A stretch of DNA of 64,000 nucleotides from Cinnamomum chago (lineage: Eukaryota > Streptophyta > Magnoliopsida > Laurales > Lauraceae). The stretch is from assembly GCA_038049695.1 (NCBI GenBank), contig CP142451.1, positions 36,903,501 through 36,967,500 on the forward strand, read 5' to 3'. This document shows, piece after piece, positions 1-64,000 of this stretch. Made by a program: the position numbers and the translations under genes. Each line of letters begins with the position of its first letter. The first letter of the stretch is position 1. The notes beneath the pieces were generated by a model. That model was not told the DNA's origin. It saw only the letters and a list, made by a program, of their open reading frames with translations, and ran no database searches.

Positions 1-412
1 AAACTTACAAAACCCAAAACATTGCCTCTCAGCTGCCCACCTTCATTGTTAGTTGACGGTTTGGCTCGACCCTTTTTATAACTTCATGTTTTGGTCCTAG
101 TCGACATTTTAAACACTCTGGATAAACAAGTTAGATTTGCAGTGAGTGGTCAAGTCGACCTGAATGCTGCGTTGTGTGCAAATATGATAATGTTCACCTA
201 TAGACCTTCTGATGACTATGCAACGGTCCCATATGGACTATAATCAACGGTCTGGATGGCCTTGCAATGGGCCAAGCACTTAAGCACTGGTTTGGCAAAT
301 AAAAACCCACCCATCATGTGATTTTATTTCATGGAGCTATTCTCAAAAGAAGAAAGAGTGTAAAGCAAAAACAAGGGTAGGAGAAACATCATAATAACAT
401 GGTCATATTCAT
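1..412. other. 3' flank of the At4g14100-like gene, no gene seen
   Basis: AT-rich sequence downstream of the minus-strand gene that ends at 413. It should hold that gene's 3' UTR and polyadenylation region. I see no open frame with a recognisable product, no RNA gene and no clear transposon end here. Confidence 0.5.
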
Positions 413-1394
413 TCAGAGACCCTTTAGACCTCTAAGAACTCTCTTGTGCCCCATACCCTCTACAGTAGCATTAGGAACCAGAAAGGACTCAGGCTTTGGG
501 GTCTTCTCCTCCTTTTTCTTTTCAAAACAGTAATAAGGTGCTTGCCATTTTGCATTCTCCAGCACTGCACCCACTTCAAATGTAATCACATGTGCAGACA
601 TTCCTACAAACATCAAGAAGTCAACATCAGACATCTAAGATTTTCAGATTTGAGAGAGAAGAAATTACAAGAAAAGAAAATGAAAATGGGTTAAATTGAT
701 TGTAGGCCAAAAAGGCGCATAATTAGTTGTACTCGCGTTCAATTTGACACTAATTTAACCATTTTTTATCAAAAAATTCAAGCCTAAGCACAGCTATCTG
801 CCCGGAGCCAAACCTGGCCCAAGGCAGATTAGGAATTGAAGCAAAGTTGTCAGTGGACTCCTAATTACATTATTACCCAAACGACCAGACCCAAAAATTT
901 TAGTGAAGGGAAGATTTCATTTTCATTTGTCTGTCACCTGTATAGAAGAGCCAATGCACAGGCCTCTTGGTGACAACATCCTCATAGTACCATATGAAAT
1001 CTACCTTCTCCCACACATTGCAGAGGAACCCATCGACGTGCTCCTGGCCGAGGTAGTTTGCACCGTCTAGCCAGTCGGGCCGGAGAATCCCAACCTCGAA
1101 ATGCATTATCTTGCATTCCCTTGTGGAGTCCAAGGTGTAGTAGAAGGAGGTGCCATTGTCCCATTCAAGGTCATAGAGGAGATTCCCAAGTTGTTTCTGT
1201 ATGATGTTGAAATTCCGGCCATTGGGCCAGTCATACCACAGATCATTAGCCTGGAGTTTGCCGCTGGAGTTCATGAAGAGGAGGGAGTGGAACTGGTGGG
1301 GCCATGGAGTTGGTGTGGGGTCCACTGAGTTGGATGGTAGAAAGAAAGAGGAGGAGGATAGGAAGAGAAGGAGAAGGGATATGGTTGCCGCCAT
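413..1394 (-). CDS. At4g14100-like secreted protein, two exons (938..1394 and 413..603)
   Basis: I recognise this as the plant family of Arabidopsis At4g14100, often labelled 'transferase, transferring glycosyl groups'; its biochemical role is not established. Exon 1 (1394 down to 938) starts with ATG and encodes a hydrophobic signal peptide (residues 1 to about 23), then [11 protein letters not shown] (30-40), [15 protein letters not shown] (51-65), [12 protein letters not shown] and [19 protein letters not shown] donor GT follows ...FYTG at 937/936, and the acceptor AG is at 605/604. Exon 2 (603 down to 413) continues in phase with [14 protein letters not shown] and KWQAPYYCF and ends at TGA 413-415. 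The total is 648 nt, giving 215 residues. Two N-glycosylation sequons (N42, N80) suit an exported protein. The intron is 334 bp. There are no breaks, so it looks functional. I infer secretion from the signal peptide; the enzymatic role is unproven. Confidence 0.9.
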
Positions 1395-1665
1395 TGGTTT
1401 GGTTGGTGTACCTCTGTTATGTTAGGATAAAATATGAGCGGCACTAAAAGAGATGTTGAGGACAAAACCTTCTTCGTAGATTGGTCCCAATACCCACCTT
1501 AAATTGCAAAAATATCCATGATTACCTTTCCTCATAATGTTTTCCTTTTGGAGATTTAATGGAAAAAGCCCTCATAAATATCCTATTATTTAATTTGGCT
1601 CCAATAGAATATCCCAGACAGAATGGGCCCTTAATTGACGGTTTTTTTTTCTTGTCTTCTAGTGC
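1395..1665. other. upstream region of the At4g14100-like gene
   Basis: The 5' side of the minus-strand gene, so it should contain its promoter and 5' UTR. I could not pick a convincing TATA box or transcription start by eye, and I see no coding sequence. Confidence 0.4.
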
Positions 1666-1688
1666 TATAGTTGATATCGACTATCATC
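1666..1688. repeat. Single outlying copy of the GTCGATATCGAC-type palindrome
   Basis: The stretch TATAGTTGATATCGACTATCAT is matched almost exactly by a member of the palindrome cluster near 6004-6024, over 4 kb away. No other copy is seen between 1688 and 5728. This is the basis for placing the left side of the MULE here. Confidence 0.6.
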
Positions 1689-1971
1689 TGTAACTACACT
1701 TAAAACTCATTTTCGCATCTGCTTTTCCCGTTTACATCTTTCGCCTCGTCCGGTGTGAGTAACCCTTCTTTGGCAAGGAAAATCCACTACAACTCTTCAA
1801 GCACTCTATTAATGGTGGTGGTTGCACTCCTTTAAAAGGCAGGTACACACATGAATCTTTATTATAATTAGCTTGATAGTTTTCCCAAAACTTGGCAATC
1901 ACCCAACTTGTTGATTACTGTTCTTCCTTTTACATCTTACCAGCCTTAGAGAAGTAATCAACGACCTTGAT

Positions 1972-2232
1972 CTGTCCTAGAAAATGACATCCAAGTACAT
2001 ATAGAGTTGTGAACAATTGATATTTGCTCATAAAAAACCACTCTCATCATTTTAATCTTCACATATGTTTTTGGGTTTAGAGTTTTAAATGTGCATTTTT
2101 TTACTGTCCCAGAAAATGGCACCCAAGTGCATCTAGAGTTCTGAAAGGTGGATATCTTCTCCTAAAGTGACACTGACATCTTCAATTTTAGCACAAATTT
2201 TTTTTTTTTTGGGTTTAAGGTTTTAAATGTGG
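1972..2232 (+). repeat. Imperfect tandem duplication, period about 132 bp
   Basis: The block starting CTGTCCTAGAAAATGACATC at 1972 recurs as CTGTCCCAGAAAATGGCACC at 2104. Both run through an AGAGTT segment to a shared GGGTTTA...GTTTTAAATGTG end (near 2092 and 2232). Identity is moderate, so the duplication is old. It lies in the presumed left non-coding part of the MULE and could be subterminal repeat sequence. The rest of 1689-2634 shows nothing else I recognise. Confidence 0.6.
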
Positions 2233-2634
2233 TTGTATTTGACAATACAGACATCACTCATCTTCTTCTATTTAGCCTAAACTAAAACAGAACATTCATG
2301 CCCCATGTTAATTGTTTTTTGACTATTTCATTTTACAAGATCTAGAAATTTTAACAGCACATGGACCTTGTCCCATGAAATTGGTATAAAATGTGGATAT
2401 GCTCCTACACTGTCGTATTTAGTTTTCATATTCGTATTTTGCTCTATAGTTCAAAATGTATATAGTCTGTGTATGACATTGTTTAACAATACAATTAGTA
2501 CAACCTTTGGAATATCACAATGCATCTACTTTAAACATACACTTGCCCTTTCACCATGGGCATTGTTTATGTATACATATTTACCTTCTGTTTCTACCAC
2601 TATATAAACTAAATAATTTTTATTTATAAACAAT

Positions 2635-5462
2635 ATGTCAGATTGCAATATCCTAATCATATTCCACTACGATGGAAACTTTGAGTTTGATATGATGCGG
2701 CCCGTCTATAATGGAGGAAAGCAGAATATGAGGTATTTATCAACTGACATAACCTATGGGTCATTGGTTGCCGAAGCAATTGAAGCATCTAATTGAGATT
2801 CATCGATTGGAAGTTTAAGCATACAATACCTTCATCACAATGGACATGCATTTTCACTAGCCAGCATTGAAGATGATAATGATGTAAACAGAATGATGAA
2901 AGCATCGGGTCGGGATACAAAAGGGATATACTTATATGTTTCTAATAGATTGAACAATGGACAATGCAGAGGAGGAGAACAGTCAAGGTATGTTAACTTG
3001 TTGTATTCTAAATTAAATATTTGTTATATATTAATCACAATTCCTCACACAGATTTTGCTATATTGTTGATGCACTGTAGGTTTCAAAGGAATGACAAGC
3101 ATTGATCTTATCTTGGGAAATCGAGGGGTGTATTGTTAAATTGCAAGGGAAAAGAAGTGAACGACGGGACAGCCGTTCCAGAGCTTCCTACCGTCGATTT
3201 CCAAGAAGATAATGACATGCATTTTTCAACTGTTCAGGACATTACATGTCCATTGCATACCTTATGTCAAGAAATTGATGTTGATAATATAGAGGATGGG
3301 GCAGAGTATGATGATGAGAATGATTTTGATGAAATTAATTTCACCGAACAAAATCCAGTGGTTGGGATAGGTGCGGACAGAAGGAACGTTGCCGGAGCTA
3401 ATCCAGTCAACAATGCATGTGTTGATAATATAGATGAAGGGGTAGAGTATGATGATGAGAATCATTTTGTTGGAAAAAATTTCACCGGAAAAGTACCAAT
3501 GGTTGTGATGGACGCAGATAGTAGGAACATTGCCGACCCTAATCTAGTCAACAATGCATTTGTTATAACATAGAGGATATGACAGAGTATGGTGATGGGA
3601 AACATTTTGTTGAAAATAATTTCATTAGACAAATCCTAGTGGTTGTGATGGGCGTAGACAGAAGCAACGTTGTCGGGGCTAATCCAGCAGAAAATGCACG
3701 TCCTTCAAGTGAACATTCAGGTGTTAATTTCATCGACGGCATGGTACCTGAAGAATTGAATGCAGACGTTGGAAACAATTCAGCACGAGAAATGTGGATT
3801 AGCCGTGAATTCCCTGATCGTGACACGTTCCGGAAGACTCTGGCCAAGTTTGCAATTTATGGAAACTTTACTCTTAAGCACTTGAAGACCAACATGTACA
3901 AAGTGATAGCATGCTGTAAAGATCAGAATTGCCTTTGGCGCATTCATGCCTCCATCGTGGAATCAGGACCACAATTCAAAGTGCGTACGTATAATCCAGT
4001 CCATAAATGCTCGAAGCCAATGATGGGGATGACACATAAATAGGCGTCAGCATTGCTAATTGCGGAGTTTATCAAAGATAGAGTTCGACAAAATGTGAAT
4101 CTGAAACCAAAAGAGATCATGAATGATTACCAAATGGAATTTGGGACAACTATTACCTATAGGAAGGCACATGTAGCAAATGAGATAGCCCTGCGTGCAG
4201 ATGCTGCCTAGTTACTGTATTGAACTGCAGATGACCAATCCAGGCACAGTAACAAACATAGACACCACATCTGAAGACCGTTTTAGAAGATTTTTTTGGG
4301 CATTCGGATTTTGTCTAAGGTCTTTGATTAATATTTGTAGACCAATGATTGTTGTAGATCGGACACATCTCCGAGGGAAGTATCCCGATGTTTTGCTCAT
4401 TGTCGTTACACACGATACCAATCATAAGCTCCTCCCAATCGCTTTTGCCTTTGCGGAATCCTAGCGACATGATAGTTCAGAGTGGTTCCTTACAAATCTG
4501 CATATAACGCTGGGTGAGCCTAACAATTTGACTATTGTGTCTGACCGCCAAAAAGATCTTATTCCAGCGCTCTTGAACACCATACCCTCCGCAAAGCATT
4601 GTTATTGTTGCCGTCACATCGCTGAGAATATCAGGGTGATTTTCAGTGATGCGGCAATTGTTATGAAAATTTGGCGTGCCGCCAAAGCGAACAGACCGTT
4701 TGTGTATGATGCATATATGACTGATATACGGGCAGAGTCAGCCAAGAAGCATTCCCTTACATTGATTCAATTGGAAGGCAACGTTGGGCTAATGCATATG
4801 TAGATGGATGGCATTATGACATGCTCACTAGCAACGCAACAGAATGCACAAATGACCTCTTAAAGGACATGAGAGTTCTTCCTATTACAAAACAGGTCGA
4901 GGAAATATGGGCCAAACTAATGGAATTTTACCAGAAGCGCCATCTTGAATCGCAAGCAGTTACAAGTCATCTAACGACGTATGCGGAGAAAGTGTTGGAA
5001 AAAGAAACGGAAGAAGTCAGGCGACTGCATGTTCGTGTGGCCGGCCTAGTTGAGTTTTAGGTACAATCAGCGAAGTACATGGATGTCGTTGATCTTGAAT
5101 GCAAGACTTGCACATGTCGAAAATGGGATATCTTGGGGATCCTGTGTGCTCATGCATTGGCTTTAATGAGAGTTAGAAACTATGATCCATATGAATTCTG
5201 CGAACATTGGTACCTCTCAAACGTATATCGCACGAAGTATAGTGAAGTCTTGCATGCTACCCGTGACAGTAAACAATGGAAGCACACATCTAATGAACGA
5301 GTTCTCCCACCATAAACCACTAAACAGCCAAGGCGGCCAAAGAAGAATAGGATTCAGACCGAAGATCGAGGCCGCCAACGAAGGGTAGTCACTTGTGGTA
5401 ACTGTAAGGAGAGGGGGCATAACTGGCAAAGTTGCCGCCGCAATGCACCGGAGCAAACTTGA
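2635..5462 (+). pseudogene. MuDR-type (mudrA-like) MULE transposase pseudogene
   Basis: Domains appear in family order across several frames. The MuDR N-terminal region starts at ATG 2635 (MSDCNILIIFHYDG...). A likely intron lies at about 2989-3080, followed by an acidic repeat region. The Mutator DNA-binding domain is near 3793-3990 (EFPDRDTFRKTLAKFAIYGNF, then C...C...HKC). The helical segment LKPKEIMNDYQMEFG follows, then the MULE DDE domain with VVDRTHLRGKYPDVLL (first D), TIVSDRQKDLIPAL (second D) and TSNATECTNDLL (candidate E). The SWIM zinc finger CTCRKWDILGILCAH and a CCHC knuckle CGNCKERGHNWQSC end the frame at TGA 5460-5462. In-frame stops (for example 2794, 4041 and 4209) and several frame changes make it non-functional. 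The usual G after the first catalytic D (DGTHL) is R here. Confidence 0.88.
3280..3702 (+). repeat. Three 141-bp (47-codon) acidic repeats inside the transposase gene
   Basis: Copies start at 3280, 3421 and 3562, spaced exactly 141 bp. Each has the pattern VDNI-D-G-EYDDEN-F, then a F(T/I) segment, a VV.(G/D)..D.RN(V/I) segment and an ANPV-NA end. The exact multiple of three shows the repeat was made while the frame was still coding. The region lies between the MuDR N-terminal part and the DNA-binding domain, a usually variable acidic linker. Confidence 0.85.
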
Positions 5463-5728
5463 TATATTGCTGAAGCATTTTTTGGAAGGAATTTTGGTTG
5501 TTGGTGTTAATATTTTTGGGAAGGCGGATGCAAATAGTAATATGAAAAACTTTTCAGTGGATTGTTAATATTTGGTGTGAATGTGCTGGAAGATGCAGCC
5601 TACTGGACAGTTTACAGTCTACTGATCAACATTTTGTAAAAGTGAGTGGTGAATATTTGGTGTGAATGTGCTAGAAGATGCAGCCGTCTTGACATTGACC
5701 ACAACTTACTTATTTAAGTTTCAACTTA
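5463..5728. other. 3' flank of the MULE transposase gene
   Basis: Non-coding. A short phrase is duplicated here: TTGGTGTGAATGTGCTGGAAGATGCAGCC near 5572 recurs near 5656 as a close copy ending GATGCAGCC. Nothing else is recognised. Confidence 0.45.
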
Positions 5729-6133
5729 ATAGTCGATATCGACAGTAAAATTTCTAGTAAAATAATCGATATTGACTATGACTGTGTTTTTAAAGTTTCA
5801 GTTAAATTGTCAATATCGACTATGTTTATAGTCGATATCGACTATGTCTGTTTTTTTAAGTTCCAGTTAAATATCCGATATTGACTTAAAAAATAGTCGA
5901 TATCGACTATGACTATGTTTTTTGAGTTCCAGTTAAATAGTCGCTATCGACTATGACTGTCTTTCAGGAATTCCAGTTAAACAGTCGATATCGACTACTT
6001 TTATAGTTGATATCGACTATCATTGTGTCTGTCTATAACCAGTTAAATAGTTGATATCGACTATTTCTGTAGTCGATATCGACTATGCCTGTCTTTTTTT
6101 ATGTTCAATTAAATGGTTGATATCGACTATTGA
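5729..6133. repeat. Cluster of about twelve TAGTCGATATCGACTA palindromes
   Basis: Roughly twelve perfect or near-perfect copies of a 16-bp palindrome lie within about 400 bp. They are separated by a recurring spacer of the kind ACTGTGTTTTTTAAGTTCCAGTTAAA, giving an irregular period near 60-65 bp, often with two palindromes per period. The cluster sits between the 3' ends of the convergent transposase and PMD-Ulp1 genes. Palindromes in regular array suggest a binding site for a dimeric protein, possibly one encoded by the element. That is inference. Confidence 0.88.
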
Positions 6134-6547
6134 TCATTGTAATACCACATAACCATCTTCCTGAGGGTTACATTCAGTCTGAATACATTCACATTCCATT
6201 CTCTGGCATACATTACATTCACATTCCATGCTATACATTCTAATAACAAAACATACATTGAGATACAATAACAAACCATTCATCAATGTGAATGTGTTCC
6301 CACTTCATAAATCAACAACTTTCAAAAACCATACAATTTCTTCAATTCCAGTGCCCACAAGTTCCACAATTTCATATACATGAAGTTAAAAAAATCAATT
6401 GAATCACGTCATTTGGCGTCTCCATCTACTGCCCAAAACTTTAACAACTCAGGATGATCAAACCGGTAGGTTCAACAACTCAGGAAGATTCAGCCTATTA
6501 GCATTAACCTGCCAACTTCTCTTGAATAACTCAATGACAATTCTGCT
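6134..6547. other. Presumed 3' region of the PMD-Ulp1 gene, short ACATTCACATTCCAT repeats
   Basis: Non-coding sequence after the minus-strand pseudogene. The phrase TTCACATTCCAT occurs twice between about 6187 and 6232, with further CATACATT copies. A second small duplication, TCAACAACTCAGGA / TTAACAACTCAGGA, lies near 6440-6490. No other feature is seen. Confidence 0.45.
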
Positions 6548-7220
6548 TCAGAAGTAAGGGATGTCGGACTGTGTAAATGTGATCGGACGGCGGTGAACAC
6601 AATGCTCCGCGAATGCAACAGCGAAGACTCCACAGTTATTACCATTGTCTTGATGAGGAATGTCTTCCTTGATCAGTATAGGCCATAAAAATGGATTAGT
6701 CCACCAAAAATGCATATACATAGCGTTTAACCACCCGATCTGCAACAATGTCAAAATGGGGGGCCAAATGTTATCTGGGGTGATGTCTCAAGTCACTTAG
6801 GCAGGGTCATAAGGCTTGAAGTTGTCTTCAAGTCACTTAAATTTTATCATTATGCCAACATAGTCTTGCTTCTTCTGGGGCGTGATCCCAAGCAACTCCT
6901 GGAACACTGGCTCTACAAACCTGCCAGGGAAAGTCCGACCAGTTATGACCGGGCCATCGACTGGCAAGCCATAGATATAAGTAACGTCTTCAAGTGTTAT
7001 AGTTGCTTCCCCCATTGGCAGATGGAATGTATTTGTTTCTGGACGCCACCTCAATCAACGCTGTTATCAACGCATGGTCTATGAACATACGATTTATCTC
7101 CGACAAGTGGTGTAGTCCCATCCGCCGTACGTATTGCTTCTGAGTGTCTGTAAGCACCCATATATCCTTGTCGGGGTTTGTTTGGATACATCTCATGCGA
7201 CCAAGTTCTTGTAAGAACAA
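6548..7220 (-). pseudogene. Plant mobile domain (PMD) plus Ulp1-type C48 protease, decayed, MULE-borne
   Basis: Reading on the minus strand, the upstream part encodes RRMGLHHLSEI...FIDHALITALIE, then in another frame RWRPETNTFHLPMGEATITLEDVTYIYGLPVDGPVITGRTF. This is the core of the plant mobile domain (family of MAIN and MAIL proteins). Further on, DIPHQDNGNNCGVFAVAFAEH matches the C-terminal active-site region of Ulp1/SENP (C48) cysteine proteases, with the catalytic Cys and the preceding Gln visible; the frame stops at 6548. The catalytic His/Asp region expected upstream was not found. At least one frame change separates the two halves of the PMD. PMD and Ulp1 modules are known passengers of plant MULEs, and the position facing the transposase fits. 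Confidence 0.8.
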
Positions 7221-7953
7221 TAATCATTTAGGTGACTCCAAGGACAATACAAGCCAACTAAGAGATTGAAATTATAGTTAGATAATTGATATCTATTTAC
7301 GTTATACCTCTCCTTGACGAATGCCTTCTGAAATATGATTTGTTTGTGAGAATAGGAGTCCTCTCTCAGCATCATTGGTGTTTTCTTCATGAACCTGTAA
7401 AGAAGAAAGTGGAATGTGGTTGTGTTTATACAGGAGCATGCAGTTCTAAATCTTGATAGAACTACAATTGATGCCAAGGTCTGTTATGAGTCCTTATCAC
7501 TTATGGTTTATGATTGCCTCACGTTAGACTTGGGGAGCTAATGTACAGAGGGACCCATGATTTTATATCATTGAATAAGAAATCTGATATAAGATGAATG
7601 ACTAAAGATTGAACATTGATTTACTCAGGCTAAGCATGACAAACAACTCCTTTATAGTTCAAGGCTTCAAGCACTGTCCACCATTCCCCCAAGGAGTGGT
7701 GTATGATGTGGATCCACAAATCTTGCAAGTATCAGTCAACATAGAGCACAAAACGCCCACAACGACCACAAAGGAGGAAAGTAAAATATTCAATTCTGGA
7801 GTCAACCGATCGATTTAAGTAATGTCGTATTTGGAGGTGAATTGATCAATTTAATTATAATGGCGGGGTTTCATGTCTTAATAGGGATTAGGGGCCTTCC
7901 AAGGCATGTGATTTTGTAATTGTGCTTCTCATATATAATAAATCAATCCAATG
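7221..7953. other. No recognisable gene; right side of the MULE and spacer
   Basis: The sequence probably contains the start of the PMD-Ulp1 gene and the right end of the MULE. I could not identify an inverted repeat to match the left side. The 94-codon minus frame over 7193-7477 has no recognisable domain. Confidence 0.35.
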
Positions 7954-8320
7954 CACTACAAAAAAAAATGTCTTAATGAGTCACTTTTAAAGTGTCTTAA
8001 AAAGTGGTTTGTGTCGCTTTTCTGATTACTATGCAAGCGTCTTATCTGCCGGCGTCACTAAAAGTTCGCAAAAGCGTCTCAAGAAATACATTTGTTGTGT
8101 CAGTTTCTGTTATCAAAGTGACACAAAAAAATGGTTACTTGTGTCACTTTAAAACCAAAAGTGACACTGAAATAACTTAAAAGCGTCACAAGAAAGATAA
8201 CTTTGTTGTCTCCCTTTTCAAAAGCAGTAATCAATATGTTGTTTTCGGACCAAAAGTGACACAAGTAGTCATCAGTTGTGACAGTTTCCATAGAAGCGAG
8301 ATACCATCCATTTTTTTAAA
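7954..8320 (+). mobile_element. CACTA (En/Spm) transposon terminus with subterminal repeats
   Basis: CACTACAAAAAAAAATG at 7954 matches the CACTA superfamily terminus (CACTACAAGAAA type). The next 350 bp hold many copies in both orientations of an AAAGTGACAC / GTGTCACTTT unit and of AAGCGTC(T/A)CA, the usual subterminal transposase-binding repeats. The three bases before it, ATG, would be the target duplication. No matching ...TTGTAGTG end was found before the LTR array, and no CACTA transposase is evident, so this is one end of a non-autonomous, truncated or interrupted copy. Confidence 0.78.
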
Positions 8321-8938
8321 ATAAAAATGCAATATATACATTACTAATAACATGCTCTAGTATAGATACACTTTCAAATCACTAAACCTGCCTTACAGAA
8401 GATGCAAAAAAAATATAGATAGCAACATTCAATAAGAACCATTTCATTAATTGGAAATTAATCACCATTCACATTAAGGAACGTACTTGCTCGTCCACGC
8501 ACTAAATCAAACAAACTATTCAAAACATAGCCAATTTGAATCCATCCATAATCCAAATTATTTACATTAACCTTCGAATTCGTAACCAAAGCGTCACGAC
8601 ATAAACCAAAACGTTCACAAAAGCATCCAAAAAAAGGCAAGCTACATTGTAAACAATTTCCGGAAATCCCTAACTAACCAAAATTAACTTAACCTAATTA
8701 GTAGATCCACTTAGCAAAAGGCATTCCATCTCCGTTTAATTAAGTTCTTCATTCACCTACAAAATAATAACAATTTGACTATGTATCAATAATATAATCA
8801 AGTAAGAAGGAGAGTTTAACCAACAATATCAAGGATTCATGTTAAAGAGAAAACATTTTGTCACTAGAGAAAGAGCAATTGAAACACTAGCAGTTCACAT
8901 GTCATAAGATCATAGTAGCAAGCAAGCTAGGAGCAATC
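8321..8938. other. AT-rich non-coding sequence, probably CACTA interior
   Basis: No frame with a recognisable product. It may be the interior of the CACTA element that starts at 7954; nothing in the sequence fixes where that element stops. Confidence 0.35.
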
Positions 8939-9170
8939 AGTAACATCTCATGCGTGTTAAACAACGTGGCACAAAAAGAACAAGCAAAATTGTCATATGA
9001 TATGAGAGAAAAGAAATGCACTGCCTGCTCCATATGAAAGTGAAAACGAAAAACAACATTCTCAATGGAAAGTGAACTTACCAACAATTAGTTCACGACC
9101 AAAATTTGCACGTCGAACAGCCTCTTGTTCTTGTTGTTCATTAGTCAAAAAGTTGTCTGCTGTTTCATTT
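8939..9170 (-). pseudogene. Partial duplicate of a sorting-nexin exon plus intron edge
   Basis: Over about 232 bp this matches 12058-12290 at high identity, in the same orientation, about 3.1 kb away. The matched part covers the end of the nexin exon (TADNFLTNEQQEQEAVRRANF.RELIV, ending at 9082), its splice donor GTAAG and about 140 bp of the following intron. It lies downstream of the gene's stop codon, so it cannot be an ordinary exon. The match ends abruptly near 9170. Confidence 0.8.
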
Positions 9171-9705
9171 TGCAGGGTTTGTTTTTTAACTGCATCTCAC
9201 AAATATGATCACTTGTTTTTTTTTTTTTTTGTTTCTTTTTATTTTTTAAATGCCAAACCGGATGGGAATTACAACATTTGGTACACTCACTTGGTATGCT
9301 TACCAAGAAAAATGAATGATTACAAATGAACTTGCAAGAGCTTCACAAATGTAAGAAAGATTACAAATAAATAATTGCATGAGAAGTAGTACAAATAAAG
9401 AACTGCATGACTTGCACAAATGTGTGAATGATTACAAATAAAGAATTGCATCTAAAAATAAAGACGTGGATCAGCTCTACAAAAATGCAACCTCCTATGG
9501 GGAATTCTAGTACCTGACATGCTAACCGATATCACGTAGCCTATCAAAAAAACCTTCATATCAAGTCGACGTTTGACGCTTGCGATGAAACCACCACACG
9601 ATGCCATTGCTTGAGACCTGCTGGACCAACCCACTACCATATTCACAGTCATCATGTGCAATGCACAACCCGACTCTTGAATTGCTATTCAATGTAAAAT
9701 ATCCC
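9171..9705. other. 3' UTR and downstream region of the nexin gene
   Basis: Non-coding. A T-rich tract lies near 9214-9245. Between 9312 and 9450 a short unit around GATTACAAATAAA...AATTGCATGA recurs several times. The minus strand immediately below 9706 should hold the 3' UTR of the nexin gene. Confidence 0.45.
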
Positions 9706-12417
9706 CTACTCTGTTTTGAGTTCTCCAAACCTTTCTTTCTCATGGCATTGCTTGACAACATCATCAAGCTCAGGGAATGCTGACAAAAGGAGCAGTTCCA
9801 GGAGGTCGAGTGCCAGTTGCTTCAAGCAAACAGGGGACTGCATAATTGAAACCAAAGCACATGTCGGAAAAGAAGACTGGAATCATAGACAAACAAATGA
9901 TGGAAAGTATAACCAGACCATATTGCTCAAAAGGGAAAAAAAAATACTTGGAGTAATAAATCAGCACTCTTTTAAAAAAAAAAAAAATTAGTTCAACTAA
10001 ATCAAGCGAAAGCTCAACAGATTTATATGTTGCCCAAGTCAATATAGTTATGGTCTTACTAAGAACGTAAGCAAGAAGATAGATTACTTGGCAGCTGGCT
10101 AGCCGTAAGCAAGAAAAGTAAGACAACTTAGCACCTGGTTGCCTAATTCATGTCGAGTAACTAAGAATTCATAGGGAAGGGGCTTTTGCTGAGGAGGTAA
10201 TATGGGGGTGAAGACTGAAGAGTGAGTGAACAGTCAAGGGTAGAGATGCAAGAGGGGACCATCAAATACTTGGAATTTATTTTTGTTGGGTGGAGGTTGA
10301 GTAATCTTTTACTATAAAAGTGGGGATATTGGATGGCAGAAATTTTCATGTTAAGGTGGGCCCAAACTGGACTTTGTGCTGTCCATATGTAGTTCAGCTT
10401 GGGCCCATCTAGGTGGGCCCCACAAAGTGTACCACATATTAAAGTATGCTGTCAACTCATAGGAGGAGATCCCCAACTTGATGGTCTAAATCTCCACTTC
10501 TGATTCTTCACTGAAAGCCCCATTCGACAAAGTTCATTTCTTAAGAATTCCTAGGAACTAGACAAAGTGGCTGTTAGTGAAAAAAAGAAGAAGGAAGAAA
10601 CAAAAGAAAACATTGCTATGAAGGGGAACAAAAATTTCAAAACCTGTTCCAAGAGAGACTGGCAGTTTTTACAATATCCATCAATGTGCATACACATGCA
10701 TATGATAACAGAGTATACATAGGTGTGAATTTTATTCAGAAAATAAATAAATAATAACCTTGTAATGGCATGATATTTATGGTGAGGCCCATATTGCACT
10801 AAAGCAAACCTATATTATCAATATTCCCACATGATTGCTAATTTCCCCAAGTATCACTCTAATTGGAGTGATGTTGAGATTGGATTAAATCATGGGCATG
10901 ATTAACTTGCAATTAATCCATCAAATGAGTCGCAGTGATGCACCCAATGGCATGATAAAACCCAATGTGAAAATTAATTGGATCAGAGTGATATTTATCA
11001 ACAGGAGGTCAATTTCCTATATTTACTTTGGTTAACGTGGACCACACTGCACCAGAATAAAGCATCAGAGTGAAGGTTTTCAAATATTACAAAGGTGAAG
11101 GTGGTCTGAATGGAATTATGATAGTGATAAATTGCGGCAACAGCAAAGTTGGGAAATCAAATAGACACATGGGTGGCTTGAAACTCAGTATCCGGTATGG
11201 AGATTTAAAAAAAAAAATGAATTGCATGTTCAATGCAAAAGACAAAAGATCACCTGAAGAAAAAAGTAGATGTCTGTGGCACTCCGTTCATACTCCTTAC
11301 GACCAACAAGCCCTACAAGAGCAGATGGTGCATTATCTGCAGGCCCAAACCAAAATAAAAAAAAAATTAGAAGGAGAGTAAATGGGGAAGTATCACTTCA
11401 TAGAGATGGAAACAAGTATAAACACAAGATGCCAGTTGGCAAGTACTAAGCAATCAAACATACAGAAATAAATGCAAGAACAGTATAGTATCAACAGAGA
11501 GAAAACAATGTACAGTTAATTAGTGATATGTAATTTTTGGTCTTTGCAAAAAAGAAACTTTTCAATTTATACATAATATATCCAAGCCAAATTCAAACAC
11601 AGATCAACCTTGATCTAATTTAAGAAAAATGGTTTAGCGAACTCCAAGAATAGAGTGCAAAGGTGGTCCATAAGAAGATAGCCTCTAATGAACTAGGCAA
11701 TGTTCCTGAGCCAGGTCATCTAATTACACTCTGATTCCACGAATATGCCAATACTGGAAAAGAAAATCTTGGTTGTATGTGGTACTGACACAAGATGTCA
11801 GTTAACTGTTACAAGATGATGCATGGTGATCGGAAACTATGATGGCTGCTGTTTGACTCCATACTATTTCATTATGTGAGAACAGTAGAAAGTAGCAATA
11901 TCACATTGTTATCTGCATCTTTTAGTAACGAGGCAATCAGAAATATTTGAAACATATGAAGACTTTCTAAATGTTCATTCTCTTCTGTGAGATCTATATG
12001 AGTAAATTAGAACTGATGCTTTTGGAGAAAGTAGTCTAGAGTCTAGACCAAAATTACAGTAACATCCCATGCGTGTTAAACAGTGTGGCACAAAAAGAAC
12101 AAGCAAAATTGTCATATGATATGAGATAAAAGAAATGCACTGCCTGCTCCATATGAAAGTGAAAACGAAAAACAGTATTCTCAATGGGATGTGAACGTAC
12201 CAACAATTAGTTCACGAACAAAATTTGCACGTCGAACAGCCTCTTGTTCTTGTTGTTCATCAGTCAAAAAGTTGTCTGCTGTTTCATTGTTTTTCTGAAC
12301 CTCCATCTCAGGTGGATCCAACTGACCGCGTCGTGAATTTTGAGACTGAATTACAGATGACGGTGGGTTCTGACGACTTGGATGTTTGGTTATGAAGATG
12401 CCATCTGGCCAAAGGAT
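9706..12417 (-). CDS. Sorting nexin (PX/Nexin_C family), last three exons only
   Basis: Three minus-strand exons with canonical junctions and matching phases encode a 143-residue C-terminus. Exon A is 12417-12201 (acceptor ...GGATAG, donor GTACG), exon B 11336-11254 (acceptor TGCAG, donor GTGAT) and exon C 9837-9706 (acceptor ATGCAG, stop TAG 9706-9708). The product starts ILWPDGIFITKHP, continues with EQQEQEAVRRANFVRELIV, then NAPSALVGLVGRKEYERSATD and SPVCLKQLALDLLELLLL, and ends SAFPELDDVVKQCHEKERFGELKTE. I recognise this as the Nexin_C domain at the C-terminus of plant PX-domain sorting nexins such as At1g15240, involved in endosomal membrane traffic. The PX and PXA domains and all earlier exons are missing from the window: upstream of exon A comes intron sequence and then the LTR array. 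The three exons show no breaks. Whether the gene is intact across the array or truncated cannot be told here. Confidence 0.85.
10355..10440. repeat. Small fold-back with GGTGGGCCC motifs in the nexin intron
   Basis: TGGGCCCAAACTGGA is followed about 20 bp later by TTCAGCTTGGGCCCA, which matches its reverse complement at 13 of 15 positions; another GGTGGGCCCCAC follows at once. It could be a fragment of a small non-autonomous transposon or SINE-like repeat in the 1.4-kb intron. Nothing else is recognised in the intron (9838-11253). Confidence 0.4.
12058..12290 (-). repeat. Parent copy of the 232-bp direct repeat (exon A end plus intron edge)
   Basis: Counterpart of 8939-9170. Because this copy lies in frame and in splice context within the nexin gene, it is the source, and the 8939 copy the derivative. 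The two differ at scattered positions, so the duplication is older than the LTR array's homogenised copies. Confidence 0.8.
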
Positions 12418-12781
12418 CTATCCAATTATGTATACAACAGATCAGAACATTCAACCATTCTGGAGAGAAAAGAAGGATTTATGGACAAATTCAATAAAAA
12501 TTATGATGTAAGAAACCAACAAGAACATCTTGCCAAATTAACTGATCCTACTACTTTCCGAAGACCATCTTGCCAGTCAACTATTGTCAAATATAGAAGG
12601 CCATGAAGAAATTATAAAATGGTGGGTAACTTATCCACCATTAAATATTTTATTTAACAAAATGTGAGAGAAAACAAAAAAAATGAACAAAAAAAAAAAT
12701 TTCTGTGTAGGTGTAGATCTCAGAATATCTTTCATACAAAAGAAGGCATTCCTTAAGCTGCATTCCTAGCAGTGTGGGTAA
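12418..12781. other. Nexin intron remnant up to the array boundary
   Basis: Sequence between the acceptor of nexin exon A and the first LTR base at 12782. The five bases before the LTR are GGTAA (12777-12781). If one original insertion founded the array, the same five bases should follow its far end, outside this window. No coding sequence is seen. Confidence 0.5.
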
Positions 12782-13439
12782 TGTCACGCCCCCGAACCGA
12801 AACCTCAGGGGCGGGAGATGGGATTTAAGCATAAATATATTTTTCTTCTCCCAAGATCCGCGTGTGTGAAGACAACACATTCTGAATATTTTGCGGAAGC
12901 ATTTGTGGCGTTGCGACCCGAAGTCCGTGGCCATCGGATTCCGCGTCGCACTCAACCTTTAGCCCATAGCTATTATATCAAGAATCATACCAGACTGGAG
13001 TAACCATCACAATAATTTACAGAGCTGACAGTAACAGGATATTGCATTCCCAAATATGTTCAAGTTACAATTATCAATGTACATTAATTAAGAATCCCAA
13101 GAAAAGGCTAATAAAAGCCATACAACAATAAGCTATAAACTACTACCCAAATGTGACGTAGCTCCGATGTCAAGCTCAATGTCTACATGACATAGCCGAC
13201 AAACTAACCTGCAAAGCATGGCTCTACAGCCAACAAAAGCACTCAACTCGGGGCGAAGAAATCTGAACCTGAGTACCAAAAGTAGTGGGTCAGACACGAC
13301 GGTCTGGCAGGTGGATGAAAAGATCACAAATATAGCGAATAATAATACAAATGATAAATCATGCTATTTGCTCAAAATGCCGCGTATAATTAAACGGGTG
13401 AAAACTCAGGAATCTCGGATAAAACATGTATTCTTTTCA

Positions 13440-14150
13440 AACATGGTTAAAACAGGAAGATCTAATAAAGCATATGTTCATTTACATCATCTATAAAAGC
13501 ATAGATATTTGACAATCGGGTGTTCGTGGAAAACATGTATGAATATGGAAGTTTGGCAAAACCACGTTCATTTAAACATATTTCAAAGCATGGATCTTCA
13601 ACAGATCGGGCATTCCTTTAAAACAGGTATAACATAGGGATCTGGCAAAACGCGTGTCATTTAAAACATATTCTCAAGCATGGATGTTATAGCTCGGGTA
13701 ATCATTTGAAACAGGTATAAACATAGAAACCTGACAAAACACGTGTCATTTAAAACATATTCCAAAACAGGGATATTTAACAAATCGGGTATTCATTTGA
13801 AACCGGTATAAACATAGTGACCTGGCAGAACAAGTGTCATTTAAAACAAAGCACGAATGTTTAGCAATCCGGGTATTCACTTAAAACATGTATAAACATC
13901 GGGATCTAACAAAACGAAAAACGCATTCCAAAGCATGGACATTTAATAACTCGGGTATTCATTTTAAAAACAGGTATAAACATAGATATCTGACAAACCA
14001 AATGTCCTTTAAAACAAGGCACGGATATTTAACAATTCGAGTATTCCTTTAAAACACGTGTAATCATATAAATCTAGCAAAATCATTGATCGTATGGAAC
14101 ATGTGTAAAAGTACGGGTATTCACCCAACCGGCATTCATGTAAAACATGT
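13440..14150 (+). repeat. Degenerate 82-90-bp tandem repeats inside the LTR
   Basis: At least seven units start with AAGCATGGATATTTAACAAATCGGG-type sequence at 13497, 13586, 13676, 13765, 13849, 13931 and 14016. Each continues with TATTCATTT-AAAACA-GGTATAAACATAG and a CTGACAAAAC segment. Spacing is 89, 90, 89, 84, 82 and 85 bp. The units differ far more from each other than the same unit differs between LTR copies, so this satellite is much older than the array. It recurs in every LTR. Confidence 0.88.
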
Positions 14151-14430
14151 ACGTGTGCAAAGGACATAAAACAATATAATAGTGACTGAATTTACAATAG
14201 AGAGCATTAACACTTATCTAAATAACAACTTTCATAAAAGCAATGAATCATTTATCTGAAAACAAGTAAGCAATATAAACCATGTCGGGTGTCCAAGGAA
14301 TCGGGAACTGGCAAGATGGCAATCACAAGAAGCTAAGTCCTCTATCACCGAAGTGACAAGAGCGGGACGTTGGTCTCAGTCACACAAGGTGAGGAGACTC
14401 AACGTAAATCATATATACAATAATAAATAT

Positions 14431-14535
14431 ACGGGAACGGGAACGGGACCACGGTAGCGAACCGGGTATCGGGACGGGGCCACGGCAATAACCGGGTATC
14501 GGGATCCAAACTGCAGCTGGCGGGACGGGAGAGGG
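14431..14535 (+). repeat. G-rich CGGGAACGGGA / ACCGGGTATCGGGA block in the LTR
   Basis: Short GGG runs recur: CGGGAACGGGAACGGGACC, then two copies of ACCGGGTATCGGGA 38 bp apart, then CGGGACGGGAG. The G-rich strand is the plus strand, antisense to the element. Quadruplex formation is possible but loop lengths vary. It recurs in every LTR. Confidence 0.6.
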
Positions 14536-14620
14536 ATTTCCAAGTCGGTGGATCAAACCGACAAGGTATCCAAGCTTAGTGATGCCGACTCATAGGTCAA
14601 AACCAATCGAGACATATGCA

Positions 14621-14860
14621 AGTAAATCAAGTACAGTAAGTAAACGGGGGTGCTCAAGGGCACACTGTCACTTCATATCGGGCAATACATTTCGGGACAA
14701 ATAACTGTTACTAGTGTAACTTCAATGCTTTCGGGGAAACAAGTAAATCAAGTACAATAAATAAACGGGTAAAACGGGGTGCTCAAGGGCACACTTTCAT
14801 ATCATGTGATGCAAATCTCGGGAAATGAGGAAATATAATGCACTATACCATTTCGGGAAG
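14621..14860 (+). repeat. Imperfect tandem pair, period 121 bp, in the LTR
   Basis: AGTAAATCAAGTACAGTAAG with GTGCTCAAGGGCACACTGTCA after 14621 recurs from 14742 as AGTAAATCAAGTACAATAAA with GTGCTCAAGGGCACACTTTCA. The pair recurs in every LTR of the array. Confidence 0.8.
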
Positions 14861-15460
14861 AATATTGATTGCAAGATCTATTTAAGTGAATAGGGGTCCC
14901 GTATGTCGATTATAATAATTACTTGGTACTCCTTGAGTTTGAAGACATTCCGGGCTCCTTATGCACTTTTACTATTTTCACAACTTAAAATGAGCTTATG
15001 TGTAATACTAGATGTTACAATAGCAAGAATCAAGATTATAAACGGTCCATCCTAGGCATCACATTAATCCGGAAACATCGAGCAACCTACTCAGTCATCG
15101 AAAGGACTAGAATTAGCGATAACCAAGGAAATAGACTTGTGTTTAGATATAAAGAAGATATCGCGTCGTTCCATCCCGTTCAAGATTGAAATGGATTAAC
15201 TCCGATGCCACCGAGCCAACCGTGAGGCGTGTCGGCTCAAGACATTCTCACACATGGTTCAAACAGTCCAAAGAGGGTAGCCAGGGTCCCACCTAAAACC
15301 GAGAATTAGTGCCTAGATCATCACCATTCTTTCTTTTAGTTCCCTAGTCTTAGAGACCTTAGATTAGGGTACAATTGGTCTTAACACTACGGTATACACC
15401 TCTAGGACTCATAGAAAGCCCAAAGGTTTCCAAAAAAACACAATACCAAATTTCACTTCG

Positions 15461-15592
15461 GACCGATCGATCGGTCGAAATTTCTGTACCAGAAATGTAC
15501 AGGGTCCGATCGATCGGCCCAAAATGGCTTACAGTTACTGACAGTCCGATCGATCGGCCTGTATGTCCGATCGATCGGACCTGGGTACAGCA
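15461..15592. repeat. Cluster of four CCGATCGATCGG palindromes in the LTR
   Basis: Four copies lie within 130 bp; the first (GACCGATCGATCGGTC) and last (GTCCGATCGATCGGAC) are perfect 16-bp palindromes. LTRs 2-5 have five copies because 12 bp of the second motif are duplicated, and this alone explains the 6027/6039 period difference. The motif holds three CpG sites, so it would be a strong methylation target. Equivalent clusters lie in each LTR, the next near 21488-21620. Confidence 0.9.
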
Positions 15593-15736
15593 GGTCCGGG
15601 AAAGCTGATTTTTCTTCCTCTTTTTCCTTTCCTTCCAACATATAATCAACCACAAAGAACCATAAACAAGATGGTTTAAATACATGTTTCCAAGACAATA
15701 ACATGAGCTAAAGAGCTCCTCATTTCAAGTTCCTCT

Positions 15737-15763
15737 CTTTCCATTCTTTCCATTCTTTCCATT
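15737..15763 (+). repeat. CTTTCCATT x3 microsatellite in the LTR
   Basis: Three exact 9-bp units. The copy number is the same in every LTR I read. Confidence 0.85.
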
Positions 15764-16963
15764 CACAATTAATCACAAGGTGGAGAAAACTCATTCATGT
15801 GAAATCATTTGAAATCTTGACACTATGATACATACATTTCCAAGAGATTAACAAGGGAGAAATAACTCATCAATAAGCACATCTTGAAATCAATATTAAT
15901 CATATTAAAGACAACTATTAAAATCACCAAAACCATTAATGAATCAAGATTTTCTCACAAAACATGTTAATAATCAAAACAATCCATTCATCCACTTGCC
16001 TTTGACTCTAATCAAGCAAATCAAGCTCCTAATCCCTTCTCAAGCTCAAGATCCACAATCTCTACAAAAACCCCCAAAACAACCCTAAAATGGGTTACAC
16101 AATGAAATGACAATGAAACCATTCAATAATCAAGGTGGAGCTTCTCTAAGGCTAGAAGATTACAAATCTAGAAGATGGGACGAATCACTTACTTTGATGA
16201 CCTTCAAATGAGAAGAACAAGCTCAAGGAGGGTTTCAATGTTGGTGGATTTCTCTTCTAATGGCATCTATGTAAAGCTTGCAAGGTGGAGAAGAGAATGG
16301 TGATCTCCATTTCTTGAGTGATGATCTCTTGGAGTGGCTTGGAGATGAAGAAGCAAGGAGAAGAAGAAGAACACAAGGGAAAACCCTAGGTTGCTGGTTT
16401 GGGCTGGAAAATGGAGAATGAAGTGAATGAAGGAGATGGGTTCCTCTTATGTTAACAAAGAAGGTTGGGTCCCACAACTTAAAGAACTTGGGTGGCTGAA
16501 ATCATCTAATTCGGGACCTCGGATGGATTCGACGAAGAAGGAAGAAATGATCGTCGAAATATCTAGTTTCCAAAAAGTGTATGTTTCACGGATTTCGAAA
16601 ATATCGAGTTTTGGGTACAGATTTGGTGTGAAAAGACTGTTTTGCCCTCAAGGCCAAGAAATCGGTTTTTGGGTTCTCAAATGGATATGGGATCAACATG
16701 AAAGTTGTAGGATTCCTCAAGATGAATGCAACGGGCCAAAAACACGATACGAAACCAATCGGGAAAATCTCACAAGAAAATGCAAAGCCGAAAAGGGAAC
16801 CCCCAAAGGGCCCCACAAGCTACCAAAGCACTCAAAAGCCCAGAACTAGAAGAAAACTCATTCTAGCTCGCAAACTCAACCCAACAACTACTAATCCCAC
16901 TAAAAGAACTAATCCACAAATAAAACAACACTAATCCAAGAGATTAGGGGTCGGGTTCTCACA

Positions 16964-16980
16964 TCCTCCCCCCCTTAGAA
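16964..16980 (-). promoter_or_regulatory. Polypurine tract (PPT) of internal segment 1
   Basis: On the minus strand the sequence reads CTAAGGGGGGGAGGA directly before the TGTGAGAACC start of the LTR. This is the expected place for the plus-strand primer of reverse transcription. The same tract occurs in all eight internal segments. Confidence 0.85.
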
Positions 16981-18593
16981 CATTTGGTCCTCCAAATGAA
17001 CTAAACAACTCAAAAACAAGTGGGGACATCAATCCCACACTTCGAAAACAAAACCTCAAACGACTGCTCCAAACTGGTCCTCTCGGAAGCACTGGACTCA
17101 CTGGGTCATCCTCGCTGTAGAACTCTTCGGTCAACTATCAACAGTTGTCAGACATTCCACCATTGGCTCAAAACTGTTACTGCTCTACCAATCTGGCTGC
17201 TCAAGGAATTTGTCATCTCTGACTCCTTCTAAGTTCCACCAAGTCTCTCGCTTCTAGCCACTCTGATGCCGAAAATTCTTGGAACAATTCTGTCGACTTC
17301 ATCACAACTGTCGAAGCTAGGGTCTCATATCAATTGCACAATCTTCAATGTGAATTCTTGCTGGCTCTAACTATTTCTGCTAGGTGCTTTTGATCCATTG
17401 TACCGCAATCAGTCTCTAACATAATTATGCTTGTCCTTTCACCATTCTTCAACATTTGAAGCTCTAACTGTTTCTGTTCGTTGCTCTTGATCCACTGCAC
17501 AATAGTCGGTCTCTGCTGGTCTTGGACATGTCTTTACCTTGAAATATTGTCTTATTCTTCTATCTACCCTCAGCTTCGGAAAAATTGGTGACGCTGAGTA
17601 TTACCTGATATCTCTTACTTTAGGCAATGTCGTCCAGTCCTCGGTGCTCTTCTGTCATCTCTGTCAAAGTTGTCGAAATTAAGTCTCCTGCCAATGCACG
17701 ATCTTCGAGGTGAATGACTTGGAAATCTGTCATTCCTTCATGCGCCAAGCTGATTCAATCAAATATTTGAACGGTTCTCTGAACACTTCACTCATTTCTA
17801 TCTGCTCGTTGAAAACACAATGTTCACACCTCTGTAAGTTTCCAGCTCTATCTTGACCCGTCCACACTTTAACTGTCATGTTACTCCACTTGTCCAAACT
17901 TCGTGAGGTGTGCTTCTGACAAACTCATTCTTCTCTGAATCCCTTCAACTGTCACTGTCCATAGGTGATGATTCTCCTGCTCGCATATGTACTCTGCCCA
18001 AACCGATGTTCTACAAGTCGGTAAAGTCCACTAAATCTTCTCTATCATGTGATCAAGTAATAATCAATTCCACATATAACTCTCTACAGTGCTGCTGAAA
18101 ACTAATTTCCTATGCTTTTAACCATCCACTGACACATCCTGCCGAGTTGACTCACCATTATAACTTCAACTTGTTAAACCTCATCCAACAATTCTACATC
18201 ATAAGCTCATCAATGCTCGAGAAATTTCTAACTTTTCACATCTTTTGAAGCTGCACCACTGAAAATCACCTCAAATCTCATAAAGTCCACCACTTATCCG
18301 GCCTATGGAGTCTTCTGACTTAGGAAAATAATCCAAGTTTATCCAAAAATCCACACTTACTTGCCTGACGAATCCTCTGACGGTACACGATCAACTGTAA
18401 TTGGGTCTCCATATGCTGCTCACATTCCTTGCTGACGAACAATTGGTCACCAATTCCTTCTAAAGCTCCATCTGCGACATCCAAAAGCTGAAAATTCTGC
18501 CAAAGCCCTTCGAGAAACACATGCTAAGTCCACAAAACTCTGACTCTCTGGCGCGAAAACAAGGCAAAGGAACTAAATGTGGGTGCGGAGACA

Positions 18594-18700
18594 CTAAATT
18601 CTCCCCCACTAGAAAAGAATTTGGTCCCCCAAATTCACAAACAACAAGGACAAGAAAAGGAGACAAAGATAGTCTCCCCCACTAGAAGAAAAACAGGCAC
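18594..18700 (-). repeat. Two extra PPT-like tracts near the PBS end
   Basis: CTCCCCCACTAGAA occurs twice (near 18600 and 18675). The first is followed by GAATTTGGTCCCCCAAATTCAC, resembling ACATTTGGTCCTCCAAATGAAC next to the true PPT at 16980. The two ends of the internal segment thus share an old, imperfect direct repeat about 1.6 kb apart. It is present in every internal segment. Confidence 0.7.
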
Positions 18701-18793
18701 AAACTCACAAAAACAACAACTAAAGAAAAGAAAACGAGTCCTCACCACACGTCTTAAGGTTCCTAGAGTGTTTTATTTCCTAGAAACCTGCCC

Positions 18794-18805
18794 GCTCTGA
18801 TACCA
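18794..18805 (-). promoter_or_regulatory. Primer binding site for initiator-Met tRNA
   Basis: The minus strand reads TGGTATCAGAGC, three bases (GAC) after the LTR end TGACA. It is complementary to the 3' end of plant initiator-Met tRNA, the commonest primer of plant LTR retrotransposons. It fixes the orientation of the whole array. Corresponding sites precede each later LTR. Confidence 0.92.
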
Positions 18806-18808
18806 GTC

Positions 18809-21800
18809 TGTCACGCCCCCGAACCGAAACCTCGGGGGCGGGAGATGGGATTTAAGCATAAATATATTTTTCTTCTCCCAAGATCCGCGTGTGTGAAGAC
18901 AACACATTCTGAATATTTTGCGGAAGCATTTGTGGCGTTGCGACCCGAAGTCCGTGGCCATCGGATTCCGCGTCGCACTCAACCTTTAGCCCATAGCTAT
19001 TATATCAAGAATCATACCAGACTGGAGTAACCATCACAATAATTTACAGAGCTGACAGTAACAGGATATTGCATTCCCAAATATGTTCAAGTTACAATTA
19101 TCAATGTACATTAATTAAGAATCCCAAGAAAAGGCTAATAAAAGCCATACAACAATAAGCTATAAACTACTACCCAAATGTGACGTAGCTCCGATGTCAA
19201 GCTCAATGTCTACATGACATAGCCGACAAACTAACCTGCAAAGCATGGCTCTACAGCCAACAAAAGCACTCAACTCGGGGCGAAGAAATCTGAACCTGAG
19301 TACCAAAAGTAGTGGGTCAGACACGACGGTCTGGCAGGTGGATGAAAAGATCACAAATATAGCGAATAATAATACAAATGATAAATCATGCTATTTGCTC
19401 AAAATGCCGCGTATAATTAAACGGGTGAAAACTCAGGAATCTCGGATAAAACATGTATTCTTTTCAAACATGGTTAAAACAGGAAGATCTAATAAAGCAT
19501 ATGTTCATTTACATCATCTATAAAAGCATAGATATTTGACAATCGGGTGTTCGTGGAAAACATGTATGAATATGGAAGTTTGGCAAAACCACGTTCATTT
19601 AAACATATTTCAAAGCATGGATCTTCAACAGATCGGGCATTCCTTTAAAACAGGTATAACATAGGGATCTGGCAAAACGCGTGTCATTTAAAACATATTC
19701 TCAAGCATGGATGTTATAGCTCGGGTAATCATTTGAAACAGGTATAAACATAGAAACCTGACAAAACACGTGTCATTTAAAACATATTCCAAAACAGGGA
19801 TATTTAACAAATCGGGTATTCATTTGAAACCGGTATAAACATAGTGACCTGGCAGAACAAGTGTCATTTAAAACAAAGCACGAATGTTTAGCAATCCGGG
19901 TATTCACTTAAAACATGTATAAACATCGGGATCTAACAAAACGAAAAACGCATTCCAAAGCATGGACATTTAATAACTCGGGTATTCATTTTAAAAATAG
20001 GTATAAACATAGATATCTGACAAACCAAATGTCCTTTAAAACAAGGCACGGATATTTAACAATTCGAGTATTCCTTTAAAACACGTGTAATCATATAAAT
20101 CTAGCAAAATCATTGATCGTATGGAACATGTGTAAAAGTACGGGTATTCACCCAACCGGCATTCATGTAAAACATGTACGTGTGCAAAGGACATAAAACA
20201 ATATAATAGTGACTGAATTTACAATAGAGAGCATTAACACTTATCTAAATAACAACTTTCATAAAAGCAATGAATCATTTATCTGAAAACAAGTAAGCAA
20301 TATAAACCATGTCGGGTGTCCAAGGAATCGGGAACTGGCAAGATGGCAATCACAAGAAGCTAAGTCCTCTATCACCGAAGTGACAAGAGCGGGACGTTGG
20401 TCTCAGTCACACAAGGTGAGGAGACTCAACGTAAATCATATATACAATAATAAATATACGGGAACGGGAACGGGACCACGGTAGCGAACCGGGTATCGGG
20501 ACGGGGCCACGGCAATAACCGGGTATCGGGATCCAAACTGCAGCTGGCGGGACGGGAGAGGGATTTCCAAGTCGGTGGATCAAACCGACAAGGTATCCAA
20601 GCTTAGTGATGCCGACTCATAGGTCAAAACCAATCGAGACATATGCAAGTAAATCAAGTACAGTAAGTAAACGGGGGTGCTCAAGGGCACACTGTCACTT
20701 CATATCGGGCAATACATTTCGGGACAAATAACTGTTACTAGTGTAACTTCAATGCTTTCGGGGAAACAAGTAAATCAAGTACAATAAATAAACGGGTAAA
20801 ACGGGGTGCTCAAGGGCACACTTTCATATCATGTGATGCAAATCTCGGGAAATGAGGAAATATAATGCACTATACCATTTCGGGAAGAATATTGATTGCA
20901 AGATCTATTTAAGTGAATAGGGGTCCCGTATGTCGATTATAATAATTACTTGGTACTCCTTGAGTTTGAAGACATTCCGGGCTCCTTATGCACTTTTACT
21001 ATTTTCACAACTTAAAATGAGCTTATGTGTAATACTAGATGTTACAATAGCAAGAATCAAGATTATAAACGGTCCATCCTAGGCATCACATTAATCCGGA
21101 AACATCGAGCAACCTACTCAGTCATCGAAAGGAATAGAATTAGCGATAACCAAGGAAATAGACTTGTGTTTAGATATAAAGAAGATATCGCGTCGTTCCA
21201 TCCCGTTCAAGATTGAAATGGATTAACTCCGATGCCACCGAGCCAACCGTGAGGCGTGTCGGCTCAAGACATTCTCACACATGGTTCAAACAGTCCAAAG
21301 AGGGTAGCCAGGGTCCCACCTAAAACCGAGAATTAGTGCCTAGATCATCACCATTCTTTCTTTTAGTTCCCTAGTCTTAGAGACCTTAGATTAGGGTACA
21401 ATTGGTCTTAACACTACGGTATACACCTCTAGGACTCATAGAAAGCCCAAAGGTTTCCAAAAAAACACAATACCAAATTTCACTTCGGACCGATCGATCG
21501 GTCGAAATTTCTGTACCAGAAATGTACAGGGTCCGATCGATCGGCCGATCGATCGGCCCAAAATGGCTTACAGTTACTGACAGTCCGATCGATCGGCCTG
21601 TATGTCCGATCGATCGGACCTGGGTACAGCAGGTCCGGGAAAGCTGATTTTTCTTCCTCTTTTTCCTTTCCTTCCAACATATAATCAACCACAAAGAACC
21701 ATAAACAAGATGGTTTAAATACATGTTTCCAAGACAATAACATGAGCTAAAGAGCTCCTCATTTCAAGTTCCCCTCTTTCCATTCTTTCCATTCTTTCCA

Positions 21801-23002
21801 TTCACAATTAATCACAAGGTGGAGAAAACTCATTCATGTGAAATCATTTGAAATCTTGACACTATGATACATACATTTCCAAGAGATTAACAAGGGAGAA
21901 ATAACTCATCAATAAGCACATCTTGAAATCAATATTAATCATATTAAAGACAACTATTAAAATCACCAAAACCATTAATGAATCAAGATTTTCTCACAAA
22001 ACATGTTAATAATCAAAACAATCCATTCATCCACTTGCCTTTGACTCTAATCAAGCAAATCAAGCTCCTAATCCCTTCTCAAGCTCAAGATCCACAATCT
22101 CTACAAAAACCCCCAAAACAACCCTAAAATGGGTTACACAATGAAATGACAATGAAACCATTCAATAATCAAGGTGGAGCTTCTCTAAGGCTAGAAGATT
22201 ACAAATCTAGAAGATGGGACGAATCACTTACTTTGATGACCTTCAAATGAGAAGAACAAGCTCAAGGAGGGTTTCAATGTTGGTGGATTTCTCTTCTAAT
22301 GGCATCTATGTAAAGCTTGCAAGGTGGAGAAGAGAATGGTGATCTCCATTTCTTGAGTGATGATCTCTTGGAGTGGCTTGGAGATGAAGAAGCAAGGAGA
22401 AGAAGAAGAACACAAGGGAAAACCCTAGGTTGCTGGTTTGGGCTGGAAAATGGAGAATGAAGTGAATGAAGGAGATGGGTTCCTCTTATGTTAACAAAGA
22501 AGGTTGGGTCCCACAACTTAAAGAACTTGGGTGGCAGAAATCATCTAATTCGGGACCTCGGATGGATTCGACGAAGAAGGAAGAAATGATCGTCGAAATA
22601 TCTAGTTTCCAAAAAGTGTATGTTTCACGGATTTCGAAAATATCGAGTTTTGGGTACAGATTTGGTGTGAAAAGACTGTTTTGCCCTCAAGGCCAAGAAA
22701 TCGGTTTTTGGGTTCTCAAATGGATATGGGATCAACATGAAAGTTGTAGGATTCCTCAAGATGAATGCAACGGGCCAAAAACACGATACGAAACCAATCG
22801 GGAAAATCTCACAAGAAAATGCAAAGCCGAAAAGGGAACCCCCAAAGGGCCCCACAAGCTACCAAAGCACTCAAAAGCCCAGAACTAGAAGAAAACTCAT
22901 TCTAGCTCGCAAACTCAACCCAACAACTACTAATCCCACTAAAAGAACTAATCCACAAATAAAACAACACTAATCCAAGAGATTAGGGGTCGGGTTCTCA
23001 CA
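18809..23002 (-). repeat. LTR 2 (4194 bp)
   Basis: Carries the 12-bp duplication in the palindrome cluster. It shares two further variants only with LTR 3, so copies 2 and 3 are closest relatives there. It also has one private variant near 22536. Confidence 0.93.
18814..18840. repeat. GC-rich hairpin at the LTR edge
   Basis: CGCCCCCGA (18814-18822) and TCGGGGGCG (18832-18840) are exact reverse complements with a 9-nt loop, five bases inside the LTR end nearest the PBS. It is exact in LTRs 2-9, while LTR 1 has one mismatch in the stem. Confidence 0.8.
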
Positions 23003-24847
23003 TCCTCCCCCCCTTAGAACATTTGGTCCTCCAAATGAACTAAACAACTCAAAAACAAGTGGGGACATCAATCCCACACTTCGAAAACAAAACCTCAAAC
23101 GACTGCTCCAAACTGGTCCTCTCGGAAGCACTGGACTCACTGGGTCATCCTCGCTGTAGAACTCTTCGGTCAACTATCAACAGTTGTCAGACATTCCACC
23201 ATTGGCTCAAAACTGTTACTGCTCTACCAATCTGGCTGCTCAAGGAATTTGTCATCTCTGACTCCTTCTAAGTTCCACCAAGTCTCTCGCTTCTAGCCAC
23301 TCTGATGCCGAAAATTCTTGGAACAATTCTGTCGACTTCATCACAACTGTCGAAGCTAGGGTCTCATATCAATTGCACAATCTTCAATGTGAATTCTTGC
23401 TGGCTCTAACTATTTCTGCTAGGTGCTTTTGATCCATTGTACCGCAATCAGTCTCTAACATAATTATGCTTGTCCTTTCACCATTCTTCAACATTTGAAG
23501 CTCTAACTGTTTCTGTTCGTTGCTCTTGATCCACTGCACAATAGTCGGTCTCTGCTGGTCTTGGACATGTCTTTACCTTGAAATATTGTCTTATTCTTCT
23601 ATCTACCCTCAGCTTCGGAAAAATTGGTGACGCTGAGTATTACCTGATATCTCTTACTTTAGGCAATGTCGTCCAGTCCTCGGTGCTCTTCTGTCATCTC
23701 TGTCAAAGTTGTCGAAATTAAGTCTCCTGCCAATGCACGATCTTCGAGGTGAATGACTTGGAAATCTGTCATTCCTTCATGCGCCAAGCTGATTCAATCA
23801 AATATTTGAACGGTTCTCTGAACACTTCACTCATTTCTATCTGCTCGTTGAAAACACAATGTTCACACCTCTGTAAGTTTCCAGCTCTATCTTGACCCGT
23901 CCACACTTTAACTGTCATGTTACTCCACTTGTCCAAACTTCGTGAGGTGTGCTTCTGACAAACTCATTCTTCTCTGAATCCCTTCAACTGTCACTGTCCA
24001 TAGGTGATGATTCTCCTGCTCGCATATGTACTCTGCCCAAACCGATGTTCTACAAGTCGGTAAAGTCCACTAAATCTTCTCTATCATGTGATCAAGTAAT
24101 AATCAATTCCACATATAACTCTCTACAGTGCTGCTGAAAACTAATTTCCTATGCTTTTAACCATCCACTGACACATCCTGCCGAGTTGACTCACCATTAT
24201 AACTTCAACTTGTTAAACCTCATCCAACAATTCTACATCATAAGCTCATCAATGCTCGAGAAATTTCTAACTTTTCACATCTTTTGAAGCTGCACCACTG
24301 AAAATCACCTCAAATCTCATAAAGTCCACCACTTATCCGGCCTATGGAGTCTTCTGACTTAGGAAAATAATCCAAGTTTATCCAAAAATCCACACTTACT
24401 TGCCTGACGAATCCTCTGACGGTACACGATCAACTGTAATTGGGTCTCCATATGCTGCTCACATTCCTTGCTGACGAACAATTGGTCACCAATTCCTTCT
24501 AAAGCTCCATCTGCGACATCCAAAAGCTGAAAATTCTGCCAAAGCCCTTCGAGAAACACATGCTAAGTCCACAAAACTCTGACTCTCTGGCGCGAAAACA
24601 AGGCAAAGGAACTAAATGTGGGTGCGGAGACACTAAATTCTCCCCCACTAGAAAAGAATTTGGTCCCCCAAATTCACAAACAACAAGGACAAGAAAAGGA
24701 GACAAAGATAGTCTCCCCCACTAGAAGAAAAACAGGCACAAACTCACAAAAACAACAACTAAAGAAAAGAAAACGAGTCCTCACCACACGTCTTAAGGTT
24801 CCTAGAGTGTTTTATTTCCTAGAAACCTGCCCGCTCTGATACCAGTC
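23003..24847 (-). mobile_element. Internal segment 2 (1845 bp)
   Basis: Same structure and length as segment 1, and I saw no differences from segments 1 and 3 at the sites compared. Confidence 0.9.
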
Positions 24848-27800
24848 TGTCACGCCCCCGAACCGAAACCTCGGGGGCGGGAGATGGGATTTAAGCATAA
24901 ATATATTTTTCTTCTCCCAAGATCCGCGTGTGTGAAGACAACACATTCTGAATATTTTGCGGAAGCATTTGTGGCGTTGCGACCCGAAGTCCGTGGCCAT
25001 CGGATTCCGCGTCGCACTCAACCTTTAGCCCATAGCTATTATATCAAGAATCATACCAGACTGGAGTAACCATCACAATAATTTACAGAGCTGACAGTAA
25101 CAGGATATTGCATTCCCAAATATGTTCAAGTTACAATTATCAATGTACATTAATTAAGAATCCCAAGAAAAGGCTAATAAAAGCCATACAACAATAAGCT
25201 ATAAACTACTACCCAAATGTGACGTAGCTCCGATGTCAAGCTCAATGTCTACATGACATAGCCGACAAACTAACCTGCAAAGCATGGCTCTACAGCCAAC
25301 AAAAGCACTCAACTCGGGGCGAAGAAATCTGAACCTGAGTACCAAAAGTAGTGGGTCAGACACGACGGTCTGGCAGGTGGATGAAAAGATCACAAATATA
25401 GCGAATAATAATACAAATGATAAATCATGCTATTTGCTCAAAATGCCGCGTATAATTAAACGGGTGAAAACTCAGGAATCTCGGATAAAACATGTATTCT
25501 TTTCAAACATGGTTAAAACAGGAAGATCTAATAAAGCATATGTTCATTTACATCATCTATAAAAGCATAGATATTTGACAATCGGGTGTTCGTGGAAAAC
25601 ATGTATGAATATGGAAGTTTGGCAAAACCACGTTCATTTAAACATATTTCAAAGCATGGATCTTCAACAGATCGGGCATTCCTTTAAAACAGGTATAACA
25701 TAGGGATCTGGCAAAACGCGTGTCATTTAAAACATATTCTCAAGCATGGATGTTATAGCTCGGGTAATCATTTGAAACAGGTATAAACATAGAAACCTGA
25801 CAAAACACGTGTCATTTAAAACATATTCCAAAACAGGGATATTTAACAAATCGGGTATTCATTTGAAACCGGTATAAACATAGTGACCTGGCAGAACAAG
25901 TGTCATTTAAAACAAAGCACGAATGTTTAGCAATCCGGGTATTCACTTAAAACATGTATAAACATCGGGATCTAACAAAACGAAAAACGCATTCCAAAGC
26001 ATGGACATTTAATAACTCGGGTATTCATTTTAAAAATAGGTATAAACATAGATATCTGACAAACCAAATGTCCTTTAAAACAAGGCACGGATATTTAACA
26101 ATTCGAGTATTCCTTTAAAACACGTGTAATCATATAAATCTAGCAAAATCATTGATCGTATGGAACATGTGTAAAAGTACGGGTATTCACCCAACCGGCA
26201 TTCATGTAAAACATGTACGTGTGCAAAGGACATAAAACAATATAATAGTGACTGAATTTACAATAGAGAGCATTAACACTTATCTAAATAACAACTTTCA
26301 TAAAAGCAATGAATCATTTATCTGAAAACAAGTAAGCAATATAAACCATGTCGGGTGTCCAAGGAATCGGGAACTGGCAAGATGGCAATCACAAGAAGCT
26401 AAGTCCTCTATCACCGAAGTGACAAGAGCGGGACGTTGGTCTCAGTCACACAAGGTGAGGAGACTCAACGTAAATCATATATACAATAATAAATATACGG
26501 GAACGGGAACGGGACCACGGTAGCGAACCGGGTATCGGGACGGGGCCACGGCAATAACCGGGTATCGGGATCCAAACTGCAGCTGGCGGGACGGGAGAGG
26601 GATTTCCAAGTCGGTGGATCAAACCGACAAGGTATCCAAGCTTAGTGATGCCGACTCATAGGTCAAAACCAATCGAGACATATGCAAGTAAATCAAGTAC
26701 AGTAAGTAAACGGGGGTGCTCAAGGGCACACTGTCACTTCATATCGGGCAATACATTTCGGGACAAATAACTGTTACTAGTGTAACTTCAATGCTTTCGG
26801 GGAAACAAGTAAATCAAGTACAATAAATAAACGGGTAAAACGGGGTGCTCAAGGGCACACTTTCATATCATGTGATGCAAATCTCGGGAAATGAGGAAAT
26901 ATAATGCACTATACCATTTCGGGAAGAATATTGATTGCAAGATCTATTTAAGTGAATAGGGGTCCCGTATGTCGATTATAATAATTACTTGGTACTCCTT
27001 GAGTTTGAAGACATTCCGGGCTCCTTATGCACTTTTACTATTTTCACAACTTAAAATGAGCTTATGTGTAATACTAGATGTTACAATAGCAAGAATCAAG
27101 ATTATAAACGGTCCATCCTAGGCATCACATTAATCCGGAAACATCGAGCAACCTACTCAGTCATCGAAAGGAATAGAATTAGCGATAACCAAGGAAATAG
27201 ACTTGTGTTTAGATATAAAGAAGATATCGCGTCGTTCCATCCCGTTCAAGATTGAAATGGATTAACTCCGATGCCACCGAGCCAACCGTGAGGCGTGTCG
27301 GCTCAAGACATTCTCACACATGGTTCAAACAGTCCAAAGAGGGTAGCCAGGGTCCCACCTAAAACCGAGAATTAGTGCCTAGATCATCACCATTCTTTCT
27401 TTTAGTTCCCTAGTCTTAGAGACCTTAGATTAGGGTACAATTGGTCTTAACACTACGGTATACACCTCTAGGACTCATAGAAAGCCCAAAGGTTTCCAAA
27501 AAAACACAATACCAAATTTCACTTCGGACCGATCGATCGGTCGAAATTTCTGTACCAGAAATGTACAGGGTCCGATCGATCGGCCGATCGATCGGCCCAA
27601 AATGGCTTACAGTTACTGACAGTCCGATCGATCGGCCTGTATGTCCGATCGATCGGACCTGGGTACAGCAGGTCCGGGAAAGCTGATTTTTCTTCCTCTT
27701 TTTCCTTTCCTTCCAACATATAATCAACCACAAAGAACCATAAACAAGATGGTTTAAATACATGTTTCCAAGACAATAACATGAGCTAAAGAGCTCCTCA

Positions 27801-29041
27801 TTTCAAGTTCCCCTCTTTCCATTCTTTCCATTCTTTCCATTCACAATTAATCACAAGGTGGAGAAAACTCATTCATGTGAAATCATTTGAAATCTTGACA
27901 CTATGATACATACATTTCCAAGAGATTAACAAGGGAGAAATAACTCATCAATAAGCACATCTTGAAATCAATATTAATCATATTAAAGACAACTATTAAA
28001 ATCACCAAAACCATTAATGAATCAAGATTTTCTCACAAAACATGTTAATAATCAAAACAATCCATTCATCCACTTGCCTTTGACTCTAATCAAGCAAATC
28101 AAGCTCCTAATCCCTTCTCAAGCTCAAGATCCACAATCTCTACAAAAACCCCCAAAACAACCCTAAAATGGGTTACACAATGAAATGACAATGAAACCAT
28201 TCAATAATCAAGGTGGAGCTTCTCTAAGGCTAGAAGATTACAAATCTAGAAGATGGGACGAATCACTTACTTTGATGACCTTCAAATGAGAAGAACAAGC
28301 TCAAGGAGGGTTTCAATGTTGGTGGATTTCTCTTCTAATGGCATCTATGTAAAGCTTGCAAGGTGGAGAAGAGAATGGTGATCTCCATTTCTTGAGTGAT
28401 GATCTCTTGGAGTGGCTTGGAGATGAAGAAGCAAGGAGAAGAAGAAGAACACAAGGGAAAACCCTAGGTTGCTGGTTTGGGCTGGAAAATGGAGAATGAA
28501 GTGAATGAAGGAGATGGGTTCCTCTTATGTTAACAAAGAAGGTTGGGTCCCACAACTTAAAGAACTTGGGTGGCTGAAATCATCTAATTCGGGACCTCGG
28601 ATGGATTCGACGAAGAAGGAAGAAATGATCGTCGAAATATCTAGTTTCCAAAAAGTGTATGTTTCACGGATTTCGAAAATATCGAGTTTTGGGTACAGAT
28701 TTGGTGTGAAAAGACTGTTTTGCCCTCAAGGCCAAGAAATCGGTTTTTGGGTTCTCAAATGGATATGGGATCAACATGAAAGTTGTAGGATTCCTCAAGA
28801 TGAATGCAACGGGCCAAAAACACGATACGAAACCAATCGGGAAAATCTCACAAGAAAATGCAAAGCCGAAAAGGGAACCCCCAAAGGGCCCCACAAGCTA
28901 CCAAAGCACTCAAAAGCCCAGAACTAGAAGAAAACTCATTCTAGCTCGCAAACTCAACCCAACAACTACTAATCCCACTAAAAGAACTAATCCACAAATA
29001 AAACAACACTAATCCAAGAGATTAGGGGTCGGGTTCTCACA
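24848..29041 (-). repeat. LTR 3 (4194 bp)
   Basis: Has the 12-bp duplication and the variants shared only with LTR 2. Confidence 0.93.
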
Positions 29042-30886
29042 TCCTCCCCCCCTTAGAACATTTGGTCCTCCAAATGAACTAAACAACTCAAAAACAAGTG
29101 GGGACATCAATCCCACACTTCGAAAACAAAACCTCAAACGACTGCTCCAAACTGGTCCTCTCGGAAGCACTGGACTCACTGGGTCATCCTCGCTGTAGAA
29201 CTCTTCGGTCAACTATCAACAGTTGTCAGACATTCCACCATTGGCTCAAAACTGTTACTGCTCTACCAATCTGGCTGCTCAAGGAATTTGTCATCTCTGA
29301 CTCCTTCTAAGTTCCACCAAGTCTCTCGCTTCTAGCCACTCTGATGCCGAAAATTCTTGGAACAATTCTGTCGACTTCATCACAACTGTCGAAGCTAGGG
29401 TCTCATATCAATTGCACAATCTTCAATGTGAATTCTTGCTGGCTCTAACTATTTCTGCTAGGTGCTTTTGATCCATTGTACCGCAATCAGTCTCTAACAT
29501 AATTATGCTTGTCCTTTCACCATTCTTCAACATTTGAAGCTCTAACTGTTTCTGTTCGTTGCTCTTGATCCACTGCACAATAGTCGGTCTCTGCTGGTCT
29601 TGGACATGTCTTTACCTTGAAATATTGTCTTATTCTTCTATCTACCCTCAGCTTCGGAAAAATTGGTGACGCTGAGTATTACCTGATATCTCTTACTTTA
29701 GGCAATGTCGTCCAGTCCTCGGTGCTCTTCTGTCATCTCTGTCAAAGTTGTCGAAATTAAGTCTCCTGCCAATGCACGATCTTCGAGGTGAATGACTTGG
29801 AAATCTGTCATTCCTTCATGCGCCAAGCTGATTCAATCAAATATTTGAACGGTTCTCTGAACACTTCACTCATTTCTATCTGCTCGTTGAAAACACAATG
29901 TTCACACCTCTGTAAGTTTCCAGCTCTATCTTGACCCGTCCACACTTTAACTGTCATGTTACTCCACTTGTCCAAACTTCGTGAGGTGTGCTTCTGACAA
30001 ACTCATTCTTCTCTGAATCCCTTCAACTGTCACTGTCCATAGGTGATGATTCTCCTGCTCGCATATGTACTCTGCCCAAACCGATGTTCTACAAGTCGGT
30101 AAAGTCCACTAAATCTTCTCTATCATGTGATCAAGTAATAATCAATTCCACATATAACTCTCTACAGTGCTGCTGAAAACTAATTTCCTATGCTTTTAAC
30201 CATCCACTGACACATCCTGCCGAGTTGACTCACCATTATAACTTCAACTTGTTAAACCTCATCCAACAATTCTACATCATAAGCTCATCAATGCTCGAGA
30301 AATTTCTAACTTTTCACATCTTTTGAAGCTGCACCACTGAAAATCACCTCAAATCTCATAAAGTCCACCACTTATCCGGCCTATGGAGTCTTCTGACTTA
30401 GGAAAATAATCCAAGTTTATCCAAAAATCCACACTTACTTGCCTGACGAATCCTCTGACGGTACACGATCAACTGTAATTGGGTCTCCATATGCTGCTCA
30501 CATTCCTTGCTGACGAACAATTGGTCACCAATTCCTTCTAAAGCTCCATCTGCGACATCCAAAAGCTGAAAATTCTGCCAAAGCCCTTCGAGAAACACAT
30601 GCTAAGTCCACAAAACTCTGACTCTCTGGCGCGAAAACAAGGCAAAGGAACTAAATGTGGGTGCGGAGACACTAAATTCTCCCCCACTAGAAAAGAATTT
30701 GGTCCCCCAAATTCACAAACAACAAGGACAAGAAAAGGAGACAAAGATAGTCTCCCCCACTAGAAGAAAAACAGGCACAAACTCACAAAAACAACAACTA
30801 AAGAAAAGAAAACGAGTCCTCACCACACGTCTTAAGGTTCCTAGAGTGTTTTATTTCCTAGAAACCTGCCCGCTCTGATACCAGTC
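29042..30886 (-). mobile_element. Internal segment 3 (1845 bp)
   Basis: Belongs with segments 1 and 2 at the variable sites. Confidence 0.9.
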
Positions 30887-33800
30887 TGTCACGCCCCCGA
30901 ACCGAAACCTCGGGGGCGGGAGATGGGATTTAAGCATAAATATATTTTTCTTCTCCCAAGATCCGCGTGTGTGAAGACAACACATTCTGAATATTTTGCG
31001 GAAGCATTTGTGGCGTTGCGACCCGAAGTCCGTGGCCATCGGATTCCGCGTCGCACTCAACCTTTAGCCCATAGCTATTATATCAAGAATCATACCAGAC
31101 TGGAGTAACCATCACAATAATTTACAGAGCTGACAGTAACAGGATATTGCATTCCCAAATATGTTCAAGTTACAATTATCAATGTACATTAATTAAGAAT
31201 CCCAAGAAAAGGCTAATAAAAGCCATACAACAATAAGCTATAAACTACTACCCAAATGTGACGTAGCTCCGATGTCAAGCTCAATGTCTACATGACATAG
31301 CCGACAAACTAACCTGCAAAGCATGGCTCTACAGCCAACAAAAGCACTCAACTCGGGGCGAAGAAATCTGAACCTGAGTACCAAAAGTAGTGGGTCAGAC
31401 ACGACGGTCTGGCAGGTGGATGAAAAGATCACAAATATAGCGAATAATAATACAAATGATAAATCATGCTATTTGCTCAAAATGCCGCGTATAATTAAAC
31501 GGGTGAAAACTCAGGAATCTCGGATAAAACATGTATTCTTTTCAAACATGGTTAAAACAGGAAGATCTAATAAAGCATATGTTCATTTACATCATCTATA
31601 AAAGCATAGATATTTGACAATCGGGTGTTCGTGGAAAACATGTATGAATATGGAAGTTTGGCAAAACCACGTTCATTTAAACATATTTCAAAGCATGGAT
31701 CTTCAACAGATCGGGCATTCCTTTAAAACAGGTATAACATAGGGATCTGGCAAAACGCGTGTCATTTAAAACATATTCTCAAGCATGGATGTTATAGCTC
31801 GGGTAATCATTTGAAACAGGTATAAACATAGAAACCTGACAAAACACGTGTCATTTAAAACATATTCCAAAACAGGGATATTTAACAAATCGGGTATTCA
31901 TTTGAAACCGGTATAAACATAGTGACCTGGCAGAACAAGTGTCATTTAAAACAAAGCACGAATGTTTAGCAATCCGGGTATTCACTTAAAACATGTATAA
32001 ACATCGGGATCTAACAAAACGAAAAACGCATTCCAAAGCATGGACATTTAATAACTCGGGTATTCATTTTAAAAACAGGTATAAACATAGATATCTGACA
32101 AACCAAATGTCCTTTAAAACAAGGCACGGATATTTAACAATTCGAGTATTCCTTTAAAACACGTGTAATCATATAAATCTAGCAAAATCATTGATCGTAT
32201 GGAACATGTGTAAAAGTACGGGTATTCACCCAACCGGCATTCATGTAAAACATGTACGTGTGCAAAGGACATAAAACAATATAATAGTGACTGAATTTAC
32301 AATAGAGAGCATTAACACTTATCTAAATAACAACTTTCATAAAAGCAATGAATCATTTATCTGAAAACAAGTAAGCAATATAAACCATGTCGGGTGTCCA
32401 AGGAATCGGGAACTGGCAAGATGGCAATCACAAGAAGCTAAGTCCTCTATCACCGAAGTGACAAGAGCGGGACGTTGGTCTCAGTCACACAAGGTGAGGA
32501 GACTCAACGTAAATCATATATACAATAATAAATATACGGGAACGGGAACGGGACCACGGTAGCGAACCGGGTATCGGGACGGGGCCACGGCAATAACCGG
32601 GTATCGGGATCCAAACTGCAGCTGGCGGGACGGGAGAGGGATTTCCAAGTCGGTGGATCAAACCGACAAGGTATCCAAGCTTAGTGATGCCGACTCATAG
32701 GTCAAAACCAATCGAGACATATGCAAGTAAATCAAGTACAGTAAGTAAACGGGGGTGCTCAAGGGCACACTGTCACTTCATATCGGGCAATACATTTCGG
32801 GACAAATAACTGTTACTAGTGTAACTTCAATGCTTTCGGGGAAACAAGTAAATCAAGTACAATAAATAAACGGGTAAAACGGGGTGCTCAAGGGCACACT
32901 TTCATATCATGTGATGCAAATCTCGGGAAATGAGGAAATATAATGCACTATACCATTTCGGGAAGAATATTGATTGCAAGATCTATTTAAGTGAATAGGG
33001 GTCCCGTATGTCGATTATAATAATTACTTGGTACTCCTTGAGTTTGAAGACATTCCGGGCTCCTTATGCACTTTTACTATTTTCACAACTTAAAATGAGC
33101 TTATGTGTAATACTAGATGTTACAATAGCAAGAATCAAGATTATAAACGGTCCATCCTAGGCATCACATTAATCCGGAAACATCGAGCAACCTACTCAGT
33201 CATCGAAAGGAATAGAATTAGCGATAACCAAGGAAATAGACTTGTGTTTAGATATAAAGAAGATATCGCGTCGTTCCATCCCGTTCAAGATTGAAATGGA
33301 TTAACTCCGATGCCACCGAGCCAACCGTGAGGCGTGTCGGCTCAAGACATTCTCACACATGGTTCAAACAGTCCAAAGAGGGTAGCCAGGGTCCCACCTA
33401 AAACCGAGAATTAGTGCCTAGATCATCACCATTCTTTCTTTTAGTTCCCTAGTCTTAGAGACCTTAGATTAGGGTACAATTGGTCTTAACACTAAGGTAT
33501 ACACCTCTAGGACTCATAGAAAGCCCAAAGGTTTCCAAAAAAACACAATACCAAATTTCACTTCGGACCGATCGATCGGTCGAAATTTCTGTACCAGAAA
33601 TGTACAGGGTCCGATCGATCGGCCGATCGATCGGCCCAAAAAGGCTTACAGTTACTGACAGTCCGATCGATCGGCCTGTATGTCCGATCGATCGGACCTG
33701 GGTACAGCAGGTCCGGGAAAGCTGATTTTTCTTCCTCTTTTTCCTTTCCTTCCAACATATAATCAACCACAAAGAACCATAAACAAGATGGTTTAAATAC

Positions 33801-35080
33801 ATGTTTCCAAGACAATAACATGAGCTAAATAGCTCCTCATTTCAAGTTCCTCTCTTTCCATTCTTTCCATTCTTTCCATTCACAATTAATCACAAGGTGG
33901 AGAAAACTCATTCATGTGAAATCATTTGAAATCTTGACACTATGATACATACATTTCCAAGAGATTAACAAGGGAGAAATAACTCATCAATAAGCACATC
34001 TTGAAATCAATATTAATCATATTAAAGACAACTATTAAAATCACCAAAACCATTAATGAATCAAGATTTTCTCACAAAACATGTTAATAATCAAAACAAT
34101 CCATTCATCCACTTGCCTTTGACTCTAATCAAGCAAATCAAGCTCCTAATCCCTTCTCAAGCTCAAGATCCACAATCTCTACAAAAACCCCCAAAACAAC
34201 CCTAAAATGGGTTACACAATGAAATGACAATGAAACCATTCAATAATCAAGGTGGAGCTTCTCTAAGGCTAGAAGATTACAAATCTAGAAGATGGGACGA
34301 ATCACTTACTTTGATGACCTTCAAATGAGAAGAACAAGCTCAAGGAGGGTTTCAATGTTGGTGGATTTCTCTTCTAATGGCATCTATGTAAAGCTTGCAA
34401 GGTGGAGAAGAGAATGGTGATCTCCATTTCTTGAGTGATGATCTCTTGGAGTGGCTTGGAGATGAAGAAGCAAGGAGAAGAAGAAGAACACAAGGGAAAA
34501 CCCTAGGTTGCTGGTTTGGGCTGGAAAATGGAGAATGAAGTGAATGAAGGAGATGGGTTCCTCTTATGTTAACAAAGAAGGTTGGGTCCCATAACTTAAA
34601 GAACTTGGGTGGCTGAAATCATCTAATTCGGGACCTCGGATGGATTCGACGAAGAAGGAAGAAATGATCGTCGAAATATCTAGTTTCCAAAAAGTGTATG
34701 TTTCACGGATTTCGAAAATATCGAGTTTTGGGTACAGATTTGGTGTGAAAAGACTGTTTTGCCCTCAAGGCCAAGAAATCGGTTTTTGGGTTCTCAAATG
34801 GATATGGGATCAACATGAAAGTTGTAGGATTCCTCAAGATGAATGCAACGGGCCAAAAACACGATACGAAACCAATCGGGAAAATCTCACAAGAAAATGC
34901 AAAGCCGAAAAGGGAACCCCCAAAGGGCCCCACAAGCTACCAAAGCACTCAAAAGCCCAGAACTAGAAGAAAACTCATTCTAGCTCGCAAACTCAACCCA
35001 ACAACTACTAATCCCACTAAAAGAACTAATCCACAAATAAAACAACACTAATCCAAGAGATTAGGGGTCGGGTTCTCACA
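30887..35080 (-). repeat. LTR 4 (4194 bp), mosaic
   Basis: Its left part (to at least 31483) matches copies 1-3 at variable sites. Its right part (from about 33495) matches copies 5-9, except that it keeps the 12-bp duplication. A switch point therefore lies inside this LTR. One private variant lies near 34592. Confidence 0.92.
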
Positions 35081-36925
35081 TCCTCCCCCCCTTAGAACAT
35101 TTGGTCCTCCAAATGAACTAAACAACTCAAAAACAAGTGGGGACATCAATCCCACACTTCGAAAACAAAACCTCAAACGACTGCTCCAAACTGGTCCTCT
35201 CGGAGGCACTGGACTCACTGGGTCATCCTCGCTGTAGAACTCTTCGGTCAACTATCAACAGTTGTCAGACATTCCACCATTGGCTCAAAACTGTTACTGC
35301 TCTACCAATCTGGCTGCTCAAGGAATTTGTCATCTCTGACTCCTTCTAAGTTCCACCAAGTCTCTCGCTTCTAGCCACTCTGATGCCGAAAATTCTTGGA
35401 ACAATTCTGTCGACTTCATCACAACTGTCGAAGCTAGGGTCTCATATCAATTGCACAATCTTCAATGTGAATTCTTGCTGGCTCTAACTATTTCTGCTAG
35501 GTGCTTTTGATCCATTGTACCGCAATCAGTCTCTAACATAATTATGCTTGTCCTTTCACCATTCTTCAACATTTGAAGCTCTAACTGTTTCTGTTCGTTG
35601 CTCTTGATCCACTGCACAATAGTCGGTCTCTGCTGGTCTTGGACATGTCTTTACCTTGAAATATTGTCTTATTCTTCTATCTACCCTCAGCTTCGGAAAA
35701 ATTGGTGACGCTGAGTATTACCTGATATCTCTTACTTTAGGCAATGTCGTCCAGTCCTCGGTGCTCTTCTGTCATCTCTGTCAAAGTTGTCGAAATTAAG
35801 TCTCCTGCCAATGCACGATCTTCGAGGTGAATGACTTGGAAATCTGTCATTCCTTCATGCGCCAAGCTGATTCAATCAAATATTTGAACGGTTCTCTGAA
35901 CACTTCACTCATTTCTATCTGCTCGTTGAAAACACAATGTTCACACCTCTGTAAGTTTCCAGCTCTATCTTGACCCGTCCACACTTTAACTGTCATGTTA
36001 CTCCACTTGTCCAAACTTCGTGAGGTGTGCTTCTGACAAACTCATTCTTCTCTGAATCCCTTCAACTGTCACTGTCCATAGGTGATGATTCTCCTGCTCG
36101 CATATGTACTCTGCCCAAACCGATGTTCTACAAGTCGGTAAAGTCCACTAAATCTTCTCTATCATGTGATCAAGTAATAATCAATTCCACATATAACTCT
36201 CTACAGTGCTGCTGAAAACTAATTTCCTATGCTTTTAACCATCCACTGACACATCCTGCTGAGTTGACTCACCATTATAACTTCAACTTGTTAAACCTCA
36301 TCCAACAATTCTACATCATAAGCTCATCAATGCTCGAGAAATTTCTAACTTTTCACATCTTTTGAAGCTGCACCACTGAAAATCACCTCAAATCTCATAA
36401 AGTCCACCACTTATCCGGCCTATGGAGTCTTCTGACTTAGGAAAATAATCCAAGTTTATCCAAAAATCCACACTTACTTGCCTGACGAATCCTCTGACGG
36501 TACACGATCAACTGTAATTGGGTCTCCATATGCTGCTCACATTCCTTGCTGACGAACAATTGGTCACCAATTCCTTCTAAAGCTCCATCTGCGACATCCA
36601 AAAGCTGAAAATTCTGCCAAAGCCCTTCGAGAAACACATGCTAAGTCCACAAAACTCTGACTCTCTGGCGCGAAAACAAGGCAAAGGAACTAAATGTGGG
36701 TGCGGAGACACTAAATTCTCCCCCACTAGAAAAGAATTTGGTCCCCCAAATTCACAAACAACAAGGACAAGAAAAGGAGACAAAGATAGTCTCCCCCACT
36801 AGAAGAAAAACAGGCACAAACTCACAAAAACAACAACTAAAGAAAAGAAAACGAGTCCTCACCACACGTCTTAAGGTTCCTAGAGTGTTTTATTTCCTAG
36901 AAACCTGCCCGCTCTGATACCAGTC
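35081..36925 (-). mobile_element. Internal segment 4 (1845 bp)
   Basis: Shares two variants with segments 5 and 6 only (near 35206 and 36260). Confidence 0.9.
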
Positions 36926-39900
36926 TGTCACGCCCCCGAACCGAAACCTCGGGGGCGGGAGATGGGATTTAAGCATAAATATAGTTTTCTTCTCCCAAGA
37001 TCCGCGTGTGTGAAGACAACACATTCTGAATATTTTGCGGAAGCATTTGTGGCGTTGCGACCCGAAGTCCGTGGCCATCGGATTCCGCGTCGCACTCAAC
37101 CTTTAGCCCATAGCTATTATATCAAGAATCATACCAGACTGGAGTAACCATCACAATAATTTACAGAGCTGACAGTAACAGGATATTGCATTCCCAAATA
37201 TGTTCAAGTTACAATTATCAATGTACATTAATTAAGAATCCCAAGAAAAGGCTAATAAAAGCCATACAACAATAAGCTATAAACTACTACCCAAATGTGA
37301 CGTAGCTCCGATGTCAAGCTCAATGTCTACATGACATAGCCGACAAACTAACCTGCAAAGCATGGCTCTACAGCCAACAAAAGCACTCAACTCGGGGCGA
37401 AGAAATCTGAACCTGAGTACCAAAAGTAGTGGGTCAGACACGACGGTCTGGCAGGTGGATGAAAAGATCACAAATATAGCGAATAATAATACAAATGATA
37501 AATCATGCTATTTGCTCAAAATGCTGCGTATAATTAAACGGGTGAAAACTCAGGAATCTCGGATAAAACATGTATTCTTTTCAAACATGGTTAAAACAGG
37601 AAGATCTAATAAAGCATATGTTCATTTACATCATCTATAAAAGCATAGATATTTGACAATCGGGTGTTCGTGGAAAACATGTATGAATATGGAAGTTTGG
37701 CAAAACCACGTTCATTTAAACATATTTCAAAGCATGGATCTTCAACAGATCGGGCATTCCTTTAAAACAGGTATAACATAGGGATCTGGCAAAACGCGTG
37801 TCATTTAAAACATATTCTCAAGCATGGATGTTATAGCTCGGGTAATCATTTGAAACAGGTATAAACATAGAAACCTGACAAAACACGTGTCATTTAAAAC
37901 ATATTCCAAAACAGGGATATTTAACAAATCGGGTATTCATTTGAAACCGGTATAAACATAGTGACCTGGCAGAACAAGTGTCATTTAAAACAAAGCACGA
38001 ATGTTTAGCAATCCGGGTATTCACTTAAAACATGTATAAACATCGGGATCTAACAAAACGAAAAACGCATTCCAAAGCATGGACATTTAATAACTCGGGT
38101 ATTCATTTTAAAAACAGGTATAAACATAGATATCTGACAAACCAAATGTCCTTTAAAACAAGGCACGGATATTTAACAATTCGAGTATTCCTTTAAAACA
38201 CGTGTAATCATATAAATCTAGCAAAATCATTGATCGTATGGAACATGTGTAAAAGTACGGGTATTCACCCAACCGGCATTCATGTAAAACATGTACGTGT
38301 GCAAAGGACATAAAACAATATAATAGTGACTGAATTTACAATAGAGAGCATTAACACTTATCTAAATAACAACTTTCATAAAAGCAATGAATCATTTATC
38401 TGAAAACAAGTAAGCAATATAAACCATGTCGGGTGTCCAAGGAATCGGGAACTGGCAAGATGGCAATCACAAGAAGCTAAGTCCTCTATCACCGAAGTGA
38501 CAAGAGCGGGACGTTGGTCTCAGTCACACAAGGTGAGGAGACTCAACGTAAATCATATATACAATAATAAATATACGGGAACGGGAACGGGACCACGGTA
38601 GCGAACCGGGTATCGGGACGGGGCCACGGCAATAACCGGGTATCGGGATCCAAACTGCAGCTGGCGGGACGGGAGAGGGATTTCCAAGTCGGTGGATCAA
38701 ACCGACAAGGTATCCAAGCTTAGTGATGCCGACTCATAGGTCAAAACCAATCGAGACATATGCAAGTAAATCAAGTACAGTAAGTAAACGGGGGTGCTCA
38801 AGGGCACACTGTCACTTCATATCGGGCAATACATTTCGGGACAAATAACTGTTACTAGTGTAACTTCAATGCTTTCGGGGAAACAAGTAAATCAAGTACA
38901 ATAAATAAACGGGTAAAACGGGGTGCTCAAGGGCACACTTTCATATCATGTGATGCAAATCTCGGGAAATGAGGAAATATAATGCACTATACCATTTCGG
39001 GAAGAATATTGATTGCAAGATCTATTTAAGTGAATAGGGGTCCCGTATGTCGATTATAATAATTACTTGGTACTCCTTGAGTTTGAAGACATTCCGGGCT
39101 CCTTATGCACTTTTACTATTTTCACAACTTAAAATGAGCTTATGTGTAATACTAGATGTTACAATAGCAAGAATCAAGATTATAAACGGTCCATCCTAGG
39201 CATCACATTAATCCGGAAACATCGAGCAACCTACTCAGTCATCGAAAGGAATAGAATTAGCGATAACCAAGGAAATAGACTTGTGTTTAGATATAAAGAA
39301 GATATCGCGTCGTTCCATCCCGTTCAAGATTGAAATGGATTAACTCCGATGCCACCGAGCCAACCGTGAGGCGTGTCGGCTCAAGACATTCTCACACATG
39401 GTTCAAACAGTCCAAAGAGGGTAGCCAGGGTCCCACCTAAAACCGAGAATTAGTGCCTAGATCATCACCATTCTTTCTTTTAGTTCCCTAGTCTTAGAGA
39501 CCTTAGATTAGGGTACAATTGGTCTTAACACTAAGGTATACACCTCTAGGACTCATAGAAAGCCCAAAGGTTTCCAAAAAAACACAATACCAAATTTCAC
39601 TTCGGACCGATCGATCGGTCGAAATTTCTGTACCAGAAATGTACAGGGTCCGATCGATCGGCCGATCGATCGGCCCAAAAAGGCTTACAGTTACTGACAG
39701 TCCGATCGATCGGCCTGTATGTCCGATCGATCGGACCTGGGTACAGCAGGTCCGGGAAAGCTGATTTTTCTTCCTCTTTTTCCTTTCCTTCCAACATATA
39801 ATCAACCACAAAGAACCATAAACAAGATGGTTTAAATACATGTTTCCAAGACAATAACATGAGCTAAATAGCTCCTCATTTCAAGTTCCTCTCTTTCCAT

Positions 39901-41119
39901 TCTTTCCATTCTTTCCATTCACAATTAATCACAAGGTGGAGAAAACTCATTCATGTGAAATCATTTGAAATCTTGACACTATGATACATACATTTCCAAG
40001 AGATTAACAAGGGAGAAATAACTCATCAATAAGCACATCTTGAAATCAATATTAATCATATTAAAGACAACTATTAAAATCACCAAAACCATTAATGAAT
40101 CAAGATTTTCTCACAAAACATGTTAATAATCAAAACAATCCATTCATCCACTTGCCTTTGACTCTAATCAAGCAAATCAAGCTCCTAATCCCTTCTCAAG
40201 CTCAAGATCCACAATCTCTACAAAAACCCCCAAAACAACCCTAAAATGGGTTACACAATGAAATGACAATGAAACCATTCAATAATCAAGGTGGAGCTTC
40301 TCTAAGGCTAGAAGATTACAAATCTAGAAGATGGGACGAATCACTTACTTTGATGACCTTCAAATGAGAAGAACAAGCTCAAGGAGGGTTTCAATGTTGG
40401 TGGATTTCTCTTCTAATGGCATCTATGTAAAGCTTGCAAGGTGGAGAAGAGAATGGTGATCTCCATTTCTTGAGTGATGATCTCTTGGAGTGGCTTGGAG
40501 ATGAAGAAGCAAGGAGAAGAAGAAGAACACAAGGGAAAACCCTAGGTTGCTGGTTTGGGCTGGAAAATGGAGAATGAAGTGAATGAAGGAGATGGGTTCC
40601 TCTTATGTTAACAAAGAAGGTTGGGTCCCACAACTTAAAGAACTTGGGTGGCTGAAATCATCTAATTCGGGACCTCGGATGGATTCGACGAAGAAGGAAG
40701 AAATGATCGTCGAAATATCTAGTTTCCAAAAAGTGTATGTTTCACGGATTTCGAAAATATCGAGTTTTGGGTACAGATTTGGTGTGAAAAGACTGTTTTG
40801 CCCTCAAGGCCAAGAAATCGGTTTTTGGGTTCTCAAATGGATATGGGATCAACATGAAAGTTGTAGGATTCCTCAAGATGAATGCAACGGGCCAAAAACA
40901 CGATACGAAACCAATCGGGAAAATCTCACAAGAAAATGCAAAGCCGAAAAGGGAACCCCCAAAGGGCCCCACAAGCTACCAAAGCACTCAAAAGCCCAGA
41001 ACTAGAAGAAAACTCATTCTAGCTCGCAAACTCAACCCAACAACTACTAATCCCACTAAAAGAACTAATCCACAAATAAAACAACACTAATCCAAGAGAT
41101 TAGGGGTCGGGTTCTCACA
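36926..41119 (-). repeat. LTR 5 (4194 bp)
   Basis: The last copy with the 12-bp duplication. Near 36984 it shares a variant with LTRs 6 and 7 only. Confidence 0.93.
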
Positions 41120-42964
41120 TCCTCCCCCCCTTAGAACATTTGGTCCTCCAAATGAACTAAACAACTCAAAAACAAGTGGGGACATCAATCCCACACTTCG
41201 AAAACAAAACCTCAAACGACTGCTCCAAACTGGTCCTCTCGGAGGCACTGGACTCACTGGGTCATCCTCGCTGTAGAACTCTTCGGTCAACTATCAACAG
41301 TTGTCAGACATTCCACCATTGGCTCAAAACTGTTACTGCTCTACCAATCTGGCTGCTCAAGGAATTTGTCATCTCTGACTCCTTCTAAGTTCCACCAAGT
41401 CTCTCGCTTCTAGCCACTCTGATGCCGAAAATTCTTGGAACAATTCTGTCGACTTCATCACAACTGTCGAAGCTAGGGTCTCATATCAATTGCACAATCT
41501 TCAATGTGAATTCTTGCTGGCTCTAACTATTTCTGCTAGGTGCTTTTGATCCATTGTACCGCAATCAGTCTCTAACATAATTATGCTTGTCCTTTCACCA
41601 TTCTTCAACATTTGAAGCTCTAACTGTTTCTGTTCGTTGCTCTTGATCCACTGCACAATAGTCGGTCTCTGCTGGTCTTGGACATGTCTTTACCTTGAAA
41701 TATTGTCTTATTCTTCAATCTACCCTCAGCTTCGGAAAAATTGGTGACGCTGAGTATTACCTGATATCTCTTACTTTAGGCAATGTCGTCCAGTCCTCGG
41801 TGCTCTTCTGTCATCTCTGTCAAAGTTGTCGAAATTAAGTCTCCTGCCAATGCACGATCTTCGAGGTGAATGACTTGGAAATCTGTCATTCCTTCATGCG
41901 CCAAGCTGATTCAATCAAATATTTGAACGGTTCTCTGAACACTTCACTCATTTCTATCTGCTCGTTGAAAACACAATGTTCACACCTCTGTAAGTTTCCA
42001 GCTCTATCTTGACCCGTCCACACTTTAACTGTCATGTTACTCCACTTGTCCAAACTTCGTGAGGTGTGCTTCTGACAAACTCATTCTTCTCTGAATCCCT
42101 TCAACTGTCACTGTCCATAGGTGATGATTCTCCTGCTCGCATATGTACTCTGCCCAAACCGATGTTCTACAAGTCGGTAAAGTCCACTAAATCTTCTCTA
42201 TCATGTGATCAAGTAATAATCAATTCCACATATAACTCTCTACAGTGCTGCTGAAAACTAATTTCCTATGCTTTTAACCATCCACTGACACATCCTGCTG
42301 AGTTGACTCACCATTATAACTTCAACTTGTTAAACCTCATCCAACAATTCTACATCATAAGCTCATCAATGCTCGAGAAATTTCTAACTTTTCACATCTT
42401 TTGAAGCTGCACCACTGAAAATCACCTCAAATCTCATAAAGTCCACCACTTATCCGGCCTATGGAGTCTTCTGACTTAGGAAAATAATCCAAGTTTATCC
42501 AAAAATCCACACTTACTTGCCTGACGAATCCTCTGACGGTACACGATCAACTGTAATTGGGTCTCCATATGCTGCTCACATTCCTTGCTGACGAACAATT
42601 GGTCACCAATTCCTTCTAAAGCTCCATCTGCGACATCCAAAAGCTGAAAATTCTGCCAAAGCCCTTCGAGAAACACATGCTAAGTCCACAAAACTCTGAC
42701 TCTCTGGCGCGAAAACAAGGCAAAGGAACTAAATGTGGGTGCGGAGACACTAAATTCTCCCCCACTAGAAAAGAATTTGGTCCCCCAAATTCACAAACAA
42801 CAAGGACAAGAAAAGGAGACAAAGATAGTCTCCCCCACTAGAAGAAAAACAGGCACAAACTCACAAAAACAACAACTAAAGAAAAGAAAACGAGTCCTCA
42901 CCACACGTCTTAAGGTTCCTAGAGTGTTTTATTTCCTAGAAACCTGCCCGCTCTGATACCAGTC
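41120..42964 (-). mobile_element. Internal segment 5 (1845 bp)
   Basis: Near 41717 it shares a variant with segment 6 only. Confidence 0.9.
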
Positions 42965-45900
42965 TGTCACGCCCCCGAACCGAAACCTCGGGGGCGGGAG
43001 ATGGGATTTAAGCATAAATATAGTTTTCTTCTCCCAAGATCCGCGTGTGTGAAGACAACACATTCTGAATATTTTGCGGAAGCATTTGTGGCGTTGCGAC
43101 CCGAAGTCCGTGGCCATCGGATTCCGCGTCGCACTCAACCTTTAGCCCATAGCTATTATATCAAGAATCATACCAGACTGGAGTAACCATCACAATAATT
43201 TACAGAGCTGACAGTAACAGGATATTGCATTCCCAAATATGTTCAAGTTACAATTATCAATGTACATTAATTAAGAATCCCAAGAAAAGGCTAATAAAAG
43301 CCATACAACAATAAGCTATAAACTACTACCCAAATGTGACGTAGCTCCGATGTCAAGCTCAATGTCTACATGACATAGCCGACAAACTAACCTGCAAAGC
43401 ATGGCTCTACAGCCAACAAAAGCACTCAACTCGGGGCGAAGAAATCTGAACCTGAGTACCAAAAGTAGTGGGTCAGACACGACGGTCTGGCAGGTGGATG
43501 AAAAGATCACAAATATAGCGAATAATAATACAAATGATAAATCATGCTATTTGCTCAAAATGCTGCGTATAATTAAACGGGTGAAAACTCAGGAATCTCG
43601 GATAAAACATGTATTCTTTTCAAACATGGTTAAAACAGGAAGATCTAATAAAGCATATGTTCATTTACATCATCTATAAAAGCATAGATATTTGACAATC
43701 GGGTGTTCGTGGAAAACATGTATGAATATGGAAGTTTGGCAAAACCACGTTCATTTAAACATATTTCAAAGCATGGATCTTCAACAGATCGGGCATTCCT
43801 TTAAAACAGGTATAACATAGGGATCTGGCAAAACGCGTGTCATTTAAAACATATTCTCAAGCATGGATGTTATAGCTCGGGTAATCATTTGAAACAGGTA
43901 TAAACATAGAAACCTGACAAAACACGTGTCATTTAAAACATATTCCAAAACAGGGATATTTAACAAATCGGGTATTCATTTGAAACCGGTATAAACATAG
44001 TGACCTGGCAGAACAAGTGTCATTTAAAACAAAGCACGAATGTTTAGCAATCCGGGTATTCACTTAAAACATGTATAAACATCGGGATCTAACAAAACGA
44101 AAAACGCATTCCAAAGCATGGACATTTAATAACTCGGGTATTCATTTTAAAAACAGGTATAAACATAGATATCTGACAAACCAAATGTCCTTTAAAACAA
44201 GGCACGGATATTTAACAATTCGAGTATTCCTTTAAAACACGTGTAATCATATAAATCTAGCAAAATCATTGATCGTATGGAACATGTGTAAAAGTACGGG
44301 TATTCACCCAACCGGCATTCATTTAAAACATGTACGTGTGCAAAGGACATAAAACAATATAATAGTGACTGAATTTACAATAGAGAGCATTAACACTTAT
44401 CTAAATAACAACTTTCATAAAAGCAATGAATCATTTATCTGAAAACAAGTAAGCAATATAAACCATGTCGGGTGTCCAAGGAATCGGGAACTGGCAAGAT
44501 GGCAATCACAAGAAGCTAAGTCCTCTATCACCGAAGTGACAAGAGCGGGACGTTGGTCTCAGTCACACAAGGTGAGGAGACTCAACGTAAATCATATATA
44601 CAATAATAAATATACGGGAACGGGAACGGGACCACGGTAGCGAACCGGGTATCGGGACGGGACCACGGCAATAACCGGGTATCGGGATCCAAACTGCAGC
44701 TGGCGGGACGGGAGAGGGATTTCCAAGTCGGTGGATCAAACCGACAAGGTATCCAAGCTTAGTGATGCCGACTCATAGGTCAAAACCAATCGAGACATAT
44801 GCAAGTAAATCAAGTACAGTAAGTAAACGGGGGTGCTCAAGGGCACACTGTCACTTCATATCGGGCAATACATTTCGGGACAAATAACTGTTACTAGTGT
44901 AACTTCAATGCTTTCGGGGAAACAAGTAAATCAAGTACAATAAATAAACGGGTAAAACGGGGTGCTCAAGGGCACACTTTCATATCATGTGATGCAAATC
45001 TCGGGAAATGAGGAAATATAATGCACTATACCATTTCGGGAAGAATATTGATTGCAAGATCTATTTAAGTGAATAGGGGTCCCGTATGTCGATTATAATA
45101 ATTACTTGGTACTCCTTGAGTTTGAAGACATTCCGGGCTCCTTATGCACTTTTACTATTTTCACAACTTAAAATGAGCTTATGTGTAATACTAGATGTTA
45201 CAATAGCAAGAATCAAGATTATAAACGGTCCATCCTAGGCATCACATTAATCCGGAAACATCGAGCAACCTACTCAGTCATCGAAAGGAATAGAATTAGC
45301 GATAACCAAGGAAATAGACTTGTGTTTAGATATAAAGAAGATATCGCGTCGTTCCATCCCGTTCAAGATTGAAATGGATTAACTCCGATGCCACCGAGCC
45401 AACCGTGAGGCGTGTCGGCTCAAGACATTCTCACACATGGTTCAAACAGTCCAAAGAGGGTAGCCAGGGTCCCACCTAAATCCGAGAATTAGTGCCTAGA
45501 TCATCACCATTCTTTCTTTTAGTTCCCTAGTCTTAGAGACCTTAGATTAGGGTACAATTGGTCTTAACACTAAGGTATACACCTCTAGGACTCATAGAAA
45601 GCCCAAAGGTTTCCAAAAAAACACAATACCAAATTTCACTTCGGACCGATCGATCGGTCGAAATTTCTGTACCAGAAATGTACAGGGTCCGATCGATCGG
45701 CCCAAAAAGGCTTACAGTTACTGACAGTCCGATCGATCGGCCTGTATGTCCGATCGATCGGACCTGGGTACAGCAGGTCCGGGAAAGCTGATTTTTCTTC
45801 CTCTTTTTCCTTTCCTTCCAACATATAATCAACCACAAAGAACCATAAACAAGATGGTTTAAATACATGTTTCCAAGACAATAACATGAGCTAAATAGCT

Positions 45901-47146
45901 CCTCATTTCAAGTTCCTCTCTTTCCATTCTTTCCATTCTTTCCATTCACAATTAATCACAAGGTGGAGAAAACTCATTCATGTGAAATCATTTGAAATCT
46001 TGACACTATGATACATACATTTCCAAGAGATTAACAAGGGAGAAATAACTCATCAATAAGCACATCTTGAAATCAATATTAATCATATTAAAGACAACTA
46101 TTAAAATCACCAAAACCATTAATGAATCAAGATTTTCTCACAAAACATGTTAATAATCAAAACAATCCATTCATCCACTTGCCTTTGACTCTAATCAAGC
46201 AAATCAAGCTCCTAATCCCTTCTCAAGCTCAAGATCCACAATCTCTACAAAAACCCCCAAAACAACCCTAAAATGGGTTACACAATGAAATGACAATGAA
46301 ACCATTCAATAATCAAGGTGGAGCTTCTCTAAGGCTAGAAGATTACAAATCTAGAAGATGGGACGAATCACTTACTTTGATGACCTTCAAATGAGAAGAA
46401 CAAGCTCAAGGAGGGTTTCAATGTTGGTGGATTTCTCTTCTAATGGCATCTATGTAAAGCTTGCAAGGTGGAGAAGAGAATGGTGATCTCCATTTCTTGA
46501 GTGATGATCTCTTGGAGTGGCTTGGAGATGAAGAAGCAAGGAGAAGAAGAAGAACACAAGGGAAAACCCTAGGTTGCTGGTTTGGGCTGGAAAATGGAGA
46601 ATGAAGTGAATGAAGGAGATGGGTTCCTCTTATGTTAACAAAGAAGGTTGGGTCCCACAACTTAAAGAACTTGGGTGGCTGAAATCATCTAATTCGGGAC
46701 CTCGGATGGATTCGACGAAGAAGGAAGAAATGATCGTCGAAATATCTAGTTTCCAAAAAGTGTATGTTTCACGGATTTCGAAAATATCGAGTTTTGGGTA
46801 CAGATTTGGTGTGAAAAGACTGTTTTGCCCTCAAGGCCAAGAAATCGGTTTTTGGGTTCTCAAATGGATATGGGATCAACATGAAAGTTGTAGGATTCCT
46901 CAAGATGAATGCAACAGGCCAAAAACACGATACGAAACCAATCGGGAAAATCTCACAAGAAAATGCAAAGCCGAAAAGGGAACCCCCAAAGGGCCCCACA
47001 AGCTACCAAAGCACTCAAAAGCCCAGAACTAGAAGAAAACTCATTCTAGCTCACAAACTCAACCCAACAACTACTAATCCCACTAAAAGAACTAATCCAC
47101 AAATAAAACAACACTAATCCAAGAGATTAGGGGTCGGGTTCTCACA
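42965..47146 (-). repeat. LTR 6 (4182 bp)
   Basis: Single 12-bp motif. It is the first copy with the two variants that mark LTRs 6-9 (near 44662 and 45481), shares a variant with LTR 7 near 44322, and has two private variants in its right quarter. Confidence 0.93.
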
Positions 47147-48991
47147 TCCTCCCCCCCTTAGAACATTTGGTCCTCCAAATGAACTAAACAACTCAAAAAC
47201 AAGTGGGGACATCAATCCCACACTTCGAAAACAAAACCTCAAACGACTGCTCCAAACTGGTCCTCTCGGAGGCACTGGACTCACTGGGTCATCCTCGCTG
47301 TAGAACTCTTCGGTCAACTATCAACAGTTGTCAGACATTCCACCATTGGCTCAAAACTGTTACTGCTCTACCAATCTGGCTGCTCAAGGAATTTGTCATC
47401 TCTGACTCCTTCTAAGTTCCACCAAGTCTCTCGCTTCTAGCCACTCTGATGCCGAAAATTCTTGGAACAATTCTGTCGACTTCATCACAACTGTCGAAGC
47501 TAGGGTCTCATATCAATTGCACAATCTTCAATGTGAATTCTTGCTGGCTCTAACTATTTCTGCTAGGTGCTTTTGATCCATTGTACCGCAATCAGTCTCT
47601 AACATAATTATGCTTGTCCTTTCACCATTCTTCAACATTTGAAGCTCTAACTGTTTCTGTTCGTTGCTCTTGATCCACTGCACAATAGTCGGTCTCTGCT
47701 GGTCTTGGACATGTCTTTACCTTGAAATATTGTCTTATTCTTCAATCTACCCTCAGCTTCGGAAAAATTGGTGACGCTGAGTATTACCTGATATCTCTTA
47801 CTTTAGGCAATGTCGTCCAGTCCTCGGTGCTCTTCTGTCATCTCTGTCAAAGTTGTCGAAATTAAGTCTCCTGCCAATGCACGATCTTCGAGGTGAATGA
47901 CTTGGAAATCTGTCATTCCTTCATGCGCCAAGCTGATTCAATCAAATATTTGAACGGTTCTCTGAACACTTCACTCATTTCTATCTGCTCGTTGAAAACA
48001 CAATGTTCACACCTCTGTAAGTTTCCAGCTCTATCTTGACCCGTCCACACTTTAACTGTCATGTTACTCCACTTGTCCAAACTTCGTGAGGTGTGCTTCT
48101 GACAAACTCATTCTTCTCTGAATCCCTTCAACTGTCACTGTCCATAGGTGATGATTCTCCTGCTCGCATATGTACTCTGCCCAAACCGATGTTCTACAAG
48201 TCGGTAAAGTCCACTAAATCTTCTCTATCATGTGATCAAGTAATAATCAATTCCACATATAACTCTCTACAGTGCTGCTGAAAACTAATTTCCTATGCTT
48301 TTAACCATCCACTGACACATCCTGCTGAGTTGACTCACCATTATAACTTCAACTTGTTAAACCTCATCCAACAATTCTACATCATAAGCTCATCAATGCT
48401 CGAGAAATTTCTAACTTTTCACATCTTTTGAAGCTGCACCACTGAAAATCACCTCAAATCTCATAAAGTCCACCACTTATCCGGCCTATGGAGTCTTCTG
48501 ACTTAGGAAAATAATCCAAGTTTATCCAAAAATCCACACTTACTTGCCTGACGAATCCTCTGACGGTACACGATCAACTGTAATTGGGTCTCCATATGCT
48601 GCTCACATTCCTTGCTGACGAACAATTGGTCACCAATTCCTTCTAAAGCTCCATCTGCGACATCCAAAAGCTGAAAATTCTGCCAAAGCCCTTCGAGAAA
48701 CACATGCTAAGTCCACAAAACTCTGACTCTCTGGCGCGAAAACAAGGCAAAGGAACTAAATGTGGGTGCGGAGACACTAAATTCTCCCCCACTAGAAAAG
48801 AATTTGGTCCCCCAAATTCACAAACAACAAGGACAAGAAAAGGAGACAAAGATAGTCTCCCCCACTAGAAGAAAAACAGGCACAAACTCACAAAAACAAC
48901 AACTAAAGAAAAGAAAACGAGTCCTCACCACACGTCTTAAGGTTCCTAGAGTGTTTTATTTCCTAGAAACCTGCCCGCTCTGATACCAGTC
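47147..48991 (-). mobile_element. Internal segment 6 (1845 bp)
   Basis: Shares variants with segments 4 and 5. Confidence 0.9.
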
Positions 48992-51900
48992 TGTCACGCC
49001 CCCGAACCGAAACCTCGGGGGCGGGAGATGGGATTTAAGCATAAATATAGTTTTCTTCTCCCAAGATCCGCGTGTGTGAAGACAACACATTCTGAATATT
49101 TTGCGGAAGCATTTGTGGCGTTGCGACCCGAAGTCCGTGGCCATCGGATTCCGCGTCGCACTCAACCTTTAGCCCATAGCTATTATATCAAGAATCATAC
49201 CAGACTGGAGTAACCATCACAATAATTTACAGAGCTGACAGTAACAGGATATTGCATTCCCAAATATGTTCAAGTTACAATTATCAATGTACATTAATTA
49301 AGAATCCCAAGAAAAGGCTAATAAAAGCCATACAACAATAAGCTATAAACTACTACCCAAATGTGACGTAGCTCCGATGTCAAGCTCAATGTCTACATGA
49401 CATAGCCGACAAACTAACCTGCAAAGCATGGCTCTACAGCCAACAAAAGCACTCAACTCGGGGCGAAGAAATCTGAACCTGAGTACCAAAAGTAGTGGGT
49501 CAGACACGACGGTCTGGCAGGTGGATGAAAAGATCACAAATATAGCGAATAATAATACAAATGATAAATCATGCTATTTGCTCAAAATGCTGCGTATAAT
49601 TAAACGGGTGAAAACTCAGGAATCTCGGATAAAACATGTATTCTTTTCAAACATGGTTAAAACAGGAAGATCTAATAAAGCATATGTTCATTTACATCAT
49701 CTATAAAAGCATAGATATTTGACAATCGGGTGTTCGTGGAAAACATGTATGAATATGGAAGTTTGGCAAAACCACGTTCATTTAAACATATTTCAAAGCA
49801 TGGATCTTCAACAGATCGGGCATTCCTTTAAAACAGGTATAACATAGGGATCTGGCAAAACGCGTGTCATTTAAAACATATTCTCAAGCATGGATGTTAT
49901 AGCTCGGGTAATCATTTGAAACAGGTATAAACATAGAAACCTGACAAAACACGTGTCATTTAAAACATATTCCAAAACAGGGATATTTAACAAATCGGGT
50001 ATTCATTTGAAACCGGTATAAACATAGTGACCTGGCAGAACAAGTGTCATTTAAAACAAAGCACGAATGTTTAGCAATCCGGGTATTCACTTAAAACATG
50101 TATAAACATCGGGATCTAACAAAACGAAAAACGCATTCCAAAGCATGGACATTTAATAACTCGGGTATTCATTTTAAAAACAGGTATAAACATAGATATC
50201 TGACAAACCAAATGTCCTTTAAAACAAGGCACGGATATTTAACAATTCGAGTATTCCTTTAAAACACGTGTAATCATATAAATCTAGCAAAATCATTGAT
50301 CGTATGGAACATGTGTAAAAGTACGGGTATTCACCCAACCGGCATTCATTTAAAACATGTACGTGTGCAAAGGACATAAAACAATATAATAGTGACTGAA
50401 TTTACAATAGAGAGCATTAACACTTATCTAAATAACAACTTTCATAAAAGCAATGAATCATTTATCTGAAAACAAGTAAGCAATATAAACCATGTCGGGT
50501 GTCCAAGGAATCGGGAACTGGCAAGATGGCAATCACAAGAAGCTAAGTCCTCTATCACCGAAGTGACAAGAGCGGGACGTTGGTCTCAGTCACACAAGGT
50601 GAGGAGACTCAACGTAAATCATATATACAATAATAAATATACGGGAACGGGAACGGGACCACGGTAGCGAACCGGGTATCGGGACGGGACCACGGCAATA
50701 ACCGGGTATCGGGATCCAAACTGCAGCTGGCGGGACGGGAGAGGGATTTCCAAGTCGGTGGATCAAACCGACAAGGTATCCAAGCTTAGTGATGCCGACT
50801 CATAGGTCAAAACCAATCGAGACATATGCAAGTAAATCAAGTACAGTAAGTAAACGGGGGTGCTCAAGGGCACACTGTCACTTCATATCGGGCAATACAT
50901 TTCGGGACAAATAACTGTTACTAGTGTAACTTCAATGCTTTCGGGGAAACAAGTAAATCAAGTACAATAAATAAACGGGTAAAACGGGGTGCTCAAGGGC
51001 ACACTTTCATATCATGTGATGCAAATCTCGGGAAATGAGGAAATATAATGCACTATACCATTTCGGGAAGAATATTGATTGCAAGATCTATTTAAGTGAA
51101 TAGGGGTCCCGTATGTCGATTATAATAATTACTTGGTACTCCTTGAGTTTGAAGACATTCCGGGCTCCTTATGCACTTTTACTATTTTCACAACTTAAAA
51201 TGAGCTTATGTGTAATACTAGATGTTACAATAGCAAGAATCAAGATTATAAACGGTCCATCCTAGGCATCACATTAATCCGGAAACATCGAGCAACCTAC
51301 TCAGTCATCGAAAGGAATAGAATTAGCGATAACCAAGGAAATAGACTTGTGTTTAGATATAAAGAAGATATCGCGTCGTTCCATCCCGTTCAAGATTGAA
51401 ATGGATTAACTCCGATGCCACCGAGCCAACCGTGAGGCGTGTCGGCTCAAGACATTCTCACACATGGTTCAAACAGTCCAAAGAGGGTAGCCAGGGTCCC
51501 ACCTAAATCCGAGAATTAGTGCCTAGATCATCACCATTCTTTCTTTTAGTTCCCTAGTCTTAGAGACCTTAGATTAGGGTACAATTGGTCTTAACACTAA
51601 GGTATACACCTCTAGGACTCATAGAAAGCCCAAAGGTTTCCAAAAAAACACAATACCAAATTTCACTTCGGACCGATCGATCGGTCGAAATTTCTGTACC
51701 AGAAATGTACAGGGTCCGATCGATCGGCCCAAAAAGGCTTACAGTTACTGACAGTCCGATCGATCGGCCTGTATGTCCGATCGATCGGACCTGGGTACAG
51801 CAGGTCCGGGAAAGCTGATTTTTCTTCCTCTTTTTCCTTTCCTTCCAACATATAATCAACCACAAAGAACCATAAACAAGATGGTTTAAATACATGTTTC

Positions 51901-53173
51901 CAAGACAATAACATGAGCTAAATAGCTCCTCATTTCAAGTTCCTCTCTTTCCATTCTTTCCATTCTTTCCATTCACAATTAATCACAAGGTGGAGAAAAC
52001 TCATTCATGTGAAATCATTTGAAATCTTGACACTATGATACATACATTTCCAAGAGATTAACAAGGGAGAAATAACTCATCAATAAGCACATCTTGAAAT
52101 CAATATTAATCATATTAAAGAAAACTATTAAAATCACCAAAACCATTAATGAATCAAGATTTTCTCACAAAACATGTTAATAATCAAAACAATCCATTCA
52201 TCCACTTGCCTTTGACTCTAATCAAGCAAATCAAGCTCCTAATCCCTTCTCAAGCTCAAGATCCACAATCTCTACAAAAACCCCCAAAACAACCCTAAAA
52301 TGGGTTACACAATGAAATGACAATGAAACCATTCAATAATCAAGGTGGAGCTTCTCTAAGGCTAGAAGATTACAAATCTAGAAGATGGGACGAATCACTT
52401 ACTTTGATGACCTTCAAATGAGAAGAACAAGCTCAAGGAGGGTTTCAATGTTGGTGGATTTCTCTTCTAATGGCATCTATGTAAAGCTTGCAAGGTGGAG
52501 AAGAGAATGGTGATCTCCATTTCTTGAGTGATGATCTCTTGGAGTGGCTTGGAGATGAAGAAGCAAGGAGAAGAAGAAGAACACAAGGGAAAACCCTAGG
52601 TTGCTGGTTTGGGCTGGAAAATGGAGAATGAAGTGAATGAAGGAGATGGGTTCCTCTTATGTTAACAAAGAAGGTTGGGTCCCACAACTTAAAGAACTTG
52701 GGTGGCTGAAATCATCTAATTCGGGACCTCGGATGGATTCGACGAAGAAGGAAGAAATGATCGTCGAAATATCTAGTTTCCAAAAAGTGTATGTTTCACG
52801 GATTTCGAAAATATCGAGTTTTGGGTACAGATTTGGTGTGAAAAGACTGTTTTGCCCTCAAGGCCAAGAAATCGGTTTTTGGGTTCTCAAATGGATATGG
52901 GATCAACATGAAAGTTGTAGGATTCCTCAAGATGAATGCAACGGGCCAAAAACACGATACGAAACCAATCGGGAAAATCTCACAAGAAAATGCAAAGCCG
53001 AAAAGGGAACCCCCAAAGGGCCCCACAAGCTACCAAAGCACTCAAAAGCCCAGAACTAGAAGAAAACTCATTCTAGCTCGCAAACTCAACCCAACAACTA
53101 CTAATCCCACTAAAAGAACTAATCCACAAATAAAACAACACTAATCCAAGAGATTAGGGGTCGGGTTCTCACA
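48992..53173 (-). repeat. LTR 7 (4182 bp), mosaic
   Basis: The left part matches LTR 6 (to at least 50348); from about 52121 rightward it matches LTR 8. This is a second switch point inside an LTR. Confidence 0.92.
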
Positions 53174-55018
53174 TCCTCCCCCCCTTAGAACATTTGGTCC
53201 TCCAAATGAACTAAACAACTCAAAAACAAGTGGGGACATCAATCCCACACTTCGAAAACAAAACCTCAAACGACTGCTCCAAACTGGTCCTCTCGGAAGC
53301 ACTGGACTCACTGGGTCATCCTCGCTGTAGAACTCTTCGGTCAACTATCAACAGTTGTCAGACATTCCACCATTGGCTCAAAACTGTTACTGCTCTACCA
53401 ATCTGGCTGCTCAAGGAATTTGTCATCTCTGACTCCTTCTAAGTTCCACCAAGTCTCTCGCTTCTAGCCACTCTGATGCCGAAAATTCTTGGAACAATTC
53501 TGTCGACTTCATCACAACTGTCGAAGCTAGGGTCTCATATCAATTGCACAATCTTCAATGTGAATTCTTGCTGGCTCTAACTATTTCTGCTAGGTGCTTT
53601 TGATCCATTGTACCGCAATCAGTCTCTAACATAATTATGCTTGTCCTTTCACCATTCTTCAACATTTGAAGCTCTAACTGTTTCTGTTCGTTGCTCTTGA
53701 TCCACTGCACAATAGTCGGTCTCTGCTGGTCTTGGACATGTCTTTACCTTGAAATATTGTCTTATTCTTCTATCTACCCTCAGCTTCGGAAAAATTGGTG
53801 ACGCTGAGTATTACCTGATATCTCTTACTTTAGGCAATGTCGTCCAGTCCTCGGTGCTCTTCTGTCATCTCTGTCAAAGTTGTCGAAATTAAGTCTCCTG
53901 CCAATGCACGATCTTCGAGGTGAATGACTTGGAAATCTGTCATTCCTTCATGCGCCAGGCTGATTCAATCAAATATTTGAACGGTTCTCTGAACACTTCA
54001 CTCATTTCTATCTGCTCGTTGAAAACACAATGTTCACACCTCTGTAAGTTTCCAGCTCTATCTTGACCCGTCCACACTTTAACTGTCATGTTACTCCACT
54101 TGTCCAAACTTCGTGAGGTGTGCTTCTGACAAACTCATTCTTCTCTGAATCCCTTCAACTGTCACTGTCCATAGGTGATGATTCTCCTGCTCGCATATGT
54201 ACTCTGCCCAAACCGATGTTCTACAAGTCGGTAAAGTCCACTAAATCTTCTCTATCATGTGATCAAGTAATAATCAATTCCACATATAACTCTCTACAGT
54301 GCTGCTGAAAACTAATTTCCTATGCTTTTAACCATCCACTGACACATCCTGCGGAGTTGACTCACCATTATAACTTCAACTTGTTAAACCTCATCCAACA
54401 ATTCTACATCATAAGCTCATCAATGCTCGAGAAATTTCTAACTTTTCACATCTTTTGAAGCTGCACCACTGAAAATCACCTCAAATCTCATAAAGTCCAC
54501 CACTTATCCGGCCTATGGAGTCTTCTGACTTAGGAAAATAATCCAAGTTTATCCAAAAATCCACACTTACTTGCCTGACGAATCCTCTGACGGTACACGA
54601 TCAACTGTAATTGGGTCTCCATATGCTGCTCACATTCCTTGCTGACGAACAATTGGTCACCAATTCCTTCTAAAGCTCCATCTGCGACATCCAAAAGCTG
54701 AAAATTCTGCCAAAGCCCTTCGAGAAACACATGCTAAGTCCACAAAACTCTGACTCTCTGGCGCGAAAACAAGGCAAAGGAACTAAATGTGGGTGCGGAG
54801 ACACTAAATTCTCCCCCACTAGAAAAGAATTTGGTCCCCCAAATTCACAAACAACAAGGACAAGAAAAGGAGACAAAGATAGTCTCCCCCACTAGAAGAA
54901 AAACAGGCACAAACTCACAAAAACAACAACTAAAGAAAAGAAAACGAGTCCTCACCACACGTCTTAAGGTTCCTAGAGTGTTTTATTTCCTAGAAACCTG
55001 CCCTCTCTGATACCAGTC
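53174..55018 (-). mobile_element. Internal segment 7 (1845 bp)
   Basis: Shares three variants with segment 8 only, while at two other sites it agrees with segments 1-3 rather than 4-6. Confidence 0.9.
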
Positions 55019-58000
55019 TGTCACGCCCCCGAACCGAAACCTCGGGGGCGGGAGATGGGATTTAAGCATAAATATATTTTTCTTCTCCCAAGATCCGCGT
55101 GTGTGAAGACAACACATTCTGAATATTTTGCGGAAGCATTTGTGGCGTTGCGACCCGAAGTCCGTGGCCATCGGATTCCGCGTCGCACTCAACCTTTAGC
55201 CCATAGCTATTATATCAAGAATCATACCAGACTGGAGTAACCATCACAATAATTTACAGAGCTGACAGTAACAGGATATTGCATTCCCAAATATGTTCAA
55301 GTTACAATTATCAATGTACATTAATTAAGAATCCCAAGAAAAGGCTAATAAAAGCCATACAACAATAAGCTATAAACTACTACCCAAATGTGACGTAGCT
55401 CCGATGTCAAGCTCAATGTCTACATGACATAGCCGACAAACTAACCTGCAAAGCATGGCTCTACAGCCAACAAAAGCACTCAACTCGGGGCGAAGAAATC
55501 TGAACCTGAGTACCAAAAGTAGTGGGTCAGACACGACGGTCTGGCAGGTGGATGAAAAGATCACAAATATAGCGAATAATAATACAAATGATAAATCATG
55601 CTATTTGCTCAAAATGCTGCGTATAATTAAACGGGTGAAAACTCAGGAATCTCGGATAAAACATGTATTCTTTTCAAACATGGTTAAAACAGGAAGATCT
55701 AATAAAGCATATGTTCATTTACATCATCTATAAAAGCATAGATATTTGACAATCGGGTGTTCGTGGAAAACATGTATGAATATGGAAGTTTGGCAAAACC
55801 ACGTTCATTTAAACATATTTCAAAGCATGGATCTTCAACAGATCGGGCATTCCTTTAAAACAGGTATAACATAGGGATCTGGCAAAACGCGTGTCATTTA
55901 AAACATATTCTCAAGCATGGATGTTATAGCTCGGGTAATCATTTGAAACAGGTATAAACATAGAAACCTGACAAAACACGTGTCATTTAAAACATATTCC
56001 AAAACAGGGATATTTAACAAATCGGGTATTCATTTGAAACCGGTATAAACATAGTGACCTGGCAGAACAAGTGTCATTTAAAACAAAGCACGAATGTTTA
56101 GCAATCCGGGTATTCACTTAAAACATGTATAAACATCGGGATCTAACAAAACGAAAAACGCATTCCAAAGCATGGACATTTAATAACTCGGGTATTCATT
56201 TTAAAAACAGGTATAAACATAGATATCTGACAAACCAAATGTCCTTTAAAACAAGGCACGGATATTTAACAATTCGAGTATTCCTTTAAAACACGTGTAA
56301 TCATATAAATCTAGCAAAATCATTGATCGTATGGAACATGTGTAAAAGTACGGGTATTCACCCAACCGGCATTCATGTAAAACATGTACGTGTGCAAAGG
56401 ACATAAAACAATATAATAGTGACTGAATTTACAATAGAGAGCATTAACACTTATCTAAATAACAACTTTCATAAAAGCAATGAATCATTTATCTGAAAAC
56501 AAGTAAGCAATATAAACCATGTCGGGTGTCCAAGGAATCGGGAACTGGCAAGATGGCAATCACAAGAAGCTAAGTCCTCTATCACCGAAGTGACAAGAGC
56601 GGGACGTTGGTCTCAGTCACACAAGGTGAGGAGACTCAACGTAAATCATATATACAATAATAAATATACGGGAACGGGAACGGGACCACGGTAGCGAACC
56701 GGGTATCGGGACGGGACCACGGCAATAACCGGGTATCGGGATCCAAACTGCAGCTGGCGGGACGGGAGAGGGATTTCCAAGTCGGTGGATCAAACCGACA
56801 AGGTATCCAAGCTTAGTGATGCCGACTCATAGGTCAAAACCAATCGAGACATATGCAAGTAAATCAAGTACAGTAAGTAAACGGGGGTGCTCAAGGGCAC
56901 ACTGTCACTTCATATCGGGCAATACATTTCGGGACAAATAACTGTTACTAGTGTAACTTCAATGCTTTCGGGGAAACAAGTAAATCAAGTACAATAAATA
57001 AACGGGTAAAACGGGGTGCTCAAGGGCACACTTTCATATCATGTGATGCAAATCTCGGGAAATGAGGAAATATAATGCACTATACCATTTCGGGAAGAAT
57101 ATTGATTGCAAGATCTATTTAAGTGAATAGGGGTCCCGTATGTCGATTATAATAATTACTTGGTACTCCTTGAGTTTGAAGACATTCCGGGCTCCTTATG
57201 CACTTTTACTATTTTCACAACTTAAAATGAGCTTATGTGTAATACTAGATGTTACAATAGCAAGAATCAAGATTATAAACGGTCCATCCTAGGCATCACA
57301 TTAATCCGGAAACATCGAGCAACCTACTCAGTCATCGAAAGGAATAGAATTAGCGATAACCAAGGAAATAGACTTGTGTTTAGATATAAAGAAGATATCG
57401 CGTCGTTCCATCCCGTTCAAGATTGAAATGGATTAACTCCGATGCCACCGAGCCAACCGTGAGGCGTGTCGGCTCAAGACATTCTCACACATGGTTCAAA
57501 CAGTCCAAAGAGGGTAGCCAGGGTCCCACCTAAATCCGAGAATTAGTGCCTAGATCATCACCATTCTTTCTTTTAGTTCCCTAGTCTTAGAGACCTTAGA
57601 TTAGGGTACAATTGGTCTTAACACTAAGGTATACACCTCTAGGACTCATAGAAAGCCCAAAGGTTTCCAAAAAAACACAATACCAAATTTCACTTCGGAC
57701 CGATCGATCGGTCGAAATTTCTGTACCAGAAATGTACAGGGTCCGATCGATCGGCCCAAAAAGGCTTACAGTTACTGACAGTCCGATCGATCGGCCTGTA
57801 TGTCCGATCGATCGGACCTGGGTACAGCAGGTCCGGGAAAGCTGATTTTTCTTCCTCTTTTTCCTTTCCTTCCAACATATAATCAACCACAAAGAACCAT
57901 AAACAAGATGGTTTAAATACATGTTTCCAAGACAATAACATGAGCTAAATAGCTCCTCATTTCAAGTTCCTCTCTTTCCATTCTTTCCATTCTTTCCATT

Positions 58001-59200
58001 CACAATTAATCACAAGGTGGAGAAAACTCATTCATGTGAAATCATTTGAAATCTTGACACTATGATACATACATTTCCAAGAGATTAACAAGGGAGAAAT
58101 AACTCATCAATAAGCACATCTTGAAATCAATATTAATCATATTAAAGAAAACTATTAAAATCACCAAAACCATTAATGAATCAAGATTTTCTCACAAAAC
58201 ATGTTAATAATCAAAACAATCCATTCATCCACTTGCCTTTGACTCTAATCAAGCAAATCAAGCTCCTAATCCCTTCTCAAGCTCAAGATCCACAATCTCT
58301 ACAAAAACCCCCAAAACAACCCTAAAATGGGTTACACAATGAAATGACAATGAAACCATTCAATAATCAAGGTGGAGCTTCTCTAAGGCTAGAAGATTAC
58401 AAATCTAGAAGATGGGACGAATCACTTACTTTGATGACCTTCAAATGAGAAGAACAAGCTCAAGGAGGGTTTCAATGTTGGTGGATTTCTCTTCTAATGG
58501 CATCTATGTAAAGCTTGCAAGGTGGAGAAGAGAATGGTGATCTCCATTTCTTGAGTGATGATCTCTTGGAGTGGCTTGGAGATGAAGAAGCAAGGAGAAG
58601 AAGAAGAACACAAGGGAAAACCCTAGGTTGCTGGTTTGGGCTGGAAAATGGAGAATGAAGTGAATGAAGGAGATGGGTTCCTCTTATGTTAACAAAGAAG
58701 GTTGGGTCCCACAACTTAAAGAACTTGGGTGGCTGAAATCATCTAATTCGGGACCTCGGATGGATTCGACGAAGAAGGAAGAAATGATCGTCGAAATATC
58801 TAGTTTCCAAAAAGTGTATGTTTCACGGATTTCGAAAATATCGAGTTTTGGGTACAGATTTGGTGTGAAAAGACTGTTTTGCCCTCAAGGCCAAGAAATC
58901 GGTTTTTGGGTTCTCAAATGGATATGGGATCAACATGAAAGTTGTAGGATTCCTCAAGATGAATGCAACGGGCCAAAAACACGATACGAAACCAATCGGG
59001 AAAATCTCACAAGAAAATGCAAAGCCGAAAAGGGAACCCCCAAAGGGCCCCACAAGCTACCAAAGCACTCAAAAGCCCAGAACTAGAAGAAAACTCATTC
59101 TAGCTCGCAAACTCAACCCAACAACTACTAATCCCACTAAAAGAACTAATCCACAAATAAAACAACACTAATCCAAGAGATTAGGGGTCGGGTTCTCACA
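55019..59200 (-). repeat. LTR 8 (4182 bp)
   Basis: Matches LTR 9 over the part visible there and LTR 7 in the right half. Confidence 0.93.
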
Positions 59201-61045
59201 TCCTCCCCCCCTTAGAACATTTGGTCCTCCAAATGAACTAAACAACTCAAAAACAAGTGGGGACATCAATCCCACACTTCGAAAACAAAACCTCAAACGA
59301 CTGCTCCAAACTGGTCCTCTCGGAAGCACTGGACTCACTGGGTCATCCTCGCTGTAGAACTCTTCGGTCAACTATCAACAGTTGTCAGACATTCCACCAT
59401 TGGCTCAAAACTGTTACTGCTCTACCAATCTGGCTGCTCAAGGAATTTGTCATCTCTGACTCCTTCTAAGTTCCACCAAGTCTCTCGCTTCTAGCCACTC
59501 TGATGCCGAAAATTCTTGGAACAATTCTGTCGACTTCATCACAACTGTCGAAGCTAGGGTCTCATATCAATTGCACAATCTTCAATGTGAATTCTTGCTG
59601 GCTCTAACTATTTCTGCTAGGTGCTTTTGATCCATTGTACCGCAATCAGTCTCTAACATAATTATGCTTGTCCTTTCACCATTCTTCAACATTTGAAGCT
59701 CTAACTGTTTCTGTTCGTTGCTCTTGATCCACTGCACAATAGTCGGTCTCTGCTGGTCTTGGACATGTCTTTACCTTGAAATATTGTCTTATTCTTCTAT
59801 CTACCCTCAGCTTCGGAAAAATTGGTGACGCTGAGTATTACCTGATATCTCTTACTTTAGGCAATGTCGTCCAGTCCTCGGTGCTCTTCTGTCATCTCTG
59901 TCAAAGTTGTCGAAATTAAGTCTCCTGCCAATGCACGATCTTCGAGGTGAATGACTTGGAAATCTGTCATTCCTTCATGCGCCAGGCTGATTCAATCAAA
60001 TATTTGAACGGTTCTCTGAACACTTCACTCATTTCTATCTGCTCGTTGAAAACACAATGTTCACACCTCTGTAAGTTTCCAGCTCTATCTTGACCCGTCC
60101 ACACTTTAACTGTCATGTTACTCCACTTGTCCAAACTTCGTGAGGTGTGCTTCTGACAAACTCATTCTTCTCTGAATCCCTTCAACTGTCACTGTCCATA
60201 GGTGATGATTCTCCTGCTCGCATATGTACTCTGCCCAAACCGATGTTCTACAAGTCGGTAAAGTCCACTAAATCTTCTCTATCATGTGATCAAGTAATAA
60301 TCAATTCCACATATAACTCTCTACAGTGCTGCTGAAAACTAATTTCCTATGCTTTTAACCATCCACTGACACATCCTGCGGAGTTGACTCACCATTATAA
60401 CTTCAACTTGTTAAACCTCATCCAACAATTCTACATCATAAGCTCATCAATGCTCGAGAAATTTCTAACTTTTCACATCTTTTGAAGCTGCACCACTGAA
60501 AATCACCTCAAATCTCATAAAGTCCACCACTTATCCGGCCTATGGAGTCTTCTGACTTAGGAAAATAATCCAAGTTTATCCAAAAATCCACACTTACTTG
60601 CCTGACGAATCCTCTGACGGTACACGATCAACTGTAATTGGGTCTCCATATGCTGCTCACATTCCTTGCTGACGAACAATTGGTCACCAATTCCTTCTAA
60701 AGCTCCATCTGCGACATCCAAAAGCTGAAAATTCTGCCAAAGCCCTTCGAGAAACACATGCTAAGTCCACAAAACTCTGACTCTCTGGCGCGAAAACAAG
60801 GCAAAGGAACTAAATGTGGGTGCGGAGACACTAAATTCTCCCCCACTAGAAAAGAATTTGGTCCCCCAAATTCACAAACAACAAGGACAAGAAAAGGAGA
60901 CAAAGATAGTCTCCCCCACTAGAAGAAAAACAGGCACAAACTCACAAAAACAACAACTAAAGAAAAGAAAACGAGTCCTCACCACACGTCTTAAGGTTCC
61001 TAGAGTGTTTTATTTCCTAGAAACCTGCCCTCTCTGATACCAGTC
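59201..61045 (-). mobile_element. Internal segment 8 (1845 bp)
   Basis: Same variants as segment 7; I saw no difference between them at the sites compared. Confidence 0.9.
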
Positions 61046-64000
61046 TGTCACGCCCCCGAACCGAAACCTCGGGGGCGGGAGATGGGATTTAAGCATAAAT
61101 ATATTTTTCTTCTCCCAAGATCCGCGTGTGTGAAGACAACACATTCTGAATATTTTGCGGAAGCATTTGTGGCGTTGCGACCCGAAGTCCGTGGCCATCG
61201 GATTCCGCGTCGCACTCAACCTTTAGCCCATAGCTATTATATCAAGAATCATACCAGACTGGAGTAACCATCACAATAATTTACAGAGCTGACAGTAACA
61301 GGATATTGCATTCCCAAATATGTTCAAGTTACAATTATCAATGTACATTAATTAAGAATCCCAAGAAAAGGCTAATAAAAGCCATACAACAATAAGCTAT
61401 AAACTACTACCCAAATGTGACGTAGCTCCGATGTCAAGCTCAATGTCTACATGACATAGCCGACAAACTAACCTGCAAAGCATGGCTCTACAGCCAACAA
61501 AAGCACTCAACTCGGGGCGAAGAAATCTGAACCTGAGTACCAAAAGTAGTGGGTCAGACACGACGGTCTGGCAGGTGGATGAAAAGATCACAAATATAGC
61601 GAATAATAATACAAATGATAAATCATGCTATTTGCTCAAAATGCTGCGTATAATTAAACGGGTGAAAACTCAGGAATCTCGGATAAAACATGTATTCTTT
61701 TCAAACATGGTTAAAACAGGAAGATCTAATAAAGCATATGTTCATTTACATCATCTATAAAAGCATAGATATTTGACAATCGGGTGTTCGTGGAAAACAT
61801 GTATGAATATGGAAGTTTGGCAAAACCACGTTCATTTAAACATATTTCAAAGCATGGATCTTCAACAGATCGGGCATTCCTTTAAAACAGGTATAACATA
61901 GGGATCTGGCAAAACGCGTGTCATTTAAAACATATTCTCAAGCATGGATGTTATAGCTCGGGTAATCATTTGAAACAGGTATAAACATAGAAACCTGACA
62001 AAACACGTGTCATTTAAAACATATTCCAAAACAGGGATATTTAACAAATCGGGTATTCATTTGAAACCGGTATAAACATAGTGACCTGGCAGAACAAGTG
62101 TCATTTAAAACAAAGCACGAATGTTTAGCAATCCGGGTATTCACTTAAAACATGTATAAACATCGGGATCTAACAAAACGAAAAACGCATTCCAAAGCAT
62201 GGACATTTAATAACTCGGGTATTCATTTTAAAAACAGGTATAAACATAGATATCTGACAAACCAAATGTCCTTTAAAACAAGGCACGGATATTTAACAAT
62301 TCGAGTATTCCTTTAAAACACGTGTAATCATATAAATCTAGCAAAATCATTGATCGTATGGAACATGTGTAAAAGTACGGGTATTCACCCAACCGGCATT
62401 CATGTAAAACATGTACGTGTGCAAAGGACATAAAACAATATAATAGTGACTGAATTTACAATAGAGAGCATTAACACTTATCTAAATAACAACTTTCATA
62501 AAAGCAATGAATCATTTATCTGAAAACAAGTAAGCAATATAAACCATGTCGGGTGTCCAAGGAATCGGGAACTGGCAAGATGGCAATCACAAGAAGCTAA
62601 GTCCTCTATCACCGAAGTGACAAGAGCGGGACGTTGGTCTCAGTCACACAAGGTGAGGAGACTCAACGTAAATCATATATACAATAATAAATATACGGGA
62701 ACGGGAACGGGACCACGGTAGCGAACCGGGTATCGGGACGGGACCACGGCAATAACCGGGTATCGGGATCCAAACTGCAGCTGGCGGGACGGGAGAGGGA
62801 TTTCCAAGTCGGTGGATCAAACCGACAAGGTATCCAAGCTTAGTGATGCCGACTCATAGGTCAAAACCAATCGAGACATATGCAAGTAAATCAAGTACAG
62901 TAAGTAAACGGGGGTGCTCAAGGGCACACTGTCACTTCATATCGGGCAATACATTTCGGGACAAATAACTGTTACTAGTGTAACTTCAATGCTTTCGGGG
63001 AAACAAGTAAATCAAGTACAATAAATAAACGGGTAAAACGGGGTGCTCAAGGGCACACTTTCATATCATGTGATGCAAATCTCGGGAAATGAGGAAATAT
63101 AATGCACTATACCATTTCGGGAAGAATATTGATTGCAAGATCTATTTAAGTGAATAGGGGTCCCGTATGTCGATTATAATAATTACTTGGTACTCCTTGA
63201 GTTTGAAGACATTCCGGGCTCCTTATGCACTTTTACTATTTTCACAACTTAAAATGAGCTTATGTGTAATACTAGATGTTACAATAGCAAGAATCAAGAT
63301 TATAAACGGTCCATCCTAGGCATCACATTAATCCGGAAACATCGAGCAACCTACTCAGTCATCGAAAGGAATAGAATTAGCGATAACCAAGGAAATAGAC
63401 TTGTGTTTAGATATAAAGAAGATATCGCGTCGTTCCATCCCGTTCAAGATTGAAATGGATTAACTCCGATGCCACCGAGCCAACCGTGAGGCGTGTCGGC
63501 TCAAGACATTCTCACACATGGTTCAAACAGTCCAAAGAGGGTAGCCAGGGTCCCACCTAAATCCGAGAATTAGTGCCTAGATCATCACCATTCTTTCTTT
63601 TAGTTCCCTAGTCTTAGAGACCTTAGATTAGGGTACAATTGGTCTTAACACTAAGGTATACACCTCTAGGACTCATAGAAAGCCCAAAGGTTTCCAAAAA
63701 AACACAATACCAAATTTCACTTCGGACCGATCGATCGGTCGAAATTTCTGTACCAGAAATGTACAGGGTCCGATCGATCGGCCCAAAAAGGCTTACAGTT
63801 ACTGACAGTCCGATCGATCGGCCTGTATGTCCGATCGATCGGACCTGGGTACAGCAGGTCCGGGAAAGCTGATTTTTCTTCCTCTTTTTCCTTTCCTTCC
63901 AACATATAATCAACCACAAAGAACCATAAACAAGATGGTTTAAATACATGTTTCCAAGACAATAACATGAGCTAAATAGCTCCTCATTTCAAGTTCCTCT
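61046..64000 (-). repeat. LTR 9, cut by the window end
   Basis: The first 2955 bp are visible, up to the CTTTCCATT region. It has a single 12-bp motif and agrees with LTR 8 at every variable site seen. The array therefore continues beyond the window. Confidence 0.93.

What the first reader, a model, noticed from the sequence alone, without database searches (positions are those of the whole stretch)
12782..64000. A >51-kb tandem array built from one LTR retrotransposon with shared LTRs
LTR and internal segments alternate nine and eight times, in one orientation, with nothing between them. Ordinary nested or clustered insertions would each bring two LTRs and a target duplication. Here the unit is LTR plus internal, so the retrotransposon has become a 6-kb macrosatellite. 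LTR-internal-LTR-internal-LTR structures of two or three units are known from unequal recombination; eight or more nearly identical units is unusual. It may be an early stage in the birth of a satellite DNA.
Basis: seen in the sequence. Interest (0 to 1): 0.9.

Follow-up and report, generated by a model that had tools for sequence, protein, structure and literature searches.

The report
Retrotransposon tandem array sharing LTRs
A non-coding LTR retrotransposon in what looks like plant DNA is repeated head to tail at least eight times with shared terminal repeats, apparently grown by stepwise exchange between neighbouring copies; it is a long example of a known kind of structure.

Summary
From 12782 to the window end, nine LTRs (4182 or 4194 bp; the ninth cut by the window edge at 2955 bp) alternate with eight 1845-bp internal segments, all in one orientation, nothing between them. 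The element lies on the minus strand, with TG...CA LTR ends, a TGGTATCAGAGC primer-binding site and a purine tract. None of 39 open frames scanned reaches a Pfam cut-off or resembles a retrotransposon domain, and Rfam finds nothing: a LARD-like, non-autonomous element. Copies differ at 23 sites; the eight complete copies are at least 99.69% identical by substitutions.

The added result concerns mechanism. At 17 of 17 sites where each allele is in two or more copies, the rarer allele fills one unbroken run of neighbours. Only 8 of 40320 copy orders are as orderly. Four-gamete conflicts indicate mosaic copies. This favours stepwise local exchange or conversion over an untouched one-shot concatemer; how the first extra unit arose stays open.

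Tandem LTR-sharing arrays are already described in plants, so this is a long member of a known kind. Reads, right end, species and genome-wide abundance could not be examined.

The parts
12782..16963 (-). LTR copy 1, 4182 bp, outermost (3' LTR in element orientation), intact to its last base against unrelated flank
16964..18808 (-). Internal segment 1, 1845 bp, no recognisable coding domain
16964..16976 (-). Polypurine tract (AAGGGGGGGAGGA on the element strand) directly before the LTR; same at 8 of 8 printed junctions
18794..18805 (-). Primer-binding site TGGTATCAGAGC, 3 nt from the LTR end; same at 6 of 8 printed junctions, last base A in internals 7 and 8
   Evidence: same PBS string quoted for Cassandra in PMC7215508
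18809..23002 (-). LTR copy 2, 4194 bp (carries the 12-bp insertion)
23003..24847 (-). Internal segment 2
24848..29041 (-). LTR copy 3, 4194 bp
29042..30886 (-). Internal segment 3
30887..35080 (-). LTR copy 4, 4194 bp
35081..36925 (-). Internal segment 4
36926..41119 (-). LTR copy 5, 4194 bp
41120..42964 (-). Internal segment 5
42965..47146 (-). LTR copy 6, 4182 bp
47147..48991 (-). Internal segment 6
48992..53173 (-). LTR copy 7, 4182 bp; mosaic: shares sites 59 and 1359 with copy 6, site 3131 with copy 8
53174..55018 (-). Internal segment 7
55019..59200 (-). LTR copy 8, 4182 bp
59201..61045 (-). Internal segment 8
61046..64000 (-). LTR copy 9, cut by the window end (2955 bp seen)
12777..12781 (.). 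GGTAA, the 5 bp next to the outer LTR: candidate target-site duplication, partner beyond the window
   Evidence: untested

Best explanation
A non-autonomous, LARD-like LTR retrotransposon (4.2-kb LTRs, 1.85-kb interior without recognisable coding) inserted once on the minus strand. Recombination between its LTRs, out of register between sister chromatids or homologues, then produced LTR-internal-LTR-internal-LTR forms. Once more than one unit existed, further out-of-register exchange or gene conversion between neighbours raised the number to at least eight units and kept them at least 99.69% identical. Shown here: the anatomy, the exact LTR end at the left border, the near-identity, the clustering of shared variants in adjacent copies, and four-gamete conflicts between copies. 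Inferred: a single founding insertion, LTR-LTR recombination as the first step, and whether crossover or conversion dominates. A time depth of roughly 50-120 thousand years follows from a recalled plant rate of 1.3e-8 and is a minimum, because exchange erases differences.
For: PPT/LTR junctions are identical at 8 of 8 printed; LTR/PBS junctions at 6 of 8, the other two differing by one PBS base. No foreign sequence lies between units. The left border is an exact LTR terminus; LTR 1 and internal 1 have no similarity to positions 1-12781 at E 0.01. At 17 of 23 variant sites each allele is in two or more copies, and at 17 of these 17 the rarer allele forms one unbroken run of adjacent copies. Total allele changes along the array are 25; 8 of 40320 orders do as well or better, mean 60.5. 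Unit difference rises with distance in the array, r=0.753, reached by 56 of 40320 orders. 23 of 253 site pairs show all four allele combinations, 9 of 153 within the LTR. Exact matches at one-unit lag run 7623 bp, more than a unit and cut by the window end, and 6038 bp, one base short of a unit. LTR and internal diverge about alike, mean 0.167% and 0.139%.
Against: The right end is outside the window, so a target duplication around the whole array, which would show one insertion, could not be tested. No reads were available. The 12-bp indel conflicts with sites 115 and 20 bp away but could be recurrent slippage in CCGATCGATCGG repeats; it takes part in 7 of the 23 four-gamete pairs, so those may not be exchange. 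For internals alone the distance trend is weak: r=0.381, reached by 1968 of 40320 orders. Transitions:transversions of 10:11 is lower than I would expect for methylated plant repeats; unexplained, few sites. The LTR is only slightly more diverged than the internal, so nothing positively marks a two-LTR stage before expansion.
Confidence: 0.68

Rival explanations
1. The array entered the site as a ready-made concatemer: rolling-circle copying of a one-LTR circle, or a tandem transcript read from such a circle, then integration.
For: The unit is exactly LTR+internal, as a one-LTR circle would give; divergence of LTR and internal is nearly equal. PMC11899658 discusses a one-LTR-circle, tandem-transcript route and leaves the origin open.
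Against: A one-shot concatemer left alone would carry independent mutations; instead 17 of 23 sites are shared by runs of neighbouring copies. Later exchange could have overwritten the signal, so this rival survives as the origin, not as the whole history.
Confidence: 0.17
2. Assembly artefact: a shorter array, or two haplotypes, strung together by the assembler.
For: Long near-identical repeats are the classic failure case (general knowledge); no reads could be checked and no genome is held.
Against: Copies carry distinct, ordered variants. Differences between adjacent whole units are spread (5, 1, 8, 4, 5, 8, 2 substitutions) with no single join. The only indel found is one 12-bp event. The copy number could still be wrong.
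Confidence: 0.12
3. Several separate insertions of the same family side by side or nested.
For: LTR retrotransposons often cluster (general knowledge).
Against: Each would bring two LTRs and a target duplication; 8 of 8 internal segments are bounded directly by one LTR on each side.
Confidence: 0.02

Closest known systems
Tandem LTR-RT structures in rice, Arabidopsis, almond, cotton (Morales-Diaz et al. 2025, PMC11899658; abstract and outline, Results and Discussion sections, and passages of Methods seen)
   Same: Alternating LTR and internal segments, shared LTRs; origin by recombination or by tandem insertion left open.
   Different: Unit numbers of the other cases were not in the sections that I saw.
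Cassandra TRIM long arrays (PMC7215508; abstract part and passages seen)
   Same: Non-coding element, LTR as unit with internal as spacer, at least 12 copies reported, same PBS string.
   Different: Cassandra LTRs carry 5S rRNA sequence; here Rfam finds none and the LTR is 4.2 kb. The authors say they observe no differences between units; here ordered differences exist.
Wukong TRIM arrays in maize (PMC4528315; passages seen)
   Same: Multiple LTRs usually in one orientation, unequal crossing-over proposed.
   Different: A TRIM, that is a small element; at most seven LTRs reported in the passage seen.
Sobo satellite of wild potato (seen only as cited in PMC3648361)
   Same: Multi-kb satellite sharing similarity with the LTRs of a gypsy element: 4.7-kb monomer, about 360 kb.
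   Different: Not described in that passage as an intact LTR-internal unit; much longer array.
CRM1TR/CRM4TR of maize (PMC3648361; passages seen)
   Same: Tandem repeats derived from LTR plus untranslated region; growth by conversion proposed, with unequal exchange or circles not excluded.
   Different: Made of part of the LTR and part of the UTR; here the whole LTR+internal unit is kept.
Kangaroo endogenous retrovirus megasatellite (seen only as a reference title and a discussion sentence in PMC11899658)
   Same: Provirus structure retained in a tandem satellite.
   Different: Animal, centromeric, endogenous retrovirus.

Membership tests
Tandem LTR-retrotransposon with shared LTRs | LTR and internal alternate in one orientation, starting and ending with an LTR | tested here: met
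   9 LTRs and 8 internals, left end an exact LTR terminus; the right end is not visible, so 'ending with an LTR' is untested
Tandem LTR-retrotransposon with shared LTRs | One 5-bp target duplication around the whole array | not testable with these tools
   Only the left flank GGTAA (12777-12781) is in the window; no genome held
LTR retrotransposon (order) | LTR termini, primer-binding site, polypurine tract | tested here: met
   PBS equals the one quoted
LARD (large retrotransposon derivative) | Long LTRs and an internal region without coding capacity | tested here: met
   LTR 4182/4194 bp. 39 distinct ORFs of unit 1 scanned (21 of 21 of at least 45 aa overlapping the internal, 20 of 20 of at least 60 aa overlapping the LTR, 2 in both): 0 reach a Pfam cut-off; 10 have weak matches (best E 0.0082), none to a retrotransposon family. 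The interior, 1.85 kb, is short for a LARD (recalled)
LARD (large retrotransposon derivative) | Dispersed family with conserved internal domain | not testable with these tools
   No host genome; junction pattern found 0 matches in the viral and prokaryote collections, which are not plant collections
Cassandra / TRIM | 5S rRNA sequence in a short LTR | tested here: not met
   Rfam 0 matches at gathering threshold; LTR 4.2 kb
Ty3/gypsy Tekay lineage | Lineage-specific polyprotein domains | tested here: inconclusive
   No domains found to classify; similarity of LTR ends to Tekay is recalled only
Satellite DNA | Long homogeneous tandem array with concerted evolution | tested here: inconclusive
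   Homogeneity and exchange supported over 51 kb; full length, other loci and heterochromatin not tested

The most novel reading that the evidence does not exclude
The window catches the edge of a nascent satellite: a non-coding LARD-like element amplified well beyond the visible eight units, while the LTR ends, primer-binding site and purine tract are still kept at the junctions. Its ordered variants would let individual exchange events be read off, and the units could still be mobile substrates (tandem transcripts, one-LTR circles).
Probability: 0.25. Interest if true: 0.62.

Novelty: new member of a known kind. Interest (0 to 1): 0.42.

Why it matters
Whether LTR tandems arise by tandem insertion or by recombination after insertion is stated as open in PMC11899658. 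This array has enough units and enough ordered variants to indicate that at least its later growth or homogenisation went step by step between neighbours. It also suggests that a survey with a 40,000-bp locus limit, as used there, would miss cases of this length.

Tried and rejected
Ribosomal or other RNA gene repeat: rejected, 0 Rfam matches at gathering threshold and 0 tRNAs.

Cassandra-type TRIM array: rejected, no 5S match and LTRs of 4.2 kb.

Recognisable gag-pol in the unit: none. 39 distinct ORFs of unit 1 were scanned apart, not read through (two of them only to E 0.1, the rest to E 1). Ten gave weak matches to unrelated families, best E 0.0082, all under the Pfam cut-offs. Shorter ORFs and decayed frames were not tested.

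Separate or nested insertions: rejected by junctions.

A sharp haplotype join: not seen, not excluded.

Relatives in public collections: the 26-letter LTR/PBS junction pattern gave 0 matches in viral contigs and 0 in genome contigs. These hold viral and prokaryote DNA, so this says nothing about plants. No other collection search was made.

Own genome: not held.

Paper PMC5932611 (McGurk and Barbash): not held, so not read.
Full report
Observation. The window is 64000 bases without N. From 12782 to its end it has a period of 6027 or 6039 bp. Using the LTR edge motifs I placed nine LTR starts and eight internal segments. Internals are all 1845 bp. Complete LTRs are 4182 bp (copies 1, 6, 7, 8) or 4194 bp (copies 2-5), and the ninth is cut at 2955 bp by the window end. 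There is no other sequence between them. The count nine/eight is therefore a lower bound.

Identity of the element. On the minus strand each printed LTR/PBS junction (8) reads LTR end ...GGGGGCGTGACA, three bases, then the primer-binding site TGGTATCAGAGC (6 of 8; TGGTATCAGAGA in internals 7 and 8). Each of the 8 printed PPT/LTR junctions reads AAGGGGGGGAGGA followed by the LTR start TGTGAGAACC. The same PBS string is quoted for Cassandra in PMC7215508 (passage); that it pairs with initiator tRNA-Met is recalled. I listed the open frames of unit 1: 21 of at least 45 aa overlap the internal and 20 of at least 60 aa overlap the LTR, two being in both lists. All 39 were scanned against Pfam. None reached a curated cut-off. 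Ten had weak matches to unrelated families (best E 0.0082, DUF3051), none to a retrotransposon family. Rfam gave no match and ARAGORN no tRNA. With long LTRs and a short interior without recognisable coding it resembles a LARD, though the interior is short for one (recalled). The Tekay-like look of its ends is recollection, not a test.

Host. The left flank has a decayed MuDR/MULE transposase (PF03108, PF10551). No genome is held for the window. A plant host is my inference from the PBS and general look; the species is unknown.

Variation. Aligning LTR copies and internal copies separately gave 23 variable sites, 18 in the LTR (one a 12-bp indel) and 5 in the internal (letters rechecked in the window for the 22 substitution sites, 0 mismatches). 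Mean pairwise substitution difference among eight complete copies is 7.0 in the LTR (0.167%) and 2.57 in the internal (0.139%), with maxima 13 and 5. At six sites one copy alone differs; these were left out of the order test. At the other 17 the rarer allele forms a single unbroken run of neighbours at 17 of 17. Along the array there are 25 allele changes; of all 40320 orders of copies 1-8, 8 have 25 or fewer (the observed order and its mirror necessarily among them), mean 60.5, minimum 24. Collapsing linked sites to 11 distinct patterns gives the same 8 of 40320. Unit difference against array distance gives r=0.753, reached by 56 of 40320 orders; LTR alone r=0.731, 158 orders; internal alone r=0.381, 1968 orders, which is weak.

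Exchange. All four allele combinations occur in 23 of 253 site pairs, 9 of 153 within the LTR (pairs with the one three-allele site or with single-copy variants cannot score). LTR copy 7 is the clearest mosaic: it shares sites 59 and 1359 with copy 6, but site 3131 with copy 8. Seven of the 23 conflicts involve the 12-bp indel, which lies in short CCGATCGATCGG repeats and may have recurred. Exact matches at one-unit lag run for 7623 bp (50351-57973, cut by the window end) and 6038 bp (16498-22535, one base short of a unit). These features fit repeated local duplication or conversion between neighbours. They do not tell crossover from conversion, and do not show how the first extra unit arose.

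Left border. The array begins with an exact LTR terminus; neither LTR 1 nor internal 1 has similarity to positions 1-12781 at E 0.01. This is what a canonical insertion leaves. Integration of a random circle would more often start inside a unit (inference). The 5 bp beside it, GGTAA, are a candidate target duplication whose partner is off the window.

Age. With the rate 1.3e-8 per site per year (recalled), mean unit divergence corresponds to about 61 thousand years and the largest pair to about 102 (LTR alone 64 and 120; internal alone 54 and 104). Exchange erases differences, so these are minima for the insertion.

Artefact. Ordered variants, spread-out steps between adjacent units (5, 1, 8, 4, 5, 8, 2) and the finding of a single indel, of 12 bp, speak for a real array, but no reads were available. 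I put 0.12 on artefact.

Literature. Eight searches of the PMC library, of which searches listed only the top 20. PMC11899658 (abstract, Results and Discussion, Methods passages) reports tandem LTR elements in rice, Arabidopsis, almond and cotton, enriched for Tekay in rice, with origin unresolved and a 40,000-bp locus limit. PMC7215508 (passages) reports Cassandra arrays of at least 12 copies. PMC4528315 (passages) reports up to seven LTRs in Wukong. PMC3648361 (passages) treats CRM repeats and cites the 360-kb Sobo satellite. PMC7004042 (passages) reports nine Lathyrus satellites grown from short tandem arrays inside LTR elements, a different route. In those listings and passages I saw no plant array of this element size and number with ordered variants, but listings were capped, supplements were not seen and most subscription papers are not held, so no claim of a first is made.

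Verdict. It is a long member of a known kind, with a variant pattern that favours stepwise growth or homogenisation between neighbours. Interest 0.42.

Noticed in passing
3543-4800 (+): Decayed MuDR/MULE transposase: PF03108 and PF10551 in separate ORFs, with a 141-bp tandem repeat at 3279-3687.
   Followed up: partly
8938-9169 and 12057-12288: A 232-bp direct repeat, 95% identical, 3119 bp apart, in the left flank; could be ends of another element or a local duplication.
   Followed up: partly
5728-6131: Clustered palindrome-like repeats of ATAGTCGATATCGACTAT.
   Followed up: no
13478-14075 and the corresponding place in the other LTR copies: Degenerate 84-91-bp sub-repeats inside the nine LTR copies: a tandem repeat nested in a tandem repeat.
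   Followed up: no
12782-64000: Transitions to transversions among 21 biallelic substitutions are 10:11, lower than I would expect for methylated plant repeats; CpG observed/expected is 0.81 in LTR 1 against 0.55 in internal 1 and 0.53 in the flank.
   Followed up: no
55004 and 61031: The last base of the 12-nt primer-binding site differs (A instead of C on the element strand) in internals 7 and 8 only.
   Followed up: no
900-1421 (-): A 173-aa open frame with a hydrophobic, signal-peptide-like start (my reading); no Pfam match at E 0.1.
   Followed up: partly
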